64,000 bases of DNA from Siphonodentalium dalli (taxonomy: Eukaryota; Mollusca; Scaphopoda; Gadilida; Siphonodentaliidae). Positions 1 to 64,000 of this stretch are shown here, piece after piece (within the stretch, counting starts at the first letter, position 1; each line of letters opens with the position of its first letter). The notes below the pieces were generated by a model that worked only from the letters and a program-made list of their open reading frames with translations, made no database searches and had not been told where the DNA came from. Location: the NCBI GenBank assembly GCA_032622095.1, contig CP136068.1, positions 58,552,025-58,616,024 of the forward strand, read 5' to 3'. A program made the position numbers and the translations under genes.

Positions 1-542
1 AATGACTAGTTGATTCTTAATATTAAGTGTATTAAAAAAAATTAGCTACTCACCCATGCTGAAGCGCAAGGGCGGTCCGACCTGTATTGCATGGGAACGG
101 GACTACCCGCCCCCGAGACAACCCGCCCCCGAGACAACCCGCCCCCGAGACAACCCGCCCCTCTGCTATTTTGGGGGCGGGTTGTCCCGATAAATGAGGG
201 CGGGTTGTCCCGAAATTGTTAATAGTGATTATGTTCTTTTATGTTCTTTGATGATATATTATTAAAAATTTTGGCCAACAAAACACGCATTTATTCATTA
301 ATTATGTCAATGCGTGGACTGGAGTAAAGAATGACACGTTGTTTTGACAACTGAACGACACTTAAGGTAAGTGAAGGATAATTTAAAGGGGTGCGATTTA
401 GAGGTCCGACCAAAGCAACATGCCGTTGATTGTGATGTTAGTGGCCGCCCTTAATTTCATTTGCAAGCCTTGCAAAGACAGGTAATTGTTGTATACTTAC
501 GGTCCTGTGTTCTGTAAATCACTTTGTAATATTTTAATATAG

Positions 543-761
543 AGTTGGAGCATATATTTATATGACGTCCTCACCAACAACGACATCGAAGCATGGCAAA
601 GACGAATCAACACAATGGGGACCGGCTTAGACCATGGTCCCCCTTCTGCAGAAGGAGGCCCCGACGGTGACTACCCGAGTCTTTTATTTTTAATCTTCAT
701 ATCATTCATATTCATTCATTCATTTATTCCGTTCATTCCGTTTTTAAATTTCGTTCATTAA
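543..761 (+). pseudogene. Possible MULE transposase C-terminal remnant
   Basis: A 72-codon open stretch follows a possible splice acceptor (AG at 541-542). It contains TNNDIEAWQRRINTMG, which resembles the motif T-N-N-x-x-E-x-W near the C-terminus of Mutator-like transposases. After about 45 residues it becomes low-complexity Phe/Ile sequence, so only a tail is left. It lies inside an element with 9-bp TSDs, which agrees with the assignment. The match is short and from memory; a chance open frame is possible. Confidence 0.35.
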
Positions 762-963
762 ACTTCGTAATAAATAAACATATTATCGTTGATGCATTTT
801 TGTGTTCATAAGTTATATTATATTACATGTGTATTTATTGTTGTCCGTGTTGTTACATCAAATAAAAATCTATAAAAAACAACCCAGTTTTGTTAAACAA
901 ACATCTCATAGTCATAATCCCCTCACACCTCGGGTGACCTCCTAATTAGCCACTGATTACCGC

Positions 964-2165
964 TACTCTTGTGTGCCAAATAAAAGTACAGGGCGGAATA
1001 ATAGTACAGGGTGGAAAATTCATGAAAATTAAATAAAAGTACAGGGCGGAATAATAGTACAGGGTGGAAAATTCATGAAAATTTAATAAAAGTACAGGGC
1101 GGAAAAATAATAATACCGGTAGTACAGGGTAAAGTACACGAGTACACCAATGATAACTGATGAAATATTTCCATGATAATCAAAACAACAGTAATTTATT
1201 ATCTGTTTAGAGTATGTCCCTTTGACCATACGAGTGCCTTCAAATAGTCACATCTTGCTGCCTCTTGATGTAATTTATAACTGTAATATAGTATACTAGG
1301 TCTATGAGCAATCACCCATTCATGCTGTCATCTCATAAATTGTGTTACGCTATATAATTATGTTTGTATTGTCAAATGCGGTCATCATTGCGAGATTACA
1401 AACATTGAATGGGACTATTCCATTGTGGTGCTGGTATCAGGGGGAGAATACATTGGAAGACAGATACTATTCTCATTAATGATATAAAGTTTCCCAGGCC
1501 CGTTCAATTGTCGAAGCGCCTCTAATTATAGACCCAATCATATAATTCACCTTGAATTTACATTGTAATTGTTAATTGAACGAGAATAGGAACAATGGAT
1601 TCTGTGTGTGTTACAACCATATTTCGCCATCAAGCAATATTGAATCTTCCTGCGTCTTTCCACGTGCTCGAAACAACACATTTTTTATCTCGCTATATCG
1701 ACTGCTATATTTGTTCAACCACATCAATTCACACTGTCGGGCCATCGTTTTTAAATATACGTGCAAATTACAATTGTCATTGTTTCCCTTTCAGCATTTG
1801 CTATAAGTCCAACATCCGGGAAGTTAGGTGTGAGACACCGAATTCCATTTTCGCCGATCATTTTCAAGTTTCCTAATTTCGTGATATTGCGACTTTGACT
1901 TTGATAATTTGTAAAAGTCTTTTAAATAGTTTGAATGGGTTTTTAATCAATATAGTTGCTAATAATTGTGACTGTTGTGTAACTATTATCGACTTACACT
2001 TCCATAAATGATAAATTTTCTCAAAAATGTACAGTTATTGTTATAGTACAGGGCAGATTTTCCCCAGAATTTAATAAACGTACAAACCCGAATAACATCG
2101 TACAGGGCGGATTTTTCTATGAAATTAATAAACGTACAGGTACGTTTATTTGGCACGCGAGAGTA
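964..2165. repeat. Nested inverted-repeat unit with GTACAGGG motifs
   Basis: Inverted ends at 964-989 and 2140-2165 share ACTCT-G-GTGCCAAATAAA-GTAC in opposite orientation. Subterminal copies of GTACAGGGYGGA lie in direct order at 985-1125 and again at 2045-2140. No clear TSD is visible and the two small frames near 1576-1876 resemble nothing known. It may be an independent MITE inside the MULE-like element or that element's own subterminal region. Confidence 0.5.
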
Positions 2166-2345
2166 ATTGAGTTTAGGGGGCGGGTTGTCCGGGGGCGGGT
2201 TGTCTCGGAGTGAAAGCGGACGGGTTGTCTCGGGGGCGGGTAGTCACAGACCCGTATTGCATTAGCAATATTACCAAGTCGGAGTCTGACTAGGTGACTA
2301 CCACAGTACGTACTACTACCACTGTACCAGTACTCGGCAGTAGTA

Positions 2346-2670
2346 GGGCTGAAGGGGTCACTCTCACCAAAAAAAGTGCTGAAGGGTACACAGGATTTGA
2401 AAATGTGCTGAAGGGTATACAGGGTTTGAAATGTCGTTCTAAATGACGTTTAGTTTTCGTATCTGCCATGATTTCTGTTAGAGAACAATTGGTTACGTTC
2501 CAATGAACATTAAATTGAACTGAAAACAAACTGCTAATGTGCACCAGACTTTAAGAAACACAGTTTAAGTAACGATGTTAGTGGCGATCACAAACCCTGT
2601 GTACCCTTCAGCACATTTTCAAATTCTGTGTACCTTTTAGGACTTTTTTTGGTGAGAGTGACCCCTTCAG
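2346..2670. mobile_element. Foldback MITE with about 65-bp arms
   Basis: The left arm (2349-2420) and right arm (2600-2670) are inverted copies that start CTGAAGGGGTCACTCTCACC and both carry the internal motif GTGCTGAAGGGTACAC. Direct repeats CAGTAGTA flank the unit at 2338-2345 and 2671-2678, an 8-bp TSD as in hAT elements. The flank is itself a TAG/CTA microsatellite, so part of the TSD match could be chance. No coding capacity. Confidence 0.65.
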
Positions 2671-2678
2671 CAGTAGTA

Positions 2679-2748
2679 CTAGTAGGCCTACTAGTACTAC
2701 TACTAGTACTAGCAGTAGCACTAGCACTGCTGGTACTGCTACTACGGC
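2679..2748. repeat. (CTA/TAG)n trinucleotide tract
   Basis: Imperfect CTA, TAG, CAG and CTG trinucleotides in a row, including the palindrome AGTAGGCCTACT. A related (CTA)n tract follows the second GTGATACC element at about 7306-7345, suggesting that both elements sit in the same simple repeat. Confidence 0.7.
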
Positions 2749-2751
2749 TTA

Positions 2752-3121
2752 CAGTCAAGTGATACCCGAGTCAAGTGATACCATACAAAGTGATACCCAA
2801 ATCGGTCAACTGATACCCAAGATGGCCAAGTCATCTGATACCTTTTTGAGTCAAATGGTACCTTTTATCAAAAATTTTGATTTAGATACATTTGACGCAA
2901 AAAAAGACCTGAACCAATGACACAGCAATTTTGGGTATCACTTGACCAATTAGAGTATCACTTTGCAAACAAAAACATGTTACTCACAGTTTTCCCGGCT
3001 GTCGCAGAACACGCGATCTGCAGTTCAGGTGAAAAGAAGGTATCAGTTTACTCGAGATTAGGTATCACTTGACCTTTTTTTTTCGAGAGTATCAGTTGGT
3101 TTGGGTATCACTTGTCCTGCA
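2752..3121. mobile_element. GTGATACC-family MITE, unexpanded copy
   Basis: The left end has CAAGTGATACC direct repeats and the right end has the inverse GGTATCACTTG, so the unit is bounded by inverted repeats. Its last 120 bases (AGGTATCACTTGAC, a T run, GAGAGTATCAGTTGG, CTTG-CCTGCACCC) recur at the end of the 6.15-7.3 kb element, which defines a family. No open frame of note. Confidence 0.6.
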
Positions 3122-4210
3122 CCCAATATGGTGAACCAAATAACACTGACAATCCGTTAATTAGTTCAGTTGGTATTTTACCAGTTTCTCGAAACGTCGA
3201 CCAAATTACCAAAACTATTTATTAAGCAAAAAGCAGCAAACGGTTTTACACTTTTATTTATTATACAACTTTGACGCCCGTCATCAATTACTAACTATAA
3301 AGTATCACCGATTAGAATCTCGAACACTGCTTTCTTATAGTTATATTTAGTTATAAATAGTTCAAGTGGCTTTTAGAATTCTAACTTTTATGCCAGGCAT
3401 CAATTACTAAATTAGAGTATCACTTCGTGTGTTTGCTTCAACATCTAATTGTCATATTTACAGGAATTTTGAAGTAATGCGTTAATTTTTATAATTAAAT
3501 TATGATATATTTTTTACGATATGTACCCTATGAAAGTCGAACAAGAACTAAACGCTTGTTATCAGATAATATTTCCAGCGCGAAAAATCTATGCGACTCC
3601 GCGTCAGCGATTGGATGCTTTTGGATATGCGCAGAATGTGACAGCTACAAACCACGCCCAAATGTGTTAACGCCGCCCATCATGAAAATGTCCGGGAATG
3701 ATCTACACTTGCGTCAGTTAATTTTTCGAATGATTGTTACATGCATACAACGTCGATTAATATTAAAATTATTCTTATAGTTTGAGGACAATTTAAAATT
3801 GAAATCCATCGATCTATTTTTTTTAATTTTTGGATTGGGAACTTAAATTATTGGAATCCTTTATATAACTTAATGAAGAAACATCCTCTATCGATCATGC
3901 ACATAAAAATGATCAAGATCCTTCATATGTAATTTTAATGCGTACAAATATTCATGGTTATCACTTTGTACCGTTATATATTTATTCATTTAGAGAATTG
4001 TCCAAATGTGTTTTGGTATATGCTCAGATGATTATAGAAGGAAATATTATAGTTCAAATATAACTGTAGTCAACGATTTTTAGAATTATGCACCCGAAAA
4101 TAAAACGCATACACCGGTCTATATATTAAGTGTATTTTGGTGCGAAAACAGCCACGTGGCTTAAAAATATTTATTTTGTCATCTCATGTTCCATTTTTTT
4201 TGTCCTCTCG

Positions 4211-4212
<2 letters not shown>
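3122..4212. other. AT-rich stretch, no gene recognised
   Basis: Short frames such as 3502-3780 show no domain, signal peptide or codon pattern I recognise. The sequence around 4020-4110 recurs near 4255-4325 on the other side of the G run, as if the run lay inside a small duplication. Confidence 0.5.

Positions 4213-4247
<35 letters not shown>
4213..4247 (+). repeat. 35-nt uninterrupted G run
   Basis: Thirty-five consecutive G residues, the longest of several G or C runs in the window. It has G-quadruplex potential. Length in an assembly may be unreliable. Confidence 0.9.
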
Positions 4248-4248
<1 letters not shown>

Positions 4249-4654
4249 AGTAAATATTATCATAGAAGGAAATCTTGTAGTTCAAATATAACTAGTCAAC
4301 GATTTTAAGAAATAAAACGCATATAATAACATTATAAACGGAAAGACTTTCATTTCTCGATCTTGATCACCCATTTTGTATATGTACACTATTCTAAGGA
4401 TGTGTTATATATATTTGGGAAGAAATGAAGCATTGTGTAAACCGATCTTGTAACCTCAAAATAAACCCAATACCAACGAGCTGGTATTGGCCATATATAT
4501 AGTAATCAGCACACAAGTGATACAAAATGGTTAGCGTTTTACCAAAATATTACGGCTAATGAGAAACGCTCTTTATTACCGCCACACAGTGGGTGTACAC
4601 TGGTGTAGATTTTTTCATATTGTGTGGTCGATCGATAATCCACTGGGCGTTTGT

Positions 4655-5790
4655 ATTATTACGTGTGACCTAATATCTCAATAATCTGAGGCAAAAGTAA
4701 GCCTGCTAAAGGCGAATTATAACAGTTGGGGCTATACCGCTCAATGAATACTGGAGGCTATAACAAACTGCGCAGCAGAATATCGCTGAATGGACGAGTA
4801 TGAGATGAGCCTAACTGCAATTGTGACTTTGTTTAAAGGCCCACTTAATTTTCGAGTCATTCATTTTTTTATAGTATATACGGTTTTAATAACAATTTAT
4901 GCCATAAAATTTGAATAAAATACTATAATTCATCACCATTTCAAACGCAGAATACTTCTATCTCCTAGTTTGAAACGCCTTTAAAATACCGCGTCGTATA
5001 TCTAGCAATTGGCAACCAACATGTCCTCTTCGGCTTTCCATAGATTTCAACGTAATTTGATACTTATTGGTATTTGTGTCCGGGAAGTGTTTTGGGTGTG
5101 ACCCCGACCTGACCTTGACCTTTAAAACTGTCAACGCAAGGTAAATTTGGGTAAAACGGACAAATTTCGACGAAATTTGATACCTAGGGATACTTTTGTC
5201 CGGGGAGAGTTTGAACAGGTCAAATCGTGAACTCGGCGTGACCTTGACCTTCACTGTGGTCAATCAAAGGTCAAATCGGATAAAACGGATGGATTTCGAC
5301 GAAATTTGATACCTATGGGTACTTTTGTCGGGGGAGTGTTTTGGACGGGTCAAATCATGACTCCGACCTTACCTTGACCTTCAAAATTGTTCATTAAAGG
5401 TCAAGTGGTGTAAAACGGACGGATTTCGACGAAATTTGATACCTAGGGGTACGTTTCTCCGGATGGGGGTGTTTTGGACGGGTCAAATCATGCCCCTGAC
5501 CTGACCTTGACTTTCGAAATAGTCAATTGAAGGTCAAATCGCGTCTTTCACCAGAAATCAGATGGGAAACAGGCCGGGCGAAGTCGGGCCCATCAGCTTG
5601 TGTAATAAAGAAGACAGTTTGAAGAAAGTAATGTATGACACGAGAAACGGGAAAACTTGAAATATGGAAGTATGCAAATTTCCCACATAAAATTTGAAAG
5701 CTATTTTATAGAATAATTGCATTATAATTTATATTTATGGCTAATAATATGATATTGGTGGCGTTACCATTTCTGACTATGGTTTTCTTG
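4655..5790. repeat. 1.1-kb dispersed repeat, copy 1
   Basis: Nearly the same sequence occurs in direct orientation at 59665-60805, from ACCTAATATCTCAATAATCTG to TGACTATGGTTTTCTTG. The second half (about 5035-5545) is a tandem of roughly 115-bp units, each with TTTCGACGAAATTTGATACC, CGGGTCAAATC and TGACCTTGACC. These units also occur in the Helitrons at 53.1-54.5 kb. It ends near a GGCCGGGCGAAGTCGGGCCC hairpin followed by CAGCTTG, a degenerate relative of the Helitron 3' end. Confidence 0.75.
5035..5545. repeat. About 115-bp tandem units with AGGTCA half-sites
   Basis: Four to five units, each carrying a TGACCTTGACCTT block (two AGGTCA half-sites head to tail on the other strand) and usually a second AAGGTCAA. 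The small minus-strand frame here is only the repeat read through. Confidence 0.75.
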
Positions 5791-6144
5791 TGTGTAAGTG
5801 TTCTACTGGATCCATGTTTTCCACATCTCTTGACTTATTGAACCGGGATGCATACTACATGCATGCATATAGGGTGAATGAGAAGGTCTGTCTATCTTTA
5901 CGATCACCCTGGGAGCCCATCCTGGTCTAGTTCGTATATCTGTCGACCTGCATGTTGTCATCGACCATCCCTTGTACTAAAGCCATGCACTTGGCGGTTT
6001 GCGCTCCAAAATACACTTGTAATAATGTATTCGCCTTTGAAGTTTTCCCGGCATCGAAATTTATATATAGATGATAAATACTTAAACGATACTTTCTACT
6101 AGTACGAACATTATATGTTCCAGAAAGACGCGTTGGTGTCATAA

Positions 6145-7305
6145 AACAAGTGATGCTTAATTCCGAGTTAAATGTTATATACCGGAACAAGTGATACCCA
6201 ATTCCGAGTTCAGTGATACCTGAGACAAGTGATACCCAGTTCCGAGTTCAGTGATACCTGAGACAAGTGATACCTAATTCCGAGTTCAGTGATACCCGAG
6301 ACAAGTGATACCTAATTCCGAGTTCAGTGATACCTGAGACAAGTGATACTTAATTCCGAGTTAAATGCTACCCGGGACAAGTGATACCCAATTCCGAGTT
6401 AACTTCAGTGATACCTGAGACAAGTGATACCAAATTCCGAGTTCAGTGATACCCGAGACAAGTGATACCTAATTCCGAGTTCAGTGATACCCGAGACAAG
6501 TGATACTTAATTCCGAGTTAAATGCTATATACCGGAACAAGTGATACCCAATTCCGAGTTCAGTGATACCTGAGACAAGTGATACCTAATTCCGAGTTCA
6601 GTTATACCCGAGACAAATGATACCCAATTCCGAGTTCAGTGATACCTGAGACAAGTGATACCTAATTCCGAGTTCAGTTATACCCGAGACAAGTGATACC
6701 TAATTCCGAGAGTTCAGTGATACCCGAGACAAGTGATACTTAATTCCGAGTTAAATGCTATATACCGGAACAAGTGATACCCAATTCCGAGTTCAGTGAT
6801 ACCTGAGACAAGTGATACCTAATTCCGAGTTCAGTTATACCCGAGACAAGTGATACCCAATTCCGAGTTCAGTGATACCTGAGACAAGTGATACCTAATT
6901 CCGAGTTCAGTTATACCCGAGACAAGTGATACCTAATTCCGAGAGTTCAGTTATACCCGAGACAAGTGATACCCAATTCCGAGTTCAGTGATACCTGAGA
7001 CAAGTGATACCTAATTCCGCGAGTTCAGTGATACCCGAGACAAGAGATAGTGACACCGAGACATACCTAATTCCGAGTCCAGTTCTATAAAAATGACACC
7101 CGAGACAAGTGATACCTAATTCCGAGTCCAGTTCTATAAAAATTTGACAAGAGAAATTATAATTGCACTAAAATAATAAAAGGTATCATTTGTCTCAGAA
7201 AAGTATTAGTTGACTCGAAAAGAAGGTACCAGTTGACTCGAGATTAGGTATCACTTGACTTTTTTCCGAGAGTATCAGTTGGTTTGAGTATCACTTGACC
7301 TGCAC
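6145..7305. repeat. 38-bp minisatellite inside a GTGATACC element
   Basis: About 25 repeats of a 38-bp unit with GAGACAAGTGATACC, AATTCCGAGTTCAG and TGATACC, with point variants and a longer variant containing AAATGCTATATACCGGAAC. Variants recur every few units, which indicates higher-order duplication. The final 110 bases match the end of the 2752-3121 MITE, so this is probably the same element with an expanded interior. Confidence 0.85.
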
Positions 7306-7345
7306 CCGCTACTACTACTAGTACTACTACTACTACTAGCAGTAC

Positions 7346-8080
7346 CAGCATTTTTGCCAATCTTTGTGAAAAAGACGACGAACTTAGCGTCGTGAACTAT
7401 ACCCACCCCACCTAACAGATACTTTACTGTTGATCTCTTTGTATATACTTCGTATTTCTCAACACACCATATATATTTGGCGATATTGTGCCGATAGCAG
7501 AATGATATCTCATTCAAAACAATGTTCAAGGCCACCTGCGTTCCTTTATTGATCACGCGGAAGTTGAAAGAAATCCAACCACCGGTCTTGTACCGTGCCG
7601 TATGGCGTACCCGGCAAACAAGGTTGGTTCTTTCTGAATTTTCGTGTGGTCATTTGGGAAACAGATCCGAACCGGGAACAAAATTAATTGGTAAATTTTA
7701 GCAATTATTTTATTCAAGATGGCATCCAAGATGGTCGCTGTTCAGTGGGTAAATGCGTGTTTGTGGTATTTGTGGGTTGATCTGTCAAGTAGTAGCGTAA
7801 ATTATCTTAAAGAACGACAGAAAATGACACATGAGATTTTATCTAAATGTTTGCATAGGAAAATGATGGTCAACGTCCAAGATGGCTGCCAATCTCGCGA
7901 CCGAAAATTGTGAAATTCCAATTTCCATTCAAAATTAAACTCATGTACGGATGCACGTTGATCATAATATTAATATATTATGTGTATTAGCGACTAATGT
8001 GACAACTTTCATTAAAAGAAAGGAATTTATAATGAAATAAAAAGGCAAAGGTAAGCACCTGGCCTTTTATTCTCGATAAG
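7346..8080. other. No gene recognised
   Basis: Frames at 7275-7556 (minus) and 7719-7913 (plus) have no recognisable domain. The plus frame includes the CCAAGATGG motifs that are frequent in the repeats of this window. Confidence 0.45.
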
Positions 8081-8084
8081 CAGT

Positions 8085-8830
8085 CTACTGAACATTAGCA
8101 GTATCTGCATTCATGTCTGCATCATCCTCAAAGTGATTTCGCAACTTGTGGCCACCTTTCCCTCTGCAATCACCACAACTCGTGACACAATTCATGGCAT
8201 TTTTGCGACAACAAGAACATATATTGGTGCTACATGGTGATCTGCGTTTTAACTTACAATGAAATCGCAATAATTTGAAAAGGCAATCTGGCTGCTTCCA
8301 GGTTTGTCATAATTGAAACGAGTCCAGTTCCGTCTAATTTCCAGCCTCATTTCTTGGGATCTAGATAGCTCCTCAAGTTTCAGTGTTCTCCATATGACAA
8401 CTTGCAGATGCATCATTAAGCTGTGAAAATGAGCACCACATTCAGTTGGTGGCAATTTTTGAGGCTCAATCGATGTTTGACTAGTTGAGACCATGTCCCT
8501 GAATTTAGTGTACCGCAAGGTTGTCAATTGAGGTCTTCCTGCCATACCCGGTATATTATTTTTGAAAAGTTGTGCACCAGCAATGCCAACCTCGACCAAT
8601 ATTGCTATAGGGTTCTCAATTGTTAATGCCAATGTTTGTACCGGTACTGAACTCGCCGACCTGGTGTCGCAACCGCTCCAGGCATGTGTAAAAATAATAT
8701 GTGATTACTTCACTTTCCCAGATTGGGACACCATCTCTTTGATACTCCACGAGGGGCACTTAGCTTCTGCTTGTAAAGAAATGTCGGCCATGTCTTCTCG
8801 CCAATGATACATCAACAAAACGAAAAATCG
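8085..8830 (-). pseudogene. CXC-domain family gene, C-terminal part, broken
   Basis: Read on the minus strand from 8830, the frame gives YHWREDMADI, then HAWSGCDT, then LRYTKFRDMV, KLPPTECGAHFHSL and LQV-W, and finally a cysteine-rich end (CSTNICSCCRKN, C-TSCGDCRGKGG) and an acidic tail. This order fits a high-copy uncharacterised family of invertebrate and cnidarian genomes that ends in a CXC (tesmin/TSO1-like) domain; the recognition is from memory. Breaks: a stop between GKVK and SHIIF near 8705, and a frameshift near 8260 between the SQIAFSNY frame and the CKLKRRSPC frame. Function unknown; I read it as a dead copy. Confidence 0.75.
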
Positions 8831-8834
8831 GTAT

Positions 8835-10030
8835 CATCCGCAATTATTCTAACCCAACGTCATTGGACCTATCCGTACGTACCGCCCACCAATAGGCTAC
8901 ATGGTTACTGTTAATAAGCACCACAGGCCATCTCAATCTCGCTACATATTCATTACTAAAATGGCTTCCGATGAGAACGGACTGCGTTGACGCCATGTAA
9001 CACGATAGTATAGCTTCTTTCTGAGTGCTACGATTTTCAAGATACCTATGTGTGTATATATGCATCTTGTAAAAGTGACTGTCGTTAGATATAAACAAAA
9101 ATAGAACCAGATTTTAACAAAAAAACCAGGTGTGATTGTTAGGCCATTTCCGATAACCAACAAAGGTCGATGTTTACGTTGAATCAAACTGTGTAAATGA
9201 AGCCATTATATAACTTCAATATCAAATAGCAAATTTAATATCGAAGCTATGCTAGTATAGTTCACACCTTGATGAAATAAACACAACGTCCTCACGTACA
9301 TGTGGTAATTAATCTATAATCCCTCTGTTGTCGAAATAAATATAACGATATCAGTTTCCCAACATACATCGAGCGAGTGTCCTGCATGGGCCCCGGTGAC
9401 ATCATACCGATGCAAAGGTTTATCAAATGGTCTTTTAAAATTCCACATCCATATTTTGCCGCCACTAACGTACATTAAAGAAAACGCCAACTATTATGGA
9501 GTCAGTTACATGTTGCCATGTGGCAACACTGGCACAAAGTGAACTCGTTTGGTGAAGGTTGCGTGTATACACCGCGAAGCACGTGCAATGTGTGAAATTT
9601 CGTGTAATTCTCTTGGAAAACATCTGTTGATTCTCATTTACACGCACATTGTCGCATTAATATGGAGGAAGCTTTAGATTCTCAAATTGATTCAATAAAA
9701 CGTTCGCATGAGATCCTACAGGTTAGTGTGAATAGCAGACATGCATTTGAACTCAATATTATACCACGGTGTTATAACAGCAACACATGTATACATTTAT
9801 AACGAAATACACTTCACATAAAATAAATACTCGCGGCACAATTAATATTCATAACGCATCATCGATCGGGACTATTATTTCCACGTTTTAGTTTGAAATC
9901 TGTTATATTAATATTGGAATTTAAATAACATTAGGATCCGAGTGTGGTCGTTGGCATTGTTTAATCCAGCGTAAACAGTCAAGCACTGTTATTGGTGATT
10001 CAGAGGCTTGACGTTTTAAATGGATACACT
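8835..10030. other. Interrupting sequence inside the CXC pseudogene
   Basis: Separates the C-terminal part from the N-terminal/middle part. I see no coding match on either strand; it may be an intron remnant or an insertion. Short frames (8844-9187, 9465-9647 minus) are not recognised. Confidence 0.4.
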
Positions 10031-10035
10031 ATACC

Positions 10036-11324
10036 AAATGTGTTTTTCGCTTTCCAGACAGAACTTTGAAAAGTGATGTTGGCACTGGTGTGAGTTAAAA
10101 TTTGAAATAGCTGACCATGTCTTCCACTCGTTGTGCTATTGCTAACAGACGGGAAAATAGAATGGTTGGATCAATAATGAACTTTCTGGTAGTCAATCTT
10201 AACGGCGGGATACAAACTTTCCAAATATTTCACAATTGCACTCCTCTTATTGGAAGCGACATATACAGTCTCGCCATTCAGATATTTGTGGATCTTCGAA
10301 CCAATCATATAAGTTTCAGTCTTGTCTTATAGTTTACTTATTGCCATCGCTAGCAGTCAGCCACGACGACAGAGAACATAGCAGATCCTCGTTGGAACCA
10401 AAAGGCTCGTGTTTGTTTGTAATTCAGGCAAATCTGTATATGATCTTGTTTGCACCGAAACACTCCCGTCTCTATAATTGTGCTGTTCGATAGAACGAAG
10501 ACCGTATTTTTTGTCAAACTGGTCATGGCATCGTATGCATGTCTGATGATGTCTCTGCACATTTGTGCATGCTGTACACAAATTGAAGGTGAATGAAACC
10601 CTTTCCTCTGGTGAGATCGCCTCGATTTTTAATGGATCTCATTAGGGCCTGTTCTATTACCAAATATGTGGATAACCCTGCCCAGTATATCGGCTACTAC
10701 TTCGGACAGTGCATGTGGAATCTGTGCTCCGCGAAACAGGTGTACAGCCAGGGGTTGTCATTCGGGAACTAAATCAATATATGTTGATAGAGGCGACAGC
10801 TTTTTGTATTATTAATGTGGCCAGTGGCTGCCCAAATTAGATTCATCATCTTTCCCACAGCGACCATATGAAGATGCCAATCACAAGTTTTCTCACCCCA
10901 GATGAACATTCTCAAAGTCTCAATATAATCTGTGAAGCGAATCGTATTTTGAAAGACATCCGTTCAGTTTCACAAGTTCCTGTGATTTCATCACATCGAG
11001 AACTGGAAGAACATTGTTTCGAATTCCCTCAAGTAACATTTTGTGTGCATCTACGTCAACCCATCGAGCCGAGCAATCTCAGTCACATCGAAATTAACGT
11101 CAATTGAGCGACGAGCAACAGTCATGACATATCTATACGGTATTATCGATATCCGACATAATCATTTTCTGCATGGAAACCCATATGTTGCAGATAACAC
11201 GACTCTTCGAGAAGAATTAAAATGACAGTTTTGCCAGAAATATCATATGATTGGCAGCATTTGGTCCACATGCCATTTCAAGCGCCTCGTCTAAACCATA
11301 ACCCTTCATCGTGGAACCTATATG
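10036..11324 (-). pseudogene. CXC-domain family gene, N-terminal and central part
   Basis: On the minus strand from 11324 downwards: HIGSTMKGYGLDEALE with GPNAANHMI, then YIETLRMFIWGEKTCDWHLH, then FAEHRFHMHCPK, YWAGLSTYLVIEQALMRSIK and LTRGKG, then SIEQH--RD and finally DPTILFSRLLAIAQRVEDM and PVPTSLFK. These blocks occur in this order in the same family as the 8085-8830 fragment. Many stops and frameshifts lie between them, so it cannot be translated as one protein. The segment that should follow (FIDxLG to YHWREDM) is missing here and lies inverted at 11345-11575. Confidence 0.75.
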
Positions 11325-11344
11325 CCCCCTCCCCCGACACACGA

Positions 11345-11575
11345 TGTTCATTGATACTTTTATCGAATTGGAGAAACAAGATTGCACAGTTCATTGATGT
11401 GTTGGGTCGTGTGCGCTTGGCGCTTATGGTCACTATGGTCACACCGTTTGCAGATGAACGGACGACGCGGACACATCGGTGGTTAAATGTGAAACTGAAC
11501 ATGCGTCAAATGTGGTGATACCGATATTGTTGGTGTATCATTGGCGAGAAGACATGGCCGACATTTATCAACAAT
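11345..11575 (+). pseudogene. CXC-family middle segment, inverted relative to rest
   Basis: Plus-strand reading gives LLSNWRNKIAQFIDVLG, then GHTVCR, DDADTSVVKCETEHASN and LLVYHWREDMADIYQQ, with one internal stop and a frameshift. In the family this block comes between the central part and the C-terminal exon, but here it runs on the opposite strand from both. Its last 37 bases (about 11530-11566) are a near-identical inverted copy of 8785-8821. Confidence 0.7.
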
Positions 11576-11633
11576 CCGATTATCAGAAGCTATGAGCTTC
11601 TCATGTATGGGAGGCCATTTTCACATTTATTCC

Positions 11634-11878
11634 TGATTTGCACTTAAGCGCAAATAATTCTTGTTATTTGCGCTTAAGCGCAAATAAATCCAGATATTTG
11701 CGCTTAAGCGCAAATAATAGAAATTATTTGCGCTTAAGCGCAAATCATTTGCGCTTAAGCGCAAATAAATATCAAGAATCCTTTAGGGAAACTATTTGCG
11801 CTTAAGCGCAAATCATTTGCGATTAAGCGCAAATCATTTGCGATTAAGCGCAATTCATTTGCGCTTAAGCGCAAATAG
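11634..11878. repeat. Palindrome cluster A (9 copies)
   Basis: Nine copies of the palindrome with core TTTGCGCTTAAGCGCAAA, spaced 20-46 bp apart. Three carry single changes (GCAC, GATT). They lie upstream of the decayed integrase exon-1 copy, in the same relative position as cluster F at the intact gene. A small frame at 11796-12065 is only this repeat read through. Confidence 0.9.
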
Positions 11879-12224
11879 ATCTTCCTTTTTAGAAAAACCC
11901 CCTTCATATCAATGGCTCAAGCCTTGCTACCATGTGATCATAAGGGGAGGACTTCCAGTGATGCTTTGCCAAATAAAAATGAATGGGAACAGTTCATTGT
12001 GCAACCATGTCCTACTCCGTAGGCTACGAAAGACAGTTTTCACATTCAGGCTATCACCCCCATAAGATTTTTAGGAAGGTCTAAACCAATTAAGTTATCA
12101 TTTTTCATTAGGAATCCATTTTCCCTCCTTTTTTCATTTGAACTTGGGGCAGCTGGGTGTACATGTACATCATCTATAAGTATTACAATGCAAATATCAT
12201 TTCTAAATAATTATGGATGTTGAT

Positions 12225-12512
12225 CTAACTATGACAACATTGAGCAGGATTTTGCGAACAATTTTTAATTTATGATGGATGACAGGACTGTTCAGTCAGC
12301 AAATGAAAGATACTCATTAAAGTCTGAATTGGATCAGTGTATTTGGAGAGGATTAAACCTTCAATGGCTTCATCATTCTGTTCATTGAGGTGCAGTCTCT
12401 ATAGGATAAGTTGAAGGCTTTGTTTGGTATTTAAGACATTTTTCTCCAATGAATCAAGAGTTGAATCAAGAACAGAAGATAATTCATTTACAGAATCAAT
12501 TGCCGGAGGAAG
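12225..12512 (+). pseudogene. Decayed duplicate of integrase exon 1
   Basis: Collinear with the minus-strand exon at 41978-42290: shared stretches include TTTTTAATTTATGATGGA, ACAGGACTGTTC, GTCAGCAAATGAAAGA, CTGAATTGGATCA and GAGAGGATTAAACCTTCA. It has lost its ATG and contains indels and stops. The donor region GAGGTTAGTATCAA is kept, as are about 150 bp upstream (GGAATCCATTTTCCCTCC). Confidence 0.8.
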
Positions 12513-12723
12513 AGGTTAGTATCAATTTAACCAATGATTGGATTTTAAATTAATTAGATCGATCGGTCTTATTAATATTAAAACCAATTGAATTGGTCTT
12601 TTCCAGACTTGCATGTACGTTAACTGGAATAAGGGGAATCACTTTAAACTGTTCTATAATTAACCCAATTGTGTTGTAACATCATATAATACATAGATCT
12701 CTGTCAATCTGTTAGGTTTCCAG

Positions 12724-12882
12724 ATTATTTGCGCTTAAGCGCAAATAGGTTATTTGCGCTTAAGCGCAAATAAGTTATTTGCGCTTAAGCGCAAATAATC
12801 TAATGGTTACCAAAGCTCTCAGTCTCCATTAGATTATTTGCGCTTAAGCGCAAATAAATTATTTGCGCTTAAGCGCAAATAA
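12724..12882. repeat. Palindrome cluster B (5 copies)
   Basis: Five copies of the TTTGCGCTTAAGCGCAAA palindrome, three before and two after the AATCTAATGG inverted repeat. Relative to the exon-1 copy this is the intron-1 position. Confidence 0.9.
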
Positions 12883-12938
12883 AGCCTGGCATCTTCATAC
12901 CATATAAAGTTTTCATTCAAAACCGATATGGTGCACAT

Positions 12939-13322
12939 CAGGGACCAGCCTAGGGGGCGACGTGGGCGAAATAGTCGCCCTGTGTGGCCGTAAGTCGCCC
13001 TGAAATGACGTCAGGGAGAAGGGGATGTCTCCCTAAAAAAAAAAAAAAATATATTATTTTAGTTAAATTTTTAATCTCCCTGAAGAATTGGTGACTGGAT
13101 GATCTACTGCTCAGCTTAACACTTCCAGTTTATCCTCACCCATGTAGAAAATCTATTGTGGACAATAATAACAGCTAAAACAATCAGTTCCAATGAATAG
13201 TTACTGGCGACAAATAGTCGCACTAACGCTCCACTTCTCCCTGGTATGCCCCCCACTTCTCCTTATTTTTCCAAGAGGGAGAAGTCACTTCTCCCTATAT
13301 TTTGACCCTAGGCTGGTCCCTG
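12939..13322. mobile_element. hAT-like MITE with 8-bp TSD and empty site
   Basis: Perfect 17-bp TIRs CAGGGACCAGCCTAGGG at both ends, flanked by the 8-bp direct repeat GTGCACAT (12931-12938 and 13323-13330). The duplicate segment at 14.63 kb has a single GTGCACGT and no insert, a preserved empty site. An 8-bp TSD and CAGGG tips fit hAT. The interior has GTCGCCCTG and CACTTCTCCCT motifs and no coding potential. Confidence 0.92.
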
Positions 13323-13534
13323 GTGCACATGGTAGTTCTGTCTTCAACCCCTGATTAACCCTTTCATGATGGGAGCTGCACTATTGCAGCATTAAAGATC
13401 CTATGCCCGTGAATTTTCTTATAGATGCAAGTTTCCCATAGGGAGCCTCGCATGTATTAAAGAATGCACTAGCTTACAAGGTGAATAATTTTAGGCCAGT
13501 CAGGGACGCCGGAGAAGGGGGGCATGAGGGGGCA

Positions 13535-13555
13535 CTCCCCCCCCCCCCCCCCCTT
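13535..13555 (+). repeat. Poly-C run
   Basis: Long C run just after the point where the two intron-1 duplicates diverge (GGCATGAGGG). The adjoining 13555-13650 is GC-rich, unlike the surroundings. Confidence 0.8.
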
Positions 13556-13659
13556 GCCCTGGCCCGGGGTGTCTAATTGGGACCCAAATGGTGCCCTACT
13601 GGCTCGTTTGCCCCCCTTGCCCTTTCGTGCTTCCGGCCTCCCTGAGGCCAATGTATTAT

Positions 13660-14262
13660 CTTACAGGTATATATGTGAGGCTCCAGGGGTCGATTTAATT
13701 TTTAAAATTTGTATAACATTTTGCAGCACTTGGTAGATTTTGTATAGTATTCCCTACGATACCAATACATGTTTTTTCATTGTAAATAATTAATATTTGT
13801 TTCCACCATATTTTTAGACACCTACCCCCAAAGTTTCTCTAACTTCCATCTTAATCAGTATACAACTCACAGTTATAGAGCTCTAATAGTACGTGGCTAT
13901 TTCAGTTCCAAAACATGGAATATAACAATTAATATCTTTGAACATTATCAAGCTTAGATGTTTGTTCATGAATCAGTTAGATACCAGTTGTACCATAATT
14001 CCAAAACTATTCCTGACTATAATGCCAACCAATCCATCATCCACATGTATACTGTACCGACCCATACCATTTTTTACCATCCACTGGAGATCAATTTATG
14101 ATAGGCTATGAAGCAGTTTCCGAGTGTAGTTAGATATTTATCACAAATTGGAGGAGTAACAAATTTATTCCTGAGTTCATTAACATAGTCTCATTAGGAT
14201 AGTATGTTGCCTACTCATATTTATGCATACAGAATATCAATATCAACCTCCTCATTTCTTTG
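13660..14262. other. No gene recognised
   Basis: AT-rich sequence between the two intron-1 duplicates, with no usable frame. Confidence 0.5.
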
Positions 14263-14844
14263 AGGAAGAGGTTAGTATCAAGTTAACCAATGATTGGATT
14301 TTAAATTAATTAGATCGATCGGTCTCATTAATATTAAGACCAGTTGAATTGGTCTTTTCCAGACTTGCATGTATGGTAACTGGAATAAGGGGAATCACTT
14401 TAAACTGTTCTATAATTAACCCAATTGTGTTGTAACATCATATAATACATAGATCTCTGTCAATCTGTTAGGTTTCCAGATTATTTGCTCTTAGGCGCAA
14501 ATAAGTTATTTGCGCTTAAGCGCAAATAATCTAATGGTTACCAAAGCTCTCAGTCTCCATTAGATTATTTGCGCTTAAGCGCAAATAAAGCCTGGCATCT
14601 TCATACCATATCAAGTTTTCATTCAACACCGATATTGTGCACGTGGTAGTTCTGTCATCGTACCCCTGATTAACCCTTTCATGATGGGAGCTGCACTATT
14701 GCAGCATTAAAGATCCTATGCCCGTGAATTTTCTTATAGATGCAAGTTTCCCATAGGGAGCCTCGCATGTATTAAAGAATGCACTAGCTTACAAGGTGAA
14801 TAATTTTAGGCCAGTCAGGGACGCCGGAGAAGGGGGGCATGAGG
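14263..14844. repeat. Intron-1 segment duplicate, copy 2 (empty site)
   Basis: Direct copy of 12507-13531 without the hAT-like MITE. It begins at the exon-1 donor (GAAGAGGTTAGTATCAA) and ends at CATGAGGG, so both borders are sharp. Palindrome cluster C lies inside. Confidence 0.85.
14484..14590. repeat. Palindrome cluster C (3 copies)
   Basis: Three copies of the palindrome; the first is degenerate (TTTGCTCTTAGGCGCAAA). Positions correspond to cluster B. Confidence 0.9.
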
Positions 14845-17800
14845 GATGCAAGAAGGAAACATCATTTCTTGTACTTCTGCAACTTTATTAAGCACTTATC
14901 AACTATTGTCTCAATCAAATCAATTCACTAATAAATTCAGCCTAAAAAAAAAACAAACAAAAAACAAGAATTGTCCTAGTAACATACTTGTATTTTCACA
15001 TTAGTTCAAATCAGTCTTTTCGTGTCATCTAGAATTGATACAGTGACATAGCTAAATGAATACTGGGCTACTTACTATTTGATCTCTTACCCAGCACCTA
15101 TACCCCGCTCCCAAACCAAAGTAACCTAAAATAACATGTATTCTTAAAACATTTATCTTTTTTTTTTCAGCCAAGACCTAGTGGTACTCATAATTCTGCA
15201 CCTGTATCAACTACAGACAGACACGCTATTTCAAGGCTTGACAATGACATGATTATCAAAGTGGGACACTTTATTAATCTATTTTTAGAACAGACAATAT
15301 CGTATAGCGATAGAGATCATTAGGGTGTTCCTGTAGATATATGCACAAAGTGTCAAATATCCCAGGTTGCTTGTTTGTATTGTGTTATTACATTGTTATA
15401 AGCGATAAAGAATCTAATTAACTTTTATTTGTGACGAAATTACACAATAAAAATTCTGGTCTCTGTTAACAATAACCACTATGGTTCGTTCGCTAAACTG
15501 TCGCACGTTTTTAGACCCGAAAATATTTGAAATATAATGAATATTAATCAATTTCCGGACAGGGGTCTTTGATTCATATCTAATATTTTATACCCCGGTA
15601 ACTATATTATATAATATAACACATGTTTACAAAGAGATAGATCATCTTTAAGACTTCGTTCCTTCCACAAAAAACTAGAACAATTTAATGTCACTTTCAA
15701 CATCTATGGTCATGATGTGAAAGGACACCTATATTCAGGCAATGGCATTCGTTGATATTTACTAGTACCCCATGCTGTGTCCCGAGTCTTAGACTATAAA
15801 AATGTCCCATCTTGTTCTTCAGGGAACAATACAGGGGTAATTGGGTAATTTGAGTTAGAAACTGATTGATTATTCAATATTATGAAGAAGTATTATACAA
15901 TAACTCATATATACCAGTATCTGGAGCCATAAATTTTGTACAGTGAAGCCTCTTTAAATGAAAAATGACACAAGAATAAAGAGATAGTAATCTCTTTGAC
16001 CAATTTATTTCATCACTTGCACCATTAGCATTATGTGAGTGTCCTGGTAGGGACTATAATTATGTAGACTGTGAATGTTTGTAATACATCAATAGTTTCA
16101 AGCTACAAATATATCTTACTAGTATACTAAGTACACATATGATTAAGATATACAAAGTAAATTAAAGAATAAAATATATGCATACTGATCGGTCAGTCAT
16201 TGGTCAATATGAGAATATGTAGCCAGGGATGAATCGCCTCATCACAAGTATTTACAAACTAGTACTACAAGCACGATTTTGCACTGGGTGAAGGACAGAG
16301 TACAAATTCAGCAAAGCCCTGTTGAAATGCAATAGAATCACACATTGACGATTAATAACTTGTTAATATGCTATTGAACAATGACTATTTATCTATTCAG
16401 GAAAGCTTGGCATATTCATATCGTAGGAACTAGAGTTTTTCACATTTTCCATTTTAGAGTTATCCTTCTTTGCTATCTGACAATCGTTTCTTTTTGCTTT
16501 CAAAAGAGTGCCAAATGACAGAGTATGCATTTTCATTTTGTCTGAGTTATCACCCTTAGTTTGTAAATTTTTGCTGTTTGTCCACCTTGATAACTCTAAC
16601 AAATATAAACCAACTTCAATAATTGTTGGTAATCATGCCAGTTTTATTCAATCATCACAGGCCAGATTAAGACATCTTTCAAATTAAGACACATAATCAA
16701 ATGAATGAACTTCACAGGAAAGTCAATTTGGCAGGGGGATAGTCTGGGCAGTGCACTTGTTGGAAGGCATGGACAGCCTTGGTTGTAGGTTATAATTTTA
16801 TAAACAAGTTTCCAAATTATGAAAATGTCCTCAAGAATATAGTAAAACAATATAATGATGGTATAAATGGGATATTATCAACAAAACACCCTTTGTGTGA
16901 GCTGAGAATTTGTCTATATACAGCACATCAAGAGTAAGCAAAAGGGTATTTTTTTGAGAGAGTGATTGACAGTGATCGACCCATTCAAAAAACGATATCT
17001 TGAGTGGCGAGGATCATAAGAAAGTGCTAATGCTATACAGTTTGAACCAAAGTCCACTTTGTGGTGTTGTGTGTTTTGCTTTTGTACGATCTTTACATAC
17101 TGTACTTTAACAGAATTTGGCTTTCTTTTACATAACACTGCATACAAACTTGACAACATCATATTATTTACACAAAATTTATGATTGGTATAAAGAACAA
17201 AATCTGTCTATATTTTAATATTCTTTCTGTTTAATGGATGTAACTATTTTAACAGCAATACCACTGTGAAGACACCCATGCCTTTAACTTTGCGAAACAT
17301 AATGTTAATCCGTAAAATTTCAAAAGTCTTAAAACTTAAAATTTTGGTACGTCACTTGAATGTATCACAGATACAATGGTAATATTTCAAATGTGTTGAT
17401 AAACAAATATCACTGATACACACAATTACAGTAGTCCCTGCTGCCAACCAGCAGAATGAATTATAATTTATTGTTTATTTAATCTGAGAGACCAAGTGTA
17501 TGATGATTGATGGGCCAATTCTATACCACCCAGATGATGGATCATTGATGGACTTGATGGGGTACCTACCCAGGTGCTATGCCAACCTGGGGAATGTAGC
17601 ATTCTAATAACATCACCGAAAACTTCAAAGAAATCGACCATACCACTTCATAGAAAACATCATCTGAACTACGCCCAATTTTAAATATTTACATATTGAT
17701 TCGGGCGGCAACTATCAGCAATAATCTAACACAAATAATTTTGATAGTCATTGCATTTAATTAATATATATATATATATATAACCCGTCATCTGTTTGTG

Positions 17801-18563
17801 TCTATCTACATGTTTGTAATTCTGTCACGCTTTTGGCGCGTTTATAACTTTTCAGCAAATTTGGAACAAGGCCTACAGTTAATCATAGAAGACGACTTAA
17901 CAACTTTCATGCCGATTGGTCAAAGAGAACCTGAGTTCAAACTTGGTCCCCCCAAATGCCGTATTTGCATTCAAGTAGACACTATTAATTTTGTTACAAC
18001 GTTTGTCCAAATGACATCATGTGATGTACACAAACCCACACTTGCATTGCTATTGTATTTTGACAAAATTTCCATGCGCTCAACCCATTGTTGGAAATGG
18101 GTGATATAATTTAATTTGTCAGTTCAGGTTGAGTGTGAATAAAAGTTGAAATGCATGTTGATTTTGTCATGGAAGTGCATGGGGTTTAGAGTGGAGACTC
18201 AAACTTTCTATGCCATCATTGAAAATGGGTGCTAAATGGTCTTTCCATTTGCCACTTCAGTGTGAATATAAGTAATGGATGTTGTCTTTGAAAGTTGTGC
18301 ATTGAGTGTGGATTCGAAGGAGTATATATCTGAGTAATGGCAAACTTTTATGTATAAAATGTTGATACAATACCAAAATGGGCGGGAGGTGTGCAAATGG
18401 GCCGCAGTGCAGGGGCCTATGGTCTTATAGGCCTATATATGCTGCTGAGTAAAATCTCCCAAAGGGAGCCTGTTCAAGATCATAATGCATGTGTGCAAAG
18501 GGCACAGATGGCCTGCAGGCCACACCTTCACTGAATAAAGGCCCTGTTTCAGTTACAGTAGTA
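14845..18563. other. 3.7-kb AT-rich stretch, no gene recognised
   Basis: Only short frames, none with a recognisable domain. A pyrimidine tract plus CAG at 15159-15170 could be a splice acceptor, but no matching exon follows. There is an (AT)n tract at 17764-17782. The sequence at 17630-17770 is related to 34485-34580, so both are copies of a dispersed repeat. Confidence 0.5.
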
Positions 18564-18568
18564 CATAT

Positions 18569-18721
18569 TGATAGACTTTGGACTTATACTACGCGTTGTT
18601 ATGTACCCTGTTGGTTGAGACCAGATTATCATTGGCTAGAATATATTCCTCTTGTTTGCCAATGCTCGTTGTTACATCAACACAATTCCTCCATAATAAG
18701 TTATATTCACCAAACATAACA
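18569..18721 (+). repeat. 5' LTR
   Basis: Begins TGATAGACTTTGGAC and ends CCAAACATAACA; I find no difference from the 3' LTR. The target duplication CATAT precedes it. I see no strong TATA box in it. Confidence 0.93.
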
Positions 18722-18740
18722 TGGCGTCGTCGACAGGATG
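18722..18740 (+). other. Primer-binding site, probably tRNA-Ser
   Basis: Directly after the 5' LTR: TGGCGTCGTCGACAGGAT. TGG pairs with the CCA end, and the rest is close to the complement of a serine tRNA acceptor and T arm. The tRNA identity is inferred from remembered metazoan tRNA-Ser ends. Confidence 0.6.
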
Positions 18741-18848
18741 TGTAAGCGTTTGAATTATAGGATCGCAAAACCACAGTTTGGTTTATAACAAAGGTTGAAT
18801 TGACTAAGATCGGACAATTTTGTTTGACTCAGAACAAAGGGGCACACG

Positions 18849-21800
18849 ATGGGTGATCCTCCAGATTTCAATTTCGCCACGTCGAGGTTAATGCCAGACA
18901 AATTGGACATATCAGTGGACCGAGGTGAAGCTTTCAACATTTGGGCCCAAAGATGGGCGGATTTTGCTCAGCTGTCAAAACTCAATGGTCAACCCGCCGA
19001 TGTTCAAATGGCTATTTTACGGTCATGTCTGGCCAACGATACCCTCAAAGTAGCGATGAATTTGAATTTGTCCGCTGACAAGAAAGATAAACCTCAGGAA
19101 GTTGTGAAAGCATTGCAACGTCACATAATCGGACAGGTTAATGTTGTGATAGAGCGTCGCAATTTTAACATGCGTATGCAACAAGAAGGGGAACAATTCG
19201 ACGATTTGTTAACTGACTTACGAGAATTAACAAAAACCTGTGACTTTTGTGAGACATGTCAAGAATCGTTACTGCGAGACCGGATCGTGACTGGTATTCG
19301 TGATTCAGATACAGTCGAAAAGTTACTAGCGCAGAAGGATCTGAGCTTGGAGCAAGCCATCGATATATGTAGAGCTGACGAGGCTGCAAAGCGTCATTGT
19401 CAAGAAATTACAAGTGCTGTTGGTGGCCTGGATGTCAATGTCATGTCACAATATCGACGTAAGAAATCTAAATTTTTAAAACCAAGCAAGAAATCGACAG
19501 ATGCGACTGATAATGGTGATAGTGCGACTTGCATTCGGTGCACTAAAAAACATTCTGACTCAAGTCGGTGTCCTGCTGCTAACACAAATTGTGCTGTCTG
19601 TCGGCAGAAAGGTCACTGGGCGAAATCAACAATATGTCCCGGTGCATTAGGCAGTCAACATCGACAACAGTTTTCAGCCATCCGATTTGGACAATTGCTT
19701 GCTAAAATAAATGACCAACGCATGCATGCTAAGTTGAAATATAGGCGGTCCCCAACCATTGACATTGAAGTTGGTGGTGATATTGCCAATGGGTCAATAA
19801 TAAAAACAGTACCTGATTCTGGAGCTGAAGGTAGTGCATGTGGACTAGATGTTTTAAATAAACTGAACATCGATATCGCAAATCTTCGACCACCTACCAT
19901 ATCACTGAAAGCAGCTGACGAACATGAAATCGAACAATTAGGCGAATTTGATGCAGTGCTTAAGTGTGGCTCATCTGAATGCACAGAGACTATACACGTG
20001 TTAAATGGAACCAAAGGCCTCTACATGTCGTGGTTTGCGTCTCGTACACTTGGCATATTACCGAGGGACTATCCTGCCCAATGTGTTAACACAGAGGCAT
20101 GTTCGACATCTTCAAAAAGCATGAAACCCATATCTAAAATACCCGACCATTTGGATGTGAGGTGTGAAAATTCAGTGACCGACCATTCGCATGTGAGGTG
20201 CGAAAAAGCAACTAAAGAACATTTGGACATGAGGTGCGAAAAACCAGGGACCGATCGTTTAGATGTGAGGTGCGAGAAAGCACTGATCGACCATTCAGAT
20301 GCGAGCTATGGAAATCGTATACCGAATAGCGATAATACACCATTTTTCATCGCAAATGGTCCTGAACAACATTCCTCATCTGTGAATCGACAAAGAATCA
20401 CTGATACTCACGATAATACACACTTTAACAAACTTCAAGCTGGACTATCTGATATATCGCCCACAGACCATTCGCGTGTGACTACAAAGAATGTCTTAAA
20501 TGGGTCACAGGTAGCCAACATTCGTGATCAGTTGATCAAGGAGTTTCCGAGCGTATTCGATGGAGTGATCAGAACAATGCCAGATGAAGAATTTAAGATA
20601 GAAATCGAGGACAATGCATCGCCAGTTTGTATTAGCGCTCCAAGGACAGTGCCATACGCATATCGCGAAAAGCTTCAGAACAAGCTTGAAGACATGGTAC
20701 GTGATAAGATCATCATCCAGGTCACCGAGCCGACTGAATGGTGTGCGCCAATAGTGGTCGTAACAAAAAAATCGTCTGATGATATCCGAGTTTGCGTTGA
20801 TTTTACTAAACTGAACAAATATGTAAAACGTGAGAGGTATAATTCACCATGCCCACAGGAAGCCGTAGCAGACATGGCCGCCTCTAATGCTCGATTTTTT
20901 GCATCTCTTGACTGTTTGAGTGGATATTGGCAATGTCCACTGGCATCAGAATCACAGCATTTGACCACGTTTATCACGCCTTTTGGTAGATTTATGTTCT
21001 TGCGTGCACCTTTCGGAATATGCTCTATCTCAGAACATTATAACAGACGTATGGATAATGCACTTGCTGGGTTACCTCGATACAGGAAAGTCGTCGATGA
21101 TTTGATCGCGTACGACGACACTCTGGCCGATCATGTCACACACGTTCGCCAAATACTTGCAAGATGTAGAGACCGTGGGATATCTCTGAATGCAGACAAG
21201 TTTCACGTTGCTGAACAGGAAATCGATTTCTGTGGATATCGATTAAGTGGATCAGGTTACACAATCAATCCAGAGGTCACAGAATCTATCCGCAATTTCC
21301 CTATACCTAAGAACATTACAGACTTGCGATCGTTCTTCGGACTAGCCAACCAACTCGCTGGTTTCACGGATAAAATCGCCACACATCTTGACAAGTTAAG
21401 GCCGTTGTTAAAGTCACACAATGACTTTGTTTGGAATTCTATACACGACCAGGCTTTTAAGGATTCTCGCATTATGCTTTCAACAGCACCGGTTTTATCC
21501 TATTATGATCCAAAACGGCCAACATCGCTACATGTTGACGCGAGTCGTTTAAATGGACTAGGATTCGTTCTGTTCCAAAAGGATACCGAAACTGGAAATT
21601 GGCATCTGATTCAGGCAGGATCGCGTTTCCTGTCAGACGCGGAATCCCGATACGCAATGATCGAGCTTGAGATGCTTGGTGCCGTTTGGGCAGTCCAAAA
21701 GTGCCAAATTTTTCTTGAAGGCCTCTCGAATTTTGATATTGTTACTGATCATCGACCTTTATTGCCAATCATGAACAGTTATCATTTATCGGACATAGAC

Positions 21801-23315
21801 AATCCCCGACTACAAAGATTAAGGATGAAATTAATGCGGTACCGGTTCACTACTCTATGGACCCCGGGGACCAAACTATGCGCTGCTGATGCGATGTCTC
21901 GATATCCGACAACAGAACCTACTGATGACGATCAAGTTCTGGAACAGGAAGTCGAGTATAGTTTACAAGCATTGCGGTTATCAGCGATAAATCAACGTGG
22001 TGAAATGGCAGATCTTCATCTTGAAGCAGTAAAGGACGCGTCCGTAAACGATGATGGATATCAGCAGCTGTACCATGTCGTGCAAAACGGGTTTCCGAAT
22101 AATAAGAATGACTTACCAATTCTTGTACGTTCATATTGGTACATGCGCGACCGCCTGTCAATCGATAATGGATTTGTTGTTTGTGGTTGTCGTCTAGTCA
22201 TTCCAAATGCTATGAGAAAGTCTATACTCGAGAAACTTCATGATAGTCACCAGGGAATTGAACGCACAAAACGGAGAGCTCGTCTTGTCGTTTACTGGCC
22301 AAGGATCGACAGCGATATTGAGAGAATAGTTCGATCGTGTTCGTCTTGTGCTAAAAATCTACCGTCTCATTGCAAGGAACCACTCCAACGCCACACCGAC
22401 CCTACGCGTGTGTTTGAGCACATGTGCTCCGATTTGTTTACATGTAATGGTTGCATGTATCTGATTATCACGGATGTGAAGTCTGGTTGGCCATCCGTGT
22501 TTGGTCTTGGTAAAGACACCACTTCCAGTGCTCTCATCGAATCATTCAGGAAGACATTTGTAGATACAGCTGTTCCAACCATATTATACACAGACAATGG
22601 CCCACAATACACATCACGATTGTTCCAAATGTTTCTAGTAGACTGGGGAGTTAAACAGATCACGTCTTCTCCGCACTATCCACAGTCTAACTCCTATGCC
22701 GAGGCAAGTGTGAAAGCTATGAAGTCGCTACTCAAAGCGAGCTATTGCGAACGAAAAAGGTCTGTGGACATGGACAAATGGTTGAAAGGATTGTTACAGT
22801 GGCGCAACACACCTCGCTCTAATGGATGTTCTCCAGCTCAAATTGTGTTCGGCCACCCCTCTAGGGACACACTACCAATCCACAAGCGCGCATTTGCCCC
22901 AGAATGGCAAAAATCCATCAAAGCCGCAGACAAGAAAGATCGTATGGAAAACGAGAAGATTGAACGTAGATACAACGCATCAGCTCATGCCATACCACCA
23001 CTAACCGTTGGCGCGAAAGTCGCAATTCAGAGCCATAATACTAAACGGTGGGATATTTATGGGACTGTAACGGAAGTTGGCCATAATCGTGACTATCTTG
23101 TTAAGTTACCGTCCGGACGGGTTTGGAGAAGAAACCGGCGATTCTTACGGAAAAGATATCCGATTGTAGAAAACAGCGGTAAGCCAACAGCAAATACACA
23201 GATCATAGCAGACCCGCCTGTTAATCAAAACGGTACTCCCGCGTCTGAAAATATAGCCACAAGACGAAGCCAACGAGATCGGAATCCTCCGAAACGGTTA
23301 ATTGAAGAGATATGA
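18849..23315 (+). CDS. Gag-Pol polyprotein of Ty3/gypsy element
   Basis: 1,488 aa in one frame, no stop or frameshift between gag and pol. Gag at about 1-225; two zinc knuckles, C228-x2-C-x3-H-x5-C241 and C248-x2-C-x4-H256-x6-C263. Aspartic protease DSGAEGS from D323. A 12-residue repeat occupies about 433-492. Reverse transcriptase about 560-790, with D651 in CVDFTKLN and the active site VVDD at 748-751. RNase H about 890-1010 with HVDAS and TDHRPL. Integrase HHCC zinc finger (H1131, H1135, C1164, C1167) and core D1195, D1249, E1285 with 35 residues between the last two. A C-terminal GPY/F-like region follows. The active site has V where many relatives have Y or F. The product copies the element RNA to cDNA in the particle and inserts it into chromosomes. 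The ATG at 18849 follows a 127-nt leader. Confidence 0.95.
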   Translation: MGDPPDFNFATSRLMPDKLDISVDRGEAFNIWAQRWADFAQLSKLNGQPADVQMAILRSCLANDTLKVAMNLNLSADKKDKPQEVVKALQRHIIGQVNVVIERRNFNMRMQQEGEQFDDLLTDLRELTKTCDFCETCQESLLRDRIVTGIRDSDTVEKLLAQKDLSLEQAIDICRADEAAKRHCQEITSAVGGLDVNVMSQYRRKKSKFLKPSKKSTDATDNGDSATCIRCTKKHSDSSRCPAANTNCAVCRQKGHWAKSTICPGALGSQHRQQFSAIRFGQLLAKINDQRMHAKLKYRRSPTIDIEVGGDIANGSIIKTVPDSGAEGSACGLDVLNKLNIDIANLRPPTISLKAADEHEIEQLGEFDAVLKCGSSECTETIHVLNGTKGLYMSWFASRTLGILPRDYPAQCVNTEACSTSSKSMKPISKIPDHLDVRCENSVTDHSHVRCEKATKEHLDMRCEKPGTDRLDVRCEKALIDHSDASYGNRIPNSDNTPFFIANGPEQHSSSVNRQRITDTHDNTHFNKLQAGLSDISPTDHSRVTTKNVLNGSQVANIRDQLIKEFPSVFDGVIRTMPDEEFKIEIEDNASPVCISAPRTVPYAYREKLQNKLEDMVRDKIIIQVTEPTEWCAPIVVVTKKSSDDIRVCVDFTKLNKYVKRERYNSPCPQEAVADMAASNARFFASLDCLSGYWQCPLASESQHLTTFITPFGRFMFLRAPFGICSISEHYNRRMDNALAGLPRYRKVVDDLIAYDDTLADHVTHVRQILARCRDRGISLNADKFHVAEQEIDFCGYRLSGSGYTINPEVTESIRNFPIPKNITDLRSFFGLANQLAGFTDKIATHLDKLRPLLKSHNDFVWNSIHDQAFKDSRIMLSTAPVLSYYDPKRPTSLHVDASRLNGLGFVLFQKDTETGNWHLIQAGSRFLSDAESRYAMIELEMLGAVWAVQKCQIFLEGLSNFDIVTDHRPLLPIMNSYHLSDIDNPRLQRLRMKLMRYRFTTLWTPGTKLCAADAMSRYPTTEPTDDDQVLEQEVEYSLQALRLSAINQRGEMADLHLEAVKDASVNDDGYQQLYHVVQNGFPNNKNDLPILVRSYWYMRDRLSIDNGFVVCGCRLVIPNAMRKSILEKLHDSHQGIERTKRRARLVVYWPRIDSDIERIVRSCSSCAKNLPSHCKEPLQRHTDPTRVFEHMCSDLFTCNGCMYLIITDVKSGWPSVFGLGKDTTSSALIESFRKTFVDTAVPTILYTDNGPQYTSRLFQMFLVDWGVKQITSSPHYPQSNSYAEASVKAMKSLLKASYCERKRSVDMDKWLKGLLQWRNTPRSNGCSPAQIVFGHPSRDTLPIHKRAFAPEWQKSIKAADKKDRMENEKIERRYNASAHAIPPLTVGAKVAIQSHNTKRWDIYGTVTEVGHNRDYLVKLPSGRVWRRNRRFLRKRYPIVENSGKPTANTQIIADPPVNQNGTPASENIATRRSQRDRNPPKRLIEEI
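20145..20324 (+). repeat. Five 36-bp in-frame repeats in the polyprotein
   Basis: Five consecutive 12-codon units (residues 433-492) between protease and reverse transcriptase. The first four contain (L/H)DVRCE or close variants; the fifth is degenerate and lacks the Cys. The period is a multiple of three, so copy number can vary without breaking the frame. Confidence 0.9.
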
Positions 23316-23372
23316 CTCTCAGGGTGATAAACGTTACTTCGACAACAGTGGATACGAGAGAGGAGATTATGA

Positions 23373-23432
23373 ACTTAATTTCGGAAGGGAGGTGATAGAT
23401 TGATGGACTTAATCTCGGAAGGGAGATGATAG
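23373..23432 (+). repeat. Duplicated polypurine-tract module
   Basis: Two 26-bp copies (23373-23398 and 23407-23432) of ACTTAATYTCGGAAGGGAG-TGATAG, 34 bp apart with two differences. The second, CGGAAGGGAGA, directly abuts the 3' LTR and is the functional PPT position. The first is a spare PPT followed by a mimic of the LTR start (TGATAGA). Confidence 0.85.
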
Positions 23433-23579
23433 ACTTTGGACTTATACTACGCGTTGTTATGTACCCTGTTGGTTGAGACCAGATTATCATTGGCTAGAAT
23501 ATATTCCTCTTGTTTGCCAATGCTCGTTGTTACATCAACACAATTCCTCCATAATAAGTTATATTCACCAAACATAACA
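23427..23579 (+). repeat. 3' LTR
   Basis: 153 bp, reads the same as the 5' LTR, followed by CATAT. The minus-strand frames across the LTRs are shadows. Confidence 0.93.
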
Positions 23580-24076
23580 CATATAGTAATAAAGTAATAT
23601 ATGTTGATTTTGTTGCATTTCATATGTGCATGCATATATGTGGGTGGTGATATAGAAATACAGTTTTAGTGAACAAAAAGTGTTCCCGAGCCATAGGCTT
23701 ATAGCCGCGGAATAAATGCTGCCAATGGAGTATGTTTTCTGTTTACTTACTTATAATTTGAAAGTCTGTTCAGTATGAAGTAATATTATATACCTTGCGG
23801 ATGGCAAAATTACATACTCATTTAAGTTACTGCATATAGTCCCTAGTCATTGAGTGGCTTCAGTTCACGCTCCGCGTCAATATTATTTTTTACATGATCA
23901 TGTGTTCCACGTGTTGCCCAATCCAATTTCTGTCAAATTAATTTGATTTTCTATGTATTATTGATATTAGATCATTGTTATTACTGGGGATTTATTGAAA
24001 TTGGTGTACAGTACCCCTTTAAGATTACTACGAGACTTATCATTTAATATTCAGAATGGAAATAATGATATATAAA

Positions 24077-24217
24077 AGAATATCTAGTTTTTTGAGTGCA
24101 TACAGCAATTATGTCATGAGTGAGCGAGACAAATGTTTAGTTTGATAAAATAAACATTTGTCTCATTTACGAATGACATAATTGTCATTATGCATTAATA
24201 AAACACTAGATATTCTC
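24077..24217. mobile_element. Foldback MITE
   Basis: Arms of about 60 bp: GAATATCTAGTTTTTTGAGT and AATTATGTCAT...GAGACAAATGTTTA on the left, with their inverse (TAAACATTTGTCTC, ATGACATAATT, ACACTAGATATTC) on the right. A short loop lies near 24140. No TSD established. Confidence 0.65.
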
Positions 24218-25486
24218 TTTATTATATGCATTACCAAAGAAATTCACCATTTAGACGATAAATTTTCTCACAATCGCCTTCAATAGATGTATCAAAAGCC
24301 AACAGCTGATCACTGTCTGTTCACTTCACCATCCGCTGAATAGATAATAGCAGGTTATATATAACCATTTTTATGTTTGAGAAGATCTGGCGATCGGTTT
24401 CATGATTGCCTGCGGTCAGTTTTGGTGGAGACTGTACGTAATGTAATTTATACTTTTGGTCACGTGAGCGGCCTTCCTTATCAGTCGCCATTTAGCAAAC
24501 CAGTAAGATCTCTCTCTGGACGTGGGAAGGTTATTCAAAAGTTATGTAGTTTAAAATATTATATTAGTAATTCATACACATCTCGGCATCGGTAATTGTT
24601 TCTTGACCCTCCCTCCCGCCCAGTATGGTTATTTTGTTAAGTTTTGTTATTCTCATGTGTTATGATGTTTTATTACATTTGTTACTCTTGTTTGACTTAA
24701 TTGTATGGGCCCTTTTTTGGTCCCCACCTTCACAATTTTATTATTTCGGCCGATTAATGAAGATAATTAAACAGCCATTGAACGAGAAATTGTCTCATGT
24801 CTTGTGAACTAGCAAATCCCTCCTTGGGCTCAATATTATGTAATCACAGAATATTTATTTAGCCATCTTCTCAGGGCATAAATAGACTTCTGTATTCGAG
24901 TTATTTCCCCCATAATTGGGTCGAATTTCAAATTCAATTTTTAAATATAACTATAATAATAAGTTATTCTACTGATTCACAAGAATGTTAAAATATGCAT
25001 GTACATTGTACATTGCTACACACAAGTGAATCGGTCTGGGGGGTATTAAAATTTATTTAACCACAACTTGTTTTTAGATAAATTACTGTTTAGCATATAA
25101 TAAATAAATTTACCATATGGTTTAGATTTTTAAACCATAAATGCTATTAATATACACCAGTGACTGCAACTGTTTTGATAGAGTTCTAATTTTGAGAAAT
25201 TGATACATTGTTAGACAATATATTTGATTAAACTGCTTGACTATACTCATAGTTACTTTCTCTAGCAAAAATAATATATTTATAAATTAGAGATCTATTC
25301 CTAGACTTTGTATTTCATGGTGAGCTTTGGTGGCACCAGCCAGCAGTAGATCATGTCATTAATCTCTAACTGGCTATGCCTATAGAGATCATATTCCACA
25401 ATTTTAAAACATGGGAACTTTGAAAACAATGAATTTATTGAACGAATAAAATTATTAATATATAATACCTGTTGCTATACCTATTT

Positions 25487-25664
25487 CACAGTAGGTGAAG
25501 GTCCCAGCTTGAAATTGTATGATTTAAGTGACTTTGGGGAGGCGATTTTGCTTTGCGTCACTCACTGTAACGGAAATTCTCCTAGGTAATCAATTCAAAG
25601 TTTACTTCAATAACAGCTCACAAAAATCATGAAATCTCAAGCTGGGACCACTTCCTACTGTAAA
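25487..25664. mobile_element. Short MITE with about 38-bp TIRs
   Basis: Left CACAGTAGG...GGTCCCAGCTTGAAATT and right AATCTCAAGCTGGGACC...CCTACTGTAA are inverted copies. 178 bp, no coding potential. Confidence 0.65.
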
Positions 25665-25856
25665 TTAGATTATTATTAATTAAGGAACAAGTATATTAAC
25701 AAAGAAATATGGAATATGATCTCCTTGGTAGTATCCAGAGTAGAAATTCATGGCATGATCAACAGCCTGCAGCAGCTTAAATCACAAACCAAAATTATTT
25801 CTTCCCTGTTCCAACGCTAAGGCTGTGGGACAGCAAATGTAAATATTAGAGTATTT

Positions 25857-25921
25857 TATGATGGTCGTCCATCATTTCAAGTGGATAGTAGTTAGTCTGA
25901 CAATGAATGACCATCATAAAG
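25857..25921. repeat. Small inverted repeat
   Basis: TTTATGATGGTCGTCCATC at the left and AATGACCATCATAAA at the right form a hairpin of about 65 bp. Confidence 0.5.
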
Positions 25922-27159
25922 AATTTTGGGAAACAACATTATAAGATTTAATTATATATTGTTTGCCAGTAATAATCTATACCGGTATGTGACTTTTAAT
26001 TGAGAATATCTCTTTATAAACACATTCAATTTGAATATTTGTTAAACAAGATGTTTCTAACAAGTTATAGTTACCAGATACTAATGAATGATGACGATTT
26101 ATGAAATGGATGATATAGTTTATTTCTATCTATATGATATAAATTTCAAGTTTGCATTAAAGATTGGAAACTTGGAATTTCTATCATCCTCTAAAAGATA
26201 CATAGAAACGCATGGGACATTAAATGATGGTAATAGTACTATAATACTGTCATTTTATTTAATATTTTAAGTATCTATGTTGAACAACTCCTTGCTGTGT
26301 GATCAGAAAATAAATTTAATAATTATTGATATTTATATATGAAAAGAATTGGTTAGTAGTGTGGTCGTCAGAGGGTTTGACCCGGAAGAAATTGGTATAG
26401 AAGCGGTTTTGGTGTCATTCGACGTGGGAGAATCTCGTGTATAACATATCCAAAATCCGCTAAAATCCGCTTTGGGCAAAATTCAGGATCCAAGATGGCG
26501 TCCAACATGGCTCCCGTTAGTCAAAAGATACTCTGATTGAGATTAATTCGATAACAGTGAGAACAAATGTTGTCATATGTATACAAATGTATACATTTTT
26601 GCAAAGGTAAAATGTTGTGCCACCTGCTTATTGCAAAAATGGAACCCATCGTCCCAGATGGCTGCCAAAATGGCGGCCTAAACTCGAACATTTGAAGTTT
26701 TTGCCTAATATCTTAAAGATCAATTCCTGTTGTTTGATAATGGTTCAGACTGGCGACATTGATTAGTCATATTCATGTTAATTCATCATTGGAGCAATGA
26801 AAGATACCATAAATGGGGTCCCAGACTCATCTACACTCTCAAAAATTCGATTTTACAGAACGCGGTATAAAATTCCACAAAACTCTCCATTGTGATTACA
26901 GTCATATATCAACAAGGAATGGACAGAACTGTACAATGTAAGTTGGGCATACCAATATCTATAAATACTCCAATTCAATGAAACCCAAATTGGCGCTTTG
27001 TCTCAAAATGGCTGCCAAAATGGCTGTCAAAATATGAAAAATGGCGGATATTGATCACAGTGTCATTCAATCCATTATAAGTAGTGGTTGATGAATAAAA
27101 TTGACTAAATAAATACGAATGTATACCTCTTTATGATGCCATTATGCTAGCTGGGAACA

Positions 27160-28015
27160 TGTCTCTATTCCGAATGTTCGCTATTCCGAAGGTTCACTAA
27201 TCCGAAGGTTCACTAATCCGAAGGTTCACTATTCCGAAGGTTCACTATTCCGAAGGTTTTTGTTATTTTAAAAGTTAATTCTATATTCTAAAGTATTGAG
27301 AGGGTTCTTTAGTACGAAAACTCTTTTTATGAAGGAAATAACTTAAAACATTAAAAAAATTAATGTGATTTTTGTTTTCGTGGGTTTCCTTGAGATTTAA
27401 CCCTTTGGCGAGTAGAACGACATAATTATATGTCGTCTATCGGCTGAGGACTAAAACGACATATATGTCGTTTTAGGAAGTGTTATTTTACGTAGACATA
27501 ACTTCAATAAATCATCTGATTTATAAATGATTTACATAGGAGTTATTTTGATTAATATAATGTCCCAAATGCTAAAGGCGGACTATAACAGTGGGGCTCT
27601 TACGGTCAATCAATACTGGAGCGCTATAACTTACTGTATAGCAGAATACCACTGAATGGACCTAACTGCAATTCTGACTTTGTTTTGATTTTAATGTTGA
27701 TGTTTCTTTCAAGTACAGATTGCCAGTTCGGGTAGAATGCATCTCTAACTCGTAGTTTATTTCAGTCATTGTGTTTTCGACTTTCTATAATATTAAAATG
27801 ATAAACTGATACTGTCTTCTTGCTATTAATAACCGACATCTGGGACAAATTATATATTAGATTGGGGTGTATAAATGTACGGGGGCGCAAATTTTGATTC
27901 ATTTCTGGCTAAAAACTCCCATAATAGAAAACCTTCGGAATAGCGAACCTTCGGAGTAGTGAACCTTCGGATTAGTGAACCTTCGGAATAGCGAACCTTC
28001 GGAATAGAGAACCCT
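27160..28015. mobile_element. CCGAAGGTTC element with repeat-built TIRs
   Basis: The left end (27164-27258) is six head-to-tail units of about 16 bp, CTATTCCGAAGGTTCA; the right end (27929-28012) is the same in inverse. The left half (TTAATTCTATATTCTAAAGTA, GAGAGGGTTC, TTTTTATGAAGGAAATAACTT) recurs at 58848 and 59325. Confidence 0.75.
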
Positions 28016-28599
28016 ACCCGCTGTAATGATCAGTTGACACGATCATTGAAAGAATATACCCATTGTTTCCCAGTTCAGAGAGCAACAAGTGATAAACAGA
28101 AGTGATAGAAAATAGTATTTTTCACATCGGGTGGCCATTTTGGCAGCCATTTTTGGTACTGATTTTTAAGTCTTTACATAGAGCTGACCCCTAGCATGAC
28201 CCATTACAGCAATGACATTTATAATAGATTAGATCATAGTTTACTCCGGTCCTTCACTAATAAGTTATAACGAATGCGGTATGAAATTTAACCAAAATCG
28301 ACTTTGGGGTTCTGGTCACATTTGATATTTAGGGATGAGCAGATCTTGTCTACAAAATAATTGATCGTTTCTTTTATTTGTGAACATTCCATCTCAAATA
28401 GACCAAAAGAAACAATAAATTTTATCTAATATGGCTTCCAAAACGAAAATGGTATACTCTGCCCAGCTTATCACATAATGGAAGCTGTGAGTGGTGGATG
28501 CAGTTGATAGTTGGCTCATATACATGTATGTGGCTCATATACATCAAAACTATTTATTTTCAATCTTTTGGTGGCTTCCCGCGGGTTGACAAAATCTCG

Positions 28600-29335
28600 A
28601 CTCATCAGTGCTATGGGTACCCAGTGCTATAATGTCGTATATCCATTATGGCGGGAAATGAGTATTTGATACCATTCGAATCGTGAGAAAAAATCCAATC
28701 CGATGGGCCAAACTGTCCTTGCATTCGTTGACAAATATTCGCACTAACCAGTGAAGCAAATGTCGTATCTCCAGCGATCTTTACAATTATTCGTGCTATG
28801 AGGTCGTATGTCCAACATCAGCCAATCGGACGCTTCAGCTTGTCCACGTGACTTCGGTTTTGTGTTTGTGAATTCTAAAATGTGTGCTATATGGCAGTAT
28901 CTCCATGTTAGTCACGTGATCATTTGGTGATTTAAATTTTGTGATTGCTCCACACATTTCTGTATGATGATGCACATGGGTGAATGTTCATAGTGTAGAA
29001 TAGGCACTTTTTAGTTCATAGACACATGCGATTGCCACCATATTTAGCTTAATCTGCATTTATTAGCACAACTTCATTATAGCACGGAAACGAATCGTCG
29101 TTGGCATACGCAAAATGTCATATCTCCAAACAAGTTATTGCTTTTTAAAAGAAAACGAGTGAATAAACAGAAAACAATATGTGGTTCAATGAACAGCTAA
29201 TGTCAGTTTTCATTGGGATAAATACAACAATACGCCATGCTTTGTCAACATTAGGGGAAATGTTGTCTAAAAACTTCAACCTTCATTTTCTCGGAAAGTT
29301 GAAAATGTGGGTTACATTATAGCACTGATGCGACG
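28600..29335. repeat. Inverted-repeat unit with GTGCTAT motifs
   Basis: CATCAGTGCTAT near 28602 and CATTATAGCACTGATG near 29315 are inverse. Between them GTGCTAT...GTCGTAT-TCCA recurs at 28640, 28795, 28890 and, inverted, near 29080-29110. Borders uncertain. Confidence 0.5.
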
Positions 29336-31611
29336 AAATATTAACTATTCGGGCTCGGCCATCATTTTCAAGTTTCAAGCTGGAACTAAATGTAGCCCAT
29401 GGATTCCCCATTTCGACATGTAAGAAAATTAGTTTTACTCTGATCTCTTCCCAGATATCAACTCTCCGGTAAATGGTGATCTCTTATGTTCTAGAAAATA
29501 CGTGTGCCAAATACATATATGTATGAAGAAACTATCCCCATACATTGTTTACACATCGACTCCGTAAGTATGTGGAGGTTTTCTTGGACAAGCGGGATTT
29601 TCAAACCTCGAAACCGTCCGTACAAACAATAAAGGTTAATAGGAAATGACGTTGGATGTAGGTCTAGAGTACGTCGTCCGCATGAAATAGTTTTCGTGTC
29701 ATTAATTTGCACATATTTCGTGCTCCGATGAGCATGGATGAACGCCTTATGTGACAGTTTGATTGTCTAACATCCGGAAAATAACATGTTCATTGTTCAC
29801 ATTTCTTAGACAAACATGTTGTTAATCACCATGTTCATGTGGCATTTCTATCCAATGACAACCTTGAAAAGCCAGTTAATCAAGCTAAATGGTTGATACC
29901 TTTTCGCCTACGGGTCAGATCCAGTCGTGACGCACATTGTGTCTACATATCATTGATGAAATTCACTAAATGTGTAGAAGATATAGGTGCGTCTATATAT
30001 GTACTAGAATGTTTCTATCCACATGTATATACCCACAATCGCATGACACGGAATTGTCACATAACGTGTGAAGGGTATACAATGTACGTGCGAATTTTCA
30101 TTTTTCCTCTTGATATTGAAGAAAATAATTTTACTTTGAAACTCCCCAGCTCCGATAACCAACTTGCCCACCAATTAAGTAAACCCCAGATTATTTGCTT
30201 TTCCCTCCTGTCCTTTTCACTTTCGCCAGCACTGGAAAACCTATTATAGCCTGATGCTTCCGGACTAGACCACCGATGCCCATATATTTGATGTTCCGAA
30301 TAGTCGTTATAAATGTTGACACTGTGTTTTCAAATAATCCAGATTCGTAGCAATTTAATTTCTTTTTAATTAATTTCCAGATAGTCCCTCGTAATAAGTG
30401 GACATTGTGTTGGATCCTGCAGTAGATACTGCTTAGTTGGAACATTTCGGGCTGAACTGATTGTGGTAGTAGATTATTGGCAACATGTTTAATAGGTCTG
30501 TCATCGTTAGCTCACAACCGAAGTGTTGTTTCGGCTTTCCTCTGAGCAGAACTTAAATTTCGACAATTTTCGGTGGCCATTTTGGTAGCCATCTTAGCAT
30601 TTTGAATCGTGATTGGCTACTCATACCCACAAAAAACATTGATTTCAATCAATGATGTGTATTGGTGGCGAATTGGCGTTTTGTCGAATGGGTTTTCGTG
30701 AATAACTACATATTTGCCATTTTCATTATTATTGGCGACCATGTTGGACGCCATCTTGAATTCTGTATTTTCCCAAAGCGGATTTTAGCGGATTTTGGAT
30801 ATGTTATACACGAGATTCTCCCGCGTCGAATGACAACATAACCGTTTCTTTACCAATTCCTTCTGGGTCTAACCCTCTGACGACCATTCTAAATATCTGC
30901 CATTTTCCATATTTTGACCGCCATTTTGGCAGCCATTTTAAGACAAAGCGCCAATTTGGGTTTCTTGAATTGGAGTAATTATAGATAATGGTATGCCCAA
31001 CTTACATTGTACAGTTCTGTCCATTTCTTGTTGATATACGACTGGAATCCCAATGGCGATTTTTGTGGAATTTTATACCGAGTTCTGTAAAATCAAATTT
31101 TTGAGGGTGTATATGAGTCTGGGACCCCATTTATGGTATCTTTCATTGCTCCAATGATGAATTAACATGAATATGACTAATCAATGTCGCCAGTCTGAAC
31201 CATTATCAAACAACAGGAATTGATCTTTAAGATATTAGGCAAAAATTTCAAATTTTCAAGTTTATGCCACCATTTTGGCAGCCATCTGGGGCGAGGGGTT
31301 CCATTTTTTCTATAGATATGTGGCATAATACTTTACCTTCGCAAAAATGTATACATTTGTATTAATATGGCAACATTTGTTCTCATTATGTCGAATTAAT
31401 CTCAGTCAGAATCTCTTTTGACTAAAGGCGGCCATGTTGGACGCCATCTTGGATCCTGGATTTTGCCCAAAGCGGATTTTAGCGGATTTTGGATATGTTG
31501 TAGCAGAGATTCTCCCGCGTTGAATGACACCGAGATCGCTTCTATACCAATTTCTTCTGGGTTGACCCCTTTTTTTGCGTACCACGACCACACTATAGCT
31601 TGATATGGACA

Positions 31612-31661
31612 TAAACTGTAGAAAGAATTCATGTGATAAACTGTAGAAAGAATTCATGTGA
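31612..31661. repeat. 24-bp tandem duplication
   Basis: Two copies of ATAAACTGTAGAAAGAATTC plus ATGTG in a row, immediately outside the right end of the 5.2-kb element. Confidence 0.8.
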
Positions 31662-32037
31662 CTGAATTTTTGGTTGGCATTAACACTTTTAAGTGATTCG
31701 ATATAATATAATCTTGCCCAAGTTTAATAAGTTATTTTGATTTTTTTCATATTCAAATACATGTAGGCAGAAAAAAAACACAATTTGTCCTGAATAAAGT
31801 AGTAAATATTTTCATTTGTGCATAGTTGTGTTCTCTGAAATGGCACAGTCGATGTGGTTGGAAATTTCAAAAAAATTAGTTGATTGCTACATTCTACCAG
31901 TGGAACTGTTGTTGGGTGCTAACTTCTGAGTTTAAGTCACTGAAATAATTAAGTCAACAAGATGTCACTAAAAATGTGAATCTAGAAGTTACTTATTCAA
32001 GCCACAGCTATGTAAATTTCCAACTAAACAATCAACT

Positions 32038-32773
32038 TCATTGGGGACTTTCTAATATTGACTTGCACACCAAATATTTATCTTTTGGATCTATAATGTT
32101 TGAGGTCCTTTGGAAAATTTCATTGCTCTGAGCTTCAGAAACTGGGATGGTGACTCCAGAAACATGGACAGCATCTGGTTCAGCTCCATCTTGAAGTGTA
32201 CTATCTTGATTAGTACTGGTGAAATCTTGAACTCTCCTTCTAATGTCCTCAGCAATTGAGTTATTATCAATTCTACCAATTGTGCCTTGAATCCAAAGCT
32301 GTTCTGGAGACATATTTTGTTCTGAAGATAACTTATGAGAATTCCACGCCTGCATGAAAGCTTGTAAATCTGCATTTATACAATCAATATAAGCATAATG
32401 TAAACAAAATTTATGTACATCATCACCAGGATCCAGAATATTCTCATCTTCAAAAGAATAAAACAATAAATAATACTTCTCAACAACTTCCTTGTACACA
32501 TCTCTCCACATTCTTTCAATCCTCTGATTATGAACGCTCTCTCCCGTCAGATGACTATTATTCATACTTTCGTCATTCAATATATTCATTAAAACAGCAA
32601 CCTGGACATTCTCGCCTCCATAATCAGACCTCACTCTCGATGGCACTCCATATGCAAGCACAGCTTGAAGAAATGATTCCAAAACAGTTGACGATGAGTT
32701 ATCAGTTGAACATTTCATATATGTAATCATCCTAGTTTTCCCATCCACACAACCATGCGTTGCCAAGCCCCAT
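32038..32773 (-). CDS. Integrase gene exon 5 (DDE core and C-terminus)
   Basis: 736 nt; acceptor TTTTATTTCAG. Encodes WGLATHGCVDGKTRMI, then RVRSDYGGEN (D292), SVHNQRIERMWRD (E328), a helical region with LHYAYIDCIN and SPEQLWIQG, and a variable tail. An open frame runs about 146 nt upstream into the intron, but the splice gives the conserved VR-WGL join. Confidence 0.9.
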
Positions 32774-35700
32774 CTGAAATAAAATGATGGGATGGTAATA
32801 ATAATGGGGTATATCCACATACTTATTATGCCCCCAACCCGCTGAAGGAGGATTCGGGGGAATAAATTGGAGACGTCTGTCCATCGAGCCGTCTGTCCAT
32901 AACAAACATTTCTCAACACAGCTCAAGTATTGATAGTCCAATTTGGATGTCCTTTGGTATGCCAGTAGACCAGCATTTTGAAAAGGATCTCCACATAGTG
33001 CAATTTTTTTCCAGCATTATGGCCCTTTGCTGGACAATGCGTCCATAACAAACATTCTGTGGATGTCTTTATTATTGGATTTCATTGTTCTTTGGCATAG
33101 CACATGTTGGGGAAAGGATATCCACATACTATGGGTTTCGTGCATTAATTTTTGCCAGTTATGACCCTTGTTTGACTTGGAATTTGTGTCTGAAAGAATA
33201 TATCAGCTTGAAAAGCTGGGTGTTGATTATCGGATTTTGTTGTCCTTTGTCACGGTGATAGCACATGTTGGTGGAAAGGATACCCAGATACTATGGTTTT
33301 TATCCATTAATTTTTACCAGAATTACAGCTCTTGTTCTACTTGCCCTAAGTAATGGACTCCTTAATCTTTCCGATGAATGGCAACTAGCCATATTTCCGA
33401 CTAAATCCTGAAAAGTTACCCATAATTCTGCTGTGGTTAAGGAGTCCATTACTTAGAGCATTAATGCATGGGTCAAATGGCTCAGTGATAATGTCCTATA
33501 TGAAGTCTAATAGTCGATACTTATCAAGATGGAAGTTTTATGATGCCATTATAAATTGATTGATGGTATCTGTAATCAAATGACAGATATTTAATGCCAA
33601 TTTGCACAATAAGGAGTGGTATGGTAACTCCAAATTTGAACACTGGTAAAATATGGTAGGGGGAAGAATATTGATAAAAACTTTAAACATGAAAAATTCT
33701 GTGGAAGTTAGTTCTGGGTAAAACCATATATCATATAGTGGAATGAACCAGATAATAAGGATTTTAATTATTATGAGTATTAACTAGTATGCAGATAGTA
33801 TGGGACATTGCAGTTTACTTACCGAACAAGCTTCATGTGACCATCCATGTGCCACAAGCTATTTGGATGGGGTACAAAGTAGCGTCGTCTGACAACTGTT
33901 CTGGACCAGCGAGATGCTACCGATGCAGGATCTATTCTCCTGAGTGATTGCCTTACTCTTTCTCTTTGAACATTGAAACCACTTGTCATTAAATATGCCA
34001 TCATCATCTGTAATTGAAGAGGAATTATTTCATATTTCTCCCTTAATCATTTATATACTAAAATCTCATTGATGAGTAGTTAACGACAATTGGCTGTTTT
34101 GTTAAACTTATTATCTGAACATTTTCCAGCAATGAATATGAATCCTTCTGTTCTTCTATTTATAACCTGAACATACTTAAAAATGAACAATAGACCATTC
34201 CACTGACTTTTAATACTGAGTGGGAGCGTCAACTGAGTATAGAAGGGGTTGAAATTAAGGCTGATGCTAGTGGCACAATAAGGCGACAATGTCCACAAAT
34301 TTGAAAAGCCAAGCAGAGACCCATGCATTATCATAATAATATCTAAGTATTTTGTATGTATAATCACTGCAATAATACACTTAAAAACACTTCGCTCTTT
34401 CATTAAAAAACTGCAAAAATTTAACTTGTAATACTAGTAAAAAAAAACAACAAAAGCTCTCTGGATGTACAATGTAGTGACTTGAAGCAAATCAATACCA
34501 CTCCACAGAAAACATCGTCTGAACTATGCTCACTCAACTAACAAAAACGATTTTGCCATCGACAGTCACTGCAATTAATTAATGTATAAGAATGATGGAT
34601 TGTGTTGTCAATTTGGATATAATATTTGTAAAAATAACGACCGGTACTTTGAGCATGATTATTCTCCATTTCTATTTGATCACCCTATCGGATTGTTTCA
34701 CATCAGTTTAATATCGTTAGTCTTACCTTTACTCCAGCATTTGGATGCTTCTCATGTGAAGTTGTAACAATCTGGTCCAAATCTGTGTTTGAAATATTTG
34801 AATATTTGTCTCTCTGCTTTCCTCCTTTGGCATAAAGGGTGTTGTAAACATGACTTCGGCTACAGCCCAAAACCTTTATACAGAAGAGAAAAAGGTTTTA
34901 TGAATAAATACAATGGGGACCATAAAGACCGGAACTATTTAAAATTATGATCTATGTCCTTGACAATATTAAATAACAGAGTTGCTACAAAAAACTAATA
35001 AATCATTTACTCCTGCATGTATTTTCTCCATTAAATTTAAAAGTATAGGTTTAAACATTATTCTTAATTTGTGAGGGATGTTCAGAGTATAATCACTGAC
35101 AACAATATTGTTGAAATTGAGCATGAAATACTTATGTAATCTGCCCACGAGAAATATGTTGTAATTTTGTTGTCTGACATTTTCAGGTGAGGAATCACAT
35201 TCCACACAAGTGGAATTACATTCCACACAAAATTTTAGACCAGCCTAAACCAACTTGCATGTGCAGGGTATTTTGGGTCAATGGAAATGACTCATGGTCC
35301 CCTTAAATTTCCATGGTGATCCATTCACAGATGTGAGCATCTTAGATGCCATCTCCTGCATTTGTGGCCTTTTCCTATAACTCAGAACTTCTCTGAAAAA
35401 GACAATTTATTTAATATTGAATTTATTCATCAAACTCATGGATTGTTGTTTTTAAGGTTTTGTCTCAACTCTGTTTATAGTTCCAATATCGCCCAATACA
35501 TGTAGTTTTTATGGTGAACAGAAAATAGGAATATGAATACAAAATCAATATTTGAACCAAATTAAAAAAAAAAATGAAAGTGTCAATGACACTGTAGCTC
35601 AACTTGGAAAGGGAATAATTTAATATATTACAGTCAATGGAGCGATTAGGAATGTGGAAAGTTGAATGTCTAATACTAGTTTATAGACATGAAGAGAAAA

Positions 35701-38700
35701 GTAAAATCCAAGATGGCTGCTGGCGGCCATGTTTTCAGCCGAATGACCCCAAAATGAGTCGTTCCCATCTACATGTCATCGTTAACATCAATGACAAATT
35801 TTATGACGATCAGACTAAAGGTACGACCTGTGGCCCGTGCTAATGGATTAAATTTTGAAATCCAAGATGGCCACTGGCGGCCATGTTTTTTGTCCGAATG
35901 ACCCCGAAATCAGACTAAAGGTACGACCTGTAGCCCGTGGTAAAGGATTTAGTCATACAAAGAGTAAAATCCAAGTTGGCTGCTGGCGGCCATGTTTTTT
36001 GGCCAAATGACCCCAAAATGACTCGTTCCCATCTACATGTCATTATTAACATTCATGACAAATTTTATGATGATCAGACTAAAGGTACAACCTGTAGCCC
36101 GTGCTAAAGGATTTAGTCATACAAAGAGTAAAATCCAAGATGGCTGCTGGCGACCATGTTTTTTGGCCGATTGACCCCAAAATTACTCGTTCCCATCTAC
36201 ATGTCATTGTTAAGAACCATGACAAATTTTATGATGATCAGCTAAAGGTACGACCTGTAGCCCGTGCTAAAGAATTTAGTCATACAAAGAGTAAAATCCA
36301 AGATGGCTGCTGGCGGCCATGTTTTTGGCCAAATGACACCCAAAATTACTCGTTCCCATCTACATGTCAATATTAACATCCATGACAAATTTAATGATGA
36401 TCAGACGAACAGTACGACCTGTGGCCCGTGCTAATGGATTAAATTTTGAAATCCAAGATGGCTGCTAGCGGCCATGTTTTTTGTCCGAATGACCCCAAAA
36501 TGACTCGTTCCCATTTACATTCCAATTTCAACAGCCATGAAAAATTTTATGATGATCAGACTAAAGGTACGACCTGTAGCCTGTGCTAAAGGATTTAGTC
36601 ATACAAAGAGTAAAATCCAAGATGGCTGCTGGCGGCCATTTTTTTTGGCCGAATGACCCCAAAATGACTCGTTCCCATCTACATGTCATTATTAACATTC
36701 ATGACAAATTTTATGATGATCAGACTAAAGATACAACCTGTAGCCCGTGCTAAAGGATTTAGTCATACAAAGAGTGAAATCCAAGATGGCTGCTGGCGGC
36801 CATGTTTTTCGGCCAAATGACCCCAAAAGTACTCGTTCCCATCTACATGTCAATATTAACATCCATGACAAATTTCATGATGATCAGACGAACAGTACTA
36901 ACTGTGGCCCGTGCTAATGGATTAAATTTTTAAATGCAAGATGGCTGCTGGCGGCCATGTTTTTTGTCCGAATGATCCCAAAATGACTCGTTCCCATCTA
37001 CATTCCAATTTCAACAGCCATGACAAATTTTATGATGATCAGACTAAATGTACGACCTGTAGCCTGTGCTAAAGGATTTAGTCATACAAAGAGTAAAATC
37101 CAAGATGGCTGCTGGCGACCATGTTTTTTTGGCCGAATGACCCCAAAACTACTCGTTCCCATCTACATGTCAATATTATCATCCATGACAAATTTCATGA
37201 TGATCAGACAAACAGTACGGCCTGTAGCCCGTGCTAATGGATTGAATTTTGAAATCTAAGATGGCCGCTGGCGGCCATGTTTTTTTTCCGAATGACCCCA
37301 AAATGAATCATTCCGGTACAAATGTTGATGTCAACAGCTATGACAAATTTCATAATGATCCGATCAAAGGTACGACCTGTAGCCTCTATTGTTGACGCCT
37401 TACGTACACACGCACACACGGACGACGGACGACAAAGCCATGGCAATAGCTCAAACTTTACAAAGTAAAGTTGAGCTAAAAAATGGTATTGAGCACATAT
37501 GATTAGATCAATGTAGCAGTAGTTATTTTAGTATCTTTTGAAATTGAATTTTTTAGTTTTCACTTGTAACTTAAAGGTACTCAATCCGATAAAACTCCTC
37601 TCAATTACTATTTCAATGACTTCGGGGGTCAAAAATATTTGATTTGAGTCGAGGAAGCCACCCATCAAAGCTCAGATTTTTTAGATATCGATTTTAGAAA
37701 TCTATTATTTTTCATTATCGGGAATACTTTCTGGCCCAGATCACAGTCAAAATTGCGTTATTATTACCTCTTGATTTTAGAGTTATCCATCCTTGTCTGG
37801 TTGAATAGTGTTTTGGTGTATACATCTCGAGCATATTACGAAGTTGAAGGCAATTATTAGTACTCATCTCGAGAAAATAACAAATTTCAAAAATCAATAT
37901 CTAATAACTCTGAGCTTTGTTTATGGGTTCCTCGACTCGAATCAAATATTTTTTACCCCCAAAGCCAAAGAAATAGTAATATAGGACCCTCTGATCGGAT
38001 TGTTGTTGTTGGAATCTGTTGAGATGGGGACCCTCTGATCGGATTGAGTACCTTTATATTACCTTTGAAATTTGGGATGCTGTGAAGTTCTTCTCCTGCA
38101 GAAACTTTATCTGTGCGATTGACACACCAATCTTTGGTCTCCCTAAAGTATAAAATGGTTACACAAAAAATCAATAGTCATAAAATACTATGAAATCAGC
38201 TCTGCACAGGAGATCGGTGATAATACACATAGGTTGGAAATTTTCCAACTGGTGACCATTTGAGTCCACAATTTTGACCAAATGTAGTAAAACATTGTTT
38301 TCTTAAACTCGTTAGCAGTTTTTATTGGGCCACGGGGAAGAGACTAGGACACATCGGAGCGGCCAGTGTAGGAAAATTTTGAAATCTGAACAAGAAAATC
38401 ACAAAATCCTAGCATCTAGACTGGCCTCAAGCCTTGCAAGAGTTGGAAATTTCAAACCTGACACCCGACTTAGGTTGGAAAATTTCTAACTGATGACAAT
38501 TCCAGTGACAATTTTTACCAAATGTAGGATAATATTGTTTTCTTAAATTAACTAGCAGTTTTTGACTGGCCATGAGCTTTCCCAGTGTTGGAAATTTACA
38601 GCCTGACACCCCTCCCCCCCCCCCCCCCCACCAAAGTTGGAAAATTTTCGATGGCCATTTCAGTCCAATATTACCAAAAGAAGGAAAACAAGCAAATATT

Positions 38701-41700
38701 GGTCCAAAAACAATAAATTGTTTGAAAATCAAACTACAAGAAAATTTTCAATAAATTGTTGGTGTGATATTTCCAACCAATGTTGTGTCCATTATGAAAT
38801 TTCCAACTGTTGAAAATTTTGACCAAATTGAGACACCTCCCCAAACCCCCTCCCTCCCTGTCGCCATGGCTCTGCAAATACTTGACCTTTATAAGGGATA
38901 TGAGTATAAAACTGTGTTTCTACTTGTCAGAACCCTGAATATCTATTTAGCTCAATACTTGACCTTTATAAGGGATATGAGTATAAAACTGTGTTTCTAC
39001 TTGTCAGAACCCTGAATATCTATTTAGCTCAATACTATTTATGTAAGTATCTTCTCTATGAAAAAATAAATGGAAATAAATAACTGTGATATACTGAAAT
39101 GCTGTGCTACACGTATTTGCAGGTAATTTCAAAAGTTCTTTGCCTCAAAGCCTAAAATAATGAATAAAACAATTTGAATAAATACAAATGGGTGCATGGA
39201 TACCCAAAAATATGCAGTAACAAAACTTATAAACAAGAGGTTGCACCTGCAGTGCTGGCATACCAACCACAGTGGTAAAAATCAAGCCAAAAAAGTATGG
39301 TTGAGATATCTGACAGAAAAAGAAAACAATATTTTCATACTGATCAAAGATAAATAACTCAAGAAAAGAAAACATGAATGAAGGATGGGATAGGATAATT
39401 TATTTCCAATATACACATATACATACATATATAAACATAGAAACAACAAGATAAACAATCACAAATTGTGATATATTGAGAGGGGGCAGCTTAGTCTAAT
39501 ATAAACTGTCACCCCTGTTTAATGAGTGTAATAAATATTAGATGGCTATAAGATGAATGAATTGATTGAACAATTAATTGATTGCCACCATAGTAGTGAA
39601 CATCCATACCAAATTTCATTGATATCCGTCAACCAGTGGTTGAGATATCTGCTTGGACAGACATTTCCAGATAAACAAAGATGAATACTGTGTATTACAT
39701 GTAACTCTAGAACAAAAAACCCGAAAAAAAAGATTGAACACTCCATTGAATGGCCTCATAGTAATGCCATCCATTATACCATTCAAAATTTCATTCAGAT
39801 CTGACAACCAATGTTTGAGATATCTGCCCGGACAGATCGACAGATGTCTGCCCATATCTTTGGTCTTTCCTTGTTGTTTTTGACAGGTTTGACCACTTAA
39901 GACTGCCCATGAATAATGGGTTTTAGGTAGTAGTTCGAAATTAGATGGGTTAAACTTTCTTTTGTCTTCGGCTCCTTCCATGACAACGTGCACCTTAGGC
40001 TCAAATGTGCACCCAGACGGACGGCCGGACGAACAGATGGAAAAACGGACAGACATCGTCCAGATACCCCATCTTTCAACCAATTTTTTTTCTCAATTTT
40101 ATTCAAGAAAATAGAGTTCCCTCTCTTACACCAGTGAGCACTGTATGTTGAAGACCAATCGTCTATTTTTGAACAATCAGTCTAATAAAGATTGACGACC
40201 TGTGTATGTAAGACTTTATTTGCGCTTAAGCGCAAATAAAGCCTTAGGCCTACATACAAATGAAATAAGCTATTTGCGCTTAAGCGCAAATACCTATTTC
40301 CTTTCTATTTGCGCTTAAGCGCAAATAAAGTATTTCCTTTCTATTTGCGCTTAAGCGCAAATAAAGCCTAACACACAGAGATTGACAGCTTTGGTAAGCA
40401 TGAAAATTGATAAATTATAAAACAGATGTATGATATGATTTTATTAAAAGGTACTCAATCCTGTGGTATAAAATTTCCCAAAACATGTTAATTATCAACA
40501 TGTTGTTGAATGAAATATGGCCATATTATCACTTGATTATCACAAAATTTGGCCATAGTACCACTTTATTTTAGAGTTATCCATCTTCATCTGCAATTTT
40601 GTCCGAGACCGTCACCTTGACAAATATTTTCCAGGCCACAAATAAGTAGGTATCTCGAGAAATAAAAAATTTCAAAAATTAATATTTGATCACTCTGAGT
40701 TTTGACGGGTGGGTTCCTCGACTTGAATAAAATATTTTTTGCCCCTGAAGTCAAAGAAATAGTATATTTGGAGCTTTAATTCAGATTATGCATCTCTAAT
40801 TTAGTTATATTTTTTTTAGAAAATAAATTTAATTATACTGTATACAGCCTTATCAGGAAATATGTTTAATTTGTGGGAACACATGTTACTTATCTGAGGT
40901 GTTTGGTGCTTTGTATCAATCTAAAAGATACCATTATTCTTATTAAGAACAATTTAGTAGCTTATACAGCCTGCTAAATATCACATGCTTGATATATGTC
41001 ACAAATTAATTCTGATTTCTTTTGAAAGACCCTGAATAATTATTTACTGATATTATTTAATAAACATTTACAAATCTGCAAACAAACAAAATTTCAATAT
41101 TCAAGAAATTTAGAGTTCGATCCCTCTCTTTAATACATAAGTGAGCACTGTGCCAGGAGGACTGATCGGTCTCATAAAGCTTTATCGATAGTTAACCCAG
41201 ACATGTGTGTGTAAGAAATTATTTGCGCTTAAGCGCAAATAACCTATTTGCGCTTAAGCGCAAATAAAGCCTTACATACGTGTGTGTAAGGCTTTATTTG
41301 CGCTTAAGCGCAAATAATTTATTTGCGCTTAAGCGCAAATAACCTATTTGCGCTTAAGCGCAAATAACCTATTTGCGCTTAAGCGCAAATAAAGCCTTAC
41401 ATACGTGTGTGTAAGGCTTTATTTGCGCTTAAGCGCAAATAATTTATTTGCGCTTAAGCGCAAATAACCTATTTGCGCTTAAGCACAAATAAAGCCTTAC
41501 ATACGTGTGTGTAAGGCTTTATTTGCGCTTAAGCGCAAATAATTTATTTGCGCCTAAGCGCAAATAACCTATTTGCGCTTAAGCGCAAATAAAGCCTTAC
41601 ATACGTGTGTGTAAGGCTTTATTTGAGCTTAAGCGCAAATAATTTATTTGCGCTTAAGCGCAAATAACCTATTTGCGCTTAAGCGCAAATAAAGCCTTAC

Positions 41701-42290
41701 GTACACAGATTGATATGCAAATTTCTAAATTTTAAAGCAGAGATGTATGATATGTTTCAAGGGGGGGGGGGGGTGCAGTTAAATTATTTATATTACCCCC
41801 CCCCCCCCCTCCCAATGAGGAGATCCTCAAGCAGCATCCCTGGGTGTGTAGATGTGTTCAATCAACATTCTTGTTTTATTTTAAAACAATCCAACAACAA
41901 ACAAGAGGTATCCGGTGAGTAAAATATTACTTTTCTGTCCTAAATTTGAAAAAGGATTCAAATAAATTGATACTAACCTCTCCCTCTGGGAACTGATTCC
42001 GTTAAAGAACTAACTTCTGTTCTTGATTGATGTCTTGGTTCAGCTTCATTTGAAAAAAATGTCTTAAATAGTTGTAATGAGGCATTCAACTCATCGTATC
42101 GAGATTGCCTCAATGAAGGTTTAATCCTCTCCAAATTGAGAATACATTGATCCAATTCAGATTTTAATGAGTCTCTTTCATTTGCTGACAGAACAGTCCT
42201 GTTTCCTCCATCATAAATTAAAAACCGTTCGCAATTCCTGACAATCCTGCTCATAGTGGTCAGAATTTGATTAATTTGAGCCGAATCCAT
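32038..42290 (-). CDS. Five-exon DDE integrase/transposase gene, 486 aa
   Basis: Coding exons on the minus strand: 42290-41978, 38142-38063, 34873-34727, 34007-33823, 32773-32038. They sum to 1,461 nt and stay in one frame with stop at 32038-32040; every intron is GT...AG and phases fit at all four junctions. Residues 1-104 are a helical, charged N-terminus. About 105-150 (GRPKIGVSIAQIKFL to LGCSRSHVYNTLYAK) look like a helix-turn-helix. D235 (WHMDGH), D292 (RSDYGGEN) and E328 (NQRIERMW) form a D-D-35-E triad of a retroviral-type integrase core. The family is a widespread uncharacterised 'integrase core domain' group. Likely role: nuclear DNA strand transfer, as a transposase or a domesticated derivative. 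Introns carry MITEs, none of which breaks an exon. Promoter not identified. Superfamily unresolved (IS3EU or Ginger are candidates). Confidence 0.85.
32774..33822 (-). repeat. Intron 4 with degenerate repeats
   Basis: GT...AG intron. It contains loosely repeated units of about 150 bp (CCATAACAAACATT, GGATATCCACATA, TTTTTTCCAGCATTATGGCCC) and the MITE at 33346. I see no coding match. Confidence 0.6.
33346..33456. mobile_element. 111-bp MITE in intron 4
   Basis: Perfect 20-bp inverted ends CTAAGTAATGGACTCCTTAA. No TSD could be fixed. Confidence 0.7.
33823..34007 (-). CDS. Integrase gene exon 4
   Basis: 185 nt; acceptor CTCTTCAATTACAG, donor GTAAGT. Encodes MMMAYLMTSGFNVQRERVR, SLRRIDP and RRYFVPHPNSLWHMDGH with the first catalytic Asp (D235). 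Ends two bases into an Arg codon. Confidence 0.88.
34008..34726 (-). other. Intron 3, no further feature
   Basis: GT...AG intron. The part at 34485-34580 resembles 17630-17770, a dispersed repeat. Frames at 34080-34403 and 34582-34767 are not recognised. Confidence 0.55.
34727..34873 (-). CDS. Integrase gene exon 3
   Basis: 147 nt, phase 0 at both ends; pyrimidine-rich acceptor ending TATAAAG, donor GTAAGA. Encodes VLGCSRSHVYNTLYAKGG (recognition helix region) and the linker DLDQIVTTSHEKHPNAGVK. Confidence 0.85.
35590..37486. repeat. About 180-bp tandem array in intron 2, bounded by inverted repeats
   Basis: Roughly nine units with CAAGATGGCTGCTGGCGGCC, GAATGACCCCAAAATGACTC, TTCCCATCTACATGTCA, GATGATCAGACTAAAGG and CGACCTGTAGCCCGTGCTAA. 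The outer ends TAGCTCAACTT (35596) and AAGTTGAGCTA (37479) are inverse, so the array is probably the swollen interior of a MITE. Each unit has a site like the YY1 consensus (AAGATGGCGGC). Plus-strand frames here are the repeat read through. Confidence 0.8.
37573..38057. mobile_element. MITE abutting the exon-2 splice donor
   Basis: Ends AAAGGTACTCAATCCGAT at the left and ATCGGATTGAGTACCTTT at the right are inverse. The right half carries a second GACC(CTC)TGATCGGATTG. The right tip lies a few bases beyond the GTAATA donor of exon 2. A diverged relative is at 40446-40790. Confidence 0.75.
38063..38142 (-). CDS. Integrase gene exon 2
   Basis: 80 nt; acceptor TATACTTTAG, donor GTAATA. Completes the split Gly codon and encodes RPKIGVSIAQIKFLQEKNF and on to QISK, the first part of the helix-turn-helix. 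The MITE at 37573-38057 begins only a few bases beyond its donor. Confidence 0.85.
38220..38870. repeat. GTTGGAAATTTTCCAAC repeats in intron 1
   Basis: Repeated blocks of GTTGGAAATTT, ACTG-TGACCATTT-AGTCCA and ACAATTTTGACCAAATGTAG in direct and inverted order, with a poly-C run near 38607-38620. Probably overlapping copies of a small MITE. The 101- and 60-aa frames are shadows. Confidence 0.55.
38877..39030. repeat. Exact 77-bp tandem duplication
   Basis: Two copies of a 77-bp unit, AATACTTGACCTTTATAAGG to TATTTAGCTC, with no difference that I can see. A very recent event. Confidence 0.9.
39560..40100. repeat. Degenerate repeat with GAGATATCTG-C-GGACAGA motifs
   Basis: Tandem diverged copies of ACCA-TGGTTGAGATATCTG-C-GGACAGA, ending with GACGGACGGCCGGACGAACA. 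Minus-strand frames (39546-40106) change phase between copies and are not genes. Confidence 0.5.
40214..40362. repeat. Palindrome cluster D (4 copies)
   Basis: Four exact copies of the TTTGCGCTTAAGCGCAAA palindrome in intron 1 of the integrase gene, between TAAGACTTTA and TAAAGCC. Confidence 0.9.
40446..40790. repeat. Diverged relative of the exon-2 MITE
   Basis: Left end AAAGGTACTCAATCC, then TTTAGAGTTATCCATCTTC and GGGTTCCTCGACTTGAAT, as in 37573-38057. The right end is lost. Confidence 0.55.
41219..41697. repeat. Palindrome cluster E (15 copies)
   Basis: Fifteen copies (four with one base change) in 480 bp, arranged as higher-order units of two to four palindromes separated by AACC or AATT and linked by a second palindrome, GCCTTAC-ATACGTGTGT-GTAAGGC. 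Lies in intron 1, about 0.3 kb downstream of exon 1. Confidence 0.92.
41761..41809. repeat. Facing G and C runs
   Basis: A 13-G run, about 22 bp of AT-rich sequence, then a 14-C run; could fold as a hairpin. Lies 0.17 kb inside intron 1. Confidence 0.8.
41978..42290 (-). CDS. Integrase gene exon 1
   Basis: Starts at ATG 42290 (MDSAQINQIL), codons 1-104 plus one base (G), donor GTTAGT at 41977. Rich in Ser, Arg and Glu, probably helical. A frame upstream in another phase (42303-42932) is not joined to it. A decayed copy lies at 12225-12512. Confidence 0.85.
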
Positions 42291-42446
42291 AATTATTTAG
42301 AATTAGAAATGAAATTCACATTCCTGGTATTGTACATCCAGCTGCCACAATGAAAATGAAATAAGGAGGGAAAATGGATTCCTAATGAAAACAATAATTT
42401 GGACTAGCCCTTCATAAAAATAATATGGGGGTGATAGCCTCAACTT

Positions 42447-42517
42447 ATATTTGCGCTTAAGCGCAAATGATTTGCGCTTAAGCGCAAATGAATTGCGCTT
42501 AAGTGCAATTGGGGAAT
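42447..42517. repeat. Palindrome cluster F (3 copies)
   Basis: Three copies, the last degenerate (ATTGCGCTTAAGTGCAAT), upstream of the integrase ATG. Matches cluster A in order and flanks (GGGAGGCC-TTTTCACATTTATTCC). Confidence 0.9.
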
Positions 42518-42559
42518 AAATGTGAAAACGGCCTCCCATACTCATGGAGTACCAGAGAG

Positions 42560-43010
42560 CTGGTGTCGCAATTTTGGGAAGGTGAAACAAGCATTTGTGG
42601 GAGAGGGCATACCCATAAGTGAGACAGCACTTTTTCTCCAATCCCATTGTCTGTATAAATGTGTATGTGCTATCAAATTTTAGACAAATCAATATGTTTA
42701 AACTAAGCACACATTCTTTGTATACATACCTGCAGCGGTTGCGACACCATGCACATCGGCGACACTTGGACATGGACAGACAAATATGTTGGAAACGTGT
42801 TGACAGCTCGAGTTCAGTACAAGCATTTTCATCAACAATTGAGAATGCCTGAGAAACAATTGAGAAATTCATGGACATGGTCTCAACTAGCCGAACGTCG
42901 ATTGAGCCCCAAAAATTGTCGCTCATTTTCACAAGTTAAGAATGCATCTTCAAGTTCTAATGTGGCGCACACTGAAACTTGATGAGCTAGATCCCAATAA
43001 ATTATGACAC
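42560..43010 (+). pseudogene. CXC-family fragment divergent from integrase
   Basis: The plus strand from 42720 matches the minus-strand C-terminal exon at about 8360-8720: CAGCGGTTGCGACACCA, ATCAACAATTGAGAA, AAATTCATGGACATGGTCTC, CATCGATTGAGCC-type sequence, CTCATTTTCACA and ACACTGAAACTTGA. It has internal deletions and stops. It faces away from integrase exon 1, as the pieces at 8-11.3 kb do relative to the exon-1 copy there. Confidence 0.7.
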
Positions 43011-43377
43011 CTATAGAAGCAGTCGCATATTGCCTTCTCAAATGCGTGCGATGAGAGGCCGATCACGAACGGCAGATGTTTAATCCGTACATCGGTGATA
43101 CCGATTAGCTATTTTCATGAATCCTTACACCAACCTTTTCATGAGTGCATGACTTTCAACAGTTCACACATTACTATTAAGTTTACAAGTGGAATCAGAC
43201 TTATTGGGCACATTGCACACATAACACAATAACACAATAGGAACATAGATGTACGTGGCATTCAATTTCAATCTATTAGGTCACCCCAACACAGATATGT
43301 CTTATATAGTGATAAAGCTAATTAAGCTCAATTCATAGTCAGACAGATGCACCATAGCTGTTAAAGATAAAATAGTT
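43011..43377. other. No gene recognised
   Basis: Short AT-rich spacer between the CXC fragment and the 3' end of the non-LTR element. Confidence 0.5.
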
Positions 43378-45384
43378 AAGTGTTTATTTTCAAGTGTTTA
43401 TTAGTAATGTAAATATCAACATAACAATGGTAAAAAATAACAAACAAAAAATAGTGATAATACATTACTGGGAGGTGGCATGACCTTCTGGTCGTCTTCC
43501 TACCATCTCCCTGGAAAAACTTCCTTTCTGGCTCTGAGCTCCCCTGGTCAGTGGTCATACTTTCAAATTAGACTTATGCTTATTGACATTGCAACTTTTA
43601 TCAACAAAATAATAATAATGCTACTGCAATATCATTGGATAATAATTATTGCTGTTTTTTCATTTAATGAAAATTATTGAATGAAACTTAATGATGAATT
43701 AATGATGATGATGAGACAGAACAAGTATCTAAATATCTAAATCAGTTTCCTATAATTTGTCAGTGATTTGTTATATGATATTACTACCTCATGACATGAC
43801 GCCTGGATAGCAGTCATGACAATATAAGTTTTTACATTCAACTTTTTCAAGGTAAGACTCAATTAATTCTAGTGTAACCTGGCGTTTAAAGTTAGTACGT
43901 GGCATAAGGGATTGTGAATTTATGTCAACTTCTTTCCATTGTTTTGGGAAGATATGTAGCGGTAGGTTTTCAGTAAATGTGGTTCTAGCCCTAGTTTCGT
44001 GAATATTTCCAGTTTGTCTAGTAATCTTTGTTGGATTATTATATTTGTTGTAAGTGTCTAAAAGTGAGCTGGGTAAAATATTATTTGACCAATCATGCAT
44101 GAATAGATAACATTTAATTCTGTATATGTCCTTTATTTTTAGAATCTTACTAAGTTTAAAAAGCGGGTCTGTGTGGCTATTGTATCTTACATTGTGGATA
44201 GTTCGGATAGCTTTTTTCTGTAATACGATCAGTTTATTGATGGTTTTAGCATTGCCCCAAATTTCAATACCATACATTATATGACTTTGAATAAGAGAAT
44301 GATATAACATGTGCATACTTTTTTGTGAAAGGATATTTTTTACACGATTAATGGCATATAGTGCTCGAGATATTCTTGTTGAGATAACAGATACATGGTG
44401 TTTAAATGTTAAATGTTCATCAATGTGAATACCAAGGAATTTGAATGTAGTTTCTCGATAATTATTGCCGATTCTTTCTATTTGATTCCCATTTATTATA
44501 AGATGGTGATTATTGGAATTATGTTTACCACCTGTTGGTTGAATTATGATATACTTGGTTTTCTTGGTGTTTAGTGATAGCTTATTTGCCTTACACCAGT
44601 TATTTAAGCCATTTAATTGAGCATTGGTATGGGAAAAAAGATATTTTATGTCATGATGAGATGAATATACTGTTGTGTCATCTGCAAATGACAAAAGAGA
44701 CAGTTTTGTACTTTTGTACATATCATTGACATATATTAGAAAAAGTATTGGCCCCAGTACAGAACCTTGAGGCACCCCAATCGTGTTGCGCCTCTTTGAG
44801 GAGACTGATCCTTCAATATCTACATATTGCATCCTATCCTTTAAATAGCTTCTAAACCAATTTTTAACATTGCCCCTAATTCCGTAGTATTCGAGTTTAG
44901 TTAAGAGAATATCATGGTTTATCGTATCGAAAGCTTTTGAAAAATCAATAAAAGTAGCTAATGTACAATCCTTAGTTTTCTTATCATTATTACTAGCAAC
45001 ATCATTTAAAAGTTTAATTATAGGATGTATAGTGGAGCGACCTTTACGAAACCCATATTGGTGAATATAAAATTTATCATCAAAGTATTCCGTTAAACGA
45101 CTGCAAACCACTTTCTCAAGTACCTTTGAAAATATTGGAAGTATACTAATTGGACGATAATTTTCAACTAGAGTTTTTTTATTGGATTTGAATAGTGGTA
45201 TGATTCTGGCTATTTTCATGTCCCTTGGAACAATACCCTTTTCAATTGATAGATTTATTATATGGCATAGAGGTGTAGATATTTCACTTATAGTTTCTTT
45301 AAGAAGACTTGTTGTTATTCCCAAATTATCCTTACTAGTTTTATTTTTCATATTTTTCACAATATTGTCCAATTCTTCTACATT
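43378..45384 (-). mobile_element. 3' half of a non-LTR (Jockey/CR1-type) retrotransposon
   Basis: Contains the reverse-transcriptase frame, a 3' UTR of about 410 bp and a 3' end with two TAAACACTT repeats (minus strand). Upstream the coding sense runs back to PNVEEL and then stops making sense at 45384/45385. The expected preceding sequence is at 51397 and beyond. Confidence 0.8.
43789..45372 (-). CDS. Reverse transcriptase domain of non-LTR retrotransposon
   Basis: 527 codons from the first ATG, but the true frame starts further up (NVEEL) in the lost upstream part, so this is a partial ORF2. Motifs: NYRPISILPIFSKVLEK (71-87), QYGFRKGRST (105-114), FIDFSKAFDTINH (141-153), GVPQGSVLGP (199-208), active site SFADDTTVY (228-236) and GIHIDEHLTF. 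A Cys/His end C-NLYCHDCYPG closes it. The domain is undamaged. It would copy element RNA at nicked target DNA (target-primed reverse transcription). The exact clade (Jockey, CR1, Rex1) was not resolved. Confidence 0.88.
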   Translation of the reverse strand: MDNIVKNMKNKTSKDNLGITTSLLKETISEISTPLCHIINLSIEKGIVPRDMKIARIIPLFKSNKKTLVENYRPISILPIFSKVLEKVVCSRLTEYFDDKFYIHQYGFRKGRSTIHPIIKLLNDVASNNDKKTKDCTLATFIDFSKAFDTINHDILLTKLEYYGIRGNVKNWFRSYLKDRMQYVDIEGSVSSKRRNTIGVPQGSVLGPILFLIYVNDMYKSTKLSLLSFADDTTVYSSHHDIKYLFSHTNAQLNGLNNWCKANKLSLNTKKTKYIIIQPTGGKHNSNNHHLIINGNQIERIGNNYRETTFKFLGIHIDEHLTFKHHVSVISTRISRALYAINRVKNILSQKSMHMLYHSLIQSHIMYGIEIWGNAKTINKLIVLQKKAIRTIHNVRYNSHTDPLFKLSKILKIKDIYRIKCYLFMHDWSNNILPSSLLDTYNKYNNPTKITRQTGNIHETRARTTFTENLPLHIFPKQWKEVDINSQSLMPRTNFKRQVTLELIESYLEKVECKNLYCHDCYPGVMS

Positions 45385-46179
45385 AGGGAAACTCTACACC
45401 AAAGACCGACCCCAGATATGGGGTCCTAAATATAGTAACATGATTTTCCAGATTCCGCGGTGGCTGTGATTTGTTATGAAAAATAGTTCCTGTAATGTTG
45501 GTAAATCTTGTTTATTCCACGTACCATTGTGGTGTGAACTCACAATTTAGGCTATATGTTACCAAGTATAACATTTGTGAACGTTTTCGTGTTAATAAAC
45601 TAGCACAATGTTGCATTTTGCAACATATTTCTCTTCCCTTGCATTGGAGACTGAAGTCAGCCCAAACAAAAATCCGTCGGCACCGTTCTTTGATCTCCCC
45701 GGCGTCTTTGGCTGGTCCCCGGCCAGTGAAGAACAACATACCAGGCTACTCGTTTTATACTTCGTTAAAATGTTTTTCTTGAATTTACGTAGCGCGTTCG
45801 GACATGTCATTCTGGTGTTAATAGTATGCATATTGGCGTTTCAATTTTTAAAATCGGACTATAATTACTTCTGTTATGTTTGTCTTTATTTAATATTTCT
45901 GAGTCTCGTTGCTTTCGTAGACCTAAATAAAACGTGTTCTGATATATTAAAGAATAAACGAAAATGGCTCATTCGAACCTAACTAAAATTATGTATTCTA
46001 ATTTGACAGAACGGAGTAACTAATATTATGTATTCGTAATTTGATAGTGAGTATGGAGTTTAGAGTGATAATATATGTATGGCAATTCATATATGCATAG
46101 CGGTTACACAAAACTCCGATACTGGCACATCAATAAACTTAATATACCCGTACAGTCGTAATAATAGTATCATCCTTTT

Positions 46180-49100
46180 CTTAATAAACGCTCTTTATTC
46201 ATATCGTAACAGGAGTAAACTGTAATAAGCGAACTTTATTGTTTCCTGTTGGAAAAACAAACGGGAACCGATTTCAGTCTATGATTATAACTTGAATAAT
46301 GCCTTCGGTTGTACATTAATGTCGGTATATAAAACTATTTGACGCATTTGTCGCCCTATCTAGTTTTGTTAGCACCAGAAATCGGACCGACGTGTAATTA
46401 AATCGAGCATTTATGCATGGTTTTAGACTGACATGCATATGGCTTTTTTATTTTGATTGTACACGAACTGGTTGTTACAATTTATTATTATTGTCTTTCG
46501 ATAAATCGAACAAGAGTTATACTGATCTTATATATTCATTGATCGTTAATATATATTCGTTTGATTGTCTCTTCATATATCGGAGAAAATAGCGAAAATA
46601 ACATATTTTTTGGACAAAACACTAAGCATTGTGTGCATCAAAAATAATTTGTTTAAAAAGCGAAATGTTGTTTATTGGGCAACTATCAATAATTGATATA
46701 TAAGAACAGCGTATTTATCTATTTTCCATGTTCGATATTATTTGTGCATGATGTGTTGTTTTACAGACTTAATTTTGTTTCTATACATATATACGCACAG
46801 CGGGTCCCTTGGGTCCCTTTATGCGGCATATAGGACTTGACCCAACGTCCACACAAATGTCAGTATGGATACCGGTTGCGTGAGGGCATGATGGCAAATG
46901 TTCAAAGTGTTGGTACAATATTTTATTTTGATCAAAAAATATACGGAACAAGTCAGAGTGTGCCAGTATAATACAGGCAATCATGCAATCTACGCAAGCG
47001 TTTCGGTACTTTTATTAATATATAATTGGCATTCTTGGATCTATAGACAAAATAATATATAGGAATTATAATGTATTTAATTAATTATACGCCATGCGCA
47101 TGCCAACGTCGCGTATTAACCAGATGTAACGAAATATGGATATTTTTGGCAAGTTAATCGATGTAATCGACACAAAATATATTGTTCCTTTACAATCAGA
47201 TATTTTCCTAGATTGTTTTTCCTCGCGCTCCACAACCTGGGAATGAATGGGAAGACGACAAGAGTGTTTTGTGTATATCTTGAAGCAGCGGCCCATTGTC
47301 TTGTCTTGTCTTGTTAGAATTTCCCGCGTTGATTTTTCGTGGCACCACTTGGTTAAGTGGAATCCTGGTGCTCTTGGAATCCTAGAATATCCTAGAGAAT
47401 CCTCACAATTTTACTGATATATGATTGATATGGTAGCAATATTTTGTTTTAAATTCTCAGCTTAGCCTCATATTATTATAATTCGAGGACCAGACAGTTT
47501 ATATAATAATAATATTATTATAATATAATATATTATTATAAGTCGAGGACCAGAAGTCCATCGTAGAAAGATTGTGAAAATTCCTCATCGGCATATATTA
47601 TGTACTTCAAATTAGTAATATATTTACGTTCTAGTTTTTATAAAATATGCACACCTGAACACGGACATGGCTTATTCGAGCTTCCAAATTGTGTCTCTGT
47701 AATTTGGAAGGTGGTATAAGGAATGTCGAAATAATCATATACTGGCTTCATATGCCATCAAAATTACTTGTCATGGTCACAGGATTTTTCCAGTTGCTTA
47801 ATTTTTTTCGCCCAGAATTAAAAAAACGCTCTTTATTGCTACCATACCAGGGATAGACTTAACACGGAACGCTGTTGTTTGTTTGGGACACATACATCGT
47901 GTTCAAAGTTGTATTTTTTTATGACTTACTTTCGTATTTCTGAGACTTTTTATGCCCACAGAAAGGTAGTTCAAGTATTTATCGACATATTTCGACACCG
48001 CTAAATATTCAAAAGCGAACATTATTGGGTGTATTTTGGAGCGCAAACCGCCATGAAAATGATATGATTTCTTCTGAACATTAAGTTATATGATGTTAAT
48101 TTTACAAACAATTCGATCAAAATTAAATAAAACGTTAACCGGCACTGAGTAAGTAGCTATTACATAATAACACGGGTCGCCGGCAGTACGCAAGAAGCAT
48201 TATATATACTACCATATATCAGACACAATAAACATTTACAGCGCCGGCAATAACACACTACCGGTGTGAATATGTATGTTGGGGCGGGAAGGCGGGGTGA
48301 TATGATAACAGGAGTAAACTAGTAATAAGTGCCCTTTATTGCTTCATGCTGGAGAAAAAACGGGACCCGATATCAGTCTATGGCTGTAACTTGAATAAGG
48401 CTTTTGATGGTATATATTAATGTCGGTATATCAACTATTTGACGCGTTTGTCGACCTATCTATGATATGTTTGTTAGCACCAGATACAAGTACATGGTGG
48501 ACCCCCTCCCCCCCCCCCCTCGGGGAGATATGCAATAGTCAGACCGGACGCTATAGCCGGTCGTAGCCCCTGCGTTAACGTTACCAAATGGCCAGGAACC
48601 CCATGCATCCGTCCACCCAATTCTGACAATTTTCAACTGCTCACCACCACACACTGATTCCCAATTTGATCTCGTCCAGCAAAACCCGAACGGCTATCTG
48701 GCTCCACATTTTGGAAGTGCTATATTAATTACACATGGCAATCAACTATATAACTCATACATGTCATGGTGAATTCCATGTTAAGTGATTTAGCCTAATC
48801 GGACAACGCCGAGTCGTAAGGATAAGGATATTTGTTTCTCGACTATGCATGGCCTTAGCTCAAATTTAACAATCCGATATGGTGCTCTCATGCCTTGAAT
48901 AACAGGCATTGGAAAATTAAGACAGACAATACCAGTTTGTTGAGATTGCTCGGATAATTTGAGGGCGAGCTCATGTGATAACATTCAATTGGGATTTCCA
49001 TGCATATATCCAATACAGAGCCAAAAATATTAATGCAGGTACAGCGTTGAAAGAAAAAATAGTCACCCCCCCCCCCCCCCCCCCCATTTTTAACCCAGAA

Positions 49101-50950
49101 TGCACAGAACAGTATATGTTTCTCAGGCCAAAGGATGAACAAGTTCCTAACTGTCACAATTTTTGCCTGTACAGGCTTGAATTATCACAGTTTGGTCTAT
49201 AATCCATGATTGGGAGAGAGGGCTAGTTCTCGAAAGTTTCGAATAACTAAGGGATTTAGTTGAATGTATCGGCCGGGATTATCTGGGCAAGAATGTACAA
49301 CATAATGTTTTACTTAAATAGATAAACATTTACAGCGCCGACAATAACAAACTACAAAATGTGTATGTTGGGGCGGGAAGGCTGGGTGATGACACAAAAA
49401 ATGCACAGAGTTGGTATGCAACAACTTATTTTTTCAAAAATTTCAACATGTCAAAAATATACGGAGCATGACTTTTATTAACAATACTTTTATGAATATG
49501 AAATTCGCTTTCTTGAATCTATTGAATACTATAGGAAAGCGTAGGTAATTAATTATATATAAGTATAACGACGCATCGAAATATTTAAAATTGACACAAG
49601 ATTATCGATGTATAATCGACAAAAAGGTACTGTTCCCGGAAAATAATTGCCGGACTAATTAACATACTGTATAATTCCCCACCATCTTGCCACCAATCGA
49701 CTAGAATAATGTTTTCAAAATATGTAAATGACATACATATAGTTCAGTCGTAGGGCATATTACAATGACGCAAGTCACTAATTCGACTGTATACAGGTGC
49801 CGATGTCATTGACAGTACACTACCGATACACAGACGAGAGTAATCAACAGTCTAGTGTATTAGGTATTGTTATACCAGTACACCAGACTGTCGTTGAGTA
49901 ATCTGGCGTGTGTATCGGTAGTGTACCGTCGACAGTGTACTTGGAATATTCTAGTTAATAGATAACTGACAATCAACGAAGGCCATATAATTACGCGGAT
50001 GTGTTGCTTTCGACATATTTGTCGTTATCTGTATATTAGCGCTGCATAGATCTCAATAATGGCATCCATTTTGTTTTTATTTTCGTAAATGACATAAATA
50101 GCATTACTGAAAAACACATTTAATTGAGTTCAACGATTGTGTATCTCACCCACCATTAATTTATATGAACATATACCCAACGCATCTCTGGGGAAACATG
50201 TTCCATCAGAAATCTTGTCACTAAATATACCCAATGCCGGCCCCCTCTCCGTTAACATACAACACATAAAAGCAGCGGTCCTTTTTTTTTAATTCTCAGC
50301 TTAGCTTCGTATTATTAAGTAGATGGTTGAGAAAAAGCCTAATCGGTATATTACGAACTTGAAAGTAGTACATGTAGTATAGTTATGTTTTTCTAGTCCT
50401 AGTAAAATATGTATATATTTAAACGGAAATGGCTCGTTCAAGCTTCCGTTTTTTCTAAGTAAATTGGAAGGATTTATAAGATATAGGTTCACAAATACGC
50501 GAAATATTGATATATACTTGAACAATACTTGTCTTGCATGGTCACAGCCATTGTCCAACTGTTTCAATTTTCGCACCTAATTTAAATAAATTGAACGCTC
50601 TTTATTGAAACCATATCAGGAATAGATTAACACGGAATCCCGTGGATTGCCGTGCACATGGGTGTTGTTTGCTTGGAACACAAACAGCGTGTTTATGGTT
50701 GTATATTTTATTACTTTAATTCGTCTTCATGTGACATAATGCCCTTAGAAATGTAGTTCAACTATTTATCGACATATATCAATACCGGGAAAATTTCAAA
50801 AGCGAATATTATTGGGTGTATCGTGATACTCGTGTTTAATGATTTTTTCCCCCCGAAAATCGAGCCGGAAGATCGATAAATTTCAAGTTATGGCATCAGT
50901 AACCTCAAGTTATAATTTCAATACTAACCACGTGGTAATACTCATATCAT
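46180..50950. repeat. Old tandem duplication, about 2.1-2.8 kb apart
   Basis: Ordered matches: CTCTTTATT--AACAGGAGTAAACT (46195 / 48305); TAATGTCGGTATAT and GTTAGCACCAGA (46320 / 48420); TCGATGTA-ATCGACA (47158 / 49607); AATTCTCAGCTTAGC (47452 / 50290); ACGGACATGGCTTATTCGAGCTTCC-type (47660 / 50430); AACGCTCTTTATTG (47827 / 50593). The offset grows along the pair through indels. Confidence 0.7.
49815..49925. repeat. Imperfect inverted repeat, about 50-bp arms
   Basis: ACACTACCGATACACA...GAGTAATC-AACAGTCT-GTGTA and the inverse on the right (TACACCAGACTGTCGTT, GAGTAATC, TGTGTATCGGTAGTGT). The centre is near GGTATTGTTATACC. Confidence 0.75.
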
Positions 50951-51396
50951 GTGATATATTTTGGAAATATCAATCTAAACGAAAATGAACCATCGCGGTT
51001 ATACAGTATAGTATAACTAGCATTTATATTTTTATTTATACAGGCACATGGGTAATTCCGTATTTATCAACGGATTCGAGCCATTGAAGTCTGAAACCAC
51101 AACCGCGGATTCCAATTACACACTTGGTATATTTCGTTTTTGTCAAAAGCTGAAGTTTAATGAAATAAAAAATGCGATAACAGTATCAGCTTATGTTTCG
51201 ATGTGTCACATGATTACGTAACTGACCAACATGCCACACGGCAGACCGCGGCGATACAACCTTTGATATACGTCCGCCGAAAGACTGGGCTGATATCATT
51301 ATTTAACTGAAGCCTGGTAAAGCTATTTTTAACATGGCGTAAGGTAATTAGCCTGTCACACGGACTTCTTTTTTAATGGAGCGAGAACGTAATGAT

Positions 51397-52418
51397 GTTT
51401 GTTGGTCTCATAAACATACTATTAGATGTTGGTTCATCAAGATAATGTGTAAAGTCATGATCCACTTTTTTGTCAATATGTTCTGCTTCTCGCAATCCAA
51501 TAGTTGAGAAGAAATTGTTAAATTCTTCTGCTATTTGATATCTGTTCTGTATTTGTTTACCATCAATGTTAAAACTTTGGGGGTACTGCATCTTTTTATT
51601 TGAATGCTGGATAACTTCCCTCAAAATATCCCATGTTTTCTTCATATCACTTTTATACATATGCAGCCTACTATTATAATAATCTTTTTTTATATATCTT
51701 TTGACGCGATTAAAGTATCGACAGTAGTTTTTATAGTTTTCTATATTGATGCCTGTTGGAGACCTCAATTGTTTTCTATATAATTTTCCTTTTTCTATTG
51801 ACGACTGCAATAGGCCTTTGGTCATCCATGGCTGTTGTTTTTGGAATTTTTTGTTAGTTTTTTTTAGCGGAAAGGCAATGTCATAAGCATTTGTGTAAAC
51901 ATCCATGAATGATTGGTATGATTCATCTACGGATGATGATTGCAAAGTTATTTCAAAGTCTGTAGATGATAGCAATCGCTTAAAACAAGATATATTATCT
52001 TCATCAAAGATCCTATTCCAAATGGATTCACAGCCACCTTTTGGCATTTTGGAGGAATCAATTTGGCGATAAAATGTTGCAAAGTGGTCACTCACATCTG
52101 TTATTATTATTCCAGAATGAAATTCATTAACTGGGTCATTTGAGAGTATCTGGTCAATAAGGGTTGCTGAATGCGATGTTACACGTGTGGGTTTGAAAAT
52201 AGTAGGCATAAAACCATCTGTGATTACTGCATCAATAAATTCATTTGTTTTAACATGTTGTCCAAATTTCAGGAGGTCTATATTATAATCCCCCATTAAA
52301 AAACTTGTTTTGTGTTCAGATTTTATTCTACTCATAATTTCTTTCATTGATTTAATAAATATGTCTATATCTGCTTTTGGTTGAGAATTAGGTCTATAAA
52401 TAATACCAGTTACCAGTT
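51397..52418 (-). pseudogene. 5' half of the non-LTR element: endonuclease and linker
   Basis: The minus-strand frame starts abruptly at about 52418 with TGIIYRPNSQPKADIDIF, the last third of an AP-type endonuclease domain, followed by GDYNIDLL, LIDQILSNDP and TDVSDHFATF with the catalytic SDH motif. A linker follows to SMFMRPTN, after which foreign codons bring a stop. The N-terminal part of the endonuclease is missing (5' truncation). The end joins in sense with the start of the fragment at 45384 (PTN / NVEEL). Confidence 0.8.
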
Positions 52419-52419
52419 A

Positions 52420-53076
52420 CGAAATTAAGTAGTTAAACATCATAGCAACTCCATTTATCTGCTATCCATTGGAACGTGAGATGTAACATATTTTGTTGTT
52501 GTGTTAGCTGCATATTAAATAGTCATGGGATCATTGAGATCGGAGAAAAGGGTTATTTTTTTCCCACTCAAAAAACAATAGATACCTTAACAACTATACA
52601 ATTGAGGGGTGTATAGACCTGGATATAGAATATGATTGATAAATGATTGGATGCAAAATATTATGCAGAAGTATCAGGTTGAAAATATTAGAGTAATTAC
52701 ATTGGATAGCATATTACTGTATGTCTATGGAATTGGTGGGTTAATTTTCTTATAAAACTGATCATTGGAAAGATACAATGTCTGTAAATAGCGGAAATAT
52801 AATTAAAGGCAGGGTTAATATTTTCAAAACCATTCAATCGATACCAAAATATATACAGGTGAAGAATGTGTCATGATTAACCTGGATAAGAGTGATCTGG
52901 TGAAAAATATTTAGTTATCACATTGTGTCAACAGGATTGGTGGAGGATGTTAATATTTTTAGGCAAATAAACCAAATGACTCTCACTCAGGGGTGTGTTA
53001 TCATAAACTATGACATGAAATATAAACATAATCAACAAGAAAACCATAGTCAGAAATGGTAACGTGCTCAAGATCA
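52420..53076. other. No gene recognised
   Basis: AT-rich spacer between the truncated non-LTR element and the Helitrons. Confidence 0.5.
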
Positions 53077-53143
53077 TCTATTATATATTTTGGGAAATAT
53101 GTGTGTGTGAGGGTGTGTGTGTGTGTGTGTGTGAGAGAGATAG

Positions 53144-53182
<39 letters not shown>

Positions 53183-53798
53183 GTGTGTGTGTGTGTGTGT
53201 GTCTGTTCGCGATGGACTCGAAAACGGCCGAGCCGATTTCGACGAAACTTGGTATGTGGGATACTTTCGACCGGGGAGTGGCATGGGCCTATTAATTTGC
53301 CCGTGCGACATGACCTTGACCTTGAAATCGGGTCATTTCAAGGTCGAACACCCGAGTATCACGGGATTTCGATGAACATTAGTGTATAGGGATACTTTCG
53401 TATGGGGAGTGTCGTAACCCTATTCCTTTGCCCGTGCGACGTGACCTTGATCTTGAAATCGGGTCAATTCAAGGTCAAATCGCGAATTTTGATGGAATTT
53501 CGACGAAATTTTATACATGGGGTTACTTTTGTCCACTGAGTGTTTTGGACGGGTCAAATCGTGACCCCGACCTGACCTTGACCTTCAAAATGATCAATTC
53601 GAGGTCAAATCGGGTAAAACCGGATGGATTTCGACGGGTACTTTTGTCGGGTACTTTTGTCCGGGCAGTGTTTTGGACGGGTCAAATCGTTACCCCACCT
53701 GACCTTGACCTTCAAAATCGACAAGTCAAGGTCAAATCGCGCAATTCCCCGAAAAGCAGACGGGAAACAGCCCGGACGAAGTCGGGTCCACCTGCTAG
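53077..53798 (+). mobile_element. Non-autonomous Helitron, copy 1 of a tandem pair
   Basis: Starts TCTATTATATATTTTGGG after an A at 53076 and ends with the hairpin CCCGGACGAAGTCGGG, about 8 bp later CTAG at 53795-53798. TC...CTAG with a 3' hairpin and no TSD is the Helitron signature. The interior has a GT microsatellite (53100-53205), then GTTCGCGATGGACTCGAAAA and units with AGGTCA half-sites. Confidence 0.85.
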
Positions 53799-54469
53799 TC
53801 TATTATATATTTTGGGAAATATGTGAGGGTGTGTGTGTGTGTGTGTGTGATGGTGTGTGTGTGTGTGTGTGTGTGGGAGGGTGTGTCTGTCTGTCTGTGT
53901 GTTCGCGATGGACTCGAAAACGGCCAAGCCGATTTCGATGAAACTTGGTATGTGGGGCTACTTTCGGCCGTGGAGTGGCTTGGGCCTGTTAATTTGCCCG
54001 TTCGACGTGACCTTGACATCGGGTCATTTCAAGGTCGAACGCCCGAGTATCACGGGATTTCGATGAAAATTAGTGTCTGTGGATACTTTCGTATGGGGAG
54101 TGTCGTAAGCATATTCGTTTGCCCGTGCGACGTGACCTTGACCTTGAAATCGGGTCAATTCAAGGTCAAATCGCGAATTTTTATGGGATTTCGACGAAAT
54201 TTGATACGTAGGGTTAATTTTGTCCACTGAGTGTTTTGGACTGGTCGAGTCGTGACCTGACCTGACCTTCAAAATGATCAATTCGATGTCAAATCGGGTA
54301 AAACCGGATGGATTTCGACGGGTACTTTTGTCGGGGCAGTGTTTTGGACGTGCCAAATCGTGACCCCACCTGACCTTGACCTTCAAAATGGACAATTCAA
54401 TGTCAAATCGCGCAATTCGTCGAAAAGCAGAGGGGAAACAGCCCGGACGAAGTCGGGTCCACCAGCTAG
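53799..54469 (+). mobile_element. Non-autonomous Helitron, copy 2 of a tandem pair
   Basis: Begins TCTATTATATATTTTGGG at the first base after the CTAG of copy 1, and ends with the same hairpin and CTAG (54466-54469) followed by T. The pair as a whole has the A...T flanks of one Helitron insertion. It is 51 bp shorter than copy 1 and differs in GT length and several points. Confidence 0.85.
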
Positions 54470-54597
54470 TATATTAATTATATACCCATGATTGTAATTA
54501 TAGAATCTTTTTTATTTCTGTTATTTGTAATTGGCATCACAAACCAAAAATCAACATTATTGACATAAAGTAAACGCCAATAAACGAAATTGAAATT

Positions 54598-54668
54598 GTC
54601 AACTACACCTTTTACCGGGCTCGGCCTCGGGGTCGCACTACAGCTCGGCCTCGGGGACGCACTACAAC
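54598..54668. repeat. Short GC-rich tandem
   Basis: Two copies of GCTCGGCCTCGGGG-CGCACTACA in an AT-rich context. Confidence 0.6.
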
Positions 54669-54669
54669 T

Positions 54670-56500
54670 TTTAATGTGTCCCAATAATTAACATTCTATA
54701 AGTAGAACCCCTAGCGCGCTATGGCAGCGCCCAGGCGAAACAAGAATTTGTACATTAGTATACACGCAGTGCGCGTAATGACAAATATTTGAGTTATCAA
54801 ATCAGATAGTAAGTAATCTTACCCATACTAATGATCACCACAAAATAGTCTATAAAAAGCTAACATAACTTAAGATTTTATTTTTAGGAACTGTAATAAA
54901 CACATTGATTTGACAGATAACAACGGTTTCTGAGATATTGAAAAGTATCTATATATATATATACACACAATTTTGCTGTGGTTAAGTGATGAATTACTTT
55001 GGACATTACTGTATGTAGATGGAGTTAAACCTCACATCAGTGTGTTGGGGATTTGGACCTTGACTTGGGACCTTTGGTTTTTAACGCAACAAATGCGAGT
55101 ACACCTTATACACAAATTTCTGATGTTGCCAGAGTTTTTCTTGGATAATATGAGTTTGCAGCCTGCTTACATTTCAATATGTTGTCAGTTTTGTATTGTC
55201 TGCAGCAGAACTCGGCGCGTTGAAGCAAAAGTTATAAGAGATAAAATGTGTACGTAACGAGACTATAATACAAATGAAAAAATAAATTGAGGGAGGGGTG
55301 GGCGATACAGGGAACTAAGGGTTGAACCGATATAAATTTGTAGAGCAATAACGACCAATGTTGACATATTATGCATATCAACTCTACTGTTGCAACAAGG
55401 CTATAAAATAGGGGGGTGTCAGAATCTTAGTCATCTCTATATAGTGCCAGAATAGTCATTTATGGAGTTCTATAAGATGTTGGGTTGGTTATATGGACTC
55501 GGAGAAAAAAGAGGTTTGTACCGATGAAGTTGATGAACTGACATAAATTAGTGGATCGATGTTGCCATGTAATGCATCGTGACTGTACTAAAGCAGCAAT
55601 TATATAAAATTGGGGGGGGGGGGGGGGGTCTGAAATTATCTCTATAGTTGGCACCAGGATTATATAGAAAGGAATAGCAATTGATATACATATACGGTAT
55701 ACTATAGTAATACCATAGACATATAAGTACAAGTATCACGAGATAAAATATTACGTAACATGACTATATACCGATGAAAGAAATAAATAAATTGGACCGG
55801 GATTAGAGGTTGGGTTGGTTATATGTGGATAATTGGATATGGAATTCATACCGATGAAACGATACAAATTAGTGGAGCGATAAAGACACTTAGTCAGGCT
55901 ACGCGGGGGAAATAGGGGTTGATACGATAGACCGAAATAAATTTGTCGAGTGATAATGACCAATGTTGACGTATAAAGTAACGCGACTGTACTGTCACAC
56001 AATTATCAGGTAGAACCGGTCAAATATGACAGGGTACAGCACGTAATTATTTCCTAGATCGAAGAAATGATTTTTTTTTTTCGATGATAAAATTTAACAC
56101 GGGATTTGCCATTAAAATCGATTTATGTCTATAAAACTGTCATTTTTCAAAATTTTGAGCTGAAACTTGGTGTGTATAATACTACTATATTCTTAAAATG
56201 ACAGAGTTCAGCGCGTAATTATGTTTTAGATGGAAGAAATTGAATTTGTTTTCGATAAAAATTTTACAGCGTGTACGGCCTACGGGTCATTGAGTATGCT
56301 CAATTTTTGTAAACAAACTTTTGTCAATAGCCGTTTTGGTCAAACTAAACCTTCTTCGACCGGGACAGCAGATCCGAAAAGTAGCTAAGATGTATTTAGA
56401 TAGAATTATCAAAAGAATATGACCGATCAGGGTACATTTTAAGAGAATAGAGTGGAGAAATCTTGGTGATAATTCCAGAAAATAAAGATGGAGGTGAATC
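54670..56500. repeat. Degenerate repeats, no gene
   Basis: Diverged units containing ACCGATRTAAATT-GT-GAGCRATAA, CCAATGTTGAC-TAT, CGACTGTACT and GTTGGGTTGGTTATATG recur around 55320, 55530, 55800 and 55930. G runs lie near 55611-55628. Short minus-strand frames are not recognised. Confidence 0.5.
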
Positions 56501-56524
56501 ACAATTAAACTTCCCACAATGCAC

Positions 56525-57598
56525 TTCACTAAACCAGGCGTTCTCAATGGGTTACACATTATTTTCAGTCTATCAGATTATTTATATTTTCAACAACAAG
56601 TGACTTTAAGTTTACAATTTCAGCCTGTCCTGACTCTATCGATACGATTTAACACATTTTCAAAAACGTATTATACACCGGTGGCGTTAACTTTACAATT
56701 TAAGCATCTACGTGATTCTATCGGTACGATTGAGTAAGGCCTGTTTTATACGACGTGTGACACACGTGTATAACTGGCTATTTTCCTGGTGAAATAAGAG
56801 AGTCGGCAATTGATCGTGTATTACACGTCGTATAAAACCACGATACTCGTCGAAATTCGTCCTTACACGTGTCGACGTATTACACGACTGGCCTGGACGC
56901 GTAACTCATCACTTGTTCGTCAATTACGCGTCGCTGATTTATACGACGGATATGACACGATTAACGGAACACAATATGGCATAATATTTCACCCCATTTT
57001 GAGCCCCAGGGCGATCGCACGTGCGCAGAAGAGTTATGACAACTTGTTTTGGTCGGGCTGTACTGAAATCGAGATGTAAGAATCAGCGGCGGCGGTCATC
57101 AATTATAATTTCGCGTGGTCGCCGTGTGGCATTACAGAACTATATTCTTGTCTCGGCGGAGAGTTATCAGTGAGACCGATAAATCTGGGATATTTCACAT
57201 TTTCTTATAGCCGGTTGGATGTGTAACATTAATTACATGACGCCAGTCTAGATTACACGTGTAAAGTTAACACGTCATATAAATCAAACGTTAAAAACTC
57301 GTGTTGACGACGAGTTAACGCTACACGTGTATTACACGTCGTATAAAACAGGCCTAAGGTACAAACAAGAATACACCAGGGGCTCCCAATGGGTTATATA
57401 TTATTTTCAGTCTATCAAATTATTTATATTTTCAACAACATATTATTACACCGGTGACTTTAAGTTTACAATTTCAGCCTGTCCTGACTCTATCGATACG
57501 ATTTATCATATTTTCATAAACGTATTATACACCGCTGGCGTTAACTTTACAATTTCGGCATCTACGTGATTCTATCGGTACGATTGAGTAAGGTACAA
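56525..57598. repeat. Tandem duplication of about 220 bp, one copy with MITE
   Basis: 56525-56737 and 57368-57590 match (GGGTTACACATTATTTTCAG-type start, CAGCCTGTCCTGACTCTATC, GGCGTTAACTTTACAATTT, CTACGTGATTCTATCGGTAC, GATTGAGTAAGG). The second ends GAGTAAGGTACAAAC without an insert. Confidence 0.85.
56738..57354. mobile_element. PIF/Harbinger-like MITE, 617 bp
   Basis: TIR GGCCTGTTTTATACGACGTG at both ends with a 3-bp TSD TAA (56735-56737, 57355-57357). The intact empty site is in the adjacent duplicate at about 57586-57592. The interior is filled with TACACGTCGTATAAA variants. An 89-aa frame inside has no match I recognise. Confidence 0.88.
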
Positions 57599-57627
57599 AC
57601 AATCTCCAAGAATACATTCGCCCTGTC

Positions 57628-58690
57628 CACCACGCAATATCAAAATCTCAAAAGCTAGAAACACCACAGGTGGCGTAATAAGGGTACAATTGTATCTGAT
57701 ATTTTCTTGCAGATATTTTCTTGCAGGTACATGTGAACGCACCATAAATGTTATTTTTGTGTGATAATCTCGACCAACATCATTCCAAACCGCTCTCCAT
57801 GGCAGTCATATCCATTTCACAGCCATATATACTTATTTGTCAGAAAAAAATCAAGACTTATTGTGTATGGTATCTTTCCAAATGTTATTTTCGTATCGAT
57901 CAATTCATTCATGTAACACTTGCCACACCAGTTTTACATATATATACATACATATTAGACAACCATACTTATTTGTTACAAAATCGATACTTATTTTGCA
58001 AACGAATAAATGTCATGTCAATGTTAGAAGCCTTAAAACAATTGTGAAATACGAATGCAGTTCTATTTCTAAATGTTCTTTTCGGGTAAGAGTCTCGGCC
58101 AACATCATCCCTGCTAATCCGCATTCCAACCATACCTATATAGCTATTTGACAACCATACTTATTTGTCCAAAAAAAAATCAATACTTATTTTACAATCG
58201 AAAAAATGTCATGTTTATAATGTTAGAAGCCTTAAAACAATTGTAAAATCGGTATGCATTTCTGCTGCAGATGTTCTTTTAGTATGATAATCTTAAAAGA
58301 TGACTCCCATCATGCATCCCCGATAATCCGCTCTCCAACCATACGGAGCTATTTCACAGCCATACTTATTGTCAGAAAAACCAATACTTATTTTACTTAC
58401 AAATTAAAAAACAAACCAACGACAAAGTCACGACATTCAGATTTGTAAGCCGTTACATGTGTTGTTCGTGGGGCATTAATTAATAACTAAATTGGATTAA
58501 CACAGAAATCAGATGCAATTTGTGTATGGAATGATCTATTTTGAACTTCGAATAACACACAATAAATACGAATAAAACACAATTCATTCCTGAAATTTGA
58601 AGCATAATATTGTTCATTTTCCATATATAATTCAATTTATTACGCCACCGTAGTGTGGTGTTTCTAGCTTTTGGTTTTTTGATATCGCAT
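57628..58690. mobile_element. 1-kb MITE with long TIRs
   Basis: Left CAAAAGCTAGAAACACCACA-GTGGCGTAAT (57649) and right ATTACGCCACCGTAGTGTGG TGTTTCTAGCTTTTGG (to 58677) are inverse; similarity continues outward over ATATCAAAA. The interior has three diverged copies of a unit with TTAGAAGCCTTAAAACAATTG and GACAACCATACTTATTTGTC. The sequence after it (GGTCGATCGATAAT-CACTGGG) also occurs at 4627. Confidence 0.7.
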
Positions 58691-58847
58691 GGTCGATCGA
58701 TAATTCACTGGGTGATTGTACATTCGGCAAACCTCGTCAGATTCCGTCACCGTTTCATCGTACCGATAATTACGAGAGTACAACTAAGATTGGCACATGT
58801 GTTTACGTCACCGGTGTAATTGTGGGGACATGCTTCTATTATGAAGG

Positions 58848-59460
58848 TTTGCTATCCCGAAGGTCCGCTATTCCGAAGGTTCTCTATTCCGAAGTTTTTT
58901 GTTATTTTTAGGTTAATTCTATATTTTAAAGTATTGAGACTAATTTGAGAGGGTTCATTTTCACAAAGATTCTTTATATGGAGTGTGCGCTCACATCCGA
59001 ACTGATCATGCGCGCACACCGATACAGATACAGGAGGAAATAACTTAACTTAGAACATTAAATGTGATTTTGTTTTGTTTTCGCTGGTTTTCTTGAGATT
59101 TTATGTCATTACTTGGGCCCATACCTTTGAATTCTTGGCATATACTATGAATGTTGTGGTATATATGGACCCTCCCGCATTGGGACATGACATAGGTTCA
59201 GTTGACTTAAGTGGTGTTCTGTGTGTGCTCCAATTTGGAGTTCAATATTTTAAGGGCCAAGTTTAGATTTTTATGGGTCCATACCTTTGAACTCTGGGCA
59301 TATAATATGAATATTGGGGGGCATGTCTCTATTCCGAAGGTTCACTATCCCGAAGGTCCACTATTCCGAAATTTCTCTGAATGTTCGCTATTCCGAAGGT
59401 TCACCAATCCGAAGGTTCGTTATTCCGAAGGTTCTGTGTTCCAAAGATTTTTTTTATTTT
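58848..59460. repeat. Two direct partial copies of the CCGAAGG element
   Basis: Heads at 58848-58905 and 59325-59450 have CTATTCCGAAGGTTC units followed by GGTTAATTCTATATT-TAAAGTA and GAAGATTCTTT-TATG, as in 27164-27400. The inverted right end is absent from both. Confidence 0.7.
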
Positions 59461-59664
59461 AAGGTTAATTCTATATTCTAAAGTAACGAGAGGGTTCATT
59501 ATCACGAAGATTCTTTTTATGAAGGAAATAACGTAAAACATTAAATGTGATTTTGTTTTGTTTTCGAGGGTTTTCTTGAGTTTAATGTCATTACGTATGA
59601 CCTTATTTCTCATTACATATTCACGCCAAGGAGCCCACACAATTGCTATGTTACGATGCGATTT

Positions 59665-60805
59665 AATGTGATTATGTGTGACCTAATATCTCAATAATCT
59701 GAGGCAAGAGTACGCCTGCTAAAGGCGAATTATAACAGTTGGGGGTATAACGCTCAATAAATACTGGAGGCTATAACAAACTGCGCAGTAGAATATCGCT
59801 GAATGGACGAGTATGAGATGAGCCTAAATGCAATTGTGACTTTGTTTAAAGGCCCACTTAATTTTCGAGTCATTAATTTTTTATAGTATATACGGTTTTA
59901 ATAACAATTTATGCCATAAAATTTGAATAAACTACTATAATTCATCACCATTTGAAAGGCAGAATACTTCTATCTCCTAGTTTGAAACACCTTCAAAATA
60001 CCGCGTCGTATATCAAGCAATTAGCAACCAACATGTCCTCCTCGGCTTTCCATAGATTTCAACGTAATTTGATACTTATGGGTATTTGTGTCCGGGAAGT
60101 GTTTTGAACGGGTCAAATCGTGACCCCGACCTGACCTTGACCTTTAAAACTGTCAATGCAAGGTCAATTTGGGTAAAACGGACAAATTTCGGCGAAATTT
60201 GATACCTAGGGATACTTTGGTCCGAGGAGAGTTTTGAACGGGTCAAATCGTGACCTCGGCCTGACCTTGACCTTCAATATGGCCAATCAAAGGTCAACTC
60301 GGATAAAACGGATAGATTTCGACGAAATTTGATACCTATGGGTACTTTTGTCGGGGGGGGGGGGTGTTTTGGACGGGTCAAATCATGACTCTGACCTTAC
60401 CTTGACCTTCAAAATTGTTAATTAAAGGTCAAGTTGGGTAAAACGGACGGATTTCGACGAAATTTGATACCTATGGGTAGTTTTCTACGGGTGGGGGTGT
60501 TTTGGACTGGACAAATCATGACCCTGACCTGACCTTGACTTTCGAAATAGTCAATTGAAGGTCAAATCGCACCTTTCACCGGAAAGCAGATGGGAAACAG
60601 CCCGGGTGAATCAGCTTGTGTAATAAAGAAGACAGTTTGATGAAAGTAATGTATGCCACGAGAAACGGGAAAACTTGAAATATGGAAGTACGCAAATTTC
60701 CCGCATAAAATTTGAAAGCTAGTTTATAGAATAATTGTATTATTATTTATATTTATGGCTAATAATACGATCTTGGTGGCGTTACCATTTCTGACTATGG
60801 TTTTC
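59665..60805. repeat. 1.1-kb dispersed repeat, copy 2
   Basis: Same orientation and order as 4655-5790. It carries a G run at about 60353-60364 within the AGGTCA-bearing units and lacks the AAGTCGGGCCC part of the end hairpin. Confidence 0.75.
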
Positions 60806-61600
60806 TTGTTGGATCTTGTGTTTTAGCGTCTCTGATCACATGTATATATCTGATGTCCCCAGCGTTGTATAAACTTCGTCTGGAAGGGGAGAAACATATA
60901 ATTAAACATATAGATACACACCAAACCTAAAAAGTATACATAACGCGCGATTCCCAAATGTTATTTTTGTGTGATAATCTTGACCAGCATCTTATCTGCT
61001 ATTCCGCTCTCCAGTACGTCTACCCATTTGACAACCATTATTCGGTCGACAACTGACCTAACATAAAATGCCACAAACACGAAAAACTGCGTTCGACATT
61101 AATGTTTAGAATTTAGATTTCTCGATGAATACACTAGCAAACAACAAGTTTTAGGTATCAAATAACGCAGTGGAATACTGTACATTCGTTTTTAGCTACA
61201 ATATGGCTGTTTTATTGCGAATATTGTAATGGCGAACACGCAAACACGCTCCGATAAAACAGCTAAAAATAGACTCGATGTTTACAATTACAGGATCGAT
61301 TTCAGCCGGTATATTCAATATAATGGGGCGTATAGTATATCAAAATGTAGAATTAGACACAGGGAATGTATTAATTTAAATGGGTCCCACCAGGCGGTGA
61401 AATTGTTGCAGAAATTCGCTCCAAGATATTCTCACTTATTTTTATTTCAGTTGTGACTAAAAGCCCAGATGCCGGAGCCCAGCGACTAAAAGCCAAGTTA
61501 CAAAATAGATCAACTGGTTTGAACGAATGAATATGTCAATGGTAAGACTATTCAAAAGAATATTCAAATCAAATAGTGTTTATAGACTTAAAAACTTATG
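60806..61600. other. No gene recognised
   Basis: AT-rich sequence with short frames only (for example 61229-61456). The part at 60950-61040 is related to 57740-58110 inside the 1-kb MITE. Confidence 0.5.
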
Positions 61601-61607
61601 TGTCCGC

Positions 61608-64000
61608 CATTCATATGCGGTGGAGGTTCTCATATTATCTGCCAGTCATACGCGGGGGAGGTTCTCATATGAACATATTATCTGCCGGTCATACGCGGTG
61701 GAGGTTCATATTATCCGCCGGTCATACGCGAGGGAAGTTCTCATTTTATCCTCCGGTCATACGCGGGGGAGGTTCTGATATGAACATATTATCTGCCGGT
61801 CATATGCGGTGGAGGTTCATATTATCCACCGGTCATACGCGAGGGAGGTTCTCATATTATCCTCTGGTCATACGTTGGGGAGGTCCTCATATGAACATAT
61901 TATCCGCCGGTCATATCCTCCCTCGGGTGTGACCGGTGGATAATATGAGAACCTCCCTCGCATATGACCGGCAGATAATATGTTCATATGAGAACCTCCA
62001 CCGCATATGACCGGTGGATAATATGAACCTCCACCGCGTATGACCGGCAGATAATATGTTCATATCAGAACATCCCCCACCTATGACCGAAGGATAATAT
62101 GAGAACTTCCCTCGCGGATAATATGAACCTCCCCCACGTATGACCGGAGGATAATATGAGAACCTCCCTCGCGTATGACCGGCGGATAATATGAACCTCC
62201 ACCGCGTATGACCAGCAGATAATATGTTCATATGAGAACCTCCCCTATGTATGACCGGATGATAATATGAGAACCTCCCTCACGTATAACCGGTGGATAA
62301 TATGAGAACCTCCCTCGCGTATGACCGGCAGTTAATATGTTCACATGAGAACCTCCCCATCGTGTGACCGGAGGATAATATGAGAACCTCCCTCGCGTAT
62401 GACCGGTGGATAATATGAACCTCCACCACATATGACCGGCAGATAATATTTTCATATCAGAACCTCCCCCGCGTATGACTGGAGGATAATAAGAAAACTT
62501 CCCTCGCGTATGACCGGCGGATAATATGAACCTCCACCGCGTATGACCGGCGGATAATATGTTCATATGAGAACCTCCCCAACGTATGACCGGAGGATAA
62601 TATGAGAACCTCCCTCACGTATGACCGGTGGATAATATGAGAACCTCCCTCGCGCATGACCGGCGGATAATATGAACCTCCACCGCATATGACCGGCGGA
62701 TAATATGTTCATATCAGAACCTCCCCCACATATGATCGGAGGATAATATGAGAACTTCCCTTGCGTATGACCGGCGGATAATATGAACCTCCACCGCGTA
62801 TGACCGGTGGATAATATGTTCATATGAGAACCTCCACCGTGTATGACCGGTGGATAATATGAACCTCCACCGCGTATGACCGGCGAATAATATGTTCATA
62901 TCAGAACCTCCCCCATGTATGACCGGAGGATAATATGAGAACCTCCCTCGCATATGACCGGTGGATAACATGAACCTCCACCGCGTATGACCAGCGAATA
63001 ATATGTTCATATCAGAACCTCCCCCACGTATGACCGGAGGATAATATGAGAACCTCCCTCGCGTATGACCGGCGGATAATATGAACCTCCACCGCATATG
63101 ACCGGCAGATAATGTGTTCATATGAGAACCTCCCCTATGTATGACCGGATGATAATATGAGAACCTCCCTCACGTATAACCGGTGGATAATATGAGAACC
63201 TCCCTCGCGTATGACCGGCAGTTAATATGTTCATATGAGAACCTCCCCATCGTATGACCGGAGGATAATATGAGAACCTCCCTCGCGTATGACCGGTGGA
63301 TAATATGAACCTCCACCGCATATGACCGGCAGATAATATGTTCATATCAGAACCTCCCCCGCGTATGACTGGAGGATAATAAGAAAACTTCCCTCGCGTA
63401 TGACCGGCGGATAATATGAGAACCTCCCTCGCGCATGACCGGCGGATAATATGAACCTCCACCGCGTATGACCGGCGGATAATATGTTCATATCAGAACC
63501 CTCCCCACATATGATCGGAGGATAATATGAGAACTTCCCTTGCGTATGACCGGCGGATAATATGAACCTCCACCGCGTATGACCGGTGGATAATATGTTC
63601 ATATGAGAACCTCCACCGTGTATGACCGGTGGATAATATGAACCTCCACCGCGTATGACCGGCGAATAATATGTTCATATCAGAACCTCCCCCATGTATG
63701 ACCGGAGGATAATATGAGAACCTCCCTCGCATATGACCGGTGGATAACATGAACCTCCACCGCGTATGACCAGCGAATAATATGTTCATATCAGAACATC
63801 CCCCACGTATGACCGGAGGATAATATGAGAACCTCCCTCGCGTATGACCGGCGGATAATATGAACCTCCACCTCGTATGACCGGTAGATAATGTGTTCAT
63901 ATGAGAACCTCCCCTATGTATGACCGGATGATAATATGAGAACCTCCCTCACGTATAACCGGTGGATAATATGAGAACCTCCCTCGCGTATGACCGGCAG
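61608..64000. repeat. CCGGTCATACGCG satellite with orientation switch
   Basis: Units of about 33-50 bp built from CCGGTCATACGCG, GGGAGGTTCTCATATTAT or GGAGGTTCATATTATCC, some with an inserted ATATGAACA. From 61608 to about 61916 they run in one orientation, and from about 61918 to the window end in the other. In the second part variant patterns recur at a 779-bp distance (for example 62821 / 63600 and 62714 / 63493). The long overlapping frames are repeats without stop codons and not genes. The array continues past the window. Confidence 0.92.

What the first reader, a model, noticed from the sequence alone, without database searches (positions are those of the whole stretch)
11634..42517. 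Thirty-nine copies of one palindrome, all tied to integrase exon 1 and intron 1
The palindrome with core TTTGCGCTTAAGCGCAAA (22 bp with its flanking TA pairs) occurs in six clusters of 9, 5, 3, 4, 15 and 3 copies. Two clusters lie upstream of exon 1 (intact locus and decayed copy); the others lie in intron 1 or its duplicates. I saw none elsewhere in 64 kb. Arrays of perfect palindromes at a fixed place relative to a transposase gene could be binding sites for its helix-turn-helix, sites of strand exchange, or an autoregulatory operator. I know of no described element with this layout.
Basis: partly seen in the sequence, partly recalled or inferred. Interest (0 to 1): 0.9.

Follow-up and report, generated by a model that had tools for sequence, protein, structure and literature searches.

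The report
Palindromes marking a jumping gene's ends
The repeated palindromes sit near both ends of one large cut-and-paste transposon and in many small relatives of it, where they probably serve as docking sites for the enzyme that moves it; this is a new variation on a known kind of mobile DNA.

Summary
In detail: 39 palindromes (31 exact, 8 with 1-3 mismatches), all within 11637-42509. The exon 1/intron 1 framing does not explain them. The interval is one 30.9-kb DNA transposon, 11606-42540, with terminal inverted repeats TATGGGAGGCC...GGCCTCCCATA and a perfect 6-bp target duplication; about 12 kb is later inserts. Eight more TIR-bounded relatives (16-23 kb) enclose near-identical integrase copies elsewhere in this 2.23-Gb genome; 8 of these 9 long elements have perfect 6-bp duplications. 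Termini, duplication and integrase fit the IS3EU superfamily. The palindromes form mirrored clusters near both ends; the first starts exactly 31 bp from the tip in 18 of 18 long-element ends. Genome-wide there are 4201 exact palindromes; 20 of 20 loci read on contig 1 carry the same tip but no integrase nearby. A tip followed within 30 bp by CTTAAG occurs 1812 times, at that register in 94 of the 100 listed. Best reading: subterminal transposase-binding arrays, dimer on dyad, possibly also repressing the transposase promoter. Binding is inferred, not shown.

The parts
11606..42540 (-). whole DNA transposon, 30,935 bp (about 18.7 kb without nested inserts); 5' end at 42540
   Evidence: facing TIR tips, 6-bp duplication, colinear second copy on C3, length without inserts
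11606..11630 (+). 3' terminal inverted repeat tip
42516..42540 (-). 5' terminal inverted repeat tip
11600..11605 (.). target site duplication CTCATG, left
42541..42546 (.). target site duplication CTCATG, right
11637..11875 (.). 3' subterminal array, 9 palindromes, first at +31 from the tip
12728..12879 (.). inner 3' array, 5 palindromes
14484..14585 (.). inner 3' array, 3 palindromes, in a partial duplicate of 12506-12858
40219..40361 (.). inner 5' array (intron 1), 4 palindromes
41222..41689 (.). inner 5' array (intron 1), 15 palindromes, higher-order 100-bp units
42450..42509 (.). 5' subterminal array, 3 palindromes, first at +31 from the tip, 160-219 bp upstream of the ATG
41978..42290 (-). 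transposase exon 1 (start codon at 42290)
38063..38142 (-). transposase exon 2 (helix-turn-helix, first part)
34727..34873 (-). transposase exon 3 (helix-turn-helix, second part)
33823..34007 (-). transposase exon 4 (ends in the start of the integrase core; first catalytic D assigned by eye)
32038..32773 (-). transposase exon 5 (rest of the integrase core, PF24764 rva_4)
12048..12529 (+). decayed inverted relative of exon 1 and its upstream DNA in the 3' end
   Evidence: frames with stops; present in the C3 copy
18569..23579 (+). nested Gypsy-like LTR retrotransposon, absent from the C3 copy
26357..31595 (.). nested element with long inverted repeats, absent from the C3 copy

Best explanation
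The palindromes are subterminal cis-elements of a young IS3EU-type cut-and-paste DNA transposon. SHOWN: TIR tips, 6-bp target duplications, a 486-aa transposase reading frame with an integrase core and a helix-turn-helix-like stretch, mirrored palindrome clusters near both ends, a fixed +31 register of the first palindrome, and the same tip plus palindromes at many loci without a transposase nearby. INFERRED: a transposase dimer binds each two-fold-symmetric palindrome through its N-terminal helix-turn-helix; arrays at both ends load several dimers and help bring the ends together, so that the catalytic core reaches the tip 31 bp away. The same occupancy at the 5' array, 160-219 bp upstream of the ATG in the window copy, could repress the transposase promoter. 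The inner arrays at about 1-3 kb may add affinity, regulate, or be passive duplications.
For: Facing tips and duplication in the window. Eight more long TIR pairs around integrase copies; 8 of 9 long elements with a perfect 6-bp duplication. First palindrome at +31 in 18 of 18 ends of nine long elements, in 26 of 39 tips at 20 sampled loci, and in 94 of 100 listed of 1812 genome-wide tip-plus-CTTAAG matches, reversed control 0. At the 20 loci, 131 of 169 palindromes (up to 4 mismatches) and 27 of 29 exact ones lie within 350 bp inside a tip. Between long-element 5' and 3' ends the tip agrees at 24 of 25 and the palindrome at 16 of 18 positions, the stretch after it at 6 of 21. Helix-turn-helix upstream of the core (HTH_23, E 6e-4, below its cut-off). 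Precedent: piggyBac palindromes bound by two domains of a transposase dimer (PMC11707139, passages).
Against: No binding or mobility data. The +31 counts are not independent: copies share descent, so only a few lineages (5' end, 3' end, short-element groups, one diverged short element) count separately. The short-element ends compared were chosen for a palindrome at +31. The inner arrays have no fixed register. 38 of 169 palindromes at the sampled loci are not within 350 bp inside a recognised tip, and 11 of the 20 loci show no facing tip pair within 3 kb. 8 of 39 tips also have palindromes outside. One long element (C3:137755462) has no target duplication. Of 12 facing tip pairs at the 20 loci only 3 have a perfect 6-bp duplication and 3 more have five of six (some pairs join nested tips).
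Confidence: 0.72

Rival explanations
1. Operator only: the palindromes control transcription of the transposase and play no part in transposition.
For: The 5' array lies 160-219 bp upstream of the start codon, and two inner arrays lie in intron 1.
Against: Arrays of 8-10 copies lie at the 3' end, which has no gene start, in 9 of 9 long elements, and palindromes occur at tip-bearing loci with no integrase match within 935 kb.
Confidence: 0.08
2. Passive repeats: the palindromes multiply by slippage or gene conversion inside transposon ends and have no function beyond the first copy or none at all.
For: Copy number varies between near-identical elements (5' arrays 3-7, 3' arrays 8-10), and the largest inner array consists of 100-bp units. 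An analogous route from palindromes to tandem repeats is discussed for short elements in general in PMC8268682 (passage).
Against: The first copy keeps an exact +31 register across diverged lineages, and the palindrome is kept between the 5' and 3' ends while neighbouring DNA is not.
Confidence: 0.12
3. The palindromes work as DNA structure (cruciforms) rather than as a protein-read sequence.
For: Perfect dyads. Among 136 distinct 18-mers, 47 double changes at mirrored positions stay complementary, against 32.0 expected from 2,000 shuffles of halves (p about 0.0005). A diverged short element has a symmetric variant, ATTGCGCTTAAGCGCAAT (L019).
Against: The shuffle ignores common descent. One-sided changes (306) far outnumber the 58 two-sided ones. 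A homodimer reading the sequence predicts the same symmetry.
Confidence: 0.04
4. A host transcription factor or silencing factor, not the transposase, binds the palindromes.
For: Nothing direct; short dyads are common binding sites of host factors (general knowledge).
Against: Fixed distance to the tip and presence at both ends.
Confidence: 0.04

Closest known systems
IS3EU (IS3EU/GingerRoot) DNA transposon superfamily
   Same: TA..TA ends, TAYGG..CCRTA tips, 6-bp target duplications (PMC10045372 and PMC12730594, passages); integrase-like DDE core
   Different: About 16-23 kb long here; subterminal and inner arrays of a perfect palindrome, which the passages read do not mention ('subterminal' occurs 0 times in PMC10045372)
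piggyBac / piggyBat ends
   Same: Palindromic sites inside the tips, repeated, read by a transposase dimer (PMC11707139, passages)
   Different: There 19-bp or imperfect palindromes, few per end, bound by C-terminal cysteine-rich domains; different transposase. Here 3-10 copies per outer array plus inner arrays, and the proposed reader is an N-terminal helix-turn-helix
P element and other transposons with subterminal repeats
   Same: Transposase sites inside the tips; P elements have 10-bp transposase sites inside 31-bp TIRs (PMC7776569, passages). Tol2 was seen only as a title in a reference list
   Different: P elements have 8-bp duplications and 10-bp sites in the passages read; no arrays of 18-22 bp perfect palindromes mentioned there

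Membership tests
IS3EU | TA..TA termini, TAYGG..CCRTA tips, TIRs over 30 bp | tested here: inconclusive
   Tips TATGGGAGG...CCTCCCATA in 18 of 18 long-element ends (C3 copy), so the end signature is met. 5' and 3' ends agree at 24 of the first 25 positions, then 4 of 6, then 16 of 18, so an uninterrupted TIR of more than 30 bp is not shown; the over-30-bp figure is given for fungal families
IS3EU | 6-bp target site duplication (usual, per PMC10045372) | tested here: met
   8 of 9 long elements perfect (and, for the exception)
IS3EU | DDE transposase without N-terminal HHCC zinc domain | tested here: met
   Pfam rva_4 E 1.7e-84 and rve E 4.7e-7 in the spliced protein; no zinc-domain family among the 11 listed at E up to 10. 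Catalytic residues assigned by eye
IS3EU | Transposase falls in the IS3EU/GingerRoot clade | not tested
   The protein database is switched off and no reference IS3EU sequences were at hand
transposons with subterminal transposase-binding arrays | Repeats inside the tips at both ends, kept in non-autonomous derivatives | tested here: met
   Both ends of nine long elements; 37 of 39 tips at 20 loci have a palindrome within 300 bp inside
transposons with subterminal transposase-binding arrays | Transposase binds the repeat and needs it for transposition | not testable with these tools
   Needs binding and mobility assays

The most novel reading that the evidence does not exclude
The palindrome is the address label of a whole transposon clan. 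Transposase dimers loaded on paired arrays at both ends form an avidity-based synapse with a fixed 31-bp ruler to the tip; the same arrays repress the transposase promoter; and thousands of palindromes in short derivatives soak up transposase, so that the load of derivatives sets the activity of the autonomous copies.
Probability: 0.2. Interest if true: 0.65.

Novelty: new variant of a known kind. Interest (0 to 1): 0.45.

Why it matters
I found no description of how IS3EU transposases recognise their ends (searches; passages; Repbase could not be searched). This family offers young elements (16 full-length open integrase cores at 97-100% identity), a clear candidate binding site and a natural series of arrays of different length, so end recognition and dosage control become directly testable. 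It also shows how thousands of scattered palindromes in a large animal-sized genome can trace back to one transposon clan.

Tried and rejected
Integrase exon/intron framing: rejected because the same arrays lie at the other end and at tip-bearing loci with no integrase nearby.

'Decayed second integrase locus': rejected. 11606-18568 is the 3' part of the same transposon, and the C3 copy has the same relic.

Second gene in the element: five of the longer open frames gave no Pfam match at E up to 1. Stop-to-stop frames of 120 aa or more that overlap the element are the integrase core exon and an antisense frame inside it, one anonymous minus-strand frame (39616-40092, among the five tested), a minus-strand frame that crosses the 5' end (42303-42935, not tested), and frames of the nested inserts. 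Small exons could have been missed.

Solved structures of the integrase core exon: none at E up to 0.1. The string GCGCTTAAGCGC in papers: four papers, none about a transposon by title and start of abstract.

Inverted and direct repeats of the 3' part were listed but not used. Organism not identified.
Full report
WHAT WAS CHECKED. One search finds 39 matches to TTTGCGCTTAAGCGCAAA with up to 3 mismatches in the window (0.01 expected); one search finds 31 exact. The window lies in a 2.23-Gb genome held in 9 contigs. There the exact 18-mer occurs 4201 times, with 0 matches for the reversed control.

WHAT IT IS. Just outside the two outermost clusters lies the same sequence, TATGGGAGGCC[A/G]TTTTCACATTTAT, at 11606 (+) and 42540 (-). 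The two copies face each other, and there is no other match with up to 3 mismatches in the window. The six bases outside each are the same word, CTCATG. So 11606-42540 is one inserted unit of 30,935 bp. A second copy, C3:137755462-137774127 (18,666 bp), aligns colinearly along the unit, its main blocks at 95-99% identity. It lacks the Gypsy-like element at 18569-23579 (identical 153-bp LTRs, 5-bp duplication CATAT, empty site in the C3 copy), the inverted-repeat element at 26357-31595, and a satellite stretch near 35530-37477, where it has about 94 bp of other sequence. Without these the window copy is about 18.7 kb.

COPIES. The integrase core query (293 aa) has 113 matches in the genome, a lower bound by the tool's own note. 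Sixteen, the window included, span the whole query at 97-100% identity without a stop. The tip with G or A at position 12 occurs 143 times exactly; 100 places are listed, ending on contig 6. Among these, tips face each other across integrase copies at eight loci besides the window, giving elements of 16.3 to 23.1 kb; one of the eight has a stop in its integrase core (C4). Several other integrase copies on contigs 1-5 have only one exact tip in the list. I read the flanks of seven of the eight, and 7 of 7 have a perfect 6-bp duplication. The eighth (C3:137755462) has none; it sits inside a sequence 96-98% identical to the element's own 14264-14589 region. With the window that makes 8 of 9.

THE GENE. 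Five exons with GT-AG introns give an uninterrupted 486-aa protein. Pfam finds the integrase core rva_4 (E 1.7e-84, residues 223-415) and a helix-turn-helix HTH_23 below its cut-off (E 6e-4, residues 116-145). The catalytic D, D and E were assigned by eye. No second gene was recognised, though small exons could be missed.

WHERE THE PALINDROMES SIT. Counted from the tips, window clusters lie at 31-90, 851-1318 and 2179-2321 bp from the 5' end and at 31-269, 1122-1273 and 2878-2979 bp from the 3' end; the C3 copy has the same mirrored plan with somewhat different distances for the inner clusters. In 18 of 18 ends of nine long elements the first palindrome starts exactly 31 bp from the tip; 5' arrays hold 3-7 copies and 3' arrays 8-10 within the first 350 bp, at up to 4 mismatches. 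The tip-proximal 5' site is a variant with 2-3 mismatches in 9 of 9. The two ends are old inverted relatives (74.6% over 482 bp, including a decayed exon 1).

THE REST OF THE GENOME. One search listed 50 palindrome sites, all in the first 49 Mb of contig 1. All 20 loci carry at least one tip with up to 6 of 25 mismatches. Facing tips within 3 kb were found at 9 of the 20; 11 show one orientation only. The 20 loci hold 39 such tips, against 0 for the reversed pattern and a mean of 0.1 in order-1 Markov sequence. Of the 39, 37 have a palindrome within 300 bp inside and 8 have one within 300 bp outside; 26 have one at +31. Of 169 palindromes with up to 4 mismatches, 131 lie within 350 bp inside a tip and 38 do not; of exact ones 27 of 29 do. 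Facing tips are 0.5-2.1 kb apart; of 12 such pairs 3 have a perfect 6-bp duplication, 3 five of six, 6 fewer, some of these joining nested tips. None of the 50 listed sites lies within 935 kb of an integrase match. Genome-wide a 37-bp form of the short-element tip occurs 941 times. A tip followed within 30 bp by CTTAAG occurs 1812 times, 0 reversed; in 94 of the 100 listed (all on contig 1) the spacing puts the palindrome at +31 (counted by hand).

WHAT IS CONSERVED. Consensus sequences of long-element 5' ends, 3' ends and 26 short-element ends agree pairwise at 24 of 25 tip positions and 15-17 of 18 palindrome positions, but only 2-4 of 6 spacer positions and 6-12 of 21 positions after the palindrome. 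The 26 short-element ends had been chosen for a palindrome at +31; the 5'-to-3' comparison (24 of 25, 4 of 6, 16 of 18, 6 of 21) had not. One very different short element (L019:206-510) has a related tip and its own symmetric variant, ATTGCGCTTAAGCGCAAT. Mirrored double changes that stay complementary are commoner than expected (47 against 32.0), but common descent was not controlled and one-sided changes dominate (306).

HOW IT MOST LIKELY WORKS. Shown: the anatomy above. Inferred: transposase dimers bind the dyads through the N-terminal helix-turn-helix; arrays at both ends load several dimers and favour pairing of the ends; the fixed 31-bp distance positions the catalytic core on the tip. 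The 5' array, 160-219 bp upstream of the ATG in the window copy, may double as an operator. Precedent: piggyBac has identical 19-bp palindromes in both ends, bound by two cysteine-rich domains of the dimer, and subterminal sequence of piggyBat inhibits its transposition (PMC11707139, passages). The role of the inner arrays is open: they have no fixed register, and the largest consists of 100-bp units.

COMPARISON WITH KNOWN KINDS. TA..TA ends and usually 6-bp TSDs are given for IS3EU in general (PMC10045372, passages), and TAYGG..CCRTA ends with TIRs over 30 bp for fungal IS3EU families (PMC12730594, passages). The end signature and TSD are met here, as is an integrase-like transposase without a recognised zinc domain; an uninterrupted TIR over 30 bp is not shown, and a tree could not be built. 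The searches showed no paper that describes palindrome arrays in IS3EU, going by listings and by passages of the papers opened; three papers hold both 'IS3EU' and 'palindrom', and the passages seen in all three concern other things. Repbase itself could not be searched, so such arrays may exist there undescribed.

VERDICT. A real feature, partly misread: subterminal palindrome arrays of a large, recently mobile IS3EU-type transposon and of many short relatives. That the interval is one transposon is close to certain; that the transposase binds the palindromes is likely but untested.

Noticed in passing
18569-23579: Gypsy-like LTR retrotransposon nested in the transposon: 153-bp LTRs identical, 5-bp duplication CATAT, one uninterrupted 1495-aa frame, absent from the C3 copy, so a very recent insertion.
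   Followed up: partly
26357-31595: Nested element with long inverted repeats (about 670 bp, 91-92%) and TAG repeated on both sides; absent from the C3 copy; family not identified.
   Followed up: partly
35567-37484: Satellite-like stretch with a period near 164 bp inside intron 2 of the window copy; related tandem repeats lie near palindrome loci L013, L014 and L020.
   Followed up: no
L032 and L033, outer ends (C3:137755300-137755461 and 137774128-137774300): The C3 copy is inserted into DNA 96-98% like the element's own 14264-14589 region, beside palindromes, and lacks a 6-bp duplication; self-nesting or rearrangement.
   Followed up: partly
L019:206-510: Diverged short element with a related tip and its own array of a symmetric variant palindrome (ATTGCGCTTAAGCGCAAT).
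   Followed up: partly
41205-41704: The 15-copy inner array is built of 100-bp higher-order units that include a further inverted repeat (AAAGCCTTACATACGTGTGTGTAAGGCTTT).
   Followed up: no
61600-63970: Tandem array with a 35/76/111-bp pattern, present in both orientations (313-bp inverted arms).
   Followed up: no
43789-45393 and 51373-52416: Minus-strand frames: a reverse transcriptase (RVT_1, E 3.8e-40) and a frame that by eye looks like part of a non-LTR element.
   Followed up: no
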